Positions 1 to 64,000 of a DNA stretch of 64,000 nucleotides are shown piece after piece; the stretch's first letter is position 1, and the number at the start of each line of letters is the position of its first letter. Origin of the DNA: Stappia sp. 28M-7. GTDB taxonomy: Bacteria; Pseudomonadota; Alphaproteobacteria; Rhizobiales; Stappiaceae. Under the pieces are notes generated by a model that did no database searches, was not told the DNA's origin, and worked only from the letters and a program-made list of their open reading frames with translations. The stretch lies in contig NZ_JACMIA010000004.1 of assembly GCF_014252955.1 (NCBI RefSeq), positions 1-64,000 on the forward strand, given 5' to 3'. The position numbers and the translations under genes were made by a program.

Positions 1-1634
1 TCGGTGCCGATCTCGCGGAGTGCACAGATCTGGAAGACGTTGGGATTGTCCCAGCCCTCCTTCAGCGCCGAGTGGGAGAAGATGAACTTGAGCTTGGTCT
101 CGAAGCCGAGCAGTTTCTCCTTTTCCTTCATGATCAGGTTGTAGGCGCGCTCGGCATTATCGCGGTTCGTCTGGTTGTTCTCCGCCGTGTCTGTCCACTT
201 GCCCTTCTTGTCGATCGAGAAGTATCCGTCGTGGACCTCCTCGGCTTCGGATGAGACATCCACTTCCGCGAAGAGGCTGGAAAATTCCGGCAGTTTGGCC
301 GCGCGCCGATATTCCTCCTCGAACATCGTTGCGTATTTGCCTTTGATCTGGTTCCCGTCCTCGTCGTAGGAACGGTAGTGCTCGACTGCATCGATGAAAA
401 ACAGGCTCAGTACCTTGATGCCGAGTGGCGCGAGGCGTTTTTCCTTTTCCAGGTGCTCATGAATGGTGCGGCGGATCATCAAGCGCTTGATGGCGTCCGG
501 ATCGACATCGCCAATGGCCTGTCCGACAGCCAGGAAGGTTTCGGAACCTGGCGTCTTGATCTCCAGCAGGGAGTCGCCGCCCGCCACGCGGATCTCGCCA
601 ATCCGGCAGTTCTGATAAACGGCGCGGCCGGTGATCTCCTCCAGATCGTCGCCGTCCTGAACCGTGACTTCCTTTCGGCGTACCTGCTTGCCCTGCTGTA
701 CGTCGACTTCCACACGCGCGGTGACGGCGCCGCGGGCATTGCTGGCGGACAGGAAGCGGACATAGGCCTTGTTGTGACCGCCTTCGACTTCCAGCGAGGC
801 AACCTCGATCTGCTTCACCAGCTTGCGCTCGTAGGCGTCCACCGCATCGAGGCGGTAGACCATGTGGTGCTTGTCCACATGGGTCGCCGAGTAGCGCAGC
901 GTACCAAGCGGGTTCATAGCGTCGAGCGCCTGTTTGCCGCGCCCTTCCAGGCCGCCGTCGACGCTTTGCGGCTCATCCACGATGATGATCGGCCGGGTGG
1001 CGCGGATCAGGTCGATGGGCGCCTCACCGCCGGTCTTCTCGCTGTCCTTGTAGAGATTGTTGACATCCTTCTTGTTTATGGCGCCGACGGTTACCACCAT
1101 GATCTGGATGTTCGGGCTCGTCGCGAAATTCCGAACCTGCCCGAGCTTGCTGGAATCATAGAGGAAATAGTCAAAAGGTTGGCCGGAATAGAGACCGCGG
1201 AAATGCTCTTCCGTGATCTGCAGCGTCTTGTAGACGCCCTCCTTGATCGCCACCGAGGGGACGACGATCACGAACTTGGTGAAGCCGTAGCGCTTGTTGA
1301 GCTCGAAGATCGTGCGAAGATAGACATAGGTCTTGCCGGTGCCGGTCTCCATCTCCACCGTGAAATCGCCTGACGTCAGACCGGCAGAGGGAGGCAGACC
1401 ATTGCGAAGCTGAATGTCCTTCAGATTGTCGATGATCTCGTCGTCCAGCAGCGTCAGCCGGTTGCCGATGCCGAGTTCGTTTTCCACGAGGCCGAGTTCG
1501 CCCTGATCGCCACCATCCGGGCGGCGGGTGACGGTGAATTCGGTGCGGTTGATCTCCTGCCCACGGAACAGGTCGGCGACGGCTTCGATGGCAGCATGCT
1601 GGTAGTCGAGATTGGGTTCAAAATGCAGCTTCAT
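1..1634 (-). CDS. res: Type III restriction enzyme Res subunit (helicase/endonuclease), 3' end outside window
   Basis: ATP-dependent translocase and endonuclease half of a type III restriction system. About 544 N-terminal residues are visible before the window edge. A Walker A box (METGTGKTYVYLR, near residue 92) is followed by a DEPQ box (IIVDEPQSVDGG, near 215), the Walker B variant usual in Res subunits, then RYSATH and, at the visible end, the motif KEGWDNPNVF of helicase domain 2. The C-terminal nuclease domain would lie outside. ATG at 1634 is chosen; an in-frame TAA lies 18 nt upstream, so only TTG or GTG alternatives a few codons earlier are possible. It overlaps the preceding cyclotransferase-like gene by 17 nt, so it is the last visible gene of the defence operon. 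Confidence 0.9.
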   Translation of the reverse strand, partial: MKLHFEPNLDYQHAAIEAVADLFRGQEINRTEFTVTRRPDGGDQGELGLVENELGIGNRLTLLDDEIIDNLKDIQLRNGLPPSAGLTSGDFTVEMETGTGKTYVYLRTIFELNKRYGFTKFVIVVPSVAIKEGVYKTLQITEEHFRGLYSGQPFDYFLYDSSKLGQVRNFATSPNIQIMVVTVGAINKKDVNNLYKDSEKTGGEAPIDLIRATRPIIIVDEPQSVDGGLEGRGKQALDAMNPLGTLRYSATHVDKHHMVYRLDAVDAYERKLVKQIEVASLEVEGGHNKAYVRFLSASNARGAVTARVEVDVQQGKQVRRKEVTVQDGDDLEEITGRAVYQNCRIGEIRVAGGDSLLEIKTPGSETFLAVGQAIGDVDPDAIKRLMIRRTIHEHLEKEKRLAPLGIKVLSLFFIDAVEHYRSYDEDGNQIKGKYATMFEEEYRRAAKLPEFSSLFAEVDVSSEAEEVHDGYFSIDKKGKWTDTAENNQTNRDNAERAYNLIMKEKEKLLGFETKLKFIFSHSALKEGWDNPNVFQICALREIGT

Positions 1635-2145
1635 GCGCACCCCCGTCAATTAGGCGCATGTTCATGGCGTGACGGGTTCGATCAGGGTCTTCCTGTGTCG
1701 CAACCGCCTCCAACAGCGCAATGTAGTCCTCGGGAATGCGATGCTCTCTCGCCCCGGCCACGACCAATGCCCGATACCAGGAATATGGCCTCAGCGAATG
1801 ATCGATATCGGTCGCTTGATACGCCTTGGCTGCAATCGGGGTACCGTCGCAGAGCACCTCGATGTCGATCTCCGCGTAGCCGTGTCCCAAACCTTCGGCA
1901 CGGTCGAGATTCCGCTTTTCGTATTCGGCAATCCGGTAGAGCACACCGAGAACACGGGCTTCGGGGGATGTGGCCGGAACAATGTCGCACTTTCCCGAAC
2001 CGTCTCTGCTCCGTTTATGCCAACGGAGCTCGTAACCCTTCAGCTTGGCGACGCCCACTAGCGTGGCTGACGGGCACCTTTCACGGAGCCGCGTAGTCGG
2101 CATGTTCGAACCATAGGCGAAGGTCGTGAATGAGCCTCCAGACAT
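1618..2145 (-). CDS. Gamma-glutamylcyclotransferase-like (AIG2/GGCT fold) protein
   Basis: 175 residues. The N-terminus carries FAYGSNM, the glycine-rich substrate loop (YGSN) that defines gamma-glutamylcyclotransferases; a downstream YEKRNLDRAEG segment fits the family core, so the fold call is good. Family members release 5-oxoproline from gamma-glutamyl amines or peptides; the substrate here is unknown. The ATG at 2145 overlaps the mod stop codon (TGATG) and the 3' end overlaps res by 17 nt, so it is translationally locked between the methyltransferase and the nuclease of a type III restriction system. That position suggests a role in the defence operon (metabolic effector, regulator or antitoxin-like partner), but nothing in the sequence shows which. 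Confidence 0.8.
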   Translation of the reverse strand: MSGGSFTTFAYGSNMPTTRLRERCPSATLVGVAKLKGYELRWHKRSRDGSGKCDIVPATSPEARVLGVLYRIAEYEKRNLDRAEGLGHGYAEIDIEVLCDGTPIAAKAYQATDIDHSLRPYSWYRALVVAGAREHRIPEDYIALLEAVATQEDPDRTRHAMNMRLIDGGAHEAAF

Positions 2146-4040
2146 CACAGGCTCCTCACGTCGTCGATGCCGTTCTGGTCAAGGATCGCCGCCATGTTCG
2201 TCTTCGCGACGTCGTCGGCGAAGCCTGAATCCTTGAAAACGACGCGAGTATCGACGGCGGGTGCAAGCTCCTTGTGCCAGGCGACAATCCCGTTCGCCAG
2301 TTCCTCCACCGTGTCGCGGCTGATGCTGTCGGCCAGGCAGACCATCAAGGCGCCGGCGCCGATGGAATGGACGGCTTTGCCTGCAATCTCGCGCTTCTCA
2401 ATCGGCACGCAAAGATCGAGGCCAAGCTTCAGCAGTAGCTCATAGAGTACGTCTTGTTCGGTCCGACCCGGCACCAAATGCTCGGAATGCTGCAATAGTG
2501 TCCCTTCGAGGTCGCTCATATCCGGTTCCCAGGCGCGGATATTCGATTGTGCAAGCTTGTAAACCCGAAAACCAACATCCCCCTTGTAGTTGGGATTATC
2601 TGCCTGAACTTCTCTTGCAGCGCGACGTAAACGCTCTTTGGTCAACTCCGCAATATTCCGAGGCTTATCCAATCGGTCACAGAAATCGGCCGCTACTTTC
2701 TGTTCCCTATTGGTGGGATCAAGTGGCTCCGGCAATTGCACAAGAATATAGCGTCGACGTAGTTCATCGGCAGCGGATTGCTTGATCAGCGCATGACCTG
2801 TTGTTCCCGACCCCGCAAAGAAATCAAGAACTATATCCCCGTCAGTGGCAACTTGCTCAATGAGGCTCGCGATCAGCCCAGTTGGCTTGGGAAATGGAAA
2901 CAGGTCGGCATCGAACAGCGAGCGAATTTCCTGCGTTCCATCAGCGGTATGGACGCCGTCAATTATTGATCGAAATGCAATAAATTCAGACCGCATCTCG
3001 TTTCGAAATTTCTTTTCACGAGGTCTTCCATCATCATTTCGAGGAAACAGAATCCGCCCCTCGGAAATTAGTTCAGCCATCTTTTCCTTTGAATACCGCC
3101 ATCCTGTTGACGGATTGGGTGGGAATATGCGGCCTGTACCCGGTTCGACAATATCATAGTGAAGATTTGGCCGCTGTTCGCGGGTCGCAAGTCCGAGAAT
3201 ACTGCGGCTCATCCAGTCGCCACGCGGATCTTCGTCTGGATTAGAAAATTTGGATTCGTCTCTCCCTACACCTCTCAGGGAAAAGCCATCGTTTCTGGCA
3301 TACGCTATGATGTACTCGTGATCCGTCGATACGTTTGTTTTGGCCCTGGCGTCCGTGAACTGGCGCGCCTTCCAAACAAACTGAGCAATAAAATTTTCCT
3401 CACCAAATATGTCATTCATCATTGCGCGTAGATTAGCGGACTCAGTGTCATCACATGAGACCAATACTACGCCGCTGTGGTGAAGGAGATTCCTGGCTGC
3501 CTTCAGACGGGGGTACATCATATTTAGCCAATCGGTGTGAAATCGGCCTGATGCGTCCGTGTTGGAACTCGTTTTTCTGCCGTTCTCGGCCTGCCCGGTC
3601 AGAGCTAAATAGTTTTTGATGCTGTCGCGAAAATCGTCCGGGTAAACGAAATCCTTCCCCGTGTTATAGGGAGGGTCGATGTAGATCAGCTTGACCTTGC
3701 TCGCGTAGCTCTTCTGCAAAAGCTTCAGGACTTCGAGGTTGTCGCCCTCGATCATGAGGTTCTGCGTCGTATCCCAGTCGACGCTGTCCTCCGGGTAGGG
3801 GAGAAGCGTGCCGGCGGAGGGTGTCAGCGCAATCTGCCGTGAGCGCCGTTTGCCATGCCAGTTGAGGCCATACTTTTCGGAGCTCTCATCGACCGCGCCG
3901 CCCAAAAGCTGCTTCAGCACGTCGAAGTCGATCCGACCTTCCGTGAACGCCTCCGGAAACAGCGCACTCAGCGCCTCGATATTCTCTGCCACGATATCGG
4001 CGCTCTTGGTATCAGGATCGTCCAGGTTCAGCTTTTCCAT
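2145..4040 (-). CDS. mod: Type III restriction-modification methyltransferase Mod (N6-adenine)
   Basis: 631 residues; methylates adenine in the recognition site and supplies target recognition for Res. DPPY (IDPPYNTG, residues 122-125) precedes the SAM-binding FAGSGTTGHA (about 408-417), the motif order of beta-class N6-adenine methyltransferases. The long segment between them holds the target recognition domain; its DNA (roughly 2,870-3,500) is visibly AT-richer than the flanks, as expected for a domain exchanged by recombination. ATG at 4040 has GGAAG about 8 nt upstream. The stop overlaps the next ATG (TGATG). Mod and Res are normally adjacent; here a cyclotransferase-like gene sits between them. 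Confidence 0.93.
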   Translation of the reverse strand: MEKLNLDDPDTKSADIVAENIEALSALFPEAFTEGRIDFDVLKQLLGGAVDESSEKYGLNWHGKRRSRQIALTPSAGTLLPYPEDSVDWDTTQNLMIEGDNLEVLKLLQKSYASKVKLIYIDPPYNTGKDFVYPDDFRDSIKNYLALTGQAENGRKTSSNTDASGRFHTDWLNMMYPRLKAARNLLHHSGVVLVSCDDTESANLRAMMNDIFGEENFIAQFVWKARQFTDARAKTNVSTDHEYIIAYARNDGFSLRGVGRDESKFSNPDEDPRGDWMSRSILGLATREQRPNLHYDIVEPGTGRIFPPNPSTGWRYSKEKMAELISEGRILFPRNDDGRPREKKFRNEMRSEFIAFRSIIDGVHTADGTQEIRSLFDADLFPFPKPTGLIASLIEQVATDGDIVLDFFAGSGTTGHALIKQSAADELRRRYILVQLPEPLDPTNREQKVAADFCDRLDKPRNIAELTKERLRRAAREVQADNPNYKGDVGFRVYKLAQSNIRAWEPDMSDLEGTLLQHSEHLVPGRTEQDVLYELLLKLGLDLCVPIEKREIAGKAVHSIGAGALMVCLADSISRDTVEELANGIVAWHKELAPAVDTRVVFKDSGFADDVAKTNMAAILDQNGIDDVRSL

Positions 4041-4065
4041 GTGTCGGCTTCCAGCGGCTTATTGT

Positions 4066-4731
4066 TTAAATGTTTGTCGGTTCGCTCTGATCAGTGGTTG
4101 CGGCGGTCGTGATCTGGTCAATAATGGAGGGACGGCTCCACCGCTCCTTCCGCAGTTCTTCAATTCTGGCCTTCTCGTCTTCCAGAGTCTTGATAGGATC
4201 CCAATCCCCGAATTCTTGACTTGGGATTCCGTAGGTTTGCCGGAGCTTTCTTCCGAGCGCGACAGCTTCCAGTCCCAAGCATGCGTATCGATACTGACGC
4301 TCTTCGAACACCTCTTCGTAATCCGGAGGAAACGAATGTTCGCCGACCCCTGCGATGACACGATTGTCTGCCTCGATCCGGCTTGGAAGCACCAGAATTC
4401 GGTACATCAGACCGTGATTAATGCTTCGCCAGTCAACATCGTCTGGTAACGGCAGGCCTGTGGGCAGTGCAACCTGTGCTTCAAGGTAGCCTTCGGCGTT
4501 TCTCTGCCCGCAGCACATCCCATCATCGCCAACCACAGCGGCGCATTGTTCCAAAAACTCATCGAGAATGCAGACAACACGGATTGCCAGATAGCGGGCC
4601 TTCCCCGTGTTGATCCACCGCTCTCGAAACCAAGGCAACACCGTGCCGACAATGACGCCCAAAAAGCCTGATCCGGCAGATATCAGTCCAACGATGATTG
4701 CTTCGTTCATTTGCACCGTTTTCCGCCTCAC
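4066..4731 (-). CDS. Hypothetical protein with one N-terminal membrane segment
   Basis: Up to 221 residues from a GTG at 4731 that overlaps the DUF4391 stop (GTGA) and has AAGGA just upstream; an ATG at 4710 (MNEAII) is the alternative. After MNEAII comes one hydrophobic stretch (IVGLISAGSGFLGVIVGTVL) and a short basic turn, then a soluble domain with acidic and aromatic patches and no motif I recognise. It sits inside the defence operon between DUF4391 and mod. Membrane anchoring in such a place suggests an effector or accessory role, but this is inference only. Confidence 0.7.
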   Translation of the reverse strand: MRRKTVQMNEAIIVGLISAGSGFLGVIVGTVLPWFRERWINTGKARYLAIRVVCILDEFLEQCAAVVGDDGMCCGQRNAEGYLEAQVALPTGLPLPDDVDWRSINHGLMYRILVLPSRIEADNRVIAGVGEHSFPPDYEEVFEERQYRYACLGLEAVALGRKLRQTYGIPSQEFGDWDPIKTLEDEKARIEELRKERWSRPSIIDQITTAATTDQSEPTNI

Positions 4732-5495
4732 ATTTCCTTCAAAGCTTTTTGGGCGTCAGCTTCGAGCCGGTGGATTTCCACATTGAGTTCCACGCGCCGG
4801 TTCATCTGCTTCTCGCGAGCGGCCTTGGCTCGCAGCAGTGCCGCCTCGCGCATCAGTTTTTCATGGGCTTCGAGCGCCGCGCGACGGCGTTCCGCCACAC
4901 GAACCTCATCTGAATACGCGTAGGCGCCGGTGAGACGCGCTGCCGCCAGGGATTCGATCCTTACGCGCCAGCCCTCATAGAGGGCGAACAGGTCACGGGA
5001 AGGCTGCTTGGCGATGGCAATGTTGATGAGGAATGCCTGCTCCACCGCGGTCGCCTGCAAAGGGTCGAAAATGCCTGTGCCGACGATTTCCTCGACAACG
5101 ACCTTGCCGGCTTCATTCTGAGCGCGGCGCTTGTGCGCCACAGACACGGCCACGCCGTCTTCCAATCCGGCCACCAGCAGAACGGGATAGGGAATGGCCC
5201 GGTGGATCAATTCGACGAGGCGGGGAAGCTTCGCCTTCTGGCGGAAGGCGGCCGCAATAACGGCGATCTCCAGATAGTCCCGCGCCTCGTCCGCGAAGTG
5301 GCGGACCCCGATCGTGTTCGGTTTGAGAGCGCCGATCCACGAGATTTCCGCGATCCCGTCCTGAATAGCGCGCCGGTCGGCCGCGGTCGGGGCGCCCTGT
5401 TCGGCCAACATCTTCTTCGGCACGCGGGTATTCACCCTCGCGTCGGCAGGCAGGCCCAAGACATCGATGATGGCGGCAAGCCCCGGATTCGTCAT
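4728..5495 (-). CDS. DUF4391 domain protein
   Basis: 255 residues matching the DUF4391 pattern: an N-terminal stretch with NTRVPKKMLAEQ, an ISWIGALKPNTIGV segment, a central beta-rich PYPVLLVAG region and a long charged C-terminal helix rich in Ala, Glu, Lys and Arg. The biochemical function of DUF4391 is not established. From memory the family commonly lies next to SNF2-type helicases and type III mod/res genes, as here. It starts in an ATGA overlap with the helicase stop and ends in an overlap with the next gene, so it is translationally coupled on both sides. Confidence 0.8.
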   Translation of the reverse strand: MTNPGLAAIIDVLGLPADARVNTRVPKKMLAEQGAPTAADRRAIQDGIAEISWIGALKPNTIGVRHFADEARDYLEIAVIAAAFRQKAKLPRLVELIHRAIPYPVLLVAGLEDGVAVSVAHKRRAQNEAGKVVVEEIVGTGIFDPLQATAVEQAFLINIAIAKQPSRDLFALYEGWRVRIESLAAARLTGAYAYSDEVRVAERRRAALEAHEKLMREAALLRAKAAREKQMNRRVELNVEIHRLEADAQKALKEM

Positions 5496-8400
5496 GCGCC
5501 GTCCTCCCGGAGGACAACGAGAAAGGCGACAACCTCGAAATCGCTGCTGCCCGCGAATTCACCCTTGATGGCATGAGTGCCACCCGGCGAGAACAAGCTG
5601 GCGACGGCGCGCTCCTCCTGCTTACCGACGATGGCGGCAACCGCGCGCGAGAGGAGCTTCTGGTAAGGCTCCATGTCGCGGCCGAAGCGGGTCGCCTTGT
5701 CGAACCGATCGCAAGCCTCAACCTCCGGCGCGTCGCGACCGATGCAGAGCTTCTTCAGGTGGTCGAGAACCTGCTTGGCCTGCGTATGCGAGAGCAGCAC
5801 ATCCCCGTTCTCGCCGACATGGACGAGGTAATGGGGGTGGAGGGGATAGTTGGCGTCGGCGGCCTGGGCTGCGTCGCCCTCCGCGCGCAGGCAGAAGATG
5901 ACGCCAGGCGGAATGGCGTTGTCTCCGTCGGCCTGGCTCGTGGTGACGGCGTAGCTTCCAGGAGGCAGGGCGTCGAGACGCGCCTTGTGTTCCCGCAGAT
6001 ATCCGGTGAGGTCGACGCGGAAGTCGTTCAGCGTCAGATCAGCGATGGAAACCCCGCTCGACAGGTCTTCGAGGTCGATGACCGCGTCCTGGAGCTGCTG
6101 TAATTGGGCGCGGCGATAGTCCAGATCGTTCATCTGGTTTCCGGCCTGGAACTCGATTACGTTCTCCTCGCCCGTGGCGGAAACGTCGAGCAAAACCATG
6201 CGGCCGCTCACCCGCGTCTCCAGATCGAGATACTCATCCAGCTCCATGTTCGGCCAGAAATTGACCAACTGGATGCGCTCGTTCGGTGAGCCGATGCGGT
6301 CGATGCGGCCGAAGCGCTGGATGATGCGCACCGGATTCCAGTGGATATCGTAGTTGACGAGATAGTCGCAGTCCTGGAGGTTCTGGCCTTCCGATATGCA
6401 ATCGGTCGCGATGAGAAGGTCGATCTCTCCTTCGCCCGCCAATTCCTCCGGCCGCTCCTTCGAGCGCGGTGAAAACGCGCTGAGGATGCTGCTCATGTCG
6501 CTGCGCAAGCCGGGCAGCGTAGAGCGGTTCGCGCCTGCCCCGGTCACAACAGCGGCATGAACGTTGTGCGTTGCCTGCGCCCATGATGCAAGCGCGCGAT
6601 ATAGATAGTCCGCCGTATCCGCAAAGGCGGTGAACAGCAGGATCTTGCGATTATCCGAATTGACGGGAGCTTGGACCTTCTGCGCGATGATCTGCTTCAC
6701 CGCCGCAAGTTTCGCGTCCCGATCCGCCGTCACCAGGCGCGCCGCCGTGCGCAAAGCCTCCAGCCGCTTACGGTCCTCCGTGAGATCCTGCCGCCAGCGG
6801 ACCCGATCGACGTCCTGGAGCAACACCTTCACCTTGCGGCCCACGAGCAGCGTCTCGAAGGCCGGATCGTCTATGTCTATGTCGTCGATGGACGTTTCCT
6901 CTATCGCGCCCTCGTGTGCATCGATTTTCGCCAGCAGCGCGTCGACATCGGAAAGCTGGCGCTCAATTGTGAGCGCGAAAGCAACGACCGAACTTTCCAT
7001 CCGCTTGAGGATGTTCACCCGCAGCAGGTGAATGAGGCTTTCTTCGCGGTCGAGCTGCCGGAAGATGCTTTCGCCTCCCTTCACCTTGGTGCTGTATTTC
7101 TCTTCATAGGCGGCGAGCTTGTGAGGCAGCACGTATCGCAGCGGTGCGTAGGCGCCGAGCGTCAGGCGGCGGATTTCGTTGTTGATCTCGCGGATCGGGC
7201 GGAATTCTCCAGCAAGATCGACATCGGCCTTGATGTTGACTGGGCGAAGGCGTTCGGGAAACTGCCCGGTTTCTTCCGTCCCGTAATACCGCTGCACATG
7301 CTTTCGGGAACGGGCGATGGTCAGCAGGTCGAGCAGCTTGAAGTAATCGAATCCCAGCATGTCCATCAGCCGGGAAGTCCGCCGTTCGGGTTCCGGCAGA
7401 TCGAGCCAGCGATTGAACTGCGCCTGTGCCTTGCGGATCGTCGCCTCGATGCTCGGGATGCCGAGCCCGTGCAGCGCCCGATCGCTACCCTCGGTGACAA
7501 AGGCGATCTGGTTCTTCAGGTCGGCCAGCCTGTTGTTGACGGGCGTCGCCGACAGCATCAGAACCTTGGTCTTGACACCCGCCCGGATGATCCACTGCAT
7601 CAGACGGTCGTACCGGCTGTCTCGCTCCTTATGGGTTGGTTTGTTTCGGAAGTTGTGGGACTCGTCGATGACGATGAGGTCGTAATTGCCCCAATTCACA
7701 TGCGAGAGGTCGATATCGCCCGACATGCCGCCATCACGCGACAGGTCGGTGTGGTTCAGGACATCATAGTTGAAGCGGTCGGCGGACAGTATGTTGCGGC
7801 GATCGTTTGCCTTGTAGAGCGTCCAGTTGTCCCGCAGTCTCTTAGGGCATAGAACCAGAACACGGTCGTTCCGAAGTTCGTAGTATTTGATGACCGCCAG
7901 TGCCTCGAAGGTTTTACCCAAGCCTACGCTATCGGCGATGATGCACCCACCGATGCGCTCAAGCTTGTCGATAGCTCCAATCACGCCATCCCGCTGGAAG
8001 CGGAAAAGCTTCTTCCAGACGACGGTGTCCCGGATGCCGGTTGCCGATTTGACGATACGCTCTTCATCGAGTTCATCGCCTAGATCCTTGAAGAGCTGAT
8101 AGAGGGTTTGGAAATATACAAGAGACGGTGCCTTGTGATCGGCTATCTCGGACAACTGCTCGATCAGTGGGTTGGTGTGTTTCCGGTCGTTCAGGTTCTG
8201 CCAGATCGAGTCGAACCATCTGCCCAAGGCGTCGACAGTGCTTGCTTCTTCGGCATATTGCGTCAGGCCAAGTGCATCTCCGGGCGCGAAGCCCAGGCCT
8301 TCACTGGAAAACGAACACGCCCCGACAAGAGCACAATTCGTTCCGCCCGCGTCGCCATTCACGACGATCATCGACTGAGGCAGCGCCTTCGAAGCAAAGC

Positions 8401-8692
8401 GAGCATGCGCTTTCCTCTCCAGCCATTGCATGCAGGACCGAGCCAGCCAGCGCGCCTGGAGCTGATTTCTCAAGGCTCGATCTGAGGCCGAGCCAAGCAG
8501 TTGAAGGTCCTGCTTCGCTGGATCCGGCAGGACGATCCGGCAATCGCCCACGCCCTCCAAAGCTGTTCGCAATTCGGAGTACGCGAAAAGGGAGAAGTTC
8601 GACGACGCCATGCTGATCGCCGCGCCACGCTTGAGCAACGGAGCGAGCGTATCAATCGCGCGGTCGGCGCCAGCATTCTGAATGATCCGCAT
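5492..8692 (-). CDS. SNF2-family DNA helicase/translocase with degenerate PLD-like N-terminal domain
   Basis: 1,066 residues. Residues 1-180 resemble a phospholipase-D-like domain (QSMIVVNG, then NCALVGACSFSSEGLGF) but lack the HxK catalytic pair, so this part probably binds rather than cuts. The SNF2 ATPase follows: ADSVGLGKTFEAL (Walker A, near 255), DESHNFRN (near 343), LMLSATPVNN (motif III) and, in lobe 2, LLIATDCISEGQNLQ and QRFGRIDRIGS (motifs V and VI). It overlaps both the WYL gene stop and the DUF4391 start by 4 nt or less. It probably translocates on DNA as part of the defence complex. Confidence 0.9.
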   Translation of the reverse strand: MRIIQNAGADRAIDTLAPLLKRGAAISMASSNFSLFAYSELRTALEGVGDCRIVLPDPAKQDLQLLGSASDRALRNQLQARWLARSCMQWLERKAHARFASKALPQSMIVVNGDAGGTNCALVGACSFSSEGLGFAPGDALGLTQYAEEASTVDALGRWFDSIWQNLNDRKHTNPLIEQLSEIADHKAPSLVYFQTLYQLFKDLGDELDEERIVKSATGIRDTVVWKKLFRFQRDGVIGAIDKLERIGGCIIADSVGLGKTFEALAVIKYYELRNDRVLVLCPKRLRDNWTLYKANDRRNILSADRFNYDVLNHTDLSRDGGMSGDIDLSHVNWGNYDLIVIDESHNFRNKPTHKERDSRYDRLMQWIIRAGVKTKVLMLSATPVNNRLADLKNQIAFVTEGSDRALHGLGIPSIEATIRKAQAQFNRWLDLPEPERRTSRLMDMLGFDYFKLLDLLTIARSRKHVQRYYGTEETGQFPERLRPVNIKADVDLAGEFRPIREINNEIRRLTLGAYAPLRYVLPHKLAAYEEKYSTKVKGGESIFRQLDREESLIHLLRVNILKRMESSVVAFALTIERQLSDVDALLAKIDAHEGAIEETSIDDIDIDDPAFETLLVGRKVKVLLQDVDRVRWRQDLTEDRKRLEALRTAARLVTADRDAKLAAVKQIIAQKVQAPVNSDNRKILLFTAFADTADYLYRALASWAQATHNVHAAVVTGAGANRSTLPGLRSDMSSILSAFSPRSKERPEELAGEGEIDLLIATDCISEGQNLQDCDYLVNYDIHWNPVRIIQRFGRIDRIGSPNERIQLVNFWPNMELDEYLDLETRVSGRMVLLDVSATGEENVIEFQAGNQMNDLDYRRAQLQQLQDAVIDLEDLSSGVSIADLTLNDFRVDLTGYLREHKARLDALPPGSYAVTTSQADGDNAIPPGVIFCLRAEGDAAQAADANYPLHPHYLVHVGENGDVLLSHTQAKQVLDHLKKLCIGRDAPEVEACDRFDKATRFGRDMEPYQKLLSRAVAAIVGKQEERAVASLFSPGGTHAIKGEFAGSSDFEVVAFLVVLREDGA

Positions 8693-9588
8693 CAGCCTTC
8701 ACCCACCGTTGGCGCGCTGTTTGACAACGGATGAAGCGGAGAAAGCAGCACGATTTGCTGATCTTGCGGACGTCGGGCGGCGGGATCTGTGTCCAAGCCA
8801 AGCCGTTTCAGCGTGTAGTACAAAAAGGCGCGGCGGACCTTGATCTTCGTCTTGCCGCCGCGCATTCCGTAGTCGAGCGCGATCACCTTCTGTTGCGTTT
8901 CGGACAGTTCCGGGTGAGGGCCGATTTCGAGCGTTACATGTTGATACCAGTCGGCGTCGGTTGCCAGATCGCATGTGCTCGGGCGCGTGCCCCGTACCTC
9001 CATGATCCGCGACAATACGAAGTCCTTGAACGACTGGTCGATCTCGCAGAAGGCGCGGGCATGCCAGCGAAAGCCGTCGAAGCCAATGGCGTGTGGGGCG
9101 ATCCACCGCCATTGGGGCGCGGGGCGAGACAGTGACTGATATTTGATCTCGATAGACTCGGTACGGCGAATTGCAGACACCACGGCGCGCAACGTTCGGG
9201 CGTTCACACCACGTGCCGGTGTCGGTGCAGCGTCGAAGTCGGGAATCTGGCCAATCCAGGCGTCGGACCGGTCGACGATGCCATCAGCGACCGAGCGAAG
9301 TTGAGAAAGGTAGCGGCTGGCGTCCGGCTTCAAGAAGCACGGTGCAAAATCGGAACCGCGCACATAGGTACGTGCGCTCTTGTCGTAGGCCATGTTGGCG
9401 GGGGCAAGCCCGAGATAGCGGTTTAGATCCGTCGAGGCCTGCTGCACCGAAATCCCGAACATCTCCATCAGGTCGCCGCGATTCACGTGACCCTCCCAGA
9501 ACAGTCGGAATTCGATGAACTCAAGCCGGCGTTCGACGCCCCACCTGAGATCATTTCCCTTAAGTTGATTTTGGCCTTCGCCCACCAA
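8692..9588 (-). CDS. WYL-domain transcriptional regulator of the defence operon (BrxR/CapW-like)
   Basis: About 298 residues: an N-terminal winged-helix region (residues 15-60), a WYL-type ligand-sensing domain (IEIKYQSLSRPAPQWRWIAP, then HAIGFDGFRWHARAF) and a C-terminal extension, the layout of BrxR/CapW repressors found at the head of defence operons. The start is TTG at 9588 or GTG at 9585; GAGAGG just upstream fits the GTG better. It is the first gene of the operon and its stop overlaps the helicase start. A palindrome overlapping the promoter -10 lies about 20 nt upstream, so autorepression is likely. Confidence 0.85.
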   Translation of the reverse strand: MVGEGQNQLKGNDLRWGVERRLEFIEFRLFWEGHVNRGDLMEMFGISVQQASTDLNRYLGLAPANMAYDKSARTYVRGSDFAPCFLKPDASRYLSQLRSVADGIVDRSDAWIGQIPDFDAAPTPARGVNARTLRAVVSAIRRTESIEIKYQSLSRPAPQWRWIAPHAIGFDGFRWHARAFCEIDQSFKDFVLSRIMEVRGTRPSTCDLATDADWYQHVTLEIGPHPELSETQQKVIALDYGMRGGKTKIKVRRAFLYYTLKRLGLDTDPAARRPQDQQIVLLSPLHPLSNSAPTVGEG

Positions 9589-9608
9589 TCGCCTCTCACA
9601 GTCTGAGT

Positions 9609-9640
9609 GTCTATCTACTAGACCAGACTAGTTTATAGAC
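9609..9640 (-). promoter_or_regulatory. Candidate WYL operator: 32-bp imperfect palindrome
   Basis: Two 13-nt arms (GTCTATCTACTAG and CTAGTTTATAGAC) match at 11 of 13 positions around a 6-nt spacer (ACCAGA). The right arm contains the promoter -10 box, so a bound dimer would block RNA polymerase. It lies 21 nt upstream of the WYL gene start, the usual position of BrxR/CapW operators. Confidence 0.75.
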
Positions 9641-9660
9641 ATGCGCGCTATGGTGCTCAA
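9632..9660 (-). promoter_or_regulatory. Sigma-70-like promoter of the defence operon
   Basis: On the minus strand, a -35 box TTGAGC (9655-9660) and a -10 box TATAAA (9632-9637) are separated by exactly 17 nt. The start site would fall inside the WYL operator. It drives the genes at 9588 down to 1. Confidence 0.6.
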
Positions 9661-9858
9661 GGCGTTTATTCAATTTCGATTGAAACGATAGAGGAGCGAC
9701 CCGCCATCGCGCGTGACCTCCGATGGCATCTCGCCAGGGAGGTCCGGTGCCTTCGCGTGCTGTCCCGGGGCGCGGCTCCGAGGGGACGATCACAGGGGCG
9801 AACCGCAGCTCTCCGGCCCGGAAAGGCATAATATAGCTGAGCCGCAAACGACTCGGAC
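9641..9858. other. Intergenic region with two inverted repeats, no gene seen
   Basis: Between the defence promoter and the small DUF2285-like gene. It holds a 16-bp inverted repeat (TTCAAT-TTCG-ATTGAA, 9669-9684) just upstream of the WYL promoter -35 box and a 7-bp-arm hairpin (GACCTCC/GGAGGTC, 9715-9721 and 9738-9744). The second could help end transcription of the convergent-side gene, but no U-tract follows. No convincing coding potential. Confidence 0.4.
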
Positions 9859-10131
9859 CTATTCGCTCCGCGCCGCGTCGAGCAAATGCCGGTAACCGTA
9901 CTCGGTCATCCAACGGGCGCGCTTCAGATGCGCCTCCCAGCAGCGGCGGGCGCAGTCGGGTTCCGCGTCTGGATCGCGATCCAGGACAATGCGGGCGACC
10001 TCGCGCCAGTCGGCGCCCTCGGCCTCGGCGTCCAGCAGGCGCAGATAGGTGATGAAATGGTCCTCGTCATAGGACGTGATTTCGTCCGCCCACGGCACCT
10101 CGTCGGCGATCTCGGGATCGAGTTTGGCCAT
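9859..10131 (-). CDS. Small DUF2285-like helical protein
   Basis: 90 residues from the ATG at 10131 (MAKLDPEIADEV), chosen over longer upstream reading because GGAGGA stands 7 nt before it. The sequence has YDEDHFITYLRLLDAEAEGADW, then REVARIVL and WMTEYGYRHLL, a pattern I associate with short DUF2285-type putative DNA-binding proteins of alphaproteobacterial ICEs. In such elements these proteins cluster with transfer regulators, and a second DUF2285 gene (broken) lies at 11596-12454. The name is from memory of the family; the small size and helical content are seen directly. Confidence 0.7.
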   Translation of the reverse strand: MAKLDPEIADEVPWADEITSYDEDHFITYLRLLDAEAEGADWREVARIVLDRDPDAEPDCARRCWEAHLKRARWMTEYGYRHLLDAARSE

Positions 10132-10271
10132 GCACCCGTCCTCCATGCCGTGCGCATCCATGGCACCTGTTCGGGGCCGCCTCCGGGCGTCGGGTGCGCG
10201 GCGCTGCTCCACCCATCATAATACGGAATGGCGCCGGAGGCCTGCGGGCATATGTCGGTTAACGTCTCCGG

Positions 10272-11153
10272 TCAGGCGCAATCTCTGCGGAACAGCGAAG
10301 GCGTCGTCCCCGTCATCTTGCGGAACACGTCCGTGAAATGGCTGTGGCTGGAAAAGCCAAGGGCAAGCGCGATCTCCGTGATCGACGCACGGTCCGACAG
10401 CAGCATCTCCTTCGCCTTCTGAATCCGCCGCTCTTTGATGTAGCGGCAGGGCGACTTGCCGAACGTTGCCTTGAAGGCCTTGCCGAAATGATGCGGGCTG
10501 AGTCCCGCTTCCGCGGCGAGTGCGGCAAGTCCGATATCTTCGTCCAGATGCGCCTCGATGAAATCGACGATCCGCCGCCGGCGCGAGGCGCCGAGACCGC
10601 CCCGGATCGACGGCGGTGGCTTGCCGTTTTCGCCATAGGTCTCGAACAAGCGCAGGGCGAGCGACGTGCCGACGAGGTCCAGGCACAGCCCGCCGCAGCG
10701 GCTATTATCGTTCAAGCTGCGCCTGAGGCAGGCTATCAGCTCCTCGACCGCCGGGTCGCGGAGCGCCGCTCTACCTCTGATCTCGGGCACGCGCCCGTCG
10801 AAAGCGTTGCCGATTGTGCGTTCGATGAAGCTATTTTCCATGGCAATGACGAAGGACTGCTTGTCGGCCGTCCAGCCGACATGGGCGGCCCGATTGGCCG
10901 GGCTCAGATGAAAGTGCCCCGCAGCGACCGGATATTTCTCGGTCCGACGGCTGTCAGGCAAACGGCAGATGAGATCCAGCGGTTCGCTTTCATGCATGAA
11001 GAGGGCGAACTGTGCCGTGACGATCTGTGTCCCGGGATTGATCGGGATATCGCATCGGCTGACGACAATGCCGTTGCGGGCGATACGCCGCGTGACGGAC
11101 AGTACCGGGGACGCAATTTCCGACGTGAAATCGACCAAAGTGGTTTCGGCCAT
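10272..11153 (-). CDS. AraC-family transcriptional regulator
   Basis: 293 residues. The C-terminal third has the double helix-turn-helix of AraC/XylS proteins: DEDIGLAALAAEAGLSPHHF, KAFKATFGKSPCRYIKERR, then AKEMLLSDRASITEIALALG and FSSHSHFTDVFRKMTGTTP. The N-terminal 180 residues look like a beta-rich ligand-binding domain; the ligand is unknown. It is transcribed alone, away from the plus-strand ICE genes, with a long AT-richer upstream region that probably carries its promoter. Its targets cannot be inferred; either the element or neighbouring cargo is possible. Confidence 0.9.
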   Translation of the reverse strand: MAETTLVDFTSEIASPVLSVTRRIARNGIVVSRCDIPINPGTQIVTAQFALFMHESEPLDLICRLPDSRRTEKYPVAAGHFHLSPANRAAHVGWTADKQSFVIAMENSFIERTIGNAFDGRVPEIRGRAALRDPAVEELIACLRRSLNDNSRCGGLCLDLVGTSLALRLFETYGENGKPPPSIRGGLGASRRRRIVDFIEAHLDEDIGLAALAAEAGLSPHHFGKAFKATFGKSPCRYIKERRIQKAKEMLLSDRASITEIALALGFSSHSHFTDVFRKMTGTTPSLFRRDCA

Positions 11154-11595
11154 GACGCAATCTCCATCGCCTGAAAATTGATGTCTCGGCCGATAGCGGG
11201 TTGCCGGCCTTTAACAAGTTCCATTCCCGGTAGAGTGTGTGTTTCAAAATAGATGATCCTGTGACAACTTTGTGATGAGGGCGGCGCAACTGTGGCAATC
11301 TCGGGTTTCGTTTTCTCTGCCCGAGTTCATTTGTACTTTAATAAAATTCCGTAGTTTGCAGGTCTAGCCAGGTCTGACGTTGCGAATATTGTAACGATTT
11401 CCTGAAAGACGCCGCGAAAACACGGAAGCCAACCCGTGTCTCAACTATCGATAGTAATCGATGTCGGCGGCGCCCTCCCGCCAGTGACATCGACCTGGCA
11501 GGAGGCGGCTTGTCCCAGGTGCTGTGCGACGGATCGTCAAATGGCCGCGCCGCGTCCGCTACGGCCGGATGGCCTCATGGGAGGAGACAAGCCCC
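11154..11595. promoter_or_regulatory. 442-bp divergent upstream region
   Basis: Lies between the AraC-type gene (minus) and the DUF6499/DUF2285 gene (plus), so it should hold both promoters. Its middle (about 11,230-11,420) is clearly AT-richer than the neighbourhood. A perfect 10-bp palindrome CTATCGATAG is at 11445-11454, and an imperfect hairpin with a GCCAG/CTGGC core lies at about 11470-11508. GGAGGAG precedes the ATG at 11596. No gene is seen. Confidence 0.45.
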
Positions 11596-12454
11596 ATGTC
11601 CAAGGAGAAGACCGTCCCCGGCATAAGTCCGCGCGCCGACTGGCGCGATCCCGAAAGTTACAAACCCCTCATCGACCTGGACCGGGCCGGTTGGGCCTGG
11701 GAGTGGCTCAAGCGCAATCCCGACTTCGCCACGGCTGCCGGTGGGCTGCCACAGGTGTCGCCTCCACTCCGTCCGTCCGCTACCGAGCCCCGGCTGAAGG
11801 CCGCTCAGCCCCGAATCCTCCGTATCCAGAATCCGGGGCCGTTCGAACAATGGGGCGTATTCTTTCACCACTGGCGTTGCCCTGCCGGCTACGGACGTCT
11901 TTTGGCTGCCCGATCTCAATCCATCGGTGCTCGTCGTGGAAGCGCAGCCCATTGCACCCGGCCACACCGACGCCTTCGACATCCGATGCTTTGCGTCACT
12001 GGCGACTGTGTTGTGCTGCGGCGGATCCGAGCACGTGCTTTTCAGCGATGGCTTGCGCCATCTCCAACTGATGGTGACGGCAGGCAGTGTTCTCGATGGC
12101 CCGGTGTGCTTCCGCTACCTGCTGTCGGGTCTCCGGCACACGGAGGCGAAGGTTCCGGCGCTGCAACGGCTGTGCGGGCTTTGCCGCCTCGGCCGTCTGC
12201 CGCGCGGCCTCTTTCCGCCGGAGCGCCGGGCCAAGCGCTGGGCGATGATGCTGCGCGCCTGGGACGGAGAAATAGCGGGCGCAAGCCGGCGGCAGGTGGC
12301 GGCGGCGATCTTCGGGGAGACGGCGGCGCACGAGCTCTGGGAGTCCGGTTACCGCTCCCGCATGCAGCGGCTCGTCCGCGAGGCCGAGGAGATGATCAGC
12401 GGCGGCTACCTGAGACTTCTGGGGCGGGCGGCAGAGGGAAAGGGAGGCTTCTGA
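11596..12454 (+). pseudogene. DUF6499 + DUF2285 regulator, interrupted by a single-base frameshift
   Basis: Starts at ATG 11596 behind GGAGGAG and encodes a DUF6499-like N-terminus (ADWRDPESYKPLIDLDRAGW, AWEWLKRNPDF). After about residue 88 the expected sequence continues in the next frame as TTGVALPATDVFWLPDLNPS, VLVVEAQP and so on, ending with a DUF2285-type helix-turn-helix (GASRRQVAAAIFGE, then RSRMQRLVREAEEMISGGYL) and a TGA at 12454. The break is at about 11861-11870. One extra or missing base would restore a protein of about 285 residues. It may be a true pseudogene, a sequencing error or, less likely, programmed +1 frameshifting. DUF2285 proteins are putative transfer regulators in such ICEs. 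Confidence 0.75.
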
Positions 12455-12518
12455 TGGATGAAGGGCTGAAGCCGGCAAAAGAGAGCCGGCCCGCCCGCAA
12501 CCCGTGAGGAAACCTCCC

Positions 12519-13040
12519 ATGTTCCAGTTCGTCCGCCTGTCCGCCGTCATCGGCATTGTATTTTTCGCCTGTCTGTCCTTCTGGCCCGCGCTCGACGAAG
12601 AGCATTCCGGCCCGGCCAATGTGATCGACGCCGACACAATCGAAGTGGGCGGTGAGAAGCATCGCCTCTACGGCGTCGATGCCGTGGAGATCGACCAGCG
12701 CTGCCGCCGTCGCGATAGCGCGACATGGCCTTGCGGCAAAGAGGCCGCCGCCGCGCTCACCAAATTTCTCGAAGGCCGAAAGGTCAATTGCGAAGTCTGG
12801 CAGGGAACGACGCGCGATGGCCATGGTCGGTTCGTATCTGTTTGCTACGCCGGTGGCGACGACATCAGTAGCTGGGTGGTGAAGAACGGCTGGGCCGTCG
12901 CCGATCGCGACGCCAATCGTCTCTACAACTACACAAGCGACGAGGGCACGGCCCGGTTTCTGCGCCGTGGCATTTGGGACGGAACCTTCGATCCGCCCGC
13001 CGAATGGCGGCGCCGGCAGCAGGCGGGAGACCGGCCATGA
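12519..13040 (+). CDS. Secreted or membrane-anchored thermonuclease-family (SNase) protein
   Basis: 173 residues from ATG 12519 (GAGGA 9 nt upstream; a GTG at 12504 is less likely). An N-terminal hydrophobic segment (LSAVIGIVFFACLSFW) acts as signal or anchor. The SNase fold follows: NVIDADTIEVGG (metal site), HRLYGVDAVEIDQ, a GKEAAAALTKFL helix and DGHGRFVSVCY with the arginine region. Such proteins hydrolyse nucleic acid outside the cytoplasm, and small versions are frequent in alphaproteobacterial ICEs. Its TGA overlaps the next ATG (ATGA), so the two are coupled. Confidence 0.87.
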   Translation: MFQFVRLSAVIGIVFFACLSFWPALDEEHSGPANVIDADTIEVGGEKHRLYGVDAVEIDQRCRRRDSATWPCGKEAAAALTKFLEGRKVNCEVWQGTTRDGHGRFVSVCYAGGDDISSWVVKNGWAVADRDANRLYNYTSDEGTARFLRRGIWDGTFDPPAEWRRRQQAGDRP

Positions 13041-13879
13041 ACGCGCTCTTCCCGGCGCCCGACATTCCCACCATCCGGCTGCGCGTGCTGTCGCTCGGCG
13101 CCGGCGTGCAGTCGACCACGCTTGCCCTGATGGCGGCCCATGGCGAGGTCGGGCCACTGCCCGATTGCGCGATCTTCTCCGACACCTGCTGGGAGCCGCG
13201 AGCGGTCTATGAACATCTCGCCTGGCTGAGGTCGCCGAACGTGCTGCCCTTCCCCGTGTATGTCGTCTCGGATGGCGATATCCGCGAGGGGCTGATCCGC
13301 GGCGCGCGGGGCGAGCGCTGGGCGTCGATCCCGGCCTTCACTAAAACGAAATCCGGCAAGGTCGGCATGATCCGCCGCCAGTGCACCAAGGAGCTGAAGA
13401 TCGCGCCGATCCGCCGCAAGGTGCGGGAGCTGGCCGGCATTGCCAGCAAGCGCTCGCCCAAGCACCCGATCGTCGAGCAATGGATCGGGATCAGCTTCGA
13501 TGAAGTGATCCGGATGAAGCCGTCCTTCGAAGCGTGGCAGGTCAATCGCTTTCCCTTGATCGAAAAGGGCATGACCCGCCGCCACTGTCTGCGCTGGCTG
13601 GAGAAGCACGGCTATCCCACACCGCCGAAAAGCGCCTGCATCGGCTGCCCTTTCCACAGTGACGGCGCCTGGAGGCGAATGCGCGATGAGGATCCCGATG
13701 CCTGGGCCGATGCCGTTGCTATCGACGGGTTGATCCGCTCGGGTTTCCGCGGCTTGTGCGGCGAGGTGTTCCTGCATCGCTCCTGCGTGCCGCTCGATGA
13801 GGCTGACCTCGACACGCTGGAGGACAAGGGCCAACTCGACCTCTTCGCCAATGAGTGCGAGGGGATGTGCGGGGTGTAG
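13037..13879 (+). CDS. PAPS-reductase-like adenine nucleotide alpha-hydrolase (PP-loop ATPase)
   Basis: 280 residues. A PP-loop (LSLGAGVQSTTLAL) lies at about residues 18-31, a RRQCTKELKIAPIRR segment near 115 and a C-terminal cysteine cluster SACIGCPFHSDGAW near 198, similar to PAPS reductases and DndC-type sulfur-transfer proteins. Members activate a substrate with ATP or reduce PAPS; the substrate here is unknown. It overlaps the SNase gene by 4 nt, and this SNase/PP-loop pair recurs in related ICEs as far as I know. No dnd cluster is nearby, so DNA phosphorothioation is not indicated. Confidence 0.8.
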   Translation: MNALFPAPDIPTIRLRVLSLGAGVQSTTLALMAAHGEVGPLPDCAIFSDTCWEPRAVYEHLAWLRSPNVLPFPVYVVSDGDIREGLIRGARGERWASIPAFTKTKSGKVGMIRRQCTKELKIAPIRRKVRELAGIASKRSPKHPIVEQWIGISFDEVIRMKPSFEAWQVNRFPLIEKGMTRRHCLRWLEKHGYPTPPKSACIGCPFHSDGAWRRMRDEDPDAWADAVAIDGLIRSGFRGLCGEVFLHRSCVPLDEADLDTLEDKGQLDLFANECEGMCGV

Positions 13880-13921
13880 CGCATTTCTCTTGGGCATCGG
13901 TCTGGCCGCTCTCGCGTTCGA

Positions 13922-13976
13922 GGGCGGCCCTTCCCCGCTGACGGGTTTCGAGGCGCGGAACGGTTCCGGGCCGCCC
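13922..13976 (+). promoter_or_regulatory. Leader hairpin before the 128-aa ICE protein
   Basis: A perfect 9-bp inverted repeat (GGGCGGCCC at 13922-13930 and GGGCCGCCC at 13968-13976). It ends a few nucleotides before the Shine-Dalgarno GGGAG and the ATG at 13994. It belongs to the leader-hairpin set described in the findings. Confidence 0.6.
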
Positions 13977-13993
13977 GTCGCGGGAGAACATCG

Positions 13994-14380
13994 ATGCACG
14001 ATCGCGATTACAGTGCCGACATCGCCAAGGCCCTCGCCACGTTGGGCGGCCATCTGACGATCGGCCGCGGAGGGTTCAGTCTGCACTACCTGAATGAGTA
14101 TGGCGGCCAGAGCAGCCTGTCCGGCTACGATTGCAACACCGTGAAACAGCAGGCCATCGCCGCCGGACTTCCGGTGATCGACAGCCGCTGTGTCGACTTC
14201 GACAAGGTGGCCAGGCTCGCCATCTCCGGGCCGATGATCTGTGTTGGCGGTGCGCCCGACCCTGAGCCATGGGGCGAGTTCTCCTATGCCCCGCTGGCCG
14301 TAGTTGCCCGCGCCTACGCCGCAGCCGGGGCGGAGGTCTACAACCTCGACCTGGAGGAAGCCGCGGGGGCGGCGGCCTGA
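13994..14380 (+). CDS. Conserved ICE hypothetical protein, 128 aa
   Basis: Begins at ATG 13994 behind GGGAG and a hairpin leader. It contains ADIAKALATLGGHLTIG, LSGYDCNTVKQQAI and an Ala-rich C-terminus. No catalytic or nucleic-acid-binding motif is visible. The protein is compact, without signal peptide or membrane segment. It sits between the PP-loop gene and parB in the maintenance block, so a role in element stability is possible but unproven. Confidence 0.75.
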   Translation: MHDRDYSADIAKALATLGGHLTIGRGGFSLHYLNEYGGQSSLSGYDCNTVKQQAIAAGLPVIDSRCVDFDKVARLAISGPMICVGGAPDPEPWGEFSYAPLAVVARAYAAAGAEVYNLDLEEAAGAAA

Positions 14381-14405
14381 AGAGGGAGAGGGAAGTGGGT
14401 GTCTT

Positions 14406-14452
14406 CGTGACGAGCCTGGTTGGGGAAAGAGGGCTTTCTCCGGCTCGTCACG
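14406..14452 (+). promoter_or_regulatory. Leader hairpin before parB
   Basis: A perfect 11-bp inverted repeat (CGTGACGAGCC at 14406-14416 and GGCTCGTCACG at 14442-14452) encloses a second 8-bp stem (GGGGAAAG/CTTTCTCC, 7 of 8). The last G of the right arm is the first base of the parB Shine-Dalgarno GGAG, so folding would affect ribosome access. No U-tract follows, which argues against a simple terminator. Confidence 0.65.
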
Positions 14453-14463
14453 GAGAACCTGAC

Positions 14464-16572
14464 ATGACAAAGGCGAAAATTGAGAAGATTACGCTGTCCC
14501 AGGCGCGGGACATTCCATTCGACAGGCTGGCGCTTTCGAGCCGCAACGTCCGGCGGGTGCGGGCCGGTGTATCGATCGAGGAACTGGCCGAGGACATCGC
14601 CCGGCGCACGCTGTTGCAGTCCCTGAGCGTGCGGGCGGTGATCGACGAAGACGGTCAGCCCACCGACAGATACGAGGTGCAGGCCGGCGGCCGCCGTTAC
14701 CGGGCGCTGGAGCTGCTGGTCAAGCAGAAGCGGCTGGCGAAGAATGCCCCGATCCCCTGCATCGTGCGGGAGGACGGCATTCTGGAAGAGGATTCGCTGG
14801 CCGAAAACTGCCAGCGCGTTTCACTCCACCCGGTGGATCAATTCCGTGCCTTCCAGTCGCTGAAGGAACAGGGAGTGGGCGAGGAGGAGATCGCCGCCCG
14901 CTTCTTCGTGACGCCGCAGATCGTCAAGCAGCGGCTGAAGCTCGCCAGCGTGTCGCCCAAGCTGCTGGAAGTCTATGCCGATGACGGCATGTCGCTGGAG
15001 CAACTGATGGCCTTCACGATTTCGGACGACCATGCCCGGCAGGAACAGGTCTGGGAGACCGTGCAGCGCGGCTACAACAAGGAGCCCTATTTCATCCGCA
15101 AGCTGCTGACGGAAAACACCGTCCGCGCCACCGACAAGCGTGCCCGCTTCGTCGGGCTCGCGGCCTATGAGGAAGCTGGCGGCATCGTGCTCCGCGACCT
15201 GTTCTCGCAGAATGACGAAGGCTGGCTCCAGGATGTGGCGCTGCTGGAGAAGCTTGTCACCGAGAAGCTCGCGGCCGAGGCCGAGGCAATCAAGGCCGAG
15301 GGCTGGAACTGGATCGAGGTCGCTTCGGACTTCCCCTATGGCCACACTGCCGGCCTGCGCCGCGTCATGGGCGAAACGGAGACGCTGTCCGACGAGGAGC
15401 ACACCCGCCGCGAAGCCCTGCGGTCGGAGTTCGAGGAGATCGAACAGCGCTATTTCCAGGAAAGCGACGAGGATCTGCCCGAGGAGGTCGATCGGCGTCT
15501 CGCCGAGATCGAGGCGGCACTCGATGCCTTCGAGAACCGGCCCGTCATCTACGACGCGCAAGAGGTCGCCCGCGCCGGCGCATTCGTCAGTATTGATGGT
15601 GATGGCAAGCTGAAGGTCGAGCGCGGCTATCTCCGGCCCGAGGACGAGGCGCCGGCCGAAACGGGCAGCGATGGTCAGGACACGGATGCCTTCATCCGCG
15701 ATCATGTCGAGATCGTCCATGTCGGCCGGAACGGCGAGACGGGTCAGGTCGATCCCGCCGCCGCGCTATCCGGCAATGGGGCGCAAGCTGACGATGCCGA
15801 AGCCGAGGAAGACGGTCTCAAGCCGCTGTCCGAGCGCCTGGTCATGGAACTGACGGCGCACCGGACGCTCGCCCTGCGGGACGCGCTGGCGAACGACCCG
15901 GACATCGCCTTCCTCGCCGCACTGCACGCCTTCGTTCTCCAGACCTTCTGGCGGTATCCGACGGCGAGTTGCCTGGAGATTCGCGCCGAAAGCCCGACGC
16001 CGACCGTTCAGGGGCCGGGGCTGAAGGAGAGCCAGTCGGCGAAGGTCATTGACGAGCGGCACGCCAATTGGGAGAAGCAGCTTCCCGACGAGCCGGAACT
16101 GCTCTGGGAGTTTCTCTGCGATTTCGACCACGACAGCCGCATGGCGCTCTTCGCCCATTGCGTCTCGCTCACCGTCAACGCGGTGCATGAGCCGTGGAAC
16201 CGGACACAGGGACGCCGGCATCATGCTGACCAACTCGCCTGCGCGGTTTCGCTCGACATGACCGCGGCCGGGTGGAAGCCGACGGTGGAGAACTACCTCA
16301 ATCGCGTGCCGAAGGCCCGCATCCTCGAGGCGGTCACCGAGGCCAAAGGCGCCGGCATGGCGGAGCTCATCGAAGGGCTGAAGAAGTCCGACATGGCCGA
16401 ACAGGCCGAGCGGCTTCTGGCCGATACCGGCTGGCTGCCCGAGCCGCTGCGCACGCCCGGCGTCGAGACCGTAGTGGTCACGGGCGAACCGGGGTCCCCG
16501 GAGCCGGATGCCTCGCCCTCGGAGTCTTCCGCCGCCGCCGAACTTCCGGCATTCCTCACCGCTGCCGAATAA
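14464..16572 (+). CDS. ParB/RepB/Spo0J-family protein, long ICE type
   Basis: 702 residues from ATG 14464 (GGAG 8 nt upstream). The N-terminus is a ParB-type domain: RNVRRVRAGVSIEELAEDIA, QAGGRRYRALELLV near residue 74 and ENCQRVSLHPVDQFRAF near 118. A helix-turn-helix follows (IAARFFVTPQIVKQRLKLAS, near 143). The remaining 500 residues are an acidic, helix-rich extension that chromosomal ParB proteins (about 300 aa) lack. No parA partner is adjacent, so it may act as a nuclease-like or regulatory ParB rather than as a classical segregation protein. It is the first gene of a unit closed by a hairpin at 16601-16645. Confidence 0.88.
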   Translation: MTKAKIEKITLSQARDIPFDRLALSSRNVRRVRAGVSIEELAEDIARRTLLQSLSVRAVIDEDGQPTDRYEVQAGGRRYRALELLVKQKRLAKNAPIPCIVREDGILEEDSLAENCQRVSLHPVDQFRAFQSLKEQGVGEEEIAARFFVTPQIVKQRLKLASVSPKLLEVYADDGMSLEQLMAFTISDDHARQEQVWETVQRGYNKEPYFIRKLLTENTVRATDKRARFVGLAAYEEAGGIVLRDLFSQNDEGWLQDVALLEKLVTEKLAAEAEAIKAEGWNWIEVASDFPYGHTAGLRRVMGETETLSDEEHTRREALRSEFEEIEQRYFQESDEDLPEEVDRRLAEIEAALDAFENRPVIYDAQEVARAGAFVSIDGDGKLKVERGYLRPEDEAPAETGSDGQDTDAFIRDHVEIVHVGRNGETGQVDPAAALSGNGAQADDAEAEEDGLKPLSERLVMELTAHRTLALRDALANDPDIAFLAALHAFVLQTFWRYPTASCLEIRAESPTPTVQGPGLKESQSAKVIDERHANWEKQLPDEPELLWEFLCDFDHDSRMALFAHCVSLTVNAVHEPWNRTQGRRHHADQLACAVSLDMTAAGWKPTVENYLNRVPKARILEAVTEAKGAGMAELIEGLKKSDMAEQAERLLADTGWLPEPLRTPGVETVVVTGEPGSPEPDASPSESSAAAELPAFLTAAE

Positions 16573-16600
16573 GCGGCTGTTCTCTCAAATCCATCCACTT

Positions 16601-16654
16601 AAGCCCGGTCCCCGTGCGGCGGAATGTCCGCGCGGGGCCGGGCTTCGCGTTTTT
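16601..16654 (+). terminator. Strong hairpin with T-run after parB, also leader of the next gene
   Basis: AAGCCCGG (16601-16608) pairs with CCGGGCTT, with further CCCCG/CGGGG and GCG/CGC pairing inside, and a CGCGTTTTT tail at 16646-16654. This is a good intrinsic terminator, yet GGAG and the ATG at 16667 follow at once, so it is also the 5' leader of the next gene. Confidence 0.7.
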
Positions 16655-16666
16655 CTGGAGATCGAA

Positions 16667-17266
16667 ATGCTGAAATCGACCAACCCTACCTACACCCCAT
16701 GGGGCAAAGCCGACTATGAAAAGGTCTATGCCGAGGGCATCGTCTTCTACGGCACACCGTCGCATGGCGGCTTCAAGCTCGACCGCGAGCGAAACGCTAA
16801 GGTTCATCCTGCTCTGCGCGAGAGGGACGGATTTTACGAGGAGGATTGCGCCTGGGCGAAAGTCGCCTTTACCTTTCCCGAAGTCTTTTCCGAGAAGGAC
16901 CGCGAAGCGGCGATCCGCACGCTGAAGGAATGGTATCCCGACGAATACAAGACCGTCGCAGGCGTTATCCTTGCCCCCGGCGAATCCCACGTCAAAGACG
17001 ATCGGCTGTTCCTTGAACGCCACGCCAACGACTGGATCGTCATCAGCGCGATAAGGTCGGACCAGCATCCCGGCATGGTCGAGTGCATCGCCACAATAGG
17101 CGGCCGACGCGGGCATTGGGGCAAGCCCGATTCTACTGAGCGGCGCTATCTCGTGCCGGATGCCGAGTATGACCGGCGCGGCAAATTCGGCTTCGTCATC
17201 GATCCCACCCGCCACGCGCTCTATGACGGCCCATCCAGCTTCATCGCACGGAGGGCGGCGTCATGA
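16667..17266 (+). CDS. DUF7007-like ICE protein
   Basis: 199 residues from ATG 16667 with GGAG upstream; longer reading into the hairpin is not supported. The N-terminus (TPWGKADYEKVYAEGIVFYG, then TPSHGGFKLDRERN) is characteristic of a family I recall as DUF7007. No catalytic motif is evident. A central stretch has VAGVILAPGESHV followed by acidic and aromatic residues. Its TGA overlaps the start of the next gene (ATGA), so at least two genes are co-transcribed. The function is unknown and the name is from memory. Confidence 0.75.
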   Translation: MLKSTNPTYTPWGKADYEKVYAEGIVFYGTPSHGGFKLDRERNAKVHPALRERDGFYEEDCAWAKVAFTFPEVFSEKDREAAIRTLKEWYPDEYKTVAGVILAPGESHVKDDRLFLERHANDWIVISAIRSDQHPGMVECIATIGGRRGHWGKPDSTERRYLVPDAEYDRRGKFGFVIDPTRHALYDGPSSFIARRAAS

Positions 17267-17616
17267 AATTCATCGTCACCCTTCAGGCCACGGCCGAAAT
17301 CGAGGAGCGCTGGGAAATTGAAGCCACGAGTACGGAAGAAGCGCAAGCCATCATCGATGATGGCCTGCTCCATGAGCACCGATTCATCCGTGACAAGGTT
17401 CTCGGCGAAGAACGCGACCGCGAGATTCTGTCAATCATCCCGGCGCCCTCGGAAGAAGAACCATGCTGCCAATGCCGGAACTGCAATTGGCATGGGTCAG
17501 TCGATAAGGCCGACCCCGTTCATGATATGTGGTCGCGTGTGCTGCCGGGCGAAATTATGCCGGCGGGCGATTGTCCCGACTGCGGCGCGCTCATTCATCT
17601 GGTTTCGGGAGCCTGA
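17263..17616 (+). CDS. Small zinc-ribbon protein
   Basis: 117 residues. The first 60 form a beta-alpha unit (FIVTLQATAEIEERWEIEA, then STEEAQAIIDDG) resembling DpnD/PcfM-type small domains. The rest has paired cysteines CCQCRNCNW and CPDCG, which should bind one zinc ion. It is coupled to the upstream gene by a 4-nt overlap and separated by 3 nt from the next. Role unknown; a nucleic-acid or protein adaptor is plausible. Confidence 0.7.
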   Translation: MKFIVTLQATAEIEERWEIEATSTEEAQAIIDDGLLHEHRFIRDKVLGEERDREILSIIPAPSEEEPCCQCRNCNWHGSVDKADPVHDMWSRVLPGEIMPAGDCPDCGALIHLVSGA

Positions 17617-17619
17617 CAC

Positions 17620-17838
17620 ATGGCTATTCCCGATCACATCCGCGCCAATTTCGAGACTCTGCTGCGTGCGGCCAGAAACGGCGACCTTGCCTTGATGGAA
17701 TGCACGGATGCGTCCAATGGCATACCGCGTTATGTGCTCGCCGCCGTGCAGCGTGACGATGGCGGCGAATACTTTTTCACGCCGTTCGGCCATCTGGCGG
17801 AGGGGAATCCCTACGTGGCTTCCCACCCGCCAGAGTGA
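17620..17838 (+). CDS. DUF6117-like small protein
   Basis: 72 residues beginning MAIPDHIRANFETLLRAARN, then GDLALMECTDA, followed by a beta-rich PRYVLAAVQRDDGGEYFFTP segment. This resembles short ICE proteins I remember as DUF6117. It has no motif for a specific function. It is the third gene of a compact unit starting at 16667, and the next hairpin leader begins right after it. Confidence 0.7.
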   Translation: MAIPDHIRANFETLLRAARNGDLALMECTDASNGIPRYVLAAVQRDDGGEYFFTPFGHLAEGNPYVASHPPE

Positions 17839-17845
17839 GAGCAGA

Positions 17846-17917
17846 CCGGGATGAGGGCGGGCCGGGAGCAAGCAAGAGAGAGCCTGCCCCGGCATTTTCC
17901 TGAAACCTCAATCCCGG
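17846..17917 (+). promoter_or_regulatory. Leader hairpin before the methylase/helicase gene
   Basis: CCGGGATGAGG (17846-17856) pairs with CCTCAATCCCGG (17906-17917) with a single bulged base. An inner GCCGGG/CCCGGC stem lies within. The Shine-Dalgarno GGAG overlaps the end of the right arm and the ATG is at 17927. Confidence 0.6.
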
Positions 17918-17926
17918 AGCAATCTC

Positions 17927-20900
17927 ATGAATCTGATGACGCCAGCGGCGGCGGTGACGGCCGCCGCACCCATCCGTGCGCCCGAAGAAGAGGCCGCCTG
18001 CATCCTCAAGGCGGCGGAGCGCATTCTCACCGGTCTCGAACGCGGCCTTCTCATCGAGGCCCGCGTCCTGCGGCAAGCGATGGAGGAGGCGTTCGGCGGT
18101 TCGGACGCCGAGGGTTTCTGGACCTGGAAAGCCGCATATGAAGCTTGCGAAGCCGCGCAGGTTCTGTTCCTCCGCAAATATGGTCGCGCCATGCGGGAGA
18201 AGGCGGGCTCGCCCGCCGCGCGGCTCGCCATGCTTTCCCGCATCGCCGGACTTCTTCCCACCCACACCCGTCGCACGCAGGAGTCCGAGGAGTTCCAGCA
18301 GTTCAGCACACCCATGCCGCTTGCCTATGCGGCCAGCATCGCGGCGGGCCTCACCGGCGACGATGCGGTGCTGGAGCCGTCGGCCGGCACGGGGATGCTT
18401 GCCGTATTCGCCGAGATCATGGGTGCGCGGCTGGCGCTCAACGAGATCGCCGATACGCGGGCCGCGCTTCTGCGGCGGCTGTTCCCGGACAGCCCGGTCA
18501 GCACGCATGACGCGGCCAGCATCGATGATCGGCTGGCGGACGATGTCGCTCCGTCGGTTGTTCTCATGAACCCGCCCTTCTCGGCGGCGCTCCACGTGCA
18601 GGGGCGCGTGTCCGACGCGGACTTCCATCACGTGCGCGCGGCGCTGGCGCGGCTGCCCGAGGGCGGTCGCCTGGTCGCCATCACCGGGCACAATTTCCCC
18701 GTCGATAAGCTGAACGGCGCGGTGCGTTTCACCTGCGTCGTGGATGGCTCCGTCTATTACAAGCACGGCACGACCTTCGACACGCGCCTCACCGTCATCG
18801 ACAAGTCGCTTGAATCGGCTTCGTCGCCGGTATTGCCGCGCGCGGAGAACGCCGCCGAATTGCTCGCCCGCCTCATCGAACATGTGCCGCCTCGCTTGGA
18901 GGCGGACGGCGAGATCGGGTTCGGTACAGCGGCGAAGCCCGCTGTTGCGCGCAAGGTCGCGCCAATCGCACGCAGACCGCAGCCCGCCATTTCTGCGGCG
19001 CCCGATGCTGTCGAGCTCTCCTATGAACCCATCGAATGGAAGCCGGCCGAGGGCGCCGACCTGACCGACGCGCTCTACGAGGGCTACGCCCTGCAATCGA
19101 TCCATATCCCGGGCGCCAAGCCGCACCCGACGAAGCTGGTGCAGTCGGCGGCCATGGCCTCGGTGGCGCCGCCGCACCCTTCCTATCGGCCGCATCTTCG
19201 GGTGCATATAATAAAGAGTGGCATCCTGTCCGACGCGCAGCTTGAGAGCGTCATCTATGCCGGCGATGCGCATTCCCGGCATCTCGCGGGATCGTGGACG
19301 GTCGATGAGACCTTCGACAATATCCATGCCGCACCGGAAGGCGCCGAGAATGCCGTGCGCTTCCGCCGCGGCTGGTTCCTGGGCGACGGCACCGGCTGCG
19401 GCAAGGGCCGGCAGGTCGCCGGCATCATCCTCGACAACTGGATCAAGGGCCGCCGCAAGGCGGTGTGGATCTCCAAGTCCGACAAGCTGATCGAGGACGC
19501 GCAGCGCGACTGGTCGGCGCTGGGCATGGAGCAACTGCTCGTCCAGCCCCTGTCGCGCTTCAAGCAGGGCACGCCGGTCCGGCTGTCGGAAGGGGTGCTG
19601 TTCGTGACCTACGCCACCCTGCGCAACGAGCCGCGCCTGCGCCAGGTCATCGACTGGCTGGGAGACGGCTTCGACGGCGTGATCGTTTTCGACGAAGCCC
19701 ATGCCATGGCCAACGCCGCCGGCAGCAAGGGTGAGCGCGGCGAACAACTTCCCTCCCAGCAAGGTCGTGCCGGCCTGCGCCTGCAGCGCGCCTTGCCGGA
19801 CGCTCGCATCGTCTATGTCTCCGCAACCGGCGCCACCGACGTGCGCAACCTCGCCTATGCCGAGCGGCTGGGCTTGTGGGGCGGCGAGGATTTCCCTTTC
19901 GCCAATCGAGCCGAGTTTGTGCAGGCGGTCGAGGCCGGCGGGGTCGCCGCCATGGAGGTGATGAGCCGCGACATGAAGGCCCTCGGCCTCTACACGGCGC
20001 GGTCGCTGTCCTATGAGGGCGTCGAGGTCGAGATCGTCGACCACAATCTCACCCCGGCGCAGGTGGAAACTTACGACGCCTATGCTGAAGCGTTTCAGGT
20101 GATTCACTCCAACCTGAATGCCGCCCTCGAAGCCTCGAACGTCACCGGGGAGCGAAAAACCCTCAACGGCCAGGCGAAGTCCGCCGCCCTGTCGGTGTTC
20201 GAGGGCGCCAAGCAGCGTTTCTTCGCAGCGCTGCTTTCGGGGCTGAAGACCGCCACGCTCATCAAATCCATCGAGGCGGACTTGGAGACGGGCCATGCCG
20301 CAATCGTACAACTGGTTTCGACTGGCGAGGCGATCCTCGATCGCCGTCTGTCCGAGATTCCAGCCGAGGAATGGGCGGACCTGAACGTCGATTTGTCGCC
20401 CCGCGACGTGATCCTCACCTATTTGCAGCATGCCTTCCCGACGCAGCTTTATGAGCCTTATACCGACGAAGACGGCAATCTGCGCTCGCGCCCCGCGTTC
20501 GATGCCGAGGGCAACCCGATCCAGTGCCGCGAGGCCGTCGCCTCCCGTGACCGGATGATCGAGCGTCTCGCCTCGCTCGATCCCGTGCCCGGCGCGCTCG
20601 ACCAGATCATTCAACGCTTCGGGACAGACAAGGTAGCGGAAGTGACGGGACGGTCACGGCGGATCGTGCGCAAGGGCGATCGGCTTTGTGTCGAAAACCG
20701 TCCGCCCTCGGCCAATCTCGCCGAGACGCAAGCCTTCATGGATGACGAGAAGCGCATCCTGGTCTTCTCCGACGCCGGCGGGACGGGCCGCTCCTACCAT
20801 GCCGACCGGGGCGCGAAGAATCAGCGCCTGCGCGTCCATTACCTGCTCGAAGCGGGATGGAAGGCCGACACCGCCATCCAGGGACTCGGCCGCTCCAACC

Positions 20901-22183
20901 GCACCAATCAGGCGCAGCCGCCGCTGTTCCGCCCCATCGCCACGGACGTGAAGGCCGAGAAGCGCTTTCTTTCGACGATTGCCCGCCGCCTCGATACCCT
21001 TGGCGCCATCACGCGCGGGCAGCGCCAGACTGGTGGCCAGGGGCTGTTCCGCGCCGAAGACAATCTCGAAGGCGATCAGGCCCGCGCGGCGCTCAGGCAG
21101 TTCTATTGCTGGCTGGCGCAGGGCGCCATTCAGGGTTGTTCGTTGACGCAGTTCGAGGAGATGACCGGCCTGACGCTGACCTTCGAGGGCGGCAACATGA
21201 AGGAGGATTTGCCGCCGATCACGACGTTCCTCAACCGGCTGTTGGCACTGCCCATCGCCATGCAGAACACGCTGTTTGCGGCGTTCGAGGAGATTTTGAA
21301 CGCCCGCATCGAGGCGGCGATTGCGGCGGGCGTCCATGATGTCGGGCTGGAGACAATCCGTGCCGAAAGCCTGATCGTCACCGACCGGCGCACGGTTTGG
21401 CGGCACGACAGCGGCGCCGAGACGCGGCTGTTTACGATCGAGCGGCGCGATCGCAACCGCCCCATGACGGCGGAAGAGGCGATCACCATCGAAGGCGGGC
21501 GATTGCTCGTCAATGAGCGCTCCGGCCGCGCCGCCGTCAAAACTTCCGCGCCGAGCCTGATGCTCGATGACGGCAGCATGGAACGCCGCGTCCGGCTGTT
21601 GCGCCCCATGCAGCGCAACACGATGAGCGTCGATGACTTCGCCGCCACTCATTGGAAGGAAGCGGAGAGGGAAGAATTTATCGCCGCATGGGAAAAGGAG
21701 ATCGCCGGAATCCCGGAATTCTCGACGAGCACGTTCCATCTCGTCACCGGCCTGCTGCTGCCGATCTGGCGGCGTCTTCCGGAGAGCAACGCCCGCGTTT
21801 ATCGGCTGCAAACCGACGATGGCGAACGCATCATCGGCCGGATGCTGACGCCCATCGAGGTGGAAGCGTTCTGCCGCAATATCGGCATGGACGCGCCGAA
21901 GCTCTCCGCTGGCGACGCCTGGGGTCTGATCAACGAAGGCAAGGTTACGGCCCATCTCGCCGATGGCCTCGTCCTGCGCCGCGCGCGGGTGATGAACGAG
22001 CACCGCATCGAACTCACCGGCTTCACTTCCGGCATGGTCGATGCCCTGAAGGCGCGCGGCTTGTTCGGCGAGATCATCTCGTGGAAGCTGCGGTTGTTCG
22101 TGCCGGTGGGCGAGGCCGGCAAGGCGATTTTCGAGAGCCTCACCGACCGTTGGCCGCTCACCGAAATCGCGGATCGGGGGTGA
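17927..22183 (+). CDS. Strawberry-notch-family protein: N-terminal methylase fused to helicase
   Basis: 1,418 residues. Residues 120-330 are an adenine-methyltransferase-like domain: VLEPSAGTGMLAVFAE (SAM site) and VVLMNPPFS (NPPF, near 214). The strawberry-notch ATPase follows with GDGTGCGKGRQVAG (Walker A, near 486) and VIVFDEAHAMANA (near 588), then the SBNO helicase C domain with DAGGTGRSYHADRGAKNQ and AIQGLGRSNRTNQAQPP (arginine finger region). Such methylase/helicase proteins are a hallmark of alphaproteobacterial ICEs and plasmids. They may modify or remodel element DNA during transfer, perhaps as anti-restriction, but their activity is little characterised. The Toprim gene starts 3 nt after the stop. 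Confidence 0.9.
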   Translation: MNLMTPAAAVTAAAPIRAPEEEAACILKAAERILTGLERGLLIEARVLRQAMEEAFGGSDAEGFWTWKAAYEACEAAQVLFLRKYGRAMREKAGSPAARLAMLSRIAGLLPTHTRRTQESEEFQQFSTPMPLAYAASIAAGLTGDDAVLEPSAGTGMLAVFAEIMGARLALNEIADTRAALLRRLFPDSPVSTHDAASIDDRLADDVAPSVVLMNPPFSAALHVQGRVSDADFHHVRAALARLPEGGRLVAITGHNFPVDKLNGAVRFTCVVDGSVYYKHGTTFDTRLTVIDKSLESASSPVLPRAENAAELLARLIEHVPPRLEADGEIGFGTAAKPAVARKVAPIARRPQPAISAAPDAVELSYEPIEWKPAEGADLTDALYEGYALQSIHIPGAKPHPTKLVQSAAMASVAPPHPSYRPHLRVHIIKSGILSDAQLESVIYAGDAHSRHLAGSWTVDETFDNIHAAPEGAENAVRFRRGWFLGDGTGCGKGRQVAGIILDNWIKGRRKAVWISKSDKLIEDAQRDWSALGMEQLLVQPLSRFKQGTPVRLSEGVLFVTYATLRNEPRLRQVIDWLGDGFDGVIVFDEAHAMANAAGSKGERGEQLPSQQGRAGLRLQRALPDARIVYVSATGATDVRNLAYAERLGLWGGEDFPFANRAEFVQAVEAGGVAAMEVMSRDMKALGLYTARSLSYEGVEVEIVDHNLTPAQVETYDAYAEAFQVIHSNLNAALEASNVTGERKTLNGQAKSAALSVFEGAKQRFFAALLSGLKTATLIKSIEADLETGHAAIVQLVSTGEAILDRRLSEIPAEEWADLNVDLSPRDVILTYLQHAFPTQLYEPYTDEDGNLRSRPAFDAEGNPIQCREAVASRDRMIERLASLDPVPGALDQIIQRFGTDKVAEVTGRSRRIVRKGDRLCVENRPPSANLAETQAFMDDEKRILVFSDAGGTGRSYHADRGAKNQRLRVHYLLEAGWKADTAIQGLGRSNRTNQAQPPLFRPIATDVKAEKRFLSTIARRLDTLGAITRGQRQTGGQGLFRAEDNLEGDQARAALRQFYCWLAQGAIQGCSLTQFEEMTGLTLTFEGGNMKEDLPPITTFLNRLLALPIAMQNTLFAAFEEILNARIEAAIAAGVHDVGLETIRAESLIVTDRRTVWRHDSGAETRLFTIERRDRNRPMTAEEAITIEGGRLLVNERSGRAAVKTSAPSLMLDDGSMERRVRLLRPMQRNTMSVDDFAATHWKEAEREEFIAAWEKEIAGIPEFSTSTFHLVTGLLLPIWRRLPESNARVYRLQTDDGERIIGRMLTPIEVEAFCRNIGMDAPKLSAGDAWGLINEGKVTAHLADGLVLRRARVMNEHRIELTGFTSGMVDALKARGLFGEIISWKLRLFVPVGEAGKAIFESLTDRWPLTEIADRG

Positions 22184-22186
22184 CAT

Positions 22187-23200
22187 ATGTCCCGCGCCGC
22201 CGATCTGGCGCGCCGTCTCGGTGAACAGGCCGAGGCGGTGTGCCGCTATTACCTGCCGAACGGCCGCCGCCAGGGCCGATACTGGATCTGCGGCGATGTC
22301 ATGGGAACTCCGGGGCGGAGTCTTTATGTCCGCCTTTCCGGAGAACGTGCCGGGAAGTTTTGCGATACGGCGACCGGGGAGCATGGCGATCTTCTCGATC
22401 TCATCGCCCTCAATCGCGGCCTCGGCTTCCGCGCCGCGCTCGATGAGGGGCGGGGATTCCTCAGCCTGCCGGTTCTGCCGATCCGCCAGGTAGCCCCGTC
22501 CGCGCCGTCCGGCTCCTCCGAAGCGGCGCGGCGGCTCTTTGCCGCGTCGAAGCCGATCCGGGGCACGCTGGCGGAACGCTATCTCCAAGGCCGCGGCATC
22601 ATTCTGCCTGCGGACGTTGCCGCTCTCCGCTTTCATCCGCGCTGCTTTCATCGCGGGCCGCAAGGCCGCGAGATATGGCCGGCGCTCATCGCCGCCGTCA
22701 CCGATCTCGATGGCGCCATCACCGGTGCGCATCGCACCTGGCTTGATCCTGAGGGCGGCAAGGCGCCTCTCGATCAGCCCCGCCGCGCCATGGGCCATCT
22801 CGCCGGGAACGCGGTCCGGCTCGGCGTTGCGTCCGACGTCCTGACGGCGGCGGAAGGCATCGAAACGGCGCTGGCGCTCAAGGCCGTGATGCCCGCCATG
22901 CCAGTCGTCGCCGCACTCTCCGCCGCCCACCTCGCTGCCCTGATTCTGCCGCTGGCGCTGCGTCGCCTCTATGTCGCGCGCGACAACGACGGGGCCGGGC
23001 GCCTTGCGGTGGAACGATTGCGCGCCCGCGCCAGAGCCGACGATATCGACATCCGCGCCCTCGCCCCGAGGACGGAGGATTTCAACGCCGATCTCCTCAC
23101 CCTCGGCCCGGACCGGCTCACGGCATGGCTCGCCGAGCAGCTCGCCCCGGACGATGTTCAGCGTTTCCTGGTCGCGGATGAGCCGAGGCGATGCGTGTGA
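22187..23200 (+). CDS. Toprim-domain primase-like protein (DUF7146 type)
   Basis: 337 residues. The N-terminal 90 residues (CRYYLPNGRRQGRYWICGDV, then CDTATGEHGDLLDLIA) resemble the zinc-binding or DNA-binding start of plasmid primases. The C-terminal Toprim domain has VLTAAEGIETALALKA (conserved Glu) and LYVARDNDGAGRLAVERL (DxD-type acidic residues near 262). It probably primes DNA synthesis or binds DNA during conjugative replication. It is co-transcribed with the upstream methylase/helicase (3-nt gap), and a long structured region follows. Confidence 0.85.
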   Translation: MSRAADLARRLGEQAEAVCRYYLPNGRRQGRYWICGDVMGTPGRSLYVRLSGERAGKFCDTATGEHGDLLDLIALNRGLGFRAALDEGRGFLSLPVLPIRQVAPSAPSGSSEAARRLFAASKPIRGTLAERYLQGRGIILPADVAALRFHPRCFHRGPQGREIWPALIAAVTDLDGAITGAHRTWLDPEGGKAPLDQPRRAMGHLAGNAVRLGVASDVLTAAEGIETALALKAVMPAMPVVAALSAAHLAALILPLALRRLYVARDNDGAGRLAVERLRARARADDIDIRALAPRTEDFNADLLTLGPDRLTAWLAEQLAPDDVQRFLVADEPRRCV

Positions 23201-23247
23201 AATCCGTCAGCGCCGGACGGGGAAGGGGAGAGCATCGGGACCGCCTT

Positions 23248-23427
23248 CCGGTTCGGCAGGGGCCGCGCCACGGCCTTTCCAAGAGAGGGATCTGCCAGCG
23301 CTGGCCGGCTTTGCAACGGCCTGACGGCCGTCCTCCACTTCGTTGCGGCCCGGCGGGTGCAAAGCCGCCCTTTGGCGCTGGCGGGCGATCCCCGGAAAGG
23401 CCGCGATGGGCGCGGCCTCGGAACCGG
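23248..23427 (+). ncRNA. 180-nt nested-hairpin leader before the DUF2493 gene
   Basis: Five perfect stems are nested in order. CCGGTTC (23248-23254) pairs with GAACCGG (23421-23427). GGCCGCGCC (23261-23269) pairs with GGCGCGGCC (23409-23417). GGCCTTTCC (23272-23280) pairs with GGAAAGGCC (23394-23402). GCCAGCGC (23294-23301) pairs with GCGCTGGC (23375-23382). GGCTTTGCA (23307-23315) pairs with TGCAAAGCC (23358-23366). The apical loop has a small ACGGCC/GGCCGT hairpin and a 21-nt motif repeated at 29066-29086. The SD sequence GGGAG touches the outer stem. The function is unknown: cis-regulatory leader, terminator or separate RNA. Confidence 0.7.
23330..23350 (+). repeat. 21-nt motif, copy 1
   Basis: Reads GTCCTCCACTTCGTT then GCGGCC, in the apical loop of the 180-nt leader. 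A second copy with a single base change (C for G) is at 29066-29086 in the leader region of the DUF736 gene. Confidence 0.6.
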
Positions 23428-23438
23428 GAGACAGACCC

Positions 23439-24380
23439 ATGCTGCACGATCTCTTCACCGACGACGCCTTCGAACCCCTTCACGCGGCATCGCCAACCGC
23501 CCATGTCCTCGACGAAATGGCGCTTCACGGCACCCGTCCCGGCCCGGACGATCCGGAGCGCCTGACGGTGCCCGAAGCCGACCGGGCCGAGCAGGAGATC
23601 GAGAACACCGCAGCCGCCCTCATCGCCCTAATGGCCGACACGGCGCTCGATGACGATCTCGACGACGTCCTCTGGGGCTTCGCCAATCTTTTCCACCGCC
23701 GCCTGGGCTATCTCGACCGCCTCCTCGACGACAACGAGGTGGCGCAGCGCCGTTTGCAGGAGGAGCAGGACGGCTCGGAGGTCAAGTCCGTCGAGCTCGA
23801 GCGCCTGATTGCCCGTGGCGAGGCATTGCTCGAACGCCGCGCCGCCTTCGAGAACCTCCGCGATCTTGCCGCCATCCAGTTCGAATCGGCGACCGGTTCC
23901 GCCTGGCGGCCGCATACCGGCTCGATGACGAACCGCAAGACGATGACGGCGGCCATGATCGACAGCCGCGATTTCATCGCCGCTAAGCGCCGGGCCGAGA
24001 TCGAGCCGCTGCTGCCCGCCGGGCCGCGCATCGCGTTCACCGGCGGCGTCGACTGCAACGACCACATCCGCATCTGGGAGGCCCTCGACAAGGCCCTCGC
24101 GAAGCACCCCGACATGGTGCTCATCCATGGCGGATCGCCGAAAGGCGCCGAGAAGATCGCCGCCTGCTGGGCCGACAATCGCAACGTGCCGCAGATCGTC
24201 TTCAAGCCCGATTGGACCCGCCACCGCAACGCCGCACCCTTCAAGCGCAATGACCGTATGCTCGAAGCGCTCCCAATCGGCGTCATTGCCTTCCCTGGTT
24301 CCGGTATCTCCCAGAACCTCGTCGATAAGGCGCGGAAGATGGGGATCGCCACATGGACCTTCGACAGCGGCGCCACATAG
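23439..24380 (+). CDS. DUF2493 (SLOG superfamily) ICE protein
   Basis: 313 residues from ATG 23439 behind GGGAG. The first 180 residues are charged and helical (VPEADRAEQEIENTAAALI, then LIARGEALLERRAAFENL). The C-terminal half is a Rossmann-like SLOG/DUF2493 domain: PRIAFTGGVDCNDHIRIWEA near 195, LIHGGSPKGAEKIAACWA near 228 and VIAFPGSGISQNLVDKA near 288. SLOG domains bind nucleotide-derived ligands, and this family is common in alphaproteobacterial ICEs. The ligand is unknown. The SIR2-HerA island begins immediately downstream. Confidence 0.88.
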   Translation: MLHDLFTDDAFEPLHAASPTAHVLDEMALHGTRPGPDDPERLTVPEADRAEQEIENTAAALIALMADTALDDDLDDVLWGFANLFHRRLGYLDRLLDDNEVAQRRLQEEQDGSEVKSVELERLIARGEALLERRAAFENLRDLAAIQFESATGSAWRPHTGSMTNRKTMTAAMIDSRDFIAAKRRAEIEPLLPAGPRIAFTGGVDCNDHIRIWEALDKALAKHPDMVLIHGGSPKGAEKIAACWADNRNVPQIVFKPDWTRHRNAAPFKRNDRMLEALPIGVIAFPGSGISQNLVDKARKMGIATWTFDSGAT

Positions 24381-24432
24381 GCGCCGCTCCAAAAGGGAAC
24401 GCGCTGGAATGGCCTGTCGGTCCCCAAATGAC

Positions 24433-24462
24433 GTGACAGTATTGGTGCACTTTGCATATCAT
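24433..24462 (+). promoter_or_regulatory. Sigma-70-like promoter of the SIR2-HerA module
   Basis: A -35 box GTGACA (24433-24438, 5 of 6 to consensus) and a -10 box TATCAT (24457-24462, 5 of 6) are separated by 18 nt. The predicted start near 24470 leaves a short leader before the ATG at 24487. This gives the module its own transcription independent of the ICE genes. Confidence 0.55.
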
Positions 24463-24486
24463 TTATCCGAGCATGGGACGACTGGC

Positions 24487-24696
24487 ATGGCACGGCGGTT
24501 AAGCAGGAAGGCATTTCGGACGACGGTCATCCTGACCGAATCGCAGCACAAGCGAATTCTGGAAATCGCTGAGGCAAACGACGCGTCGATCGCATGGGTG
24601 CTGCGCCAGGCTCTCGACCGTTATTTGGAGACCGAGGGCAAGCCAGCTCGAGGTTCGGACGCGAAGACCTGCCCATCTTCCGGCAGCGATGTGTAA
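24487..24696 (+). CDS. Ribbon-helix-helix protein of the SIR2-HerA module
   Basis: 69 residues from ATG 24487 (MARRLSRKAFRTTVILTESQ). The short beta strand (FRTTVIL) followed by two helices (HKRILEIAEANDASIAWVL, then RQALDRYLET) is a CopG/Arc-type DNA-binding fold. It ends 12 nt before the SIR2 gene, behind the promoter at 24433-24462. It is therefore the likely transcriptional regulator of the defence genes. An antitoxin-like role is possible because no operator has been mapped. Confidence 0.7.
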   Translation: MARRLSRKAFRTTVILTESQHKRILEIAEANDASIAWVLRQALDRYLETEGKPARGSDAKTCPSSGSDV

Positions 24697-24708
24697 GGAG
24701 AGGCAGGT

Positions 24709-26130
24709 ATGACCGAGCAATCTAAATACCAGCTTCTCTCCCCTGTGTCCGCCGGGGAAAGCGAAGACTTGCTGGCTGGGAAGCCTTCGGAAGACGCGCT
24801 GCGACGTATTCAGGCGCTCCTCGCTGACTGGCTTCGGATGGAGAACGTCATTGTCTTGACGGCCGCCGGGTGCTCGGTCGGCGCCGGTGGTCGATTGATG
24901 GCTGGCCCCAGGACAAACAATCTCGAATGCCTTGTTCTCGATGCGGTCGAGAAATGCGAGCTTCCTCCGAAGGCGGCCTCCATCATGCGCCATAGGAAGG
25001 CAACTTGGCCGACAGAAGAGAATGGTGGGCCCCTTGGGTTTGAAGACTGGCTCAGCTACCTGTTCAATGCGTCGGGCCTGACGAACCCGGACAGCTCGCC
25101 GGTCGACGCGGTGGTCTGGAAAGGTGACGTGCCAGAGGGCGAGGAGCCTCCTCTGATGCTCGCCGACGGTGATTTAGCCGAACTGCGTAAACTGGTTGAG
25201 AAGGCCATCTTCGCTGAATGTGCCCTCCAGATTGATCGTGGTGAACTCTCGGGTACGAGCGACGGTCAGTCATCGGGCCATATTCCCTTTCTCGCGAAGC
25301 TGATTGCCCGCGACACGAACCTCGGGCGGACCCATCTCTTCACACTCAACTACGACACGCTGTTTGAGCAGGCGATGGAAGAACTGGGCGTCCAGTATTT
25401 TGACGGATTTTCTGGCAGAGCCAGCTCTCGCTTTGATCCAGCCGTGTATGGGCTTGATATCTATTACCCTGGCGACGTCTCCGAGGGGCGGGTGCGCCGC
25501 TTCGACAAATTCCTGCAATACTACAAGCTTCACGGTTCCCTGCATTGGTATGTCGGCGATGACGGGATGTATCGCGCCCGTCACCGCGACCTTTCGTTTG
25601 CCAGCGACTACAGGAAGCTCCCTGCTGAAGAGAAGGCGGCGAAGCTACAGTCCGAAGGATTCTCCACGATTAACTCCTTCGGCATCCTGCCAACCTCGCA
25701 GAAGTTCACTCAGACGTTGGACATGCCCTATGCGCATCTGTTCCGGCTCTTTCATGCGCGCCTGAACCAACCGCAGACGTTCTTCCTCGTTGTCGGATAC
25801 GGTTTTGGTGACGACCACGTGACACGGATCATCGAGACGGCCTTGATGAATCCGTCTCTAGTCATGCTGGTTGTGGAGCCCAATCCACAAAGCGCGATCG
25901 TGGAAAGAGTCCGCCGCTATCAGAGCCTGGGTCAGAGGGCGTTTGTCCTGACTGAGCGACTCGGTGCGGGCGAAAAATGCTCATACAAGATCGCCACGTT
26001 CGCTGATTTCGCGCAGAACATCATGCCGGATGTAAAGTGGCTCGATGACTATAGGCGCCTTCGGTCTTTTGAAGAGCAGATTAGGAAGACAGAAGACAGG
26101 AAGCCGGATGCCCCGGAGAGCGCCACCTGA
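24709..26130 (+). CDS. SIR2-family NADase, defence protein of a SIR2-HerA system
   Basis: 473 residues with GGAGAGG ahead of ATG 24709. A Rossmann-type start (VIVLTAAGCSVGAGGRLMAG, near residue 47), NYDTLFEQAMEELG (catalytic Asn region, near 213) and KLHGSLHWYV (catalytic His, near 274) mark a SIR2_2-type domain. In SIR2-HerA (Nezha-type) phage defence the SIR2 subunit degrades NAD+ and can act on DNA in complex with HerA. The stop codon overlaps the herA start (TGATG), fixing a 1:1 partnership. The GAG motif departs from the GAGIS of deacetylase sirtuins, as is common in defence SIR2 proteins. Confidence 0.87.
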   Translation: MTEQSKYQLLSPVSAGESEDLLAGKPSEDALRRIQALLADWLRMENVIVLTAAGCSVGAGGRLMAGPRTNNLECLVLDAVEKCELPPKAASIMRHRKATWPTEENGGPLGFEDWLSYLFNASGLTNPDSSPVDAVVWKGDVPEGEEPPLMLADGDLAELRKLVEKAIFAECALQIDRGELSGTSDGQSSGHIPFLAKLIARDTNLGRTHLFTLNYDTLFEQAMEELGVQYFDGFSGRASSRFDPAVYGLDIYYPGDVSEGRVRRFDKFLQYYKLHGSLHWYVGDDGMYRARHRDLSFASDYRKLPAEEKAAKLQSEGFSTINSFGILPTSQKFTQTLDMPYAHLFRLFHARLNQPQTFFLVVGYGFGDDHVTRIIETALMNPSLVMLVVEPNPQSAIVERVRRYQSLGQRAFVLTERLGAGEKCSYKIATFADFAQNIMPDVKWLDDYRRLRSFEEQIRKTEDRKPDAPESAT

Positions 26131-28223
26131 TGGAACAGCCGCGCATCATAGGGCATGTGGTCGCTGTCAGCGGCTTCAGGCTGAAAGTGGAACTTTCCCC
26201 TGACGCGAAGTCATCGTCTCGGGCCACGCCGGATGGGGTGCAGCGCGCAGTTGCCATTAACTCCTTCCTGACCTTTGACCTGGGAGCCGGCACACATGCA
26301 ATCGGGCTGCTCAGCGATCTTGAAGCTCGGGAGAGCTACGACCCGACCCGTGACGAAGAGCTTTCTCTGGAACTGACGAAGCCACGGCGGATCGCGTCAG
26401 TGCAATTGCTTGGAACGGTGAAGCAGACCGGCAAATCCGGATGGAAATTTGATCCAGGCATAACGGTCCTGCCGACCCTTGATACGCCGGCTGAGGTAGC
26501 AAATCCCGACGTTCTGTCAGGTATCTTCGCCCATCCGCCCGAGCGGAACAAACCACGCGATTGGTCAGAGGGGGATTACGACTTCCCACTGGAAATCGGC
26601 CATCAAACGGGTGACGAAAATACGCGGGTGAAAGGGTCCTTCAATGACCTCTTCGCCCGGCCGCTCGCAGTTGTAGGCAACACCGGGTCTGGAAAATCAT
26701 ACACGGTCGCGAGCCTAATCCGAGGCATCATAGAGCATGAGAAGTTCGCCGTCGCCTCCAAGGCAGAACCTCATGTCTTCATCCTGGATATCAACGGCGA
26801 GTATGCAAGCGCCTTTCTTGATAAGTCACAGGCGTCCTATGCGCGGGATCCAAATAAGATTTACCTGAGTGGGCAGGAATTCTGCCTGCCTGCGTGGCTC
26901 ATGAATGGGGAGGAGGTTTGCGACTGGCTTCAGGCGTCCGAAGCAACACAGGAGCCCGTTCTCAAGGACTGGTGGTCGATCGCTAAAGCCAATCGAGGCG
27001 GCGCGGCTTCCTACGATCCCTTGCAAGTCGCCATAGGAAAGATTGATTCTGCATTGGCTTGGCTTGATGACCCGCGACAGCCGGCCAACGGCACCTTCGA
27101 CGTGTATATCAGTCACGCCCAGCAATATGTGCCTGATATAGACTGGAATACCTTCAATGGGATTCCGAACTGGACGCCCGATGCGACAAATCAGTGGCGA
27201 AAGGTCGCGAACGAAAAGGCGGTTAGGGATCGGCTCAGTGAAATCCGATCAACGTTGCTGGAGAAGATTTCGGCGCGGCAGAATGAGGGCGTGAACTTTG
27301 CCAAGACCGCCGACGCGCCGCGGTTCATCGCTGTGCGCGAGTTTCGCGATCCCAATTTGGTCGATAGATCCACCGACCAGGAAGGCAGCAAACGGATTGA
27401 TCAGTATCTCCTTACGTTGAAACTGCGGCTTCGGACACGCCTCGATGACAGACGCTGGCAGTCGTTTTTCAGCTATGAGGAACAGGGTATCCAGAGCTAC
27501 GAGGACTGGATGCAAAAGCTCGGGGTCGGACAAAAGTCCGGTTCAAGGGTTTCCGTCCTCGACTTCTCCATGCTGTCTTCGGAGGTTCTGCCCTTCGCAT
27601 GCGCGCTCCTTGGAAGGCTTCTCCTTGAAACACGGGAAATGCTGCGTCCCGACGTACGCAGTCGATACCCCTGGGTGCTGGTTTTGGAGGAAGCCCACAA
27701 CTACGCAAGACCGCCAGGTCGCGTGGAGGACCGAGGACAAAGCCTGTCTAGGAGGGCGTTCGAGCGCGTCGCCAAGGAGGGGCGTAAATTTGGGCTGTCA
27801 CTCATTGTTGCCAGCCAGCGCCCCAGCGAGATAAGCCCGACCATCATTAGCCAGTGCGCCAATTTCTTCTCGCACCGGCTTCAGAACCCAGATGATATTG
27901 ATCATTTCCGGCGCATCATCCCCAAGCAGGCCCAGCGGCTACTTGATCAGGTAACTGTGCTTGCAGCGGGGGAAGCTATTGTGTTTGGCAGTTCCGTGCA
28001 CGTTCCTGTACGGGTTCAAATCAAGCTGCCGACCCAAGAGCCATGGAGCGCGACCGCCGCACCCTTTGTAGACTGGAGCGGGGAAGAGGCGTTTCCGCTT
28101 GCGGATGTCATCGAGAACTGGGGTCTGACCAAAGAAGTTCCCGAAGCCGTAACGGCATCACCCGCTGAACATGCTGAGGCGGCAAGTTCGGCTGATGACC
28201 TCGATGATGAAATCCCATTTTGA
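26130..28223 (+). CDS. herA: HerA-like hexameric ATPase (DUF87), partner of SIR2
   Basis: 697 residues. An N-terminal HAS-barrel-like beta region (IGHVVAVSGFRLKVELSPDA) is followed by a Walker A GNTGSGKSYTVASL near residue 183, a Walker B WVLVLEEAHNY near 515 and a downstream IVASQRPSEISPTIISQCAN segment typical of FtsK/HerA motors. HerA forms a hexameric DNA translocase; in SIR2-HerA defence it assembles with SIR2 into a large complex. The C-terminal 50 residues are acidic and low in complexity. It starts inside the SIR2 stop codon. The module is not interrupted, so it should be functional. Confidence 0.88.
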   Translation: MEQPRIIGHVVAVSGFRLKVELSPDAKSSSRATPDGVQRAVAINSFLTFDLGAGTHAIGLLSDLEARESYDPTRDEELSLELTKPRRIASVQLLGTVKQTGKSGWKFDPGITVLPTLDTPAEVANPDVLSGIFAHPPERNKPRDWSEGDYDFPLEIGHQTGDENTRVKGSFNDLFARPLAVVGNTGSGKSYTVASLIRGIIEHEKFAVASKAEPHVFILDINGEYASAFLDKSQASYARDPNKIYLSGQEFCLPAWLMNGEEVCDWLQASEATQEPVLKDWWSIAKANRGGAASYDPLQVAIGKIDSALAWLDDPRQPANGTFDVYISHAQQYVPDIDWNTFNGIPNWTPDATNQWRKVANEKAVRDRLSEIRSTLLEKISARQNEGVNFAKTADAPRFIAVREFRDPNLVDRSTDQEGSKRIDQYLLTLKLRLRTRLDDRRWQSFFSYEEQGIQSYEDWMQKLGVGQKSGSRVSVLDFSMLSSEVLPFACALLGRLLLETREMLRPDVRSRYPWVLVLEEAHNYARPPGRVEDRGQSLSRRAFERVAKEGRKFGLSLIVASQRPSEISPTIISQCANFFSHRLQNPDDIDHFRRIIPKQAQRLLDQVTVLAAGEAIVFGSSVHVPVRVQIKLPTQEPWSATAAPFVDWSGEEAFPLADVIENWGLTKEVPEAVTASPAEHAEAASSADDLDDEIPF

Positions 28224-28940
28224 GATTTGTCGGGTTTCAGGCGAGGCGCTGACGGACATTCAGATCCCCTACTGGCATTCGTGATGGTGTGCAGGTCGCC
28301 CCCCAAATTCCGATACCTCACCCGCGCCACAGTGTCTTGTCGCGGCATGGCTGGGCGCCCGCGCGGGACAAGCCCCGCGCGCCGGGCTCTCGTGAACCGA
28401 ACCGCCTTCGGCGTTTCGGCCTTCGGCTTCGATCCCTGGCGCGAACGCCCGCTGCGCGGGCGGGTGGCGGTCCAACGGCGCCGGCCAAGACGCGCCCCGC
28501 TGGACGCGATGGTGACGGGGCCTGGAGGGGAGAATGCGGCGTGGGCCATGGCTCCCAAGGCCAGGTTCGAACGCCATCCTTCCTGCATCTCCGGCTCCGA
28601 TGGGCGTGCGCATGAGGTCGAAAGGGGCGCGGCACGCAGGCGGTCGGATTGGTCTCGCTGCCTGCGGCTACGGTGGCGCAGCGGCGCCAGTTTCATCGCC
28701 GCGGCGATGCCGTCAACGGCGCGCAGCGGGAGCTTTGGACATGCCCGGCGCGCGGTCGAAGGCCGAGTGGTTGGCGATTTTCGTGTCGTTGCAACCCCGG
28801 TCAAGCCGTCGTCCGATGCGGTGAACTCGGTGACGGGGAAGGCCATGGCGCTCCTTCGCCGACTGTTCATCGAGGCAGTCACCATCCCTGCATGTCTCTC
28901 ATCGCGTAAATCCCGCGCCGGACCGTTCAACCCGCCGTCC
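28224..28940. other. 717-bp region without a supported gene
   Basis: Follows herA. Open frames exist on both strands but show arginine- and alanine-rich shadow composition and no recognisable family. Short perfect hairpins are present, for example GCGCGGG/CCCGCGC at about 28355-28375 and CGCCCGC-TGC-GCGGGCG at about 28446-28462. It may be the old ICE spacer between the DUF2493 and DUF736 genes that now flanks the inserted SIR2-HerA module. Confidence 0.4.
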
Positions 28941-29056
28941 GGGAAAATTTCCCCTGCCGCGAAAAGTGCTCCGCTGACGCTGCGCCCCTTCGGGTGACGG
29001 CGAAGCCGTCAACTTTTCCCGGCATTCCTCGCGCCCGCTTCGCTCCAAATTTTCCC
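28941..29056 (+). ncRNA. Nested-hairpin region upstream of the DUF736 gene
   Basis: Three nested perfect stems: GGGAAAATTT (28941-28950) with AAATTTTCCC (29047-29056); GAAAAGT (28961-28967) with ACTTTTC (29012-29018); and GACGGC-GAA-GCCGTC (28996-29010). The design is the same as the 180-nt leader at 23248-23427, with unrelated arm sequences. Confidence 0.6.
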
Positions 29057-29065
29057 TCCCGGTGG

Positions 29066-29086
29066 GTCCTCCACTTCGTTCCGGCC
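29066..29086 (+). repeat. 21-nt motif, copy 2
   Basis: GTCCTCCACTTCGTT then CCGGCC, 20 of 21 identical to 23330-23350. It lies between the nested hairpin at 28941-29056 and the start-proximal hairpin at 29129-29175. Confidence 0.6.
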
Positions 29087-29128
29087 CTCCGCTCACGCTA
29101 CGGGTGAACCGGCCCGCCTATGCGGTCT

Positions 29129-29175
29129 TTTCGCTGGAGCCATCGCAGGGATGGTCTCTGCGACGAACAGCGAAA
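29129..29175 (+). promoter_or_regulatory. Leader hairpin touching the DUF736 ribosome binding site
   Basis: TTTCGCT (29129-29135) pairs with AGCGAAA (29169-29175), and TCGCA (29143-29147) with TGCGA (29159-29163). The right arm runs into the Shine-Dalgarno AAAGGA 9 nt before the ATG at 29187. Confidence 0.6.
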
Positions 29176-29186
29176 GGATCATCACC

Positions 29187-29525
29187 ATGGCCATCACCCT
29201 CGGCACGTTCACCAAGCAGAACGACGGCAGCTTCACCGGGACCCTCAAAACCCTCAACGTCACCGCTAACCTCGTCGTCGTCCCCGTAGACAAGATGTCC
29301 GAAAACGCCCCCGACTATCGCGTCTATGCCGGCAACGGCCAGCGCTACGAGGTCGGCGCCGGCTGGAGCCAGGTCGCCAAGTCGAGCGGCGAGACCTACC
29401 TGAACCTCAAGATCGCCGCGCCGGAATTCGGCCCCAACTGGGTGCGCGCCCGCCTCGTCAAGCTGGAGACGCCGATGGAGGACGGCACCTCGCACCTCGC
29501 CCTGTGGGAGCCGCGCGAGCGCTGA
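29187..29525 (+). CDS. DUF736 family protein
   Basis: 112 residues from ATG 29187. The pattern MAITLGTFTKQNDGSFTG, LKTLNVTANLVVVPV, PDYRVYAGNGQRYEVGAGW and the end LVKLETPMEDGTSHLALWE is typical of DUF736, a small all-beta protein found almost only on alphaproteobacterial plasmids and ICEs. It is often expressed with transfer genes but has no known biochemical role; the OB-like look suggests nucleic-acid binding. It has its own structured leader and a terminator just downstream, so it forms a single-gene unit. Confidence 0.93.
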   Translation: MAITLGTFTKQNDGSFTGTLKTLNVTANLVVVPVDKMSENAPDYRVYAGNGQRYEVGAGWSQVAKSSGETYLNLKIAAPEFGPNWVRARLVKLETPMEDGTSHLALWEPRER

Positions 29526-29544
29526 TCCCGCCCACTCCCGAGGA

Positions 29545-29569
29545 CCCCGCCGGAGCGCATCCGGCGGGG
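29545..29569 (+). terminator. Intrinsic-type terminator after the DUF736 gene
   Basis: A perfect 10-bp stem (CCCCGCCGGA/TCCGGCGGGG) with a 5-nt loop, 20 nt after the stop codon, followed by CTTATCTT. The U-tract is weak but the stem is strong. Confidence 0.65.
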
Positions 29570-29683
29570 CTTATCTTCATGCATTCCGCCCTGCCCGACC
29601 GCCGCAATCCAAGCGGTGTCGGCGCTGGTCGCGCCGACGGGCTTTCCGTCTCGATCTTCCCAGTCTGCCATCCGGCGCGACGA

Positions 29684-29839
29684 GCCTGTAAAGGATCGCG
29701 GGCACCCTCCAAAATGCTCCGTTCCGCTCGCGCTCCACTCCGCATTTTGGCTCCTCCCGCGCCCGCTTCGCGGCGGCTTTGCCGTCCTTGACAGGCTCTA
29801 TCCGGATGACCGGGGACCCCGTTCTCGACGGGAGAACGG
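29684..29839 (+). ncRNA. Nested-hairpin leader before the 70-aa protein
   Basis: GAGCCTGTAAAGGA (29684-29697) pairs with TCCTTGACAGGCTC (29775-29788) at 13 of 14 positions and encloses CCAAAATG/CATTTTGG (29709-29716 and 29743-29750). A separate perfect hairpin CCGTTCTC-GACGG-GAGAACGG (29819-29839) lies next to the Shine-Dalgarno AAGGAGG and the ATG at 29859. Apart from these, 29526-29858 holds no gene. Confidence 0.6.
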
Positions 29840-29858
29840 CTCAATCAAGGAGGTTCCC

Positions 29859-30071
29859 ATGTCCATCCAGATCAATTTCTCCCACGACATCCGCGTTGAA
29901 TATCGCGGCCATTTCTACGCCGAGGACGAGCTGCGCGAGAGCATCTGGCTCGTCAATATGGAGCTGCGCAACGGCCTGCCGAGGCGCGAGCGCATCGAGG
30001 CCAAGCAGCAGATCGCGGAGATGGAAGCAGCGCTCGAGGCGCTGCTGAACACCGCGAGAGCGGGGCGTTGA
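29859..30071 (+). CDS. Conserved ICE hypothetical protein, 70 aa
   Basis: Starts at ATG 29859 with a perfect AAGGAGG 5 nt upstream. The first half is beta-rich (INFSHDIRVEYRGHFYAEDE). The second half is one amphipathic helix (RERIEAKQQIAEMEAALEAL). No catalytic motif is seen. A strong ribosome binding site and a structured leader show that it is a real gene. Its place between DUF736 and the Xis/TraF unit suggests a transfer-related role. Confidence 0.75.
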   Translation: MSIQINFSHDIRVEYRGHFYAEDELRESIWLVNMELRNGLPRRERIEAKQQIAEMEAALEALLNTARAGR

Positions 30072-30129
30072 GCCCCGCTTTTCGCGGCGTTTTCGAGCCG
30101 GACGCCGGTCTCTCGTCCATTCATCGCGA

Positions 30130-30160
30130 GGGGGGATCGTTTTTGGCACCCCCCGTTTTT
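30130..30160 (+). terminator. Intrinsic terminator after the 70-aa protein
   Basis: GGGGGG (30130-30135) pairs with CCCCCC (30149-30154), followed by GTTTTT. An alternative GGATCG/CGATCC pairing across the same segment competes with it. It separates this gene from the Xis/traF unit. Confidence 0.6.
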
Positions 30161-30235
30161 CGATCCTGAGCAAGCGCGCTCCCCGCCGACATCCTTCGCC
30201 CATTCGCGTCGATCTTCGCCGAAAGGAGCCAAAGG

Positions 30236-30475
30236 ATGACCGATCACACATCGAGGGCGGCCGAGGCCCGCAAAGGCTCGCCGTTCCTCTCCACGCGGGA
30301 GGCCGCATTCTATCTCGGCCTCTCCTTCCGCACCCTTGAAAAGATGCGCCTGACGGGGAACGGCCCGCGCTTCCGCAAGCATGGCCGCTTTGTCCGCTAT
30401 CACATCGCCGACCTCGATGCCTGGTCGGAAGGACGACGGCATTCCTCCACATCTGACGAGGGAGAACGCGGATGA
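30236..30475 (+). CDS. Excisionase/AlpA-like helix-turn-helix protein
   Basis: 79 residues with AAAGGAG close to ATG 30236. LSTREAAFYLGLSFRTLEKM, then NGPRFRKHGRFVRYHIADLD is the MerR/AlpA-type winged helix seen in recombination directionality factors and small activators. Its last codons overlap the traF ATG (ATGA), so it is co-expressed with traF. In ICEs such proteins either aid excision or activate transfer genes; the traF linkage favours regulation of transfer, but excision is not excluded. Confidence 0.8.
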   Translation: MTDHTSRAAEARKGSPFLSTREAAFYLGLSFRTLEKMRLTGNGPRFRKHGRFVRYHIADLDAWSEGRRHSSTSDEGERG

Positions 30476-30975
30476 AAAGGCCCGCTGTTCTTCCTCTCGT
30501 CGCCACGCTTGCGGGCATCGCGCTCGTCGGCTTCTCCGCCATCGCGCACCCCCAGCCGCGCCTTGTCTGGAACGCCTCCGCCAGTGCGCCGATCGGTCTC
30601 TATCGCGTCGTTTCCGGCGCGCCGGAACGCGGCGATTTCGTCCTGGTCCGCATCCCGAAATCCATCGAAAAGCTGGCCGCCATCCGCGGCTATCTGCCCG
30701 CCGGCGTGCCGCTCATCAAGCGCATTGCCGCCGTCGCCGGGGATGATGTTTGCGCCTTCGACGGGGCCATCATCGTCAATGGCGAAATCGTTGCCCGCCA
30801 GCGCAAGGTGGATCGGGCAGGACGTTCCCTGCCGCGCTGGAATGGATGCCGGGAACTTGTCCCGGGCGAATTCTTCCTCCTGACGAAGGCCCCGGACTCC
30901 TTCGACAGCCGCTATTTCGGGCCGGTGACGAGCGCCCGCGTGATCGGGAGGCTCGCCGCGCTATGGATCGACTGA
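30472..30975 (+). CDS. traF: Conjugative transfer signal peptidase TraF (S26 family)
   Basis: 167 residues. A membrane segment (LPLVATLAGIALVGFSAIA) is followed by the S26 motif ASASAPIGLYRV with candidate nucleophile Ser38 and by PLIKRIAAVAGDDV with candidate general base Lys83; the C-terminus retains DSRYFGPV. In RP4, TraF processes and cyclises the TrbC pilin, and a TrbC is present at 56526, so that role fits here. The gene starts 4 nt inside the Xis-like gene and overlaps the lytic transglycosylase gene by 13 nt. Confidence 0.92.
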   Translation: MKRPAVLPLVATLAGIALVGFSAIAHPQPRLVWNASASAPIGLYRVVSGAPERGDFVLVRIPKSIEKLAAIRGYLPAGVPLIKRIAAVAGDDVCAFDGAIIVNGEIVARQRKVDRAGRSLPRWNGCRELVPGEFFLLTKAPDSFDSRYFGPVTSARVIGRLAALWID

Positions 30976-31610
30976 GCCCCCTTATCTTCGCGGCGGCTGT
31001 CATCGTCACGCACGCCGAGGCCGCCGCTGTCGACCAGTTTCAGGCGCACATTGTCGAAGCGTCGCAGCGTTTTGGCATCCCCGCCAGATGGATCGAGGCG
31101 GTCATCATGGCCGAGAGCAACGGCGATGTGCGCGCCGTCTCACCCAAGGGCGCCATGGGCCTGATGCAGCTCATGCCGGAGACCTGGGCCAAGTTGCGCG
31201 ATCAGCATGATCTCGGCGCCGATCCCTTCGATCCGCGCGCCAACATTCTCGCCGGGACCGCCTATCTCAAGGCCATGCATGACCGCTTCGGTCATCCGGC
31301 GCTCTTCGCGGCCTATAATGCCGGGCCGGGCCGCTACGAGACATATCTCCGTGACAGAAAGCCGCTTCCCGCCGAGACCCGTGCTTATGTCGCACGCATC
31401 GAAAAGATGCTCGCGGACGCGGGCGGATTCGCTCGGCACGAAGCGATTTCTCCGCCGACCGGCACGCCGAATCCCGATCAAATCGCCTCCGGCCAGCGGC
31501 TTTTTTTCTCGCTCTCGCCGACGAAAAACGAGGCCGCAAGTGACGAAAATTCCGTCCCGAATGGCGAGCTTTTCGTGCCGCTTTCGACGCGAAAATCGGA
31601 TGAAAAATGA
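30963..31610 (+). CDS. Lytic transglycosylase (SLT domain), transfer-associated
   Basis: 215 residues from ATG 30963. A signal peptide (LSPLIFAAAVIVTHAEA) precedes the SLT domain with catalytic Glu51 in IMAESNGDVRAVSPKGAMGL, MQLMPETW and the GPGRYETYL region. It cleaves peptidoglycan to let the Trb channel pass the wall (VirB1/TrbN role). The C-terminal 60 residues are Ser/Pro/Asn-rich and probably disordered. It overlaps traF by 13 nt. The candidate oriT region follows directly. Confidence 0.9.
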   Translation: MDRLSPLIFAAAVIVTHAEAAAVDQFQAHIVEASQRFGIPARWIEAVIMAESNGDVRAVSPKGAMGLMQLMPETWAKLRDQHDLGADPFDPRANILAGTAYLKAMHDRFGHPALFAAYNAGPGRYETYLRDRKPLPAETRAYVARIEKMLADAGGFARHEAISPPTGTPNPDQIASGQRLFFSLSPTKNEAASDENSVPNGELFVPLSTRKSDEK

Positions 31611-31976
31611 GGCGAGAAATGCGGCGCCAGAGTCCGCTTCCCCATGCGCTTCTCGTTCCTTTCTTCGCCCTGCGGCGCGGCTTCGCCGCTGCCGGGCTTT
31701 CTCGCCATCAGTCGATGTGATCGCAGATGATCGTGGATGGTCGCAGACAGGCTGATGGGAGCCGCGTAAGGCAAGATGAAGCTCCGGCACCATCCGCGGT
31801 GTCGCGGGCTTTAAGCCTTTGTCTGCACATCGATTTTTCTGTTGGTGGGTGGTGCTATGCACCCCCGCCGTGGTGCCATGTGGACCGCAACTCCCCGGTT
31901 TTCCTGGGGTCGTTTGGCACCAATTTCCAGAGGCCAGTTTCGCTACCATTTTATGGGGATTGATGAGGAGCGGACC
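31611..31976. other. Candidate oriT / relaxase promoter region
   Basis: 366 bp without a gene, directly upstream of the relaxase. It contains three imperfect 10-bp tandem repeats (TGATCGCAGA, TGATCGTGGA, TGGTCGCAGA; 31718-31747). It also has the hairpins GGCTT-T-AAGCC (31807-31817) and GGTGC-TAT-GCACC (31851-31863), and an inverted repeat TGGTGCCA (31871-31878) with TGGCACCA (31915-31922) that encloses CCCC/GGGG (31893-31909). Iteron-like repeats plus an inverted repeat beside a relaxase gene are what an oriT looks like. No nick site can be assigned from sequence. Confidence 0.45.
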
Positions 31977-33968
31977 GTGTTCAACGACGACGATTTCAAA
32001 CCCAAGCTCGGCAAGATCCGCTCGTGCGGCTCGAAGGGCGGCCGCAAATTCCTGCATCAGGTTTTGGCTGCATCAAACCTCGCGCGCGGCGGAGCGGGCG
32101 GCACACGCAAGTCCCGCTTCACCGGCAGCCGCATCGGGCGCGGCGCAGGCGTCGGGCGCGTGCTGGCGAACCGAGACCGTTACGCAGCCTTCCGCCAGCG
32201 CCGCGTCATCATCAAATCCCGCATCGTCAAGCTGGCCGGCAAGGGGATGGCCAAGGGAATGGAAAATGCGCGGGCCCATCTGCGGTATATCCAGCGCGAC
32301 GGCGTGACCCGCGAGGGCGAGCCGGGTGAGCTTTACGGCGCCGAGCAGGACCGGGCGGACGGAAAAGCCTTCCTGGAGCGTTCCGAGGGCGACCGCCATC
32401 AGTTCCGCTTCATCGTCTCGGCCGAGGACGGCGCGGAATACGACGACCTCAAGCCGCTCACCCGCCGCCTGATGAACCGCATGGAGGAAGATCTCGGTAC
32501 CAAGCTCGATTGGGTGGCGGTCGATCATTACAACACCGGCCATCCGCACACGCATATCCTGGTGCGTGGCCGCGACGAGCGCGGCAAGGACCTCATCATC
32601 GCCCGCGATTACATAACCACCGGCATGCGCGAGCGCGCCGCGGAGATCGTCAGCCTGGATTTCGGGCCGCGCTCGGATTTCGAGATCGAGAACCGGCTGC
32701 GCCGCGAGATCGAGCAGGAGCGCCTGACCAGCATCGATCGCCGCCTCATCCGTGACATGGACGATGCTGGTCTCGTCGCCGCGACTGACCGCGACGCCTT
32801 CCAGCAGAGCCTGCGCGTGGGCCGGCTGCAGAAGCTGAAGCGGCTCGGCTTGGCCGAGGAACTTCGCCCCGGCCAGTGGCGGCTGGAAGTGGGGCTGGAG
32901 GATACGCTCCGCCGCATGGGCGAGCGCGGCGACATCATCAAGACCATGCACCGCGAAACGGCCGGGCAAAACATCGCCCGCAGCCCCGGCGATTACGTCA
33001 TCCTCGACCTAGGAGACCCGACCGCGAGCCCCGTCATCGGGCGCGTGGTGGCGCGCGGGCTATCCGACGAACTCAAAGATCGCCATTATCTGATCGTCGA
33101 CGGGGTAGATGGGCGGACCCATTACGTCGACATCGGCAGGGGCGAGGCGACCGAGCCGACGCCGGACGGCAATATCGTGCGTGTGACGCCGAAGAACATC
33201 GAGCCTCGGCGCGTGGATCGAACCGTCGCTGAGGTCGCCGCTGCCAACGACGGGCGCTACACCATCGACCTGCACCTCAAGCACGATCCCCGCGCCACAG
33301 AGGATTACGCCGAGACCCATGTGCGGCGGCTCGAAGCCATCCGCCGCGCCACCGGTGGCGTTGCCCGTGAGCCCGACGGGACCTGGATCGTCGAGCCCGA
33401 CCATCTCGACCGGGTGGTGGAATACGAGCGGAGCATGGCTCGCGCAGCGCCGGTCATCGTCGAGAAGCTGTCCCATCTCACGCTCGACCGGCAGGTGGGC
33501 ACCGACGGTGCCACCTGGCTCGACCGCGAGCTCGTCTCGGATCATCCGGAACCCACCCGCGACTCCGGTTTCGGTCGGGAGGTGCGCGAGGCCCAGGCGC
33601 GCCGTCGGCAATGGCTGATCGCCGAGGGCCTCGCTCACGAGGAACAGAATCGGATCGTCTATCGTGCCAACATGCTGGCGACCCTGCGCCGGCGCGAGCT
33701 TGCCCGTGTTGCCGGCCAGCTCTCAGACCAGATCGGTCTCGCCTATGTCGAGACCCGCTCCGGCGAGTCGGTGGAAGGCACGCTTCGCCGCTCCATTGAG
33801 CTTGCCAGCGGCAAATATGCGCTCGTCGAAAACAGCCGCGAATTCACCCTCGTCCCCTGGCGCCCCATCCTCGAACGCCATGTCGGCAAGCAGGTCTCCG
33901 GCATCATGCGCGACGACGGCATTTCCTGGACCATTGGGAGGCAGAGGGGTGGGCCGAACATAACGTAG
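31977..33968 (+). CDS. rlxS: DUF3363 MOB-type relaxase (RlxS-like)
   Basis: About 663 residues from GTG 31977, chosen because GAGGAG lies 7 nt upstream; an ATG at 31953 is the alternative. The HUH-type motif WVAVDHYNTGHPHTHILVRG (near residue 180-195) coordinates the metal for nicking. The rest matches the long DUF3363 region, with GDYVILDLGD and HLKHDPRATEDYAETHVRRL. The relaxase cuts oriT and pilots the strand through TraG and the Trb channel. In related ICEs traG follows directly; here about 19 kb of stress-tolerance cargo intervenes. The C-terminal end (RQRGGPNIT) looks complete. Confidence 0.93.
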   Translation: MFNDDDFKPKLGKIRSCGSKGGRKFLHQVLAASNLARGGAGGTRKSRFTGSRIGRGAGVGRVLANRDRYAAFRQRRVIIKSRIVKLAGKGMAKGMENARAHLRYIQRDGVTREGEPGELYGAEQDRADGKAFLERSEGDRHQFRFIVSAEDGAEYDDLKPLTRRLMNRMEEDLGTKLDWVAVDHYNTGHPHTHILVRGRDERGKDLIIARDYITTGMRERAAEIVSLDFGPRSDFEIENRLRREIEQERLTSIDRRLIRDMDDAGLVAATDRDAFQQSLRVGRLQKLKRLGLAEELRPGQWRLEVGLEDTLRRMGERGDIIKTMHRETAGQNIARSPGDYVILDLGDPTASPVIGRVVARGLSDELKDRHYLIVDGVDGRTHYVDIGRGEATEPTPDGNIVRVTPKNIEPRRVDRTVAEVAAANDGRYTIDLHLKHDPRATEDYAETHVRRLEAIRRATGGVAREPDGTWIVEPDHLDRVVEYERSMARAAPVIVEKLSHLTLDRQVGTDGATWLDRELVSDHPEPTRDSGFGREVREAQARRRQWLIAEGLAHEEQNRIVYRANMLATLRRRELARVAGQLSDQIGLAYVETRSGESVEGTLRRSIELASGKYALVENSREFTLVPWRPILERHVGKQVSGIMRDDGISWTIGRQRGGPNIT

Positions 33969-34084
33969 TCATTCGTGGGGAAAGACCCGTCGGCAGGGGG
34001 CTTCAATTGACAATCGCGGTGTTGATCAAACGACGGCGCGACCTTCCGCTAAGCGCTGCAAAGCATGCGTTTCGCCAGAAATGT

Positions 34085-34300
34085 CTAGAGCAACCCCGCC
34101 AGAATCAACCGATAGATCACGAAATGAGTAAAGCTGGCGCGCTAGAGCCAAGCCATCAGCCCGGCAATCGCAGCAAGTGCACTTGCAAACGCAAGCATCC
34201 CGGCAAGCACTGCGTCGCCCTGAAGCGCGACGTCCCCGGGCCGAGCGAGGTCATAACCTCCAAGAAGGCCCGCCGCGGTGGTGGTGCGGATAGAGAGCGG
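34085..34300 (-). pseudogene. uppP: 3' remnant of uppP/bacA (undecaprenyl-diphosphatase) with internal stop
   Basis: On the minus strand the sequence reads TTTAAGLLGGYDLARPGDVA, then LAGMLAFASALAAIAGLMAWL, a TAG stop (34142-34144), then in the same frame RASFTHFVIYRLILAGLL and a final stop at 34085. This is the C-terminus of UppP, which recycles undecaprenyl pyrophosphate in the inner membrane. The 5' part is missing beyond about 34,300. It is decaying DNA at the left margin of the cargo. The remaining bases in 33969-34364 show no gene. Confidence 0.7.
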
Positions 34301-34364
34301 TAACGAAAAGTGTGCCGTGTCAACGGCGTCGCTTGTCCACCGTTGGGGGACAGTGGACGAGCGG

Positions 34365-34922
34365 CTAGTGTTCCCGGACAGACGCGGGAAGCTCACGATC
34401 GGCCCAATGCGGGATCGACCGATCTTGCTTTGGACGACGCGGAGGAGGAAGTATCCCCACCGCATGCTCAGCTTTGGCCAGCTTTTCGAATTGGTCGGGG
34501 GGTATCGCCGACCGCAATCCCTCGACGGCGGTCTTCAGAGCTTGGGCCTTTTCACCTCGTTCGATCGCTTGATCGGCCGCCAGTGTCGCAATCAACGGTA
34601 CCGGCTGCGTACCGCCACCTGGCGGATGATCATTTGCTGTGGGTGGCCGCGTATCATCTTCCGGTCGTGGGCTAGCCGAGCGAGGGCGGAAAACGGGAGG
34701 CTCGAGGAAGTCGATTAACGCTTTTTTCGCAGACGGACCGTGTTCGACTTGCGCGAAGACCTGCCGATCGTGAAGCGCCGCGTCAGCATCGGCAATCGAT
34801 CGTACGATCGGCCGCTCCCTATCAAGTGAATGAGAGTTGAGAGCTTTCGATAGCGAAGGGGAGACCGTCGACACCAAAACTGTTGTCGACAAGAGCGCTA
34901 GGGTTTTGAGATTGTTCCTCAT
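34365..34922 (-). CDS. Hypothetical secreted protein
   Basis: 185 residues starting MRNNLKTLALLSTTVLVSTV, a convincing signal peptide with a cleavage site near Ser-Lys-Ala. The mature part has a Pro-rich linker (RPRSASPRPEDDTRPP) between two helical stretches; the second includes LAADQAIERGEKAQALKTAV. No family is recognised. A relation to the periplasmic YfdX proteins of other tLST islands was considered but not supported by motif. It lies between the uppP and IS481 remnants, so it may itself be a truncated passenger. Confidence 0.5.
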   Translation of the reverse strand: MRNNLKTLALLSTTVLVSTVSPSLSKALNSHSLDRERPIVRSIADADAALHDRQVFAQVEHGPSAKKALIDFLEPPVFRPRSASPRPEDDTRPPTANDHPPGGGTQPVPLIATLAADQAIERGEKAQALKTAVEGLRSAIPPDQFEKLAKAEHAVGILPPPRRPKQDRSIPHWADRELPASVREH

Positions 34923-35052
34923 GCAAACTTCCTTCCATACCGCAGGCTACGGTCATGAAATTAGGAGGCTCGTGTATCTGGGGTTCATCCCTACGGTGCC
35001 GAAAAGTTTCCAGAGGAAGAAATTTTGTAAACGAACGTTGCTCGGAAGACCA

Positions 35053-35358
35053 TTACGAGGAACGCGTCAAATCCGGGATGGTCGGCTGCAGCGCATTGAG
35101 GCAATCATCCAGTGGCAGCATCGTGTGGCGTCGGAAGGCGACAATCACCGCTTCCTCTTCCACCGACAGGACCGTCGAACGTGGTTCTGCCGGTCCCGTC
35201 CGGCGGTCGCTGACCGTATCACGGTTCTTCCACTTGGCGGCCATCTTCTGGTTAATCCCGTAGCGCTTGGCCAGCGTTTTCAGGCTCGCTTGACTATTCT
35301 GTATTGCTCGACGAACCGCCTCTGTCGTCGTGGCGCTGCCGTGAAGAAACTGTCCCAT
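35053..35358 (-). mobile_element. IS481-family transposase, N-terminal remnant
   Basis: Reads MGQFLHGSATTTEAVRRAIQ, then SLKTLAKRYGINQKMAAKWK (helix-turn-helix), STVLSVEEEAVIVAFRRHT and PLDDCLNALQPTIPDLTRSS, the N-terminal 100 residues of an IS481 transposase, with GGAAGGA before the ATG at 35358. The DDE catalytic core is gone: the frame ends shortly after LTRSS at about 35,053. It marks the left edge of the tLST next to htpX. The bases at 35359-35541 hold the start-side end of the IS and nothing else recognisable. Confidence 0.75.
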
Positions 35359-35541
35359 AGTGCATCCTTCCATTCCTGGGAAAACAATGCACCATCAAAG
35401 CCCGGGATCAAACACCAAGATCTGCCGCAAGAAGTTTTCAGGCGAGCCAAAATTCGATTGAAACTTCTGGCTGGTTTCGCGCTTTAAAGATACCGCAATC
35501 TCGTCAGGAGCAAACTTTGGTGGTAAAATGCCAAGCGCGTT

Positions 35542-36486
35542 CTACCAATAAAATCCATATCGACGGAATTTGGGCGGCAAGAACGAGGGTAGCCGTGGTT
35601 TATAAGACATGCCCGCAATTGTCGGATACTGCGGTGTTGCCAAGGCGGTGAGTTCACGCAGCCTGGCGATCCGACTTTCTGTGCTTGGATGCGTTCGCAA
35701 GAGAGACGGCTCGGGAATGCGCCGGCCGGGAAGAAAAATTTCTTCCCAGAACCTTCCGACACGACGTTCGAGTTTGCTCAGCGCTCTCATGAGACCCTCC
35801 GGGTCGCCAGTCAGCTCTGCCGCCGCGCGATCTGCGTCATACTCGCGGGTGCGCGACAGGCCGAGCTGCACGAGCGCCATCAAGGTGGGCGCGAAGATGA
35901 GAAGCGCCACGATATGCCACGGAACATAGACCGCGCCCGCGAAAATAAGAGGTAGGTTGAGGAGCAGCAGGAATTGTCCAAGCCAACTCGCGATGGAAAC
36001 CAACCGTGACATCATATCTGCCAATCCCATGATCCACAGGTCGCGGTTCGCGATGTGGCCAACTTCGTGAGCCAGGACGCCGACGAGTTCGCGACCGTCG
36101 AGGAGTTGAAGCAGTCCATCGGTGACGCAGATTGTACTGTCTTCCGGACTGCCCATCGCGAAGGCGTTCGGCAACGGGCTCGATACGCGATAGAGCTTCG
36201 GCGCGCGCGGCAAATCGGCACGTCGCGCAAGTTCCGCTATTCCTGCGACAAGGCCGGGCGCATCACGTCCCGTTATGCGCTCCGCCTGATATGCGGACAG
36301 CAAGAAGTCTTGCGGCAGATTGGGGGCAAAAATCAGACCCGCAACCATTCCGAAGGCAAGCAGCAGCCCGACCTCCGCGCCGACGACCGCTGTCATGGAC
36401 ACCCAGGCGATCATCGCCATAAGGCCAAGCAAGAGCGCGGATTGGACGAGATTGATAAATCGATGCCTCGTCGAGACAGCAGGCAT
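35542..36486 (-). CDS. htpX: HtpX-type M48 zinc metalloprotease of the tLST
   Basis: 314 residues. Two N-terminal membrane segments (LVQSALLLGLMAMIAWVSM, then VGLLLAFGMVAGLIFA) and two more near 150-200 surround the catalytic HEVGH (His140, Glu141, His144); the third ligand lies in YDADRAAAEL near 215. It degrades misfolded inner-membrane proteins together with FtsH, which is encoded at 40216. It is the last gene of the minus-strand unit, 9 nt after the degP-like gene. M48 proteases are regular members of gammaproteobacterial tLST islands. Confidence 0.9.
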   Translation of the reverse strand: MPAVSTRHRFINLVQSALLLGLMAMIAWVSMTAVVGAEVGLLLAFGMVAGLIFAPNLPQDFLLSAYQAERITGRDAPGLVAGIAELARRADLPRAPKLYRVSSPLPNAFAMGSPEDSTICVTDGLLQLLDGRELVGVLAHEVGHIANRDLWIMGLADMMSRLVSIASWLGQFLLLLNLPLIFAGAVYVPWHIVALLIFAPTLMALVQLGLSRTREYDADRAAAELTGDPEGLMRALSKLERRVGRFWEEIFLPGRRIPEPSLLRTHPSTESRIARLRELTALATPQYPTIAGMSYKPRLPSFLPPKFRRYGFYW

Positions 36487-36495
36487 TTCCGGCTC

Positions 36496-37614
36496 CTATC
36501 GCGGTTCGCCAAGTGTGATCCTGAGGCTCTTGTGTTGATCGCCGCGCCGGAGGTGCAATTCAACCTGATCCCCGGGGCGATGCGCTTCGAGCGCCGCGAT
36601 CAGGTCAGCCGCTTCATCAACTCTAGTCGCTCCAAGGCCGATTATCCGGTCGCCGGCTACAATGAACCCATCGCCGCTAATGCGGGCGGGGACCAGTCCC
36701 GCGCGGGCAGCGGGGCCGTCAGGATCGACTCCGAGGACCATGACGCCGGAGGTGCCCTTCTGCGCGAGCATTGAATCGACCCTAGGATCGAATAAAACGC
36801 CGAGACGTGGCGGTGCATAGCTGCCGCGAGCGATGAGCTGTGGCACCACCCGATTGACCGTATCGACGGGCACCGCAAAGCCGATTCCCGCGCTGCCGCC
36901 GGATGGACTGAAAATCGCCGTGTTGACGCCGATCAGACGCCCCGCGCTGTCAATCAGAGGGCCACCGGAATTTCCGGGGTTAATTGCTGCGTCCGTCTGG
37001 ATCAGGCCACGTATCGGGAGACTGCCTTCTCCCGGCAATTCGCGGCCGAGAGCCGAGACAATTCCGGTCGTCATCGTCCAGTCCAAGCCAAACGGATTGC
37101 CGATGGCGAACACGCTCTGACCGACACGCAACTCGTTGCTGGTGCCGATGGGGATTGGCGGTGGCCGGTCAGAACCTACGCCGATATGCAGGACTGCCAG
37201 ATCGTGCTCGGGGGCACGCCCCACCAGGCGCGCGGAGAAGGCACGGCCATCAGCCAGCCTGACGACTGCCCGGCTCGCGCCGGCGATAACATGATTGTTC
37301 GTCACCACATGACCGAGTTCGTCCCAGACGAATCCTGAACCGTTCCCGCGCGGAACGTCATAGGCATTCCGGGTCCAGGGATCGACTACACGCTCGGCCG
37401 TCGTGATGAAGACGACACTGTCTCGAGCGGCGTTGAATACCGTGATGGTGCTTTGTTCAAACGCCGCCAAGTCGCCGCGCGGAGCCACGGCGCGCGGTTT
37501 GGCAAACCCACCGAGCACAACGCCCTGAATGATAGGAAAGCTCTGCCACACAATTATGATAAGGAGCGCGGCAGAGGTTGCTGAAACAAGTCGAATGAAA
37601 AAGGTTCGGTTCAT
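36496..37614 (-). CDS. DegP/DegS-like periplasmic serine protease with one PDZ domain
   Basis: 372 residues. An N-terminal membrane anchor (LVSATSAALLIIIVWQSFPI) is followed by the S1C protease with His108 (VTNNHVIAG), Asp138 (EHDLAVLHIG) and Ser216 (AAINPGNSGGPLID), and by a single PDZ domain (GVMVLGVDPDGPAARAGLVP). The anchor plus single PDZ resembles DegS, while tLST islands usually list it as DegP. It cleaves misfolded periplasmic proteins. ATG 37614 overlaps the psiE stop (ATGA), so the two are coupled. Confidence 0.9.
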   Translation of the reverse strand: MNRTFFIRLVSATSAALLIIIVWQSFPIIQGVVLGGFAKPRAVAPRGDLAAFEQSTITVFNAARDSVVFITTAERVVDPWTRNAYDVPRGNGSGFVWDELGHVVTNNHVIAGASRAVVRLADGRAFSARLVGRAPEHDLAVLHIGVGSDRPPPIPIGTSNELRVGQSVFAIGNPFGLDWTMTTGIVSALGRELPGEGSLPIRGLIQTDAAINPGNSGGPLIDSAGRLIGVNTAIFSPSGGSAGIGFAVPVDTVNRVVPQLIARGSYAPPRLGVLFDPRVDSMLAQKGTSGVMVLGVDPDGPAARAGLVPARISGDGFIVAGDRIIGLGATRVDEAADLIAALEAHRPGDQVELHLRRGDQHKSLRITLGEPR

Positions 37615-38102
37615 TGACCGCCATCTGCATTTTCAGTAGGGGGCTGTTCGCGTCGGTCCTGATCGCGCACGAGCCAATGGACAACCCCGAGCGCAAGCGC
37701 CGCGCCCGCGAGTGCGGCAATCTTGGATGATTCCGTCTCGCCGAGGTCCAGGATGATGAATTTGCGCGCGATGGCGAGGAGCGCGATCAGCACGATCGTG
37801 CGGACCTGGAGGATCCCGAAGCTGCGTTCGGTCGCAACAAGAAGGGAGCGCTTGAACTCGAGCGCGATCACCACGGTGAAGATCATGCCGAACACCACCT
37901 GGAAGGTGGCGTAATCGAGAGTGTCGAATGCCCCCAGAACCAAGCGGTTCACGACTTCGCGCATCAGCGCCCAGACCGACGCCACGACGATCGCCGCAAT
38001 GATGACGCTGAGGACGAGGATGACAACTTGCTCGAACTTCTCGTAGAGCGTCATCGCCGACCATTGTTCACGGGTCAGCCCGGATCGCTGCAAGTCTTTC
38101 AT
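37611..38102 (-). CDS. psiE: PsiE-family membrane protein of the tLST
   Basis: 163 residues with four predicted membrane helices (QVVILVLSVIIAAIVVASVW, ATFQVVFGMIFTVVIALEF, VRTIVLIALLAIARKFIIL, IAALAGAALALGVVHWLV), as in phosphate-starvation-inducible PsiE. The family function is uncertain; in tLST islands it is a constant member next to degP and kefB. Its stop overlaps the degP-like start. A 114-bp gap with two palindromic elements separates it from the sHSP genes. Confidence 0.88.
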   Translation of the reverse strand: MKDLQRSGLTREQWSAMTLYEKFEQVVILVLSVIIAAIVVASVWALMREVVNRLVLGAFDTLDYATFQVVFGMIFTVVIALEFKRSLLVATERSFGILQVRTIVLIALLAIARKFIILDLGETESSKIAALAGAALALGVVHWLVRDQDRREQPPTENADGGQ

Positions 38103-38120
38103 GATTGCCTCTCGAAAGCC

Positions 38121-38172
38121 GCCCCGGAGAGACAGGCTCCCCGGGGCTTCGCCAGACGGTGCGATATCGCAC
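38121..38172. promoter_or_regulatory. Hairpin and 14-bp palindrome between hsp20 and psiE
   Basis: GCCCCGG (38121-38127) pairs with CCGGGGC (38141-38147), and next to it is a perfect 14-bp palindrome GTGCGATATCGCAC (38159-38172). In the direction of transcription the palindrome comes first. It may uncouple psiE-degP-htpX expression from the highly expressed sHSP genes (processing, attenuation or operator). Confidence 0.45.
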
Positions 38173-38216
38173 GGAGCGGAGGGGACGCCGCAAACCGGCG
38201 ACCCCCATGTGGCAAA

Positions 38217-38708
38217 TCAGCCGTTCTTGACCTCGATGCGCTTGACCTTGGCCTGCGCCTCGGGAGTCTGGGGCAGCTTGATCGTCAGAACCCCGTTCTT
38301 GAAGGATGCTTGCGCCTTTTCGCCATCCACACCGGGGGGGAGCGGAATTGTCCGGTAGATCGCGCCGTAGCTGCGCTCGGACAGGTAATACCCCTTTTTC
38401 TCCTCCTGGCGCTCGATCTTCTTCTCCCCCTTCACAGTCAACATGTCATCGTTGACCGTCACCTCGATGTCCTTCATCTCCATGCCCGGCAGCTCGATCG
38501 ATACTTCGATCGCCTTGTCGGTCTCGACCACGTCGGATTTCGCTTCGCCGCTGCCAAAGGGCCATTCGAAATGACCGACACGGTTCCAGAAGTTCTCGAA
38601 CACATGGTTCATTTCGCGCTGGAGTGTCGCGATCGGGTTGTCTTCGCTGCTCTTGGCATCTGGCGCGCCGTCCTTGCGCGCCCAGGGGATGAGGTCTTTG
38701 ATCTGCAT
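38217..38708 (-). CDS. hsp20: Small heat shock protein Hsp20 (third of tandem)
   Basis: 163 residues. The alpha-crystallin domain spans about 55-155: KSDVVETDKAIEVSIELPGM, DDMLTVKGEKKIERQ, SYGAIYRTIPLP and GVLTIKLPQ, with a C-terminal VKRIEV patch in place of the usual IXI. The 50-residue N-terminal arm (LIPWARKDGAPDAKSS, FENFWNRVGHFEWPFG) is typical of class A bacterial sHSPs. It binds unfolding proteins without ATP and hands them to ClpK or DnaK for recovery. Sequence divergence from the other two copies argues against recent tandem duplication. Confidence 0.93.
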   Translation of the reverse strand: MQIKDLIPWARKDGAPDAKSSEDNPIATLQREMNHVFENFWNRVGHFEWPFGSGEAKSDVVETDKAIEVSIELPGMEMKDIEVTVNDDMLTVKGEKKIERQEEKKGYYLSERSYGAIYRTIPLPPGVDGEKAQASFKNGVLTIKLPQTPEAQAKVKRIEVKNG

Positions 38709-38728
38709 GATATGGTCTCCTTCGGTTT

Positions 38729-39127
38729 TCAGGCGCCCTTGACGGCGATCTTTTTCGGCTGCGCTTCAGGGGCTCGGGGGAGCGTCAGGGTGAGGACACC
38801 TCCACGCATCTCGGCTTCGATCCTGTTGGGGTCGAAGTCCTCGGAAAGCGTGAAGGCACGCTCGAAATCGCCCTCGCCATATTCGGCATAGGCAAGTTCG
38901 AGGTTTTCCGGCCGCACCGAGTCAACTTTGCCGCGGATCGTCAACACACGATTTTCGAGCGTGATCTCGACCGCATCGGCGGCGACCCCAGGCATTTCAA
39001 GCATCATGGAGACACCCTGATCGGTCTCGACGATATCGGTCAACGGGCGGTAGATGCGTCCGCCGCCGGTGGTCTCGGGCGAGTCGGTCGGCGTCTTTTC
39101 GGCGGCTTGCGTGATGTCGGTGCTCAT
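38729..39127 (-). CDS. hsp20: Small heat shock protein Hsp20 (second of tandem)
   Basis: 132 residues with a short N-terminal arm (STDITQAAEKTPTDSPETTG) and an alpha-crystallin domain: YRPLTDIVETDQGVSMMLEM, ENRVLTIRGKVDS, YGEGDFERAFTLSEDF and GVLTLTLPRAPE, ending KKIAVKGA. It is shorter than its neighbours and lacks an aromatic N-terminal arm, so it probably forms mixed oligomers with them. It is separated from the first sHSP by 14 nt and from the third by 20 nt, all in one transcript. Confidence 0.93.
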   Translation of the reverse strand: MSTDITQAAEKTPTDSPETTGGGRIYRPLTDIVETDQGVSMMLEMPGVAADAVEITLENRVLTIRGKVDSVRPENLELAYAEYGEGDFERAFTLSEDFDPNRIEAEMRGGVLTLTLPRAPEAQPKKIAVKGA

Positions 39128-39141
39128 CGTTCCAGCTCCTC

Positions 39142-39567
39142 TCAGGCTGCCTTGATCTCGATTTTCTTCGGCTTTTCTTCCTCGGGCCGGGAGATGACGA
39201 TCCGCAATACGCCGTTCGTCATCCTCGCCTCGACCTTGTCATCCGAGGCCGCGAACGGCAGGCGGATAGTGCGGGAAAACCTGCCGAAACCGCGTTCGTT
39301 GCGGTGCCAGCGCGCACCGTCGGGAACCTCGGGCGCCTTGCGTTCGCCCGAAAGCGTCAGGACGTTGTCCTTAACCGAAATCTCAATGTCGCCCGGTTCG
39401 ATGCCGGGAAGTTCAGCGGCGATGGCAACGGCCTCAGGGCCTTGCCAGACATTCACCGCCGGGAACGCCGCGCGGGCCGGCGGCCAGAAACCGCGGTCGA
39501 GATCGCGCATCATGGAGCGCATCAGCGCAAAGGGATCGCTGCGGCGCAGATATGTCGGGTAGAGCAT
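39142..39567 (-). CDS. hsp20: Small heat shock protein Hsp20 (first of tandem)
   Basis: 141 residues from ATG 39567 with AGGAGG upstream. The N-terminal arm (YLRRSDPFALMRSMMRDLDR, then GFWPPA) is aromatic; the alpha-crystallin domain has AVAIAAELPGIEPGDIEISV, DNVLTLSGERKAP, GFGRFSRTIRLPFAA and GVLRIVISRPEEEKP, ending KKIEIKAA (IEI motif). It is the promoter-proximal gene of the minus-strand stress unit and is transcribed divergently from marR-ftsH-clpK. A perfect palindrome lies in the shared upstream region. Confidence 0.93.
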   Translation of the reverse strand: MLYPTYLRRSDPFALMRSMMRDLDRGFWPPARAAFPAVNVWQGPEAVAIAAELPGIEPGDIEISVKDNVLTLSGERKAPEVPDGARWHRNERGFGRFSRTIRLPFAASDDKVEARMTNGVLRIVISRPEEEKPKKIEIKAA

Positions 39568-39769
39568 TACTGGCCTCCTGTTGCTGATCGATGCCCCCGA
39601 ACCGTCGGCATGGAGGGACCGGGCAACGGTGCCGGCCGGATGTCGGTTCGGAGACCGCCCATCAAGATAGGTGGATCCATTTATTATGCAAGCATGTATG
39701 ATGCTTGCATTGCACTTTGGGTAGACCGCAGTCTATCCTGTTTCTCATGCAGACGGAGGAAAGATACCC
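39568..39769. promoter_or_regulatory. Divergent promoter region of the tLST
   Basis: 202 bp between hsp20 (minus) and marR (plus). A perfect 25-bp operator-like palindrome is at 39686-39710 and a second palindrome TAGAC-CGCA-GTCTA at 39722-39735. Tentative boxes: plus strand TTGCAC (39710-39715) and TATCCT (39734-39739), 18-nt spacer; minus strand TTGCAT within the palindrome and TATCTT, 16-nt spacer. Both -35 candidates touch the palindrome. Confidence 0.5.
39686..39710. promoter_or_regulatory. Candidate MarR operator: perfect palindrome
   Basis: ATGCAAGCAT-GTATG-ATGCTTGCAT: two identical 10-bp arms in inverted orientation with a 5-nt spacer, 60 nt upstream of the marR start. The size and symmetry are those of a MarR dimer site. 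It could repress both divergent units at once. Confidence 0.75.
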
Positions 39770-40201
39770 TTGATCACTTCTGATCTCGCCCTGATCGGGA
39801 CGACGATCCACCGGGTCGCGCAGCTCATCCAGCAGCGGATCGACCAAGACATCCGCGACAGCGGCCTGACCCGCCTGTCCTGGATGGCGGCGGCGCATGT
39901 CGAGGATGCGCCCGGGCTGACCATCGGCGATCTGGCCGACCGACTTGAGGTCGGCCCGGCCACTGCGGGCCAGCTCGTCGATCGCATGGTCCGGGGCGGC
40001 TGGGTCGAGCGGTCGCCCTCGCTCGACGACAGGCGGTCGCAGATCGTCACCGCAACGTCGAAGGCCCGGGGGATGCTGGAGGAACTCGCGCCGCGGCAAT
40101 CGGCGCTCGAACATGAAATCCTGCAGGATCTGTCGGCAGACGAAAGGCGCATCCTGCTGGCGCTGCTCGAGCGGATCAGGGCGCGGCTCGGGCGCCAGTG
40201 A
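39770..40201 (+). CDS. MarR-family regulator of the tLST
   Basis: 143 residues from TTG 39770, supported by GGAGGA 9 nt upstream. It has the MarR winged helix: LTRLSWMAAAHVEDAPGLTI, GDLADRLEVGPATAGQLVDR (recognition helix) and MVRGGWVERSPSLDDRRSQ (wing). No cysteine is present in the visible core, so redox sensing by thiols is unlikely; the ligand is unknown. The GTGA overlap with the next gene couples it to ftsH. It most likely binds the palindrome at 39686-39710. MarR control is not described for the tLST islands I know. Confidence 0.88.
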   Translation: MITSDLALIGTTIHRVAQLIQQRIDQDIRDSGLTRLSWMAAAHVEDAPGLTIGDLADRLEVGPATAGQLVDRMVRGGWVERSPSLDDRRSQIVTATSKARGMLEELAPRQSALEHEILQDLSADERRILLALLERIRARLGRQ

Positions 40202-40215
40202 AAGGGACAAGCGGC

Positions 40216-42048
40216 ATGGAAAGGAAGACCGAATACAACATCTGGTACTGGGTGGTGGCTTTCATAGCCGTGCTTTTCATCCAGAACCTGATCGCCGGCT
40301 GGCAATCCGTCGCACCGATCAGCTACAGCCAGTTCGAGCAGTATCTCGAGGATGGCAGGGTCGCGTCCGTCGCGGTCGGGTCAGACACCATCACCGGCAC
40401 CTTCACCGACCCCGTCGACGGCAAGAGCCAGTTCGTCACCACGGTCGTGGATCCCGCGATCCTGCAGCGGATCGACCGCTCCGGCGTCGAGATCACGGGC
40501 GTTCCTCAGAACACCTTTCTCGGCACGCTGATTTCCTGGGTGGCGCCAGCGCTTGTCTTCTTCGGAATCTGGATGCTGCTGTTCCGTAAGTTCGCCGACA
40601 AACAGGGTTTCGGCGGGTTCATGCAGGTCGGCCGCAGCAAGGCCAAGGTTTACATGGAAAAAGAAACCGGCGTCAGCTTCGCCGACGTGGCCGGTGTGGA
40701 CGAGGCCAAGGCCGAGCTCGAGGAGGTCGTAGAGTTCCTCAGGAACCCCGCCGAATACGGAAAGCTGGGCGCACATATCCCCAAAGGCATATTGCTTGTC
40801 GGGCCGCCAGGCACCGGCAAGACGCTTCTAGCGCGCGCAGTGGCAGGCGAGGCCGGCGTGACCTTCTTTTCGATCTCGGGCTCCGAGTTCGTCGAGATGT
40901 TCGTGGGCGTCGGTGCCGCGCGGGTGCGCGACCTCTTCGAGCAGGCTCGGAAATCCGCGCCGGCGATCATCTTCATCGACGAACTCGACGCTCTCGGGCG
41001 GGCGCGCTCCTCCGGCCAGATCGCTGGCGGCCACGATGAGCGTGAGCAGACGCTGAACCAGCTTCTGACCGAGCTCGACGGCTTCGACCCTTCGGTGGGC
41101 ATCGTGCTCCTGGCCGCCACCAACCGACCAGAGATCCTCGACCCCGCGCTGCTGCGTGCGGGACGCTTCGACCGGCAGGTGCTGGTGGATCGGCCGGATA
41201 AGAAGGGACGTGTGCAGATTCTCGGCGTTCACATGAAAAAGGTGAAGCTCGCCCCGGACGTCGAAGCCGAGAAGGTCGCAGCGCTTACTCCCGGCTTTTC
41301 CGGGGCGGACCTCGCCAATCTCGTCAACGAGGCTGCGCTGCTTGCCACGCGCCGCAAGGCCGATGCGGTGACGATGGACGACTTCAACAATGCCGTCGAG
41401 CGCATCATCGCAGGGTTGGAAAAGAAGAACCGCGTTCTGAACCCGCGCGAACGCGAGATCGTGGCGCACCACGAGATGGGGCACGCGCTGGTGGCGATGG
41501 CTCTGCCGGGGGTGGACCCGGTGCACAAGGTCTCGATCATACCGCGCGGAATTGGCGCGCTCGGCTACACGATCCAGCGCCCGACCGAGGACCGCTTCCT
41601 GATGACGCGGGAGGAACTCGAGAACAAGATCGCCGTGCTGCTGGGCGGGCGCGCGGCCGAGAGGATTGTCTACGACCACCTCTCGACCGGGGCGGCGGAC
41701 GATCTGGTCAAGGCCACCGATATCGCCCGCGCCATGGTCGCGCGGTACGGGATGGACGAAGACCTCGGGCATGTCAGCTACGACACCGATCGGCCCGGCT
41801 TTCTCGGCACCGGCGACCAGTCGTCGTGGCTGAACCGCCGCTACAGCGAGGCCACTGCCGAGCGGATGGACGCGAAGGTGCGCGACATCGTGGATGGCGT
41901 GTTCAAGCGCACCGTCTCGCTTCTCGAAGCCAACCGGGCGCTGCTCGAGCAATCGGCGCAGGATCTCCTGCAACGGGAGACACTGGACGAGCCCGATCTG
42001 GTGGCAATTGGGTCCAAGGTGAAAAGAACGGAAGCAGTCGCTGCGTGA
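40216..42048 (+). CDS. ftsH: FtsH-family AAA+ membrane protease of the tLST
   Basis: 610 residues from ATG 40216; a GTG at 40198 that overlaps the marR stop is the alternative. Two membrane segments ([19 protein letters not shown] and [19 protein letters not shown]) flank a periplasmic loop. AAA+ Walker A GPPGTGKT (near 195), [15 protein letters not shown] (Walker B, near 255), [19 protein letters not shown] (SRH) and the zinc site HHEMGHAL (near 418) are all intact. It degrades damaged membrane and cytosolic proteins. Islands of this type carry an ftsH copy extra to the chromosomal one, and that is assumed here. Confidence 0.95.
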
Positions 42049-42111
42049 CACCGTCACTGACGCAGATGATCGGCGGACAACCCTGACTGGATAAAGAAAC
42101 GGAGAGGAAAA

Positions 42112-45018
<2,907 letters not shown>

Positions 45019-45096
45019 CGTCGTGGAGGACTGGCCGGCGCGATGACGGTCGCGCCGGCTCATCTCGTTAACAAGCGACAAGCAAGGTCACACGGC

Positions 45097-46239
45097 ATGG
45101 AAGTCATCAGAGCATTTCGCAATCTTGACCGGCACGGCCAACAGCGCGCGCCTGAGGTCATCGAGGAAGAGGTGCGGCAACTTGAACCGCATCTTGTACG
45201 CTTCCGCGAGAATCTCGTCCGGCTCGAAGTCGTCGCCTCCCAAACGAGGGGCAAGACGCGCATCAAAGTCAGCCTGCGCCTGCAACTGCCATCGGGCGTG
45301 ATCGCGGCGCAGGAAGAGGGGTTCGAGATCGAGCCTGTCCTGCGCAAGGCCTTTGCCGACCTGCGCCACCAGGTCGATCGGCATGTGGCGCGCCTCAAGC
45401 ACGAGCCGGAGTACAAGCGTCCCGCCCGCCGGCGCCGGATCGGCGCCCCGCTGCCGCCCGCGCGGGATGCGGCGGAGGCGGAGCGGCGCCAACTCTTCTT
45501 CGACCTGATCGAGGATCATCTCGATACGGTCTACGACACCGTCAGGCGTGAGTTGACCTATCTCGAATGCAGCGGATCGGTACCACAGGGCTATCTTGCC
45601 GTTCGCGATATCGTCGATGCGACGATCCTCAATGGGCTCGATCGCTTCGAGCGGCGGCCGACCGAATTCTCCGTCCGGGACTGGCTGACGCAACTGGCCT
45701 TCGAGACCATCGAGGCCGAGGCGCAGGCCGCGCGCCGCGCGGTGCCCGAGGATGCCGCCCCGATCGACGTGGCGCCCGAGGTGCTGGCCGGGGAGCCTAC
45801 TGAGTCGGATGAGGAGATGTTCGAGTTCTACCAGCCCGACGACGTGCTGCTGCTCGAGGAGCTCATCGCCGACGACGACGGCACGGATCCTGAGACCGAA
45901 GCGAATCGGCATGAGATCGGCATGGCGCTGCACCGGGCAATCGCCGATCTTTCGCCGGCCGAACGCCGCGTTCTCTATCGGCTCCACCTAGACGACGCCA
46001 CGGTTGCGGAGACGGCGGACCTCTTGGGCCTTTCCGAGGCAGAGGTCAAAGAAATCGCAGAGAAGGCGGGCGAGACACTGCGCGCGAAGCTAGTCGAAGC
46101 CGGGCTGATCTCCGAGGCGACGGAGCTCGCGCGCGTCGAACGGGAAATCGCCCATGCAACGCGCCTGCCCCAGCCGATCGACGACCGCTGCCGCCTGGCC
46201 GCCGCGCTGGCCGGCGAGGGTGCCAGCTCCGGCACCTGA
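45097..46239 (+). CDS. HPF/RaiA-like domain fused to sigma-70 region 4-like domain
   Basis: 380 residues from ATG 45097. Residues 1-110 look like a ribosome hibernation factor (EVIRAFRNLDRHGQQRAPEV, LVRLEVVASQTRGKTRIKVS, then FADLRHQVDRHVARLKHE). Residues 120-330 contain helices in place of sigma region 2, and 300-345 have ADLSPAERRVLYRLHLDDAT, VAETADLLGLSEAEVKEIAEKA, a sigma region 4-type helix-turn-helix. Such proteins are listed in some tLST islands as sigma-factor-like. It could couple ribosome protection to transcription of stress genes; activity is not known. Confidence 0.75.
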   Translation: MEVIRAFRNLDRHGQQRAPEVIEEEVRQLEPHLVRFRENLVRLEVVASQTRGKTRIKVSLRLQLPSGVIAAQEEGFEIEPVLRKAFADLRHQVDRHVARLKHEPEYKRPARRRRIGAPLPPARDAAEAERRQLFFDLIEDHLDTVYDTVRRELTYLECSGSVPQGYLAVRDIVDATILNGLDRFERRPTEFSVRDWLTQLAFETIEAEAQAARRAVPEDAAPIDVAPEVLAGEPTESDEEMFEFYQPDDVLLLEELIADDDGTDPETEANRHEIGMALHRAIADLSPAERRVLYRLHLDDATVAETADLLGLSEAEVKEIAEKAGETLRAKLVEAGLISEATELARVEREIAHATRLPQPIDDRCRLAAALAGEGASSGT

Positions 46240-46266
46240 CTCGATACCTGACAACGAGATAGACCG

Positions 46267-46914
46267 ATGACGACAACCTCTGAAACATCTTCGATCACGA
46301 TGCAGACCGTGATGTGCACCCTGTCCCGGAACTGGTGGGCCTTCGTGCTGCGCGGCGTGCTCGCGCTGGTTATCGCAGTGCTCGCCTTTATCATGCCGGC
46401 GGAGTCGCTGCTTGCCCTGACCCTGGTGTTTGGCGCCTTCTCTTTCGCCGACGGGTTGTTCGGGATGGTCGCGGCGATACGCAATATCCGCAAGGGCGAA
46501 CGCTGGGGCTGGCTGCTGTTCAGCGGCATTCTGGGCTGCGCCACTGGTGTCGTGGTCGTGGTCTCGCCCTTCGTCGCGACGCTCGTTCTTGCGATCTTCC
46601 TGTGGGTCAGCATTGCCTTCTGGTCCGTATTCTCAGGCGTCATGGAGGTCGTATCGGCCATCCGCCTGCGCAAGGAAATCAAGGGCGAAATCTGGCTCAT
46701 CCTGAGCGGCCTAATCTCGGTCGCCCTGGGTGTCGTCGTGACCTGGATGCTGCTGACGCGCCCGCTCGAAACCTTCCTTGCCCTTGGCTGGCTTCTCGGT
46801 TTCTACGCCACTTTCTTCGGAACAATGATGATCCTGCTCGGCTTGCGGCTACGCCGCGAAAATCAGACGGACCGCGCCAAGGCTCGTGACGCCGACCAGC
46901 CCGCTGGCACATGA
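46267..46914 (+). CDS. hdeD: HdeD-family membrane protein
   Basis: 215 residues with six membrane helices in three pairs (WWAFVLRGVLALVIAVLAFI, LLALTLVFGAFSFADGLFGM, GWLLFSGILGCATGVVVVVS, LVLAIFLWVSIAFWSVFSG, IWLILSGLISVALGVVVTW, FLALGWLLGFYATFFGTMM), the DUF308/HdeD fold. HdeD is linked to acid and stress resistance, and is a regular tLST gene, but its mechanism is unresolved. It lies 27 nt after the HPF-like fusion and ends 4 nt inside the next gene. Confidence 0.92.
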   Translation: MTTTSETSSITMQTVMCTLSRNWWAFVLRGVLALVIAVLAFIMPAESLLALTLVFGAFSFADGLFGMVAAIRNIRKGERWGWLLFSGILGCATGVVVVVSPFVATLVLAIFLWVSIAFWSVFSGVMEVVSAIRLRKEIKGEIWLILSGLISVALGVVVTWMLLTRPLETFLALGWLLGFYATFFGTMMILLGLRLRRENQTDRAKARDADQPAGT

Positions 46915-47126
46915 CGCACTCGAGGAAGACCCGGCGGCCCGTTGATGACGAGGACGATTTCACCCGGTGGGACGAGACGATCTTCGATCGTTGTCTCAAG
47001 GCTGGCTTCAACCCGTTCGGCAGCGGTCCAACACCGGTCTTCCTGCGGCAGGCGAGCCAAAAACATAGCTTCCAGACGCCCGATATTCGGCTGAAGAACG
47101 GTTTCGACGAGGACGATCGCCAATGA
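46911..47126 (+). CDS. Small acidic hypothetical protein of the tLST
   Basis: 71 residues, soluble and charged (RPVDDEDDFTRWDETIFDRC, then LKAGFNPFGSGPTPVFL and DIRLKNGFDEDDRQ). It overlaps hdeD (ATGA) and the following membrane-protein gene (ATGA), so translation of the three is coupled. No family is recognised. Its position suggests a partner of one of the two neighbouring membrane proteins. Confidence 0.6.
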   Translation: MTHSRKTRRPVDDEDDFTRWDETIFDRCLKAGFNPFGSGPTPVFLRQASQKHSFQTPDIRLKNGFDEDDRQ

Positions 47127-47761
47127 ACTACAGACTGCGCGACGTTGCCTATCTGGTTGTCGCCGCCGCCTTGGGAATCGGCGTCTATTTCATGTTCCGC
47201 GCCATGTATTTCGTGGAAGAGCCTCTGCCGTTCGCCCAAGAGATGACGCTGGTCTTTCTGGGCGCCGTCGTCACGATCGCGCTGACGGCGGCTCTCCTCA
47301 ATCGTCAGACAGAGCTCGAGCTTCAAAAAGAAGGAAGAGTGATAATCCTTCAGCAGCAGTTCGGCGTATACATGTCCTGCATAGAAAAGGTGGCGGAAAT
47401 TGTCGAAAACGTAGGTCATGATGCCGCACTGATCGATGACCTGAAGATTCTCAATCACAAGCTGGCCATAGTGGCCAGCAAAGAGGTTGTGACTCGTTTT
47501 GAGGTCGTTCTCGAAGCATTGTTGTCCGGTTTCGCGGACGGCGCGCTGTCAGAGAGTGACGGCAAGAAGGTGATGCAATCCGTCGCCGATCTAACGATGG
47601 CGATGCGGTCTGATGTCCTTCACAACATGCCTCCAACGTCAATGGATACAGCGTGCGCCATTCGCCGAAATTCGAGCCGAATGGAACAACTTGACGATCT
47701 CAATTTTGAAGCGGAGGTCGCTACGATTAAGAAGGAGGAAGATCATGATGCGCGGCCATAA
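47123..47761 (+). CDS. Membrane protein with two N-terminal helices and a soluble C-terminal domain
   Basis: 212 residues. Two membrane segments (VAYLVVAAALGIGVYFMFRA and EMTLVFLGAVVTIALTAALL) precede a helical cytoplasmic region (RQTELELQKEGRVIILQQQF, CIEKVAEIVENVGHDAALID, LAIVASKEVVTRFEVVLEAL). No known family is recognised. It begins in an ATGA overlap with the small acidic protein and its last codons overlap the NDUFS4-like gene start. Co-translation within a membrane quality-control operon suggests a scaffold or regulator for the FtsH, HtpX or rhomboid functions, as inference. Confidence 0.65.
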   Translation: MNYRLRDVAYLVVAAALGIGVYFMFRAMYFVEEPLPFAQEMTLVFLGAVVTIALTAALLNRQTELELQKEGRVIILQQQFGVYMSCIEKVAEIVENVGHDAALIDDLKILNHKLAIVASKEVVTRFEVVLEALLSGFADGALSESDGKKVMQSVADLTMAMRSDVLHNMPPTSMDTACAIRRNSSRMEQLDDLNFEAEVATIKKEEDHDARP

Positions 47762-48323
47762 CCGCCCGCCCTTTCCGCCGAAGATACCCGGGACCAACAT
47801 GAGGTCGTGGGACGTTCCGACCGCGATCATTTACCGGCCGGCACGTTCCGCGATGACATCGGCGCCGCGGCCTAACTACTGGATACTGGAATTCGAGCCG
47901 TCGCGCCCGCCCCACATCGAGCCGCTGATGGGATATACCTCCAGCGACGATCCCTATCGTCCGATCCGGCTGAAGTTTCCCGACCGCGAAAGCGCTGTGG
48001 CATTCGCGGAGCGGCAGGACTGGCGCTACCTCGTGCGCGAGGACACGACTCACCGACGTGCGCCGCACCACTGGCGGGGAGAGGAATGGCATCGGCTCTA
48101 CAAGGGAGCCGATGCGCCGGAAGCCTATCGTATACCGTCCCGCGTGGATCACGGTCGCACGGATCACCGCCTCCGGCGCGCGGTCGAGGAGAAAGGCACG
48201 GTGGACCTGTCGTCGCAAGAACAGGCCGAATTCGATCCGGTGCTCGAAGCCTCGCTCGAATCCTTCCCGGCCTCCGATCCCCCGGCCTGGACGGGCGTGA
48301 CGATAGCCGGGAAAGAACAATGA
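47745..48323 (+). CDS. ETC complex I subunit-like (NDUFS4 fold) protein
   Basis: 192 residues from ATG 47745, with GAAGGAGG 8 nt upstream; it overlaps the previous gene. IIYRPARSAMTSAPRPNYWI, then LEFEPSRPPHIEPLMGYTSS and FPDRESAVAFAERQDWRYLV match the conserved region of the accessory complex I subunit NDUFS4 (PF04800). In alphaproteobacteria that family normally belongs to the respiratory chain. Here it carries a C-terminal tail with VLEASLESFPASDPPAWTG, a motif common in small stress-related proteins. Its presence in a tLST operon may point to protection of complex I under heat or oxidative stress. Confidence 0.75.
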   Translation: MMRGHNRPPFPPKIPGTNMRSWDVPTAIIYRPARSAMTSAPRPNYWILEFEPSRPPHIEPLMGYTSSDDPYRPIRLKFPDRESAVAFAERQDWRYLVREDTTHRRAPHHWRGEEWHRLYKGADAPEAYRIPSRVDHGRTDHRLRRAVEEKGTVDLSSQEQAEFDPVLEASLESFPASDPPAWTGVTIAGKEQ

Positions 48324-48356
48324 ACGGAATGTCTAGCGCGAGCGAGGATCTGCCGC

Positions 48357-49109
48357 TTGTTTCCCTATCTTGACAGCGTCGCGCGCCGCTACCCGCCCGT
48401 CATCGTATGGGCGGTCATCGGCATGAGCGTCCTCGCGTTCCTCTATCAGACCAGCCTGCCGCCGCACGCGCTGGATCGGTTCCTTTTCGAGTTCGCGCTG
48501 GTGCCCTCGCGCTTCTTCGGGCAACTGAGCCTCGTCGCCCCGTCGGACTGGACTCCTTTCCTGACCAACATCTTCCTGCACGGGGGCTGGCTGCACCTCA
48601 TATTGAACATGTGGACGCTCTGGATCTTCGGCCCCGCCGTCGAAGATCGGCTCGGACCGGGTCGATTCACGCTGTTCTATCTGTTCTGTGGTGTGGCAGC
48701 CGGACTGGCTCACGCGCTGGCGAACCCCGACTCAGTCGTTCCCGCGCTTGGCGCATCGGGGGCGATCGCGGGCGTGATCGGTTGCTACGCGCGCATGTTT
48801 CCGGCGGCTCGGCTGGTGGTGATCGTGCCGATTCTGTTCATTCCCCTCTTCTTCGAAGTGCGCGCGGTCATTTTCGCGATGATCTGGTTTTTCATGCAGG
48901 TCATTCCCGGCTTTCTGTCGCTCGGCAGCGATCAGGCCACGGGCGGGATCGCCTGGTGGGCGCATATCGGCGGGTTTCTCGCCGGTTGGCTTGTAACGCC
49001 ACTCCTGCGAAGGCGCGCCGATGCCTATCGCCACTATTATCGCGACGAGGGCATCTATGGCTTTCTGCCGGATGGCCGACGGGAAGGAGGACAAGGTCCA
49101 TGGACATAA
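48357..49109 (+). CDS. Rhomboid-family intramembrane serine protease
   Basis: 250 residues from TTG 48357 (GAGGA upstream). Six to seven membrane helices carry the rhomboid signature HGGWLHLILNMWTLWIFG (near 75-92), GASGAIAGVI with catalytic Ser134 and AHIGGFLAGW with catalytic His203, which completes the dyad. It cleaves membrane proteins within the bilayer and adds a third membrane protease to FtsH and HtpX in this locus. The stop lies 10 nt inside the following gene, so the two are coupled. Confidence 0.9.
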   Translation: MFPYLDSVARRYPPVIVWAVIGMSVLAFLYQTSLPPHALDRFLFEFALVPSRFFGQLSLVAPSDWTPFLTNIFLHGGWLHLILNMWTLWIFGPAVEDRLGPGRFTLFYLFCGVAAGLAHALANPDSVVPALGASGAIAGVIGCYARMFPAARLVVIVPILFIPLFFEVRAVIFAMIWFFMQVIPGFLSLGSDQATGGIAWWAHIGGFLAGWLVTPLLRRRADAYRHYYRDEGIYGFLPDGRREGGQGPWT

Positions 49110-49942
49110 TGCAGCTGTTCTGGCTGTTCTTCATCATTTCGGCGCTGCAGCCGGTTCTGCAGCGCAGGTATCTTGAGGCGATGCGCACTCGCAAGATCGC
49201 CAACATCGAGAAGAAGCGCGGCAGTCGCGTCATTCTGCTGATTCATCGGCAGGAGACCATGAACCTGCTGGGTTTCCCCCTGATGCGCTACATCGACGTC
49301 AATGACTCGGAGGAAGTGCTGCGCGCGATCCAGATGACCGACGACGAAGTGCCGCTCGACATCGTGCTGCACACACCGGGCGGCCTTGTGCTGGCGGCAA
49401 CACAGATTGCCCGCGCCATTCAGGGACACAAGGGCAAGGTCACAGTGTTCGTGCCACATTACGCGATGTCCGGTGGCACGCTGATCGCACTCGCTGCCGA
49501 CGAGATCGTGATGTGCGAACACTCCGTGCTGGGACCCGTCGATCCGCAACTTGGCCAGTTGCCTGCTGCCTCGCTCATCAAGGTCGTCGAGGAGAAACCC
49601 ATCGCCGAGATCGACGACCAGACCCTGATCATGGCCGATGTCGGTCGCAAGGCCATTGCGCAGATCGAGGCATTCGCGAAACGTCTGCTGTCCGACAAGA
49701 TGGACGAGAACCGCGCAGCGTCCGTGGCGGCGAAGCTGGCGACGGGCACCTGGACCCACGACTATCCCATCTCTGCCGATGAGGCCCGCGACATGGGCCT
49801 GCCCGTTGGAACGGACATGTCCAAGGAAATACTGGAGCTGATGACGCTCTATCCGCAGCCGGTTCGTCGCCAGGGCGGTGGCGTGGAATACCTGCCCGAG
49901 CCGCGGCAGCGAGAAGCGCGCCGCGCCATGTCCACGCGCTGA
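49100..49942 (+). CDS. SDH-type Clp-fold serine protease
   Basis: 280 residues. One N-terminal membrane segment (MQLFWLFFIISALQPVL) precedes a crotonase/ClpP-like domain: VPLDIVLHTPGGLVLAATQI (oxyanion TPGG), VTVFVPHYAMSGGTLIALAA with candidate nucleophile Ser124, and VLGPVDPQLGQLPAASLI. This matches the SDH family of membrane-associated serine proteinases (SppA/ClpP fold). It is coupled to the rhomboid gene, suggesting successive cleavage of the same membrane substrates. ATG 49100 has AAGGAGG about 10 nt upstream. Confidence 0.87.
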   Translation: MDIMQLFWLFFIISALQPVLQRRYLEAMRTRKIANIEKKRGSRVILLIHRQETMNLLGFPLMRYIDVNDSEEVLRAIQMTDDEVPLDIVLHTPGGLVLAATQIARAIQGHKGKVTVFVPHYAMSGGTLIALAADEIVMCEHSVLGPVDPQLGQLPAASLIKVVEEKPIAEIDDQTLIMADVGRKAIAQIEAFAKRLLSDKMDENRAASVAAKLATGTWTHDYPISADEARDMGLPVGTDMSKEILELMTLYPQPVRRQGGGVEYLPEPRQREARRAMSTR

Positions 49943-49994
49943 ATGCTTGCATCAGCCGGCCGCCAAGACCGGCTCGTCAACGAAAGGATACAGG

Positions 49995-50417
49995 ATGCCC
50001 ACGGTCGCTTGCCCGCAGTGCAATTCCACCAACAGGGTGCCGCAAGAGCGCCTGACCGACAATCCCAATTGCGGACGCTGCGGCGCGCCTCTCTTTCAAG
50101 GCAGGCCCGTCACGCTTACAGCGGCTAATTTTGACCGTCATGCGAATGCCGAACTGCCCTTGCTCGTCGATTTCTGGGCCGAGTGGTGCGGGCCATGCAA
50201 GATGATGGCGCCCCAATTCGAGGCGGCGGCGCAGTCGCTCGAACCAAATTTCCGCCTCGGCAAGCTCGATACGGAAGCCGAACAGAAGATCGCCGGCCGC
50301 CACGGGATCCGCGGCATTCCCACCATGATCCTGTTCAGTAGCGGGAAGGAAATTGCGAGAACGAGCGGAGCAATGCCTGCCGCGCAGATAGCGCAGTGGG
50401 CGCGCTCGCACGTCTAG
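49995..50417 (+). CDS. trxC: Thioredoxin 2 (TrxC) with N-terminal zinc ribbon
   Basis: 140 residues. An N-terminal zinc ribbon (Cys6, Cys9, Cys26, Cys29) is followed by the thioredoxin fold with WAEWCGPCKMM (Cys65 and Cys68) and the cis-proline GIPTMILF segment. TrxC reduces disulfides under oxidative stress, and thioredoxin is a constant tLST component. AAGGA lies 8 nt upstream of the ATG. It is the penultimate gene of the plus-strand stress unit. Confidence 0.95.
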   Translation: MPTVACPQCNSTNRVPQERLTDNPNCGRCGAPLFQGRPVTLTAANFDRHANAELPLLVDFWAEWCGPCKMMAPQFEAAAQSLEPNFRLGKLDTEAEQKIAGRHGIRGIPTMILFSSGKEIARTSGAMPAAQIAQWARSHV

Positions 50418-50465
50418 AGTTTACAGGTATTGGCCTTACCTGCGCCATGCCATCAGGAGAAGAAC

Positions 50466-51611
50466 ATGCATGGCGTGACCGGATTTGTCGAAAGTGCGGC
50501 CTTGTTGGTCTTTGCCGCGTTCGTGCTCGTGACGATATGTTCACGGATCGGCGTGCCCAGTATCGTCGGTTACATTCTTGCCGGCATAGTCATCGGACCT
50601 GCCGGCCTCGGCCTGATTGCGGAGAGCGCTGCCCTGAGCAGCATTGGCGAGATCGGAGTGGTACTCCTGCTGTTCGCTCTTGGCCTGGAATTCTCGTTCG
50701 AGAAGATCGTAACGCTCAGGAAGCATGTCTTCGGTCTTGGAGCCGTGCAGGTTGCAGTCACGACGATAACGGTGTCGTTGGTAGCGAGTCTGATCTTCGA
50801 TCTCGCGCCCCTCCCCGCAATCCTCATCGGCGGGGCCGTTGCCATGTCATCCACGGCCATGTGCCTCAAGGTGCTCGCAAGCGCGAACGCTCTGGGATCG
50901 GCCCAAGGGCGTCTGGCCATTGCAGTGCTTCTGTTTCAAGACTTGGCAGCTGTCGCATTCCTGCTTCTGCACGATTCGATGAGTGGAGCCGCCGAGGGAC
51001 ATGGCGTGATAACGGTCGTCGCCAGTGCAATGGCATTGGTTGCAGCTCTGTTCATTGCCCGTGGCCCGTTGCAGGTGCTTGCCCGTTGGGTAGCGTCGCG
51101 TGGCGATCCGGAACTTGCCCAGCTCCTCGCGCTCACCATTGCGCTCGGGTCTGCGATTGTCGCGGCCTCCGCCGGTCTTTCTCCGGCACTCGCTGCATTC
51201 GCGGCCGGCATGATTATCGGCGAGGGTGACGCGCGCCATGCTGTCGAGAACGAGATTCGGCCCTTCCGCGATTTGTTTGTCGGGATTTTCTTTGTCGGCA
51301 TCGGAACGCAATTGCCACTTTGGATCATTCCATCTGTATGGCCTGTGGTGCTGATCTGGCTCGCGATCATATTCGCGGGCAAGACGCTGATCGTTTTGGT
51401 CGTCGCCCGACTGTTCGGCGAGTCGCTTCAGAGCTCATGGCGCACTGGGATCATCCTGGCCCACGGAGGAGAATTCAGCCTGATGCTGCTGTCGGTTTCC
51501 TCGACCTCAAGCATTGTTGCAGAGGAATTCGCTGGTCCTCTACTCCTCGCGATTGGCATGAGCATGCTGGCCGGGAGTGTCATGGTCAGATGGGCGGGGC
51601 TAAAGGTTTAG
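50466..51611 (+). CDS. kefB: Kef-type CPA2 cation/proton antiporter
   Basis: 381 residues, all membrane (about 12 helices), beginning GFVESAALLVFAAFVLVTIC and including EIGVVLLLFALGLEFSFEKI, AMSSTAMCLKVLA, AVLLFQDLAAVAFLLLHD and FVGIFFVGIGTQLPLWIIP. The CPA2 exchanger core is complete, but the C-terminal TrkA-N (RCK) domain of full KefB/KefC (about 600 residues) is absent, so glutathione gating may be lost. In tLST islands this gene is believed to protect against oxidative and electrophile stress. It ends the tLST; IS630 remnants follow. Confidence 0.9.
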   Translation: MHGVTGFVESAALLVFAAFVLVTICSRIGVPSIVGYILAGIVIGPAGLGLIAESAALSSIGEIGVVLLLFALGLEFSFEKIVTLRKHVFGLGAVQVAVTTITVSLVASLIFDLAPLPAILIGGAVAMSSTAMCLKVLASANALGSAQGRLAIAVLLFQDLAAVAFLLLHDSMSGAAEGHGVITVVASAMALVAALFIARGPLQVLARWVASRGDPELAQLLALTIALGSAIVAASAGLSPALAAFAAGMIIGEGDARHAVENEIRPFRDLFVGIFFVGIGTQLPLWIIPSVWPVVLIWLAIIFAGKTLIVLVVARLFGESLQSSWRTGIILAHGGEFSLMLLSVSSTSSIVAEEFAGPLLLAIGMSMLAGSVMVRWAGLKV

Positions 51612-51696
51612 CGGGACCAAAACAACTAGACCCGGCTGAATGAGCGAACCGGTTGAATCTTGATGCAACGTTCTTACCTAAGCATTTTTCGATCAC

Positions 51697-51951
51697 TCAC
51701 CAGTCATAATCGGCAGCAGCGAGGTAGTGGAGACATAGACGAGAAAGATGGCGTCGATGCCGTGAGCAATAGTGTCCCAAAGCTCATTGACGAGCCGCGG
51801 CGCATGCTTCTTTATGGGAATGCTTTTAGCGTGGAGAAGGCTATTTCTACTGGATTTAAGTCGGAGTTGTAGTCCTGGAAAAGGTGCATTTGGAGGCCGG
51901 CCCGTTCGATGGGCCGGCGCACGGCGGTGCGCTTATGGCTGGACAGGTTGA
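51697..51951 (-). mobile_element. IS630-family transposase remnant (minus strand)
   Basis: Reads on the minus strand from 51949: NLSSHKRTAVRRPIERAGLQ, then DLNPVEIAFSTLKAF, a stop, a frame change, KKHAPRLVNELWDTIAHGID, another frame change, and YLAAADYDW with a stop at 51697-51699. This is the C-terminal half of an IS630 transposase with at least two frameshifts. The NPVE motif is kept, but the catalytic Asp before NLSSHK is gone. It faces the plus-strand remnant head to head. Confidence 0.75.
51896..51918. repeat. 8-bp-arm GC-rich hairpin
   Basis: GCCGGCCC and GGGCCGGC are perfect inverted arms around GTTCGAT. It lies inside the minus-strand IS630 remnant, where the reading frame (RRPIERAG) runs through it, so it may be coincidental. 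Confidence 0.5.
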
Positions 51952-51986
51952 GGGGGCGTCCACCCCATCAATCTGTCCAGCCATAA
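51933..51986. repeat. 54-bp near-perfect hairpin at an IS630 head-to-head junction
   Basis: A 24-bp stem with a single mismatch (51952/51967) and one G-T pair (51947/51972), and a 6-nt loop. Its outer 14 bp (TTATGGCTGGACAG and complement) are the codons for the NLSSHK motif of the two facing IS630 remnants. Homology of the two transposase genes in opposite orientation creates the inverted repeat. Confidence 0.75.
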
Positions 51987-52203
51987 GGGTCCGCGGACTC
52001 GCCAGATGATCGAAACAGCGGGAGCGCCGTTGCTGTTTCTTCCGCCCTACAGCCCGGACTTCTCGAAGCTTAAGGCAATGCTCAGGAAGGCAGCCGAGCG
52101 CACCATCGACGGCCTGTGGGACAGGATCGGCAGCCTGATCCCAACCTTCACAGTGCAGGAATGTGCCAATTACATCGCCGCCGCCGGATACGATGCAGCA
52201 TGA
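51967..52203 (+). mobile_element. IS630-family transposase C-terminal remnant (plus strand)
   Basis: Reads NLSSHKGPRTRQMIETAGAP, then LLFLPPYSPD directly joined to FSKLKAMLRKAAERTIDGLW and ending AAAGYDAA at the stop in 52203. The expected LNPIExA between PYSPD and FSKLK is missing: an in-frame loss of about 7 residues removes the catalytic Glu. The element is therefore dead. It begins exactly where the hairpin with the minus-strand remnant lies. Confidence 0.8.
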
Positions 52204-52345
52204 ACGAATTCTGCTCTAAAAGCGGAACCTATCGAACGCCGGTCGTAGCAGGTTAGTCCGCTCCTCTAGCGGGCTGCGAAAGTGTGAGAAGGTCGAACGG
52301 AGAGTAAGGCGCCACGGTCAATAAGACGGGATCGGGAAAACCAGA

Positions 52346-52693
52346 TCATGGATGCGCACCTCGAGCGCGCCAGATTGTATTGGCCCAATCCGCGAAATCC
52401 CCATACGGGCCCGCAGCGTGTGATAGCCGCAACAGAGGCCGGACACATGTCAGCACCCGACTACGCTCCGAACTCTTCGAAAAGATTCTTCTTGCATCAA
52501 CGGGGGCGTCCAGACAGGTCCATGACGATAGTTTCGCCGGGCCTGAGCGTCGGTCCCAGGACCTGTTCGACTTGGTCGGAAACGCACGACCGCGCATGGC
52601 GCCGTCGAGCAGCAAGGGTGCTGTCCTGCTGTCGGTTCGAAGAAAGGCCGATGCCGGCATTGCCGTTGGCGCGGAGGGTACCAACATAGCCAC
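52346..52693 (-). mobile_element. Further IS630-family transposase fragment, frameshifted
   Basis: On the minus strand one frame has TAPLLLDGAMRGRAF and the next frame continues DQVEQVLGPTLRPGETIVMD, the two halves of the segment before the catalytic Asp of IS630 transposases; a frameshift separates them near 52,590. After VMDL the sequence diverges. The bases from 52346 to about 52,515 do not match transposase by eye. Probably part of the same decayed IS cluster. Confidence 0.55.
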
Positions 52694-52997
52694 TTAATTG
52701 TCCGATGTCGTTCTTGTAGGGGCCTATGTCTTAGAACCGTCTTTCGGCATTTCCACATGGCCTGCACGCTGCTGCTCTTTCGGGTCGTAGTGGCGGGGTC
52801 TTCCTCCGTCGATCCTATTGTGGGAGTTGTGCACATGGCCTCGGCGGCATACTTCGTTTGGCAGGCGACTCATTATGCCAAGTGGTTGTCCTGATCGTAG
52901 AACGTCGATCGCATTCCATCGTATATAAAGACCATAAGCGCTTCTGTCGCATCGCTCGATTATCGTTCCGTTTGTCTCAAGCAGCGGAACGACGCCC
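52694..52997. promoter_or_regulatory. Region upstream of traG with 38-bp element
   Basis: 304 bp. It ends with a 38-bp element at 52906-52943 duplicated upstream of the trb operon (55057-55094). A short minus-strand frame (about 50 codons, ending at 52724) looks like the end of a protein, but no family is recognised, so it is not called. The boundary of the cargo insertion probably lies here. Confidence 0.45.
52906..52943 (+). promoter_or_regulatory. 38-bp conserved element upstream of traG (copy 1)
   Basis: Starts GATCGCATTCCATCGTATAT and continues AAAGACCATAAGCGCTTC; 32 of 38 positions match copy 2 at 55057-55094. Differences are mostly A/G or C/T changes. It lies 55 nt before the traG ATG. 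It is likely a shared promoter or regulator site for the transfer genes. Confidence 0.65.
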
Positions 52998-55034
52998 ATG
53001 ACCCCCACCAAGCTCCTGATCGGCCAGATCGCCGTCGTCTTCGCCATCGTCATCCTCGGCGTATGGGCGGCGACGCAGTGGTGCGCCGACATGTTGGGCT
53101 ATCAGGCGCAGCTTGGCAGCCCCTGGTTCGTCCTGTTCGGCTGGCCGGTCTATCAGCCGTGGAAGCTGTTCGAGTGGTGGTATTTCTACGAGGCCTATGC
53201 GCCGGAGGTATTCGACAAGGCCGGGATGCTGGCGGCGGGCAGCGGCTTCATGGGCTGTGCGGCGGCGATTATCGGCTCACTGTGGCGCGCGCGGCAGAGC
53301 AGGCTCGTCACCACCTATGGCTCCTCGCGCTGGGCCTTGCCGCGCGAGATTCGCAAGGCCGGCCTGTTCCGTCCGGCAGGCGTGTTCCTCGGTAGGTTCG
53401 CCGACCAGTATCTTCGCCATGACGGACCGGAGCATGTCATGGCCTTCGCGCCGACGCGCTCGGGCAAGGGCGTCGGCCTCGTCGTCCCGACCCTTCTCAC
53501 CTGGACCGGCTCGGCCGTCATCCACGACATCAAGGGCGAAAACTGGCAGTTGACCGCTGGCTGGCGCGCGAAATTTTCGCATTGCCTGCTATTCAACCCG
53601 ACCGACCTGCGGTCGGCCCGCTACAATCCGCTGCTGGAGGTACGCAAGGGGCCGGACGAGGTGCGCGACGTCCAGAACATCGCCGATATCCTGGTCGATC
53701 CCGAGGGTGCGCTCGAGCGCCGGAACCATTGGGAAAAGACCAGTCACGCCTTGCTGGTCGGCGCCATCCTGCACGTGCTTTATGCCGAGGAGGAGAAGAC
53801 GCTGGCGCGAGTCGCCACCTTCCTGTCCGATCCGCGCCGGTCCTTCGCGGCGACGCTGCGGCGGATGATGGCGACCAACCATCTCGGCACGCCGGAGAAC
53901 CCGAGGGTCCATCCGGTCGTGGCTTCGGCCGCGCGTGAGGTGCTGAACAAGTCGGAGAACGAGCGCTCGGGTGTGCTCTCCACCGCCATGTCCTTCCTCG
54001 GACTCTATCGCGACCCGACCGTCGCGGCGACGACCTCGGCCTGCGACTGGCGCATCGCCGATCTCATGGATGCCGAATATCCGGTCTCGCTCTATCTCGT
54101 CATCCCGCCATCCGACATCTCGCGCACCAAGCCGTTGGTGCGACTGGTGTTGAACCAGATCGGGCGGCGGTTGACCGAGCGGCTGGAAGGAGACCCGAAG
54201 AAGACCCGCAGGCATCAGCTCATAATGATGCTCGACGAGTTTCCGGCGCTGGGGCGGCTTGATTTCTTCGAAACGGCGCTGGCCTTCATGGCCGGGTATG
54301 GCATCCGTGCCTACCTCATTGCGCAGTCGCTCAATCAGATATCCAAGGCGTATGGCGAGAACAACGCCATCCTCGACAATTGCCATGTGCGCATCGCCTT
54401 TTCCTCCAACGACGAGCGGACGGCGAAACGCATCTCCGACGCTCTTGGCACGGCGACGGAACTCAGGGCGCAGCGCAACTATGCCGGCCACCGCCTAGCG
54501 CCGTGGCTGAGCCACGTTATGGTCAGCCGGCAGGAGACCGCGCGGCCGCTGCTGACGCCCGGCGAGGTGATGCAATTGCCGTCCGCGGATGAACTGGTGC
54601 TGGTTTCGGGCCTGCCGCCGATCCGGGCGAAGAAGCTCCGCTATTACGAAGATCGCAACTTCACGCAGCGTGTTCTGCCGGCCCCACAGCTTTCCGAAGG
54701 CGGCTACGAGGACAAACCGGCACCGCGCCCCGACGACTGGAGCGGCCAGGTGCGCGATACCGACGACCGCCTGATGCCTTCCGGCGAGGACGGTACGAGG
54801 CGCGGTTCCCTTTGTGAGGAAGGTGGGCTTCAGCAGCAGCGCCACCCGGGCTTGGCGGAAGAAGAGATTGCGAAGCCCGCCGAACCGGGGCAGCCGGATA
54901 TTCCGGGACTCGATGTAGACGAGTCGGATGTCGTCGCCGACCAACGCGCCCTGGATCGGCTGTCGAAGCCGGCGCGCGTCTATGGCGTCAACGAAGCAAT
55001 GGGGCCGGAGAAAGATATCCTCGAAGGATTCTGA
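52998..55034 (+). CDS. traG: Conjugative coupling protein TraG (VirD4/T4CP)
   Basis: 678 residues. Two N-terminal membrane segments (LLIGQIAVVFAIVILGVWAA and MLAAGSGFMGCAAAIIGSLW) anchor the motor. Walker A APTRSGKGVGLVVPTL is near residue 151 and Walker B LIMMLDEFPALG near 407, both intact; HGPEH-like DGPEHVMAF precedes the P-loop. The last 90 residues are acidic and low in complexity. TraG is the hexameric ATPase linking the relaxosome to the Trb channel. It lies 19 kb from its usual neighbour rlxS because of the cargo. The ribosome binding site is weak. Confidence 0.95.
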   Translation: MTPTKLLIGQIAVVFAIVILGVWAATQWCADMLGYQAQLGSPWFVLFGWPVYQPWKLFEWWYFYEAYAPEVFDKAGMLAAGSGFMGCAAAIIGSLWRARQSRLVTTYGSSRWALPREIRKAGLFRPAGVFLGRFADQYLRHDGPEHVMAFAPTRSGKGVGLVVPTLLTWTGSAVIHDIKGENWQLTAGWRAKFSHCLLFNPTDLRSARYNPLLEVRKGPDEVRDVQNIADILVDPEGALERRNHWEKTSHALLVGAILHVLYAEEEKTLARVATFLSDPRRSFAATLRRMMATNHLGTPENPRVHPVVASAAREVLNKSENERSGVLSTAMSFLGLYRDPTVAATTSACDWRIADLMDAEYPVSLYLVIPPSDISRTKPLVRLVLNQIGRRLTERLEGDPKKTRRHQLIMMLDEFPALGRLDFFETALAFMAGYGIRAYLIAQSLNQISKAYGENNAILDNCHVRIAFSSNDERTAKRISDALGTATELRAQRNYAGHRLAPWLSHVMVSRQETARPLLTPGEVMQLPSADELVLVSGLPPIRAKKLRYYEDRNFTQRVLPAPQLSEGGYEDKPAPRPDDWSGQVRDTDDRLMPSGEDGTRRGSLCEEGGLQQQRHPGLAEEEIAKPAEPGQPDIPGLDVDESDVVADQRALDRLSKPARVYGVNEAMGPEKDILEGF

Positions 55035-55056
55035 TCCCGCGCAAGCATCCGCATGT

Positions 55057-55094
55057 GATCGCATTCCGTCGTACATAAAGGCCGTAAGAGATTC
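55057..55094 (+). promoter_or_regulatory. 38-bp conserved element upstream of the trb operon (copy 2)
   Basis: Starts GATCGCATTCCGTCGTACAT and continues AAAGGCCGTAAGAGATTC; matches copy 1 (52906-52943) at 32 of 38 positions. It lies 56 nt before the ATG of the RHH gene at 55151, the same distance as copy 1 from traG, which argues for a functional site. Confidence 0.65.
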
Positions 55095-55150
55095 CGGCCC
55101 ATCCGGCGATCCTTGTCCTGACTTCTTCAAGACTGTCAGGGCAACACTGC

Positions 55151-55552
55151 ATGAAGCCACGCCACAACATCTACATTGACGAGGAAACGAGCGCCGAGCT
55201 CGAAGCGCTGGCGGCCAAGCCCGGTGCCTCCAAGTCAGCCATCATCACTGACGCGATCCGCCATTACATCCGTCACCGCGGTGCCCATGCGCTCAATGAG
55301 GCGTTGAGGATCCGCCTCGATCGGCTGACGCGCGAGAACAACCTCATCCGGCGCGACATCGATGTCCTGACCGAGAGCCTCGCCTTTTTCGTGCGGCTCT
55401 ATCTCACCTTCAACGCGCACACGCCGATCCCGGACAAGGCGACGCAGGCGGTCGCGCAGGAGCGTTACCAGAAATTCGTCGAGCAGGTGGGCCGTCAGAT
55501 CGCCGGCGGCAAGCGCTCGCTCGGCCCCAGGGACGGGGAGGAAAACCCATGA
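55151..55552 (+). CDS. CopG-type ribbon-helix-helix protein at the head of the trb operon
   Basis: 133 residues. A short RHH motif at the start (KPRHNIYIDEETSAELEALA, then SKSAIITDAIRHYIRHRG) is followed by a helical tail (RIRLDRLTRENNLIRRDIDV, LAFFVRLYLTF). Such proteins regulate transfer operons or bind oriT. It overlaps trbB by 4 nt and is preceded by the 38-bp element, so it may autoregulate the trb operon and traG through that element. Confidence 0.85.
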   Translation: MKPRHNIYIDEETSAELEALAAKPGASKSAIITDAIRHYIRHRGAHALNEALRIRLDRLTRENNLIRRDIDVLTESLAFFVRLYLTFNAHTPIPDKATQAVAQERYQKFVEQVGRQIAGGKRSLGPRDGEENP

Positions 55553-56514
55553 GCACAACTGCCGAAGAACGCCGCCGCGCCATGCTGAAGACGGCGATGG
55601 GCCCGGCAATTGCCGAGGCCCTCTCCGATACCGCCGTGATCGAGGTGATGGTCAACCCCGACGGCAGGCTCTGGATCGACCGTCTCGGCGAGGGACGCAG
55701 CGATGCCGGCCTGCGTGTTCACCCCTCCGAAACCGAGCGGATCATCCGCCTGGTCGCTTCCCATGTCCGCGCCGAGGTGCATGCGGACAATCCAATTGTC
55801 AGCGCCGAGCTGCCATCGGGAGAGCGCTTCGAGGGCGTGCTGCCCCCGGTCGCATTGGCGCCGTGCTTCGCCATCCGCAAGCCCGCCGCGAAGATCTTCA
55901 CCCTAGCCGACTACGTCCGTGCCCAGATCATGGTCCCGATCCAGGCCGAAGCCCTCAGGCAGGCGGTGCGGGAGCGGATAAACATCCTGGTCGCCGGCGG
56001 CACCTCCTCGGGCAAGACCACACTCGCCAATGCACTGCTGGCCGAGATCGCCAATTGCGACGAACGGGTCATCCTCATCGAGGATACGCGCGAGCTGCAA
56101 TGCGCGGCGGCCGATTGCGTGGCGCTGCGCACGCGGCGGGGTGTCGTATCTCTGGCCGATCTCGTTCGCTCGACCCTGCGCCTGCGCCCCGACCGGATCA
56201 TCGTCGGCGAGGTGCGGGGCGCCGAGGCGCTCGACATGCTCAAGGCCTGGAACACCGGCCATCCGGGTGGCATCGCCACCGTGCATGCCAATTCCGCCCA
56301 TGCCGCTCTCTACCGCATCGAGCAATTGGTGCAGGAGAGCGTCACCGTCATCCCGCGCCGCCTGATCGCCGAGGCGATCGATCTCGTGGTGTTCATCGCC
56401 GGGCGCGGCTCATCCCGACACATCGAGACCATCGCCGAAGTCACCGGCCTCGACGCCAACGGCGATTACGCGGTGACCACGCTTTCCATGCCCCAACTGC
56501 AATCGCTCTCGTGA
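55549..56514 (+). CDS. trbB: Mating-pore ATPase TrbB (VirB11)
   Basis: 321 residues. Walker A VAGGTSSGKTTLANALL lies near residue 145, followed by RVILIEDTRELQC (Asp box), LRLRPDRIIVGEVRGAEALD (Walker B region) and GGIATVHANSAHAALYRIEQ (His box). VirB11-type traffic ATPases drive pilus assembly and substrate transfer at the inner membrane. Overlap with the RHH gene (ATGA) and a short gap to trbC show one transcript. Confidence 0.95.
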   Translation: MSTTAEERRRAMLKTAMGPAIAEALSDTAVIEVMVNPDGRLWIDRLGEGRSDAGLRVHPSETERIIRLVASHVRAEVHADNPIVSAELPSGERFEGVLPPVALAPCFAIRKPAAKIFTLADYVRAQIMVPIQAEALRQAVRERINILVAGGTSSGKTTLANALLAEIANCDERVILIEDTRELQCAAADCVALRTRRGVVSLADLVRSTLRLRPDRIIVGEVRGAEALDMLKAWNTGHPGGIATVHANSAHAALYRIEQLVQESVTVIPRRLIAEAIDLVVFIAGRGSSRHIETIAEVTGLDANGDYAVTTLSMPQLQSLS

Positions 56515-56525
56515 AAGGACATCTC

Positions 56526-56834
56526 ATGCGCAAAAAGCTCCGATTTCTGTCGGCTACCGCCCTCACGTTTCTGCTCACGGCCCCGGCCTATGCGGCGGGC
56601 TCCGGCATGCCGTGGGAAGAACCGCTCCAGCGCATCCTGGAATCGGTTCAGGGGCCGGTGGCCAAGATCGTCGCGGTGATCATCATCATAATCACCGGCC
56701 TGACGCTCGCATTCGGCGAGACCTCGGGCGGCTTCCGGCGGCTGATCCAGATCGTCTTCGGCCTCAGCATCGCCTTCGCGGCGTCGAGCTTCTTCCTCTC
56801 CTTCTTCTCCTTCGGCGGCGGGGCGCTCGTCTGA
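56526..56834 (+). CDS. trbC: Conjugative pilin TrbC (VirB2)
   Basis: 102 residues. A signal peptide (LRFLSATALTFLLTAPAYA) with cleavage after Ala-Tyr-Ala is followed by two membrane helices (AKIVAVIIIIITGLTLAFG and LIQIVFGLSIAFAASSFFLS), the layout of VirB2/TrbC prepilins. In RP4 TrbC is trimmed and cyclised by TraF, also encoded here (30472). Its stop overlaps the trbD ATG (TGATG). Confidence 0.93.
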   Translation: MRKKLRFLSATALTFLLTAPAYAAGSGMPWEEPLQRILESVQGPVAKIVAVIIIIITGLTLAFGETSGGFRRLIQIVFGLSIAFAASSFFLSFFSFGGGALV

Positions 56835-57103
56835 TGGATGCTGCTCGCCACATCGAGGGCTTCGAAATCCCGGTCCATCGCGCGCTGACCGAGCCGATCC
56901 TGCTCGGCGGCGCGCCGCGCGCCGTCGCCATCCTCAACGGCACGCTGGCGGCCGCCATCGGCCTCGGTCTCCAGCAGTGGATCGCCGGGCTCGGCCTGTT
57001 CGTCGCCGGGCATACGCTCAGCGTTTTTGCGGCCCGGCGCGATCCGGACTTCCTGTCCGTGCTTGCCCGCCACCTCCGACAGAAGGGGGGGTGGCGATGC
57101 TGA
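56834..57103 (+). CDS. trbD: TrbD (VirB3)
   Basis: 89 residues. A short N-terminal region (IEGFEIPVHRALTEPILLGG) precedes one membrane region (AVAILNGTLAAAIGLGLQQW, then IAGLGLFVAGHTLSVFAAR), as in VirB3/TrbD, the inner-membrane partner of the VirB4/TrbE ATPase. It starts in the trbC stop codon and overlaps trbE by 7 nt. Confidence 0.93.
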   Translation: MDAARHIEGFEIPVHRALTEPILLGGAPRAVAILNGTLAAAIGLGLQQWIAGLGLFVAGHTLSVFAARRDPDFLSVLARHLRQKGGWRC

Positions 57104-59622
57104 GCTTGGCCGAATACCGCAACCGGGCCGACCGGCTTGCCGATCTGCTGCCCTGGGCGGCGCTAGTCGCGCCCGGCATCGTCCTCAACAAGGACGGCAG
57201 TTTCCAGCGCAGCTTCCGCTTTCGCGGCCCCGATCTCGAAAGCGCGACGGACGCCGAACTGGTCGGGCTCGGCGCACGGGCCAACAATGCGCTGAAGCGC
57301 CTTGGCTCCGGCTGGGCGCTGTTCTTCGAGGCGGAGCGGCTTGAGGCGCAGGATTATCCGCGGTCCAACTTCCCGGACGCGGCCTCATGGCTCGTCGATG
57401 AGGAACGCCGCGCGGCCTTTGAAGGTGAGCCGGATCAGTCATCGCCCCGGTGGAGCGATGACCCGGCGAACGGGCAGGGCCGGCATTTCGAAAGCCGCTA
57501 TCACCTCACACTTCTCTACATGCCGCCGCCCGACGCGCAGGCGCGCACCGAGAATGCGCTGCTGGATTCCGACCGGAAGGGGGAAGGGGACGGCGGCGGC
57601 CGCAACTGGCGGCAGGAACTGGCCCGGTTCCGGGACGAGACCGAGCGGGTGCTGGATTTGCTCAGCGGCTTCCTGCCGGAGATCCGCGCGCTCGACGATG
57701 TCGAGACGCTGACCTTTCTGCACGGGGTCATTTCGACAAAGCGCCATCCCGTCGCCGTGCCCGAAACGCCGATGTATCTTGATGGCGTGCTGGTCGATAC
57801 GCCCTTGACCGGCGGCCTGGAGCCGATGCTCGGCGACCGGCACTTGCGGACGCTGACGATCCTCGGCTTTCCGAACGCGACCCGCCCCGGCATCCTCGAC
57901 GCACTGAACCATCAGGACTTTGCCTATCGCTGGGGCACGCGCTTCATCCCGCTCGATAAGATGGCGGCGACGAAGGTGCTCACCCGCCTGCGCCGGCAGT
58001 GGTTCGCCAAGCGCAAGTCGATCACAGCGATCCTGCGCGAGGTGCTGACCAACGAGCCTGCTGTACTGGTCGATAGCGACGCCGACAACAAGGCGCTCGA
58101 TGCAGACGCCGCTTTGCAGGCGCTCGGCAGTGATCGTGTCGGTTTCGGTTATCTGACGACGACCATCACCGTCTGGGACGAGGACCGGGATACCGCGGAG
58201 GAAAAGGTCCGCGCCGTCGAGCGCATCGTCAACGGCCTCGGCTTCACCTGCATTCGGGAAACGGTGAATGCCGTCGAAGCCTGGCTCGGTTCACTGCCGG
58301 GCCATGTCTACGCCAATGTCCGGCAGCCGCTCGTCCACACCCTGAACCTCGCCCATCTCATGCCGCTCTCGGCGGTGTGGGCCGGACCGGCGCGCAACGC
58401 CCATCTCGCCAAAGTCACTCAGACAGAATGTCCGCCGCTACTCCATGCGGAAACCAGCGGCTCCACACCGTTCCGCCTCTCCACCCATGTGGGCGATGTC
58501 GGCCACATGCTGATCGTCGGCCCGACCGGCGCAGGCAAGTCGGTGCTCTTGTCGCTGATCGCACTGCAATTCCGGCGCTATGCCGGCTCTCAGGTCACCA
58601 TCTTCGACAAGGGCAATTCGGCGCGCGCAGCCGTGCTGGCCATGGGTGGGGAGCATCATGCGCTGGGTGCGGCCCCTGATGACATCACGAACGCGCTCGC
58701 CTTCCAGCCGCTCCGCGACATCGACGATCCGGCGACGCGAAGCTGGGCGGCTGAATGGATCGGCGCGCTGCTCGCTCATGAGCATGTCACCGTTACCCCG
58801 GAAGTGAAGGAGGCCGTCTGGTCGGCGCTGTGCAACCTCGCCACCGCGCCGGCCGAGGAGCGCACGCTCACCGGCCTGTCCGTCCTCGTCCAGGCGAACG
58901 CCCTCAAGGCCGCGCTCCAGCCCTATACGCTCGATGGCCCCTTCGGCCGGCTGCTCGACGCTGCCGAGGACCGGTTGGCGCTGTCCGACGTTCAATGCTT
59001 CGAGACCGAGGAACTGATGCATGAGGCCGGCGTCGTCCTGCCGGTGCTGACCTACCTCTTCCACCGTCTGGAGGAGAGGTTCGACGGGCGGCCGACGCTG
59101 CTCATTCTCGACGAGGCCTGGGTCTATCTCGACAATCCGCTCTTCGCCGCCCGCATCCGCGAATGGCTGAAGGTCCTGCGCAAGAAGAACGTGTCGGTGA
59201 TCTTCGCGACGCAGTCGCTGGCGGACGTGGCCGACAGCTCCATCGCGCCCGCCATCATCGAGAGCTGCCCGCAGCGCATTTTTCTTCCCAACGACCGGGC
59301 CATCGAACCCCAGGCGCGCACGGCCTATGAGCGCTTCGGCCTCAACGATCGGCAGATCGAACTGATCGCGCAGGCAACGCCAAAACGGCACTACTACCTG
59401 CAATCGCGCCGCGGCAACCGGCTGTTCGAGCTGGGCCTCGGCCCCGTGGCACTGGCGCTCTGCGGCGCCTCCGATCCGTCCTCCCAGACCCTCATCGACA
59501 CAATCCTGGCCGAGCACGGCAGGGAGGCCTTCGCCGTCGAGTTTCTGAGAGCCCGCGGCCTCGATTGGGCCGCCGACATCCTCGGCCCGTTCTCTCCCCA
59601 AATACAGGAGCCAACACCATGA
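57097..59622 (+). CDS. trbE: Mating-pore ATPase TrbE (VirB4)
   Basis: 841 residues from ATG 57097. The N-terminal half is the VirB4/CagE region (LADLLPWAALVAPGIVLNKD, then GWALFFEAERLEAQDYPRSN). Walker A VGPTGAGKSVLLSLIA is near residue 478 and Walker B LLILDEAWVYLDNPL near 668, with an Arg-finger region PNDRAIEPQARTAYERFGL downstream. It powers pilus assembly and works with TrbB and TraG. It ends in an ATGA overlap with trbJ. Confidence 0.95.
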   Translation: MLSLAEYRNRADRLADLLPWAALVAPGIVLNKDGSFQRSFRFRGPDLESATDAELVGLGARANNALKRLGSGWALFFEAERLEAQDYPRSNFPDAASWLVDEERRAAFEGEPDQSSPRWSDDPANGQGRHFESRYHLTLLYMPPPDAQARTENALLDSDRKGEGDGGGRNWRQELARFRDETERVLDLLSGFLPEIRALDDVETLTFLHGVISTKRHPVAVPETPMYLDGVLVDTPLTGGLEPMLGDRHLRTLTILGFPNATRPGILDALNHQDFAYRWGTRFIPLDKMAATKVLTRLRRQWFAKRKSITAILREVLTNEPAVLVDSDADNKALDADAALQALGSDRVGFGYLTTTITVWDEDRDTAEEKVRAVERIVNGLGFTCIRETVNAVEAWLGSLPGHVYANVRQPLVHTLNLAHLMPLSAVWAGPARNAHLAKVTQTECPPLLHAETSGSTPFRLSTHVGDVGHMLIVGPTGAGKSVLLSLIALQFRRYAGSQVTIFDKGNSARAAVLAMGGEHHALGAAPDDITNALAFQPLRDIDDPATRSWAAEWIGALLAHEHVTVTPEVKEAVWSALCNLATAPAEERTLTGLSVLVQANALKAALQPYTLDGPFGRLLDAAEDRLALSDVQCFETEELMHEAGVVLPVLTYLFHRLEERFDGRPTLLILDEAWVYLDNPLFAARIREWLKVLRKKNVSVIFATQSLADVADSSIAPAIIESCPQRIFLPNDRAIEPQARTAYERFGLNDRQIELIAQATPKRHYYLQSRRGNRLFELGLGPVALALCGASDPSSQTLIDTILAEHGREAFAVEFLRARGLDWAADILGPFSPQIQEPTP

Positions 59623-60332
59623 AACGCACGTCTCTCGCGGCGCTCCTCGCCGCATCTCTTGCCATCGCTACGCCACAGGTGGGCCATGCCGCCTGGCCGG
59701 TCTTCGATGCCACCAACTACGGTCAGAATGTCCTGCAGGCGGCGCGTGCGCTGGAGCAGATCAACAATCAGATCCAGCAGCTCCAGAACCAGGCGGTCAT
59801 GTTGCAGAACATGGCAAAGAACCTTCAGCGGCTGGATTTCTCCTCGCTCGGACAACTCCAGGGGGCGCTGAACCGTATCGACGGGCTGATGATGCAGGTC
59901 GACGGCCTCAGCTTCGACCTGACGCAGCTCGAAGGCCAGTGGCGGCAGCAATATCCAAGCTCGTACGATGCCACGGTCAGCACCAGCGATATCGCCACTG
60001 CCGCGCGCGAGCGCTGGCAGAGTGCCATGAACGCTTTCCGCCAAACCATGCGGGTGCAATCGCAGATCGTCGAGAACGTGCGCGTCGACGAAGGGCTACT
60101 CACCGATCTCGTCAATCGGAGCCATGGCGCCGTCGGGGCGCTGCAGGCGCAGCAGGCCGCGAATCAGCTCATTGCGCTTTCGGCCAAGCAGCAGATGCAG
60201 ATCCAGACGCTGATGGCCGCCCATTACCGTGCCGAGGCAGAAGACGCCGCGCGCAAGGCGCAGGCGGAGGAAGCGGCGCGCGAGACCACGCGCAGGTTCC
60301 TCGGTTCCGGCTCCGCCTATTCCGGGAACTGA
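59619..60332 (+). CDS. trbJ: TrbJ (VirB5-like)
   Basis: 237 residues. A signal peptide (LAALLAASLAIATPQVGHA) is followed by long amphipathic helices (NNQIQQLQNQAVMLQNMAKN, then LQGALNRIDGLMMQVDGLSF), typical of periplasmic TrbJ, a minor pilus component of VirB5 type. It overlaps trbE and lies 21 nt from trbL. No trbK-like lipoprotein (entry exclusion) lies between trbJ and trbL. Confidence 0.93.
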   Translation: MKRTSLAALLAASLAIATPQVGHAAWPVFDATNYGQNVLQAARALEQINNQIQQLQNQAVMLQNMAKNLQRLDFSSLGQLQGALNRIDGLMMQVDGLSFDLTQLEGQWRQQYPSSYDATVSTSDIATAARERWQSAMNAFRQTMRVQSQIVENVRVDEGLLTDLVNRSHGAVGALQAQQAANQLIALSAKQQMQIQTLMAAHYRAEAEDAARKAQAEEAARETTRRFLGSGSAYSGN

Positions 60333-60353
60333 CCGGCAGGGAGGCGACGCGCG

Positions 60354-61697
60354 ATGAATGATCTCGGCATCATCGACCGGTTCATGGAGACCTTCAGCCG
60401 CTACATCGACAGCGGCTTCGGACTCTTGTCGGGTGACGTCGCCTTCCTCACCACCATCCTGATCGGCATCGACATTACGCTGGCAGGCCTGTTCTGGGCT
60501 CTGGGCGGCGAGGACAACATCATCGGGCGCCTGATCCGGAAGGTGCTCTATGTCGGCGTCTTCGCGCTGATCCTCAACAACTTCCAGAACCTTGCCGAGA
60601 TCATCTACAGGTCCTTCTCCGGTCTCGGCATCCAGGCCGCGCCCGGCACGCTCGCCGCCGACGATCTGCTCAAACCTGGCAAGATCGCCGCCACCGGTTA
60701 TGAGGCGGCGTATCCGCTCATCGATCAGGTCGGCAATCTCGTCGGCTTTCCGGAAATCTTCGGCAACGCACTCACCGTCTTCGTCCTGCTGCTGGCCTGG
60801 TTCCTGGTCCTCATCGCCTTCTTCATTCTGGCGATCCAGCTCTTCATCACCGTGCTCGAGTTCAAACTGACGACGCTCGCCGGCTTCGTCCTGGTGCCCT
60901 TCGCGCTCTGGAACAAGACGTCGTTCCTCGCCGAACGGGTTCTCGGCAACGTGATTTCCTCCGGCATCAAGGTGATGGTGCTCGCCGTCATCGTCGGCAT
61001 CGGCTCGACGCTGTTCGCTTCCTTCACCAACGGCCTTCAGGGTCAGGAACCGGACCTTGCCGCCGCCATGTCGCAGGTGCTGGGCGCTCTGGCGCTGCTC
61101 GGTCTCGGCATCTTCGGCCCCGGCATCGCTTCGGGTCTTGTATCCGGAGCACCGCAGCTCGGCGCCGGCGCCGCCCTCGGCGCAACTGGTGCTGCGGTGG
61201 GCGCGACCATGCTCGCCGGTGGCGCGGCGCTTGCCGGGGCGCGCATGGCCGCTGGCGGCGGTCTAGCCGCCATCCGCGCGGGCACGGCGATGGGGTCTGC
61301 CGCTTCTTCCGCCTACCAACTGGGACAGGCGACCTCCGGGACGTCCGGCATGGCAGGCGCCGCGGCCGGTGTTGGTGGCATGGCGCGCGCTGCCGGCGGA
61401 GCCGCCACAAACGCCGCGCGCCAAGTCGCGGGTCGCGCCTCTTCCTCTCTGAAAGAAAGCGCCGATGCCGGACGCCGTGGCGCCTGGACGGCCACCGGCG
61501 GCACGCCGACCGCCTCCATGTCGGAGGCAAGCGCCGCATCGGCGGGCATCCCCTCGAGTTCCCCGCCGGATTGGGCGAACCGCCTGCGCTCCGAACAGGC
61601 GGCGCGTGCGCATCGGCAGACCGCCACCCAAGCCATCAAGGACGGTGACCGGCCCGGCAACGGCGCCAATCCCTCCCTCAATGACAAGGACGACTGA
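60354..61697 (+). CDS. trbL: TrbL (VirB6)
   Basis: 447 residues with at least six membrane helices in the first 300 (VAFLTTILIGIDITLAGLFW, FVLLLAWFLVLIAFFILAIQ, LFITVLEFKLTTLAGFVLVP, GIKVMVLAVIVGIGSTLFAS). The C-terminal 150 residues are Ala/Gly/Ser-rich (GAGAALGATGAAVGATMLAG, AGAAAGVGGMARAAGGAATN). TrbL forms the inner-membrane channel of the mating pore. GGGAGG stands 7-8 nt before the ATG. Confidence 0.94.
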   Translation: MNDLGIIDRFMETFSRYIDSGFGLLSGDVAFLTTILIGIDITLAGLFWALGGEDNIIGRLIRKVLYVGVFALILNNFQNLAEIIYRSFSGLGIQAAPGTLAADDLLKPGKIAATGYEAAYPLIDQVGNLVGFPEIFGNALTVFVLLLAWFLVLIAFFILAIQLFITVLEFKLTTLAGFVLVPFALWNKTSFLAERVLGNVISSGIKVMVLAVIVGIGSTLFASFTNGLQGQEPDLAAAMSQVLGALALLGLGIFGPGIASGLVSGAPQLGAGAALGATGAAVGATMLAGGAALAGARMAAGGGLAAIRAGTAMGSAASSAYQLGQATSGTSGMAGAAAGVGGMARAAGGAATNAARQVAGRASSSLKESADAGRRGAWTATGGTPTASMSEASAASAGIPSSSPPDWANRLRSEQAARAHRQTATQAIKDGDRPGNGANPSLNDKDD

Positions 61698-61700
61698 CCC

Positions 61701-62420
61701 ATGTTCTTCCGACGACCGATTCAACGATACGGCACGACGCCGGAGCCCGTCACTCCCTATCAGAGGGCCGCCCAGCTCTGGGACGAGCGCATCGGCGCGT
61801 CCCGTATCCAGGCAAGAAACTGGCGGGTCATGGCCTTCGGCTGCCTGGCGCTTTCCGTCGGTCTTTCCGGCGGCTTGCTCTGGCAGTCGCTGCAAAGCCG
61901 CGTCGCGCCCTATGTGGTCGAGGTCGACAAGTTCGGCGAGGCGCGCGCCGTCGCGCCGGCGATCCAGAACTACCAGCCGGCCGACGCCCAGATCGCCTGG
62001 CACCTCGCCCGCTTCATCACCAACGTCCGTTCGGTGTCCACCGATCCGGTGCTGGTGCGCCAGAACTGGCTGTCCGCCTACGATTTCGCCACCGACCGCG
62101 CCGCGCTGTTCCTGAACGACCACGCTAAGAAGAACGATCCCTTCAGCGCGATCGGCACCCGCAGCGTCTCGGTCCAGGTGACGAGCGTTGTGCGGGCCTC
62201 TGACGCCTCCTTCCAGGTCAAGTGGACCGAGCAGGTCTTCGAGCGCGGTAGCCTGGCCCGCACCGAGCGCTGGACCGCGATCCTGACGGTCGTGATCCAG
62301 ACCCCGCGCACCGCCGAGCAGCTCCGCAAGAACCCCCTCGGCGTCTTCGTCAACGCCATCGACTGGTCGCGCGAACTCGACGCCACCGCGCCGCAATTGC
62401 CCAAGGAGCCCTCTCAATGA
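61701..62420 (+). CDS. trbF: TrbF (VirB8)
   Basis: 239 residues. A single membrane anchor (MAFGCLALSVGLSGGLLWQ) precedes the NTF2-like periplasmic domain of VirB8: RVAPYVVEVDKFGEARAVAP, DAQIAWHLARFITNVRSVST and KWTEQVFERGSLARTERWTA. It bridges inner and outer parts of the mating pore. It starts 3 nt after trbL and overlaps trbG (ATGA). Confidence 0.94.
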   Translation: MFFRRPIQRYGTTPEPVTPYQRAAQLWDERIGASRIQARNWRVMAFGCLALSVGLSGGLLWQSLQSRVAPYVVEVDKFGEARAVAPAIQNYQPADAQIAWHLARFITNVRSVSTDPVLVRQNWLSAYDFATDRAALFLNDHAKKNDPFSAIGTRSVSVQVTSVVRASDASFQVKWTEQVFERGSLARTERWTAILTVVIQTPRTAEQLRKNPLGVFVNAIDWSRELDATAPQLPKEPSQ

Positions 62421-63418
62421 AGAAGAACATGTTCGTCATCACCGTGTCGGCGCTGGCCTTGTCCGCCTGCGCCACAAAGCCTTTGCCGCCAACGATCAGC
62501 TACGACTCCGACGACTTCAAGCCGGCCGTCATCGACAGGGAACCGGCCAGGCCGGTGAAGATCGTCGAGGTGCCGAAGGTCCTGCCATTGCCGGGCCAGC
62601 TTCTGCCGGAGCCCGGCGAGGTGGCCGAGGACAAGCGCCCGCCGACCGAGCGGGTCGAGGACGCCAACAAGGCGGCGACCCAGGAGCCGACCAAGCACGG
62701 CTATGTCAACGCCATCCAGGTCTATCCCTATACGGAAGGGGCGCTCTACCGTCTCTATGCGGCGCCTGAGCGCGTCAGCGACATTGCCTTGCAGCCCGGC
62801 GAAAAGCTCACCTCCGTCTCCGCCGGCGACACGGTGCGCTGGGTGATCGGCGACACGCTGAGCGGCACAGGCAATTCGGAGCGTACCCATGTGCTGGTCA
62901 AGCCCTTTGCGCCGGGCCTCAAAACCAATCTCGTCATCACCACCGACCGCCGCGCCTATCACCTCCAGCTTGAAAGCACCGAGAGGACCGCCATGGCGGC
63001 GATCTCCTGGACCTATCCATCCGATCAGCTTCTCGCCCTGCGCCGGCAGAACGCGGCGGCCGAGACAGCGCTGCCGGTGGCGTCCAACATCGCGCTCGAA
63101 AACATCCGCTTCCGTTACGCCATCACCGGCGACAACCCGCCTTGGAAGCCCCTGCGCGCCTTCGACGATGGCCACAAGGTCTATATCGAGTTCCCCCGCC
63201 GGATCGATCAGGGCGAGGCGCCGCCGCTCTTCGTGGTGGGCGCCGACGGCGGCAACCAGCTCGTCAACTACCGCATGCGCGGCAACTACTACATCGTCGA
63301 CCGCCTCTTCGCTGCCGCCGAACTGCGCCTCGGCGCCAAGCCGCAGCAGGTGGTTCGGATTTCCCGGACCGACGGGACGCCACGGCGCACCGCGTTGTTT
63401 TCGCGCACGGACCGGTAG
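62417..63418 (+). CDS. trbG: TrbG (VirB9), with lipobox
   Basis: 333 residues. A lipoprotein-type signal (FVITVSALALSACATKP; lipobox LSAC) suggests lipid attachment at Cys18. The VirB9-like region has IQVYPYTEGALYRLYAAPER, VSDIALQPGEKLTSVSAGDT, RAYHLQLESTERTAMAAISW and, near the end, FVVGADGGNQLVNYRMRGNY. TrbG is the periplasmic/outer-membrane ring component that pairs with TrbI; the lipobox may replace a separate VirB7-type lipoprotein. It overlaps trbF. Confidence 0.94.
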   Translation: MKKNMFVITVSALALSACATKPLPPTISYDSDDFKPAVIDREPARPVKIVEVPKVLPLPGQLLPEPGEVAEDKRPPTERVEDANKAATQEPTKHGYVNAIQVYPYTEGALYRLYAAPERVSDIALQPGEKLTSVSAGDTVRWVIGDTLSGTGNSERTHVLVKPFAPGLKTNLVITTDRRAYHLQLESTERTAMAAISWTYPSDQLLALRRQNAAAETALPVASNIALENIRFRYAITGDNPPWKPLRAFDDGHKVYIEFPRRIDQGEAPPLFVVGADGGNQLVNYRMRGNYYIVDRLFAAAELRLGAKPQQVVRISRTDGTPRRTALFSRTDR

Positions 63419-63429
63419 GGGGAGAGGCC

Positions 63430-64000
63430 ATGACGGATCCCGCCGCACCCACGCCAAAACCTGCCGGTTCGTCCAAGCGCGATCCCGGCAAGCTGGACCT
63501 GCGCGCCGCGCCCCGCCGCGTCGTACGCTTCAGGCGCGGCCTTGTCATCGGCGTGGCCGCGCTCGGCTCCGGCGCCATCCTCGGCGTGACCATGATGGCG
63601 CTGCAAGGCCCGGCCCTGCGAATCCAGGACCAGGCCGAGGAGCTCTACAACACCGAACGCAAACCGACCCCGGACGGCCTTGCCGCGTTGCCCGGCGATT
63701 ACAGCCAGGTCAAGCCGGAGACACCGCAGCTCGGGCCGCCGCTGCCCGGCGATCTCGGCCGGCCGATCCTCGAACGCCAGCGGCAGCTCGGCATCGCGCC
63801 GGGAGGATCGGAATTGTCCGCCGAGGAGCAGCGCCTCGCCCAGCAGGCCATCCAGGCGAAGGAGGCCGGCGTCTTCTTCCGTATCGAGAACCGGCCGCGG
63901 CAGGACGCGCCGGCAGTGACGGGCCAGTCCCAGCAAATGGCAGCGACGGAGACCGGTTCGCCCGATGCCAACCGCCTGGCGCTCGATCCCGAACGCGACC
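63430..64000 (+). CDS. trbI: TrbI (VirB10), 5' part only
   Basis: 190 residues visible from ATG 63430 (GGAGAGG close upstream). A cytoplasmic N-terminus (RDPGKLDLRAAPRRVVRFRR) is followed by one membrane helix (GLVIGVAALGSGAILGVTMM) and a Pro-rich periplasmic linker (YSQVKPETPQLGPPLPGDLG), the usual VirB10 layout. The beta-barrel domain that spans the outer membrane lies beyond the window edge. TrbI links the inner- and outer-membrane complexes. Confidence 0.9.
   Translation, partial: MTDPAAPTPKPAGSSKRDPGKLDLRAAPRRVVRFRRGLVIGVAALGSGAILGVTMMALQGPALRIQDQAEELYNTERKPTPDGLAALPGDYSQVKPETPQLGPPLPGDLGRPILERQRQLGIAPGGSELSAEEQRLAQQAIQAKEAGVFFRIENRPRQDAPAVTGQSQQMAATETGSPDANRLALDPERD

Follow-up and report, generated by a model that had tools for sequence, protein, structure and literature searches.

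Two families of conserved leader hairpins with opposite strand bias in the predicted leading region of an ICE resembling ICEMlSymR7A

To our knowledge, the expression of establishment genes upon entry of a conjugative element has been worked out for F (Frpo) and is open for ICEs and for Ti, Ri and rhizobial plasmids. Several kinds of hairpin offer points of comparison. Single-strand initiation (ssi) sites of the RSF1010 type, and other priming sites of the T-strand or lagging strand, are conserved ssDNA hairpins near primase genes; promoters of the phage N4 virion RNA polymerase are small ssDNA hairpins with GNA-type triloops, read by the phage enzyme; and 5' leader hairpins that occlude the Shine-Dalgarno (SD) sequence are found in autogenous leaders and RNA thermometers. 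A further point of comparison is the Frpo/ssi element, found in the leading regions of F and other plasmids and described in two reports as a long hairpin directly upstream of leading genes, present in more than one copy in the first-entering strand, with anti-restriction genes nearby (PMC9849209; PMC11541004). A search of the open-licence literature returned no account of hairpin elements of this kind from the conjugative elements of alphaproteobacteria.

The window analyzed here, a stretch of 64,000 nt from Stappia sp. 28M-7 (contig NZ_JACMIA010000004.1, positions 1 to 64,000), contains a block, extending from parB to a DUF736 gene, that is read here as the leading region of an ICE of the ICEMlSymR7A type, with an RlxS relaxase and a candidate oriT just upstream of rlxS; in ICEMlSymR7A, oriT likewise lies upstream of rlxS (PMC11963761). 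On the plus strand lie parB (14464..16572; Pfam ParB_N, 28.5 bits, cut-off 26.3), a methylase/helicase gene (17927..22183; Pfam AAA_34 and Strawberry-notch helicase C), a primase-like DUF7146/Toprim gene (22187..23200; Pfam), a DUF2493/YspA SLOG gene (23439..24380; Pfam YAcAr, 107.6 bits on the longer frame 23343-24377), a DUF736 gene of the msi110 family (29187..29525; Pfam, 79.1 bits) and rlxS (31842..33968; NCBIfam NF041267, 1066.6 bits, cut-off 850). The DUF2493 start was corrected to the ATG at 23439, as read off the sequence, and genes for proteins of 128 and 70 amino acids begin with ATG at 13994 and 29859, respectively. The word "methylase" was carried over from the original prediction; Pfam found no methylase part. 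A nic-like motif, CATCTTGC, on the minus strand at 31771..31778 marks a candidate oriT upstream of rlxS, and its consensus, YATCYTGC, occurs near rlxS on the minus strand in 19 of 28 relaxase loci, on the plus strand in 1, and is absent in 9. The predicted model of the DUF736 protein is all-beta (pLDDT 88.9). An SSB-like identity, considered by analogy with the location of Frpo before ssb, is unsupported, since the model gave no fold match against the PDB at E<=0.001 and the sequence match was at chance level (E 0.54). Synonymous-site conservation at the DUF736 start, examined in nine sequences, was uninformative.

The original prediction held that seven genes are preceded by long inverted repeats ending at or near the SD sequence, with differing arms and a shared design. 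Such repeats are present in all eight intervals, the longest perfect arms being 13922-13930/13968-13976 (9 bp, 128-aa gene), 14406-14416/14442-14452 (11 bp, parB), 16601-16608/16638-16645 (8 bp, DUF7007), 17846-17852/17911-17917 (7 bp, methylase/helicase), 23306-23315/23358-23367 and 23271-23280/23394-23403 (10 bp each, DUF2493), 29129-29136/29168-29175 (8 bp) and 28941-28950/29047-29056 (10 bp, both DUF736), and 29709-29717/29742-29750 (9 bp, 70-aa gene). The arms do differ within the window; across relatives, however, each of the families described below has conserved sequence. The position near the SD sequence also stood, except that at parB the SD sequence falls within the modelled stem.

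Folding of the last 100 nt before each start codon, compared with dinucleotide shuffles, gave z of -4.7 for parB, -3.2 for the 128-aa gene, -3.0 for methylase/helicase, -2.9 for DUF7007, -2.4 for DUF736, -1.8 for the 70-aa gene and 0.0 for DUF2493, and control starts were unremarkable (DUF6117 +1.8, toprim +0.7, S26 -0.6, an rdfS-like HTH gene +0.6). When the window was combined with samples of up to 30 relatives, z fell below -2 for the leaders of parB in 29/31 cases, of methylase/helicase in 20/31 and of the 128-aa gene in 5/5, as against DUF7007 3/9, DUF736 5/31, DUF2493 2/31 and the 70-aa gene 0/6, with controls at 2/31 (S26), 3/21 (DUF6117), 9/31 (toprim) and 13/31 (HTH). The structure before DUF2493 exceeds 100 nt in length: 23248-23430 folded as DNA gives z of -5.8 (minus) and -6.0 (plus), while 28925-29181 and 29660-29850, for which the minus strand was folded, give -3.8 each. 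Since structure extends beyond the last 100 nt, the DUF2493 and DUF736 leaders were tested by covariation.

Comparison of some 120 related loci bore out the expectation of conserved hairpins that recur before several genes and carry compensatory changes, and overturned that of one shared device or a single mRNA-leader family. By sequence and predicted structure, the hairpins divide into two internally homologous families with opposite strand bias, here termed A and B, together with a probable terminator and a hairpin left unassigned. Family A is a conserved element of 180-300 nt, branched in its predicted fold, before DUF2493 and DUF736. The copy before DUF2493 (23248..23430, minus; covariance model R1 at 23262-23417 minus, 48.3 bits, E 2.3e-11) is modelled as a long branched rod, a short version without the approximately 70-nt internal hairpin arm of most relatives, and the leader is conserved before DUF2493 in 113 loci. 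A diverged copy before DUF736 (28881..29181, minus) is matched by R1 at 28881-29156 minus (17.2 bits; E 0.0072 in a search of 466 kb), by nhmmer with a DUF2493-leader model at 29066-29181 (E 0.0024) and by a DUF736-leader model at 29019-29217 (E 9.7e-8); the 10-bp repeat given above belongs to its apical arm and the 8-bp repeat is a local hairpin adjoining the SD sequence. The two elements are homologous, a model built on one finding the other. In 120 DUF2493 genes and at least 68 DUF736 genes, the start is immediately preceded by the end of the element.

Among 42 aligned DUF736-type sequences (76 leaders reduced to 57 and then to 42, odd lengths being left out by hand), changes on both sides were seen in 34 of 73 pairs, against 11.4 +- 2.0 in shuffles; among 42 DUF2493-type sequences (hand-chosen from 92 below 93% identity, out of 109 unique leaders of 113), they were seen in 39 of 76, against 21.2 +- 2.3. 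Neither count was reached in any of 500 shuffles, and both exceed all slid registers (6-14 and 16-22, respectively). The structures used were predicted without G-U pairs and so favour neither strand. The element still adjoins DUF2493 where toprim lies approximately 2.2-2.4 kb away (L079, L105, L122), and stands by DUF736 in the two genomes of other classes that were read. Inverted DUF736 cassettes (L032, L038, L153 and, with a weak element, L093) carry it on the other strand, indicating that the element follows its gene rather than oriT.

Two features of the predicted structure suggest that family A favours the strand complementary to the genes. Firstly, among pairs that half or more of the sequences contain and that are at least 60% Watson-Crick (72/73 and 75/76 pairs), minus-strand G.T exceeded A.C by 70:35 cells and 29:11 sites in the DUF736 type (sign p 0.006) and by 96:58 cells and 23:14 sites in the DUF2493 type (sign p 0.19), a bias significant in one of the two subtypes, with cells and sites non-independent. 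Family B gave the reverse by the same method (plus-strand 76:25 and 117:44; Fisher test of A against B on sites, p 0.0005), and a naive one-mismatch hairpin scan of the element regions pointed in the direction opposite to the aligned family A counts (plus G.T 20, A.C 12). Secondly, C-G-closed GNA triloops on stems of at least 5 bp numbered 51 on the minus and 3 on the plus strand among 78 triloop hairpins in the elements, as compared to 177 and 60 among 1338 counted by the same rule elsewhere in the loci, so that control hairpins too favour the minus strand, by about 3:1; the contrast shrinks at other cut-offs (stems of at least 4, 79:21 against 489:195; at least 6, 15:2 against 43:16). In the aligned apical arm alone, GNA occurred 48 times on the minus strand and once on the plus strand in the 104 pattern-matched elements to which apical-loop counts apply (58/92 and 46/57); this arm is missing from the DUF2493 copy in the window. 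These observations bear upon the possibility that family A is an mRNA leader of DUF2493 and DUF736, riboswitch-like or protein-bound, as its location just before so many start codons would suggest and as the structure of the plus strand of the DUF2493 copy would allow. Wobble pairs and loops nonetheless point to the other strand, while in the same loci the same method assigns family B to the mRNA strand, and we regard such a leader as unlikely.

Family B, by contrast in strand, is predicted to form a hairpin in the mRNA leaders of the 128-aa gene, parB and methylase/helicase, its apical loop reading GAGAGAG. The parB copy (14402..14456, plus) scores 57.2 bits (E 2.8e-14) with covariance model R2, whose alignment includes this sequence itself; the model has 20 pairs, 7 with changes on both sides, and encloses the SD sequence GGAG. 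R2, built from parB leaders only (83, reduced to 73 by identity and outlier filters, 40 of them aligned), also matches the leader of the 128-aa gene (13932..13986, plus; 25.8 bits, E 1.5e-4) and that of the same gene in L072-L074. A related leader before methylase/helicase (17832..17919, plus) is represented by an alignment of 48 of 50 sequences with plus-strand wobble bias; its HMM matches 24 parB leaders, while R2 found no match to it at E 0.1. In total, 247 copies of family B occur in 111 of 129 sequences, and elsewhere it precedes ArdC, RadC, a DUF932-like gene and others, representative genes behind it having been checked in Pfam. The median probability that the SD sequence is unpaired was 0.15 for parB and 0.46 for methylase/helicase, with the HTH control, at 0.17, nearly as low as parB; pairing of the SD sequence inside a conserved mRNA stem is predicted for parB and not for methylase/helicase. 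Because it encloses the SD sequence, the parB hairpin most likely would hold translation down until opened or bypassed.

To the reading that joins these findings, we would give slightly less than an even chance: the leading region would carry two kinds of leader, with family A folding in the T-strand as a platform for the start of RNA synthesis and family B acting as an mRNA leader hairpin. The T-strand, entering the recipient 5'-first from oriT, would be the template strand of the genes in the block; on entry, family A would fold into a platform, double-stranded in part, on which the synthesis of RNA, an early message and/or a replication primer, could begin for the gene directly behind, as with Frpo/ssi on F. 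As a stable stem-loop upstream of leading genes, the element appears to lie in the leading region with its structure in the T-strand, its favoured strand being that of the nic-like motif at the candidate oriT; the genes of the block all point one way, so that "complementary to the gene" and "T-strand" are inseparable by position alone. Counting against this reading, too, are the inverted DUF736 cassettes, the lack of -35/-10 boxes and the limits of the wobble and loop counts given above. In Ti, Ri and rhizobial plasmids, which have another relaxase, TraA, the element recurs ahead of DUF736 and, in part, of ArdC. There, the DUF736 element points at oriT in all 6 plasmids (of 8 plasmid stretches) with the traC-traA gap inside the fetched stretch, TAATTGCGCCCT lies on the minus strand in that gap in 4 of 4 plasmids searched, and 5 of the 6 carry partial copies upstream of ArdC or an ArdC-like zincin gene.

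Alternatively, family A might serve second-strand synthesis on the T-strand, as a priming or protein-binding site uninvolved in transcription, with the neighbouring Toprim/DUF7146 primase-like gene as a candidate partner. The predicted T-strand location, the multiple copies, the lack of sigma-70 boxes and the adjacency of the primase-like gene in ICEs accord with such a site; that the element travels with DUF736, DUF2493 and in part ArdC, abutting their start codons, is needless for priming, and its place beside DUF736 in the genomes of other classes speaks against it as well, leaving the proposal improbable. A canonical ssDNA promoter was rejected for family A: a -35/-10 pair matching at least 9 of 12 positions was found in either arm of 0/84 elements, with means near those of shuffles, and neither of two promoter-like sites in 13-31 kb of the window lies inside the elements.

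Somewhat more doubtful is the proposal that family A encodes a non-coding antisense RNA, made from the minus strand and beginning close to the start codon of the opposing gene, although minus-strand adaptation would be expected of such an RNA too and some of the loops are GNNA. RNA hairpins are expected to use tetraloops, and triloops form the apex in 62/104 matched elements. A minus-strand promoter signal of the sigma-70 type at the right place reached 9 of 12 in 1/109 and 1/65 leaders, with means as in shuffles, and an antisense RNA would leave unexplained why one RNA should face the start codons of unrelated genes. Neither family matched Rfam at threshold, and identity with a known structured RNA was therefore rejected for both. 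Rfam 15 gave no match above gathering score in the window; a low-threshold search of 8-40 kb of the window and two relatives returned Xoo5 inside the DUF736 gene (E 0.81) and five matches in the relatives (E 0.15-0.51), among which Acido-Lenti-1 (24.4 bits, threshold 37) overlaps family A of L052.

That the hairpins at large act as intrinsic terminators or mark where upstream genes end at their 3' side is scarcely credible, for the T-run at 16601-16655 is missing from the other hairpins, terminator-like sites are at chance level (16 found, 14.3 +- 3.5 in shuffles) and family A stays by DUF2493 where toprim is far. Termination does not account for most of the hairpins, which upholds the original view that it fails to account for all. 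The exception, between parB and DUF7007 (16601..16655, plus), is probably the intrinsic terminator of parB: a GC-rich stem is followed directly by GCGTTTTTCTGG, a terminator-like site was called at 16630-16650, and in four relatives the stem is kept and the tail varied. Hairpins before the 70-aa gene (29684..29839; the -3.8 on the minus strand given above) were matched by models of neither family.

Should family A work on the T-strand as proposed, named and testable sites would become available in hundreds of plasmid records (560) and many ICEs, the direction of transfer could be inferred from sequence, and a handle would be gained on genes of unknown role such as DUF736 and DUF2493. The wobble and loop tests can themselves be used to find out which strand a conserved hairpin serves, whatever its origin. 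A bolder and rather doubtful extension is that family A represents a new class of large, branched ssDNA elements without sigma-70 boxes that serve to activate or prime the establishment genes of the incoming T-strand, perhaps via an element-encoded factor, while family B hairpins silence the same class of genes in the resident state, the two together forming an entry-specific expression programme. This class would range over alphaproteobacterial ICEs and Ti, Ri and rhizobial plasmids, with a few representatives among elements of other Proteobacteria.

Set beside the described systems, family A is comparable to Frpo, to which it is likened by description and not by sequence: both are hairpins just upstream of leading-region genes, in multiple copies, in regions with anti-restriction genes and in the first-entering strand, which for family A is the predicted one. 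It differs from Frpo in the absence of -35/-10 boxes, in its multi-branched form, in the genes served (DUF736, DUF2493) and in its hosts, alphaproteobacterial ICEs and Ti, Ri and rhizobial plasmids. Known ssi sites of the RSF1010 type, which share with family A the conserved hairpin and a primase gene nearby, are far shorter and are not tied to start codons, and the N4 promoters share GNA-type triloops with family A, which is, however, one large branched fold. Family B is like SD-occluding leaders in that a conserved stem encloses the GGAG of parB, and unlike them in recurring ahead of numerous unrelated genes within a single mobile element and in matching no Rfam family at threshold.

The comparison set consisted of 40 genome stretches and 80 named loci, and of 249 genomes from the same order, 81 carry relatives of the toprim gene. 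DUF2493 lies at most 1.5 kb from toprim in 113 of the 117 sequences holding both genes, and the gap between them, conserved among relatives in both sequence and shape, measures 223-370 nt in 111 of those 113, the value of 37-50 nt in the other two being an artefact of toprim frame reading. All inverted-repeat arms claimed in the original prediction were recovered from the window sequence, and most leaders proved more stably folded than shuffled sequences; as controls, the window starts of DUF6117, toprim, S26 and the HTH gene folded no better than their shuffles. Covariation among relatives, likewise named as a check in that prediction, was strong in the DUF736 and DUF2493 subtypes of family A, the branched element of 180-300 nt found before DUF2493 (23248-23430) and DUF736 (about 28881-29181). 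Rfam returned zero families at threshold, and a sub-threshold match to Acido-Lenti-1 (E 0.15) overlapped the family A element of one relative. For the repeat at 16601-16655 the best reading is a terminator of parB. The hairpin of the 70-aa gene is assigned to neither family; on its minus strand, one arm vaguely resembles a family A arm, a likeness that could not be confirmed.

An HMM of DUF2493 leaders also recovers family A before DUF736, giving 255 matches in 119 of 121 sequences, behind which stand DUF2493 (120), DUF736 (68) and seven more genes that are, by our reading, DUF736 in the wrong frame; 11 minus-strand 'genes' arise because the palindromic element overlaps itself. The DUF736 copy of the window matches this HMM weakly (E 0.0024), is re-found with an nhmmer model of DUF736 leaders (E 9.7e-8), and matches R1, a covariance model of DUF736 leaders only, with E 0.0072 in a search of 466 kb and E 0.00099 when the window is searched by itself. 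The window's DUF2493 copy in turn matches R1 with 48.3 bits (E 2.3e-11). A weak R1 match (14.3 bits) at 22499-22568, within the toprim coding sequence, is probably due to chance. R1 finds the element in 34 of 299 Pseudomonadota genomes, four of them belonging to other classes; two of these four were read, and both again have DUF736 downstream, as judged by sequence. By BLAST, the DUF736-type element occurs in 560 PLSDB plasmid records, 377 predicted conjugative (618 and 414 with a query running some 20 nt into the DUF736 gene), and the DUF2493 type in 81. Elsewhere in the Stappia genome, a second related block on contig C2 (about 126-151 kb) matches family A four times and family B three times, and contig C1 has a fifth match to family A. 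Partial family A copies (36.1 to 39.9 bits) also occur on the Ri/rhizobial plasmid stretches L155 (21168-21280), L157 (21164-21275) and L159 (21123-21231), a few hundred bases past DUF736 and ahead of small hypothetical genes.

Family B, a leader hairpin with a GAGAGAG loop, was found 247 times across 111 of 129 sequences, 244 of these copies having a frame behind. As identified by Pfam from one representative each, these genes are parB (87), methylase/helicase (71), ArdC (33), DUF932-like (28, a sub-threshold Pfam match), a 185-aa gene (10), RadC (4), PAPS-reductase-like (3), the 128-aa gene (3), a 174-aa gene (2) and three singles. The window's protein at 12974-13879, which we read as PAPS-reductase-like, matches SspD weakly (36.8 bits); the three cases elsewhere are its relatives. 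R2, a covariance model of parB leaders only, independently recovers the window's 128-aa-gene leader (E 1.5e-4); the window's methylase/helicase leader was not found in this search and is linked to family B via HMM cross-matches. Family B occurs in 24 of the 299 Pseudomonadota genomes, every one in the window's class. Within the parB leader consensus, GCTTCGTGACGGGTTGGAGGTCGAGAGAGAGGCTCTCGGCCGCCCGTCGCGGAGA, CUUC pairs with the Shine-Dalgarno (SD) GGAG. At parB the SD has a median probability of 0.15 of being unpaired; this value rises to 0.46 at methylase/helicase and is 0.39 at both DUF2493 and DUF736, with four control genes spanning 0.17-0.33. Predicted SD occlusion by family B is therefore plausible for parB only.

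The strand on which each structure serves can be read from wobble pairs, since such a pair keeps the structure only where it is G.T, the opposite strand reading A.C. Counted on structures predicted without G-U pairs, minus-strand G.T:A.C in the DUF736 type is 70:35 cells and 29:11 sites (p 0.006), and in the DUF2493 type 96:58 cells and 23:14 sites (p 0.19); earlier counts on folds allowing G-U gave the same direction for family A. Family B leaders of the same loci show the reversed bias, favouring plus by 76:25 (parB) and 117:44 (methylase/helicase), and the contrast between families on sites has p 0.0005, although sites sharing a helix are not independent of one another, nor are related sequences. 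Plus is favoured by random one-mismatch hairpins from these loci (459:287) and, counter to the family A bias, by a naive one-mismatch scan inside the element regions (20:12). GNA triloops closed by C-G are unusually stable in DNA, and in the aligned apical arm of family A they number 48 on minus and one on plus. Under one rule throughout, and at stems of at least 5, minus:plus counts are 51:3 among 78 triloop hairpins of the elements, against 177:60 among 1338 in the rest of the loci; at least 4 gives 79:21 vs 489:195 in controls, and at least 6 gives 15:2 vs 43:16. Such loops are clearly enriched in family A and more one-sided there than in the background, which leans minus too. Following this control check, our confidence in the best explanation, that family A works on the entering DNA strand, has slipped from an even bet to marginally under one, and an antisense role has gained very slightly.

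Several observations bear on the identity of the transferred strand. Near rlxS, a nic-like YATCYTGC occupies minus in 19 of 28 loci and plus in one, and 9 loci lack it, such 8-mers being not rare (17 in 64 kb vs 12.2 expected); in the window it is CATCTTGC (31771-31778, minus). If the cut falls as in RP4, the minus strand would leave leftwards, and DUF736, DUF2493 and parB would therefore enter early, with minus as their template. Ahead of DUF736, family A stands on that side of the traC-traA gap where traG/traC lie and is aimed at the gap in six of six plasmids (pTiKerr27, pRi2659, pTiCFBP5477, Rm41 accessoryA, pTi_CFBP6549 and pRlX4, the Ti plasmids being kin), drawn from eight stretches of which L153 and L154 are without the gap. 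TAATTGCGCCCT, presumably the Ti nic region motif, lies on minus in the gap of all four plasmids searched, L156 and L158 being left out. For Ti-type traACD loci, oriT is placed within the traC-traA gap by PMC8627217. The plasmid stretches also hold ParB and an ArdC or ArdC-like zincin gene, and some of them helicase and toprim genes; partial family A copies stand ahead of this ArdC-type gene in five of the six plasmids (three annotated ArdC, two zincin-like metallopeptidase). ArdC of R388 is required in the recipient and not in the donor, according to PMC7213743. Counter-cases are the inverted DUF736 cassettes of L032, L038 and pRsp8C3a (L153), which place family A on the other strand, and a weak minus-strand match in L093. 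The three inverted cassettes have equal model scores, and in L153 the copies are separated by three tyrosine recombinase genes.

The window corresponds to contig C4 in a genome of 5.1 Mb, and its relaxase RlxS (31842-33968; NCBIfam, 1066.6 bits) is preceded by an HTH_17/excisionase-like gene, an S26 peptidase gene and DUF736, a layout that fits the order rdfS-traF-msi107-oriT-rlxS given for ICEMlSymR7A in PMC11963761. DUF736 genes, there named msi110, are described in PMC8627217 as present on all Mesorhizobium elements with the ICEMlSymR7A-type conjugation cluster, often in duplicate. Between DUF2493 and DUF736 lies a SIR2 and HerA gene pair (24709-28223; PADLOC, 728.9 and 1045.2 bits), which would fall within the putative leading region.

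Among known systems, the comparison is with Frpo of the F plasmid, which, as set out in PMC9849209, is folded upon entry and drives early leading genes. Family A cannot be classed with Frpo because -35/-10 boxes are absent, none being found in 84 elements. The Frpo search of Samuel et al. (PMC11541004) used similarity to five known sequences together with -35/-10/UP boxes, and would probably miss a box-less element. By analogy, family A could nonetheless act on the entering strand as Frpo does, or as a priming site.
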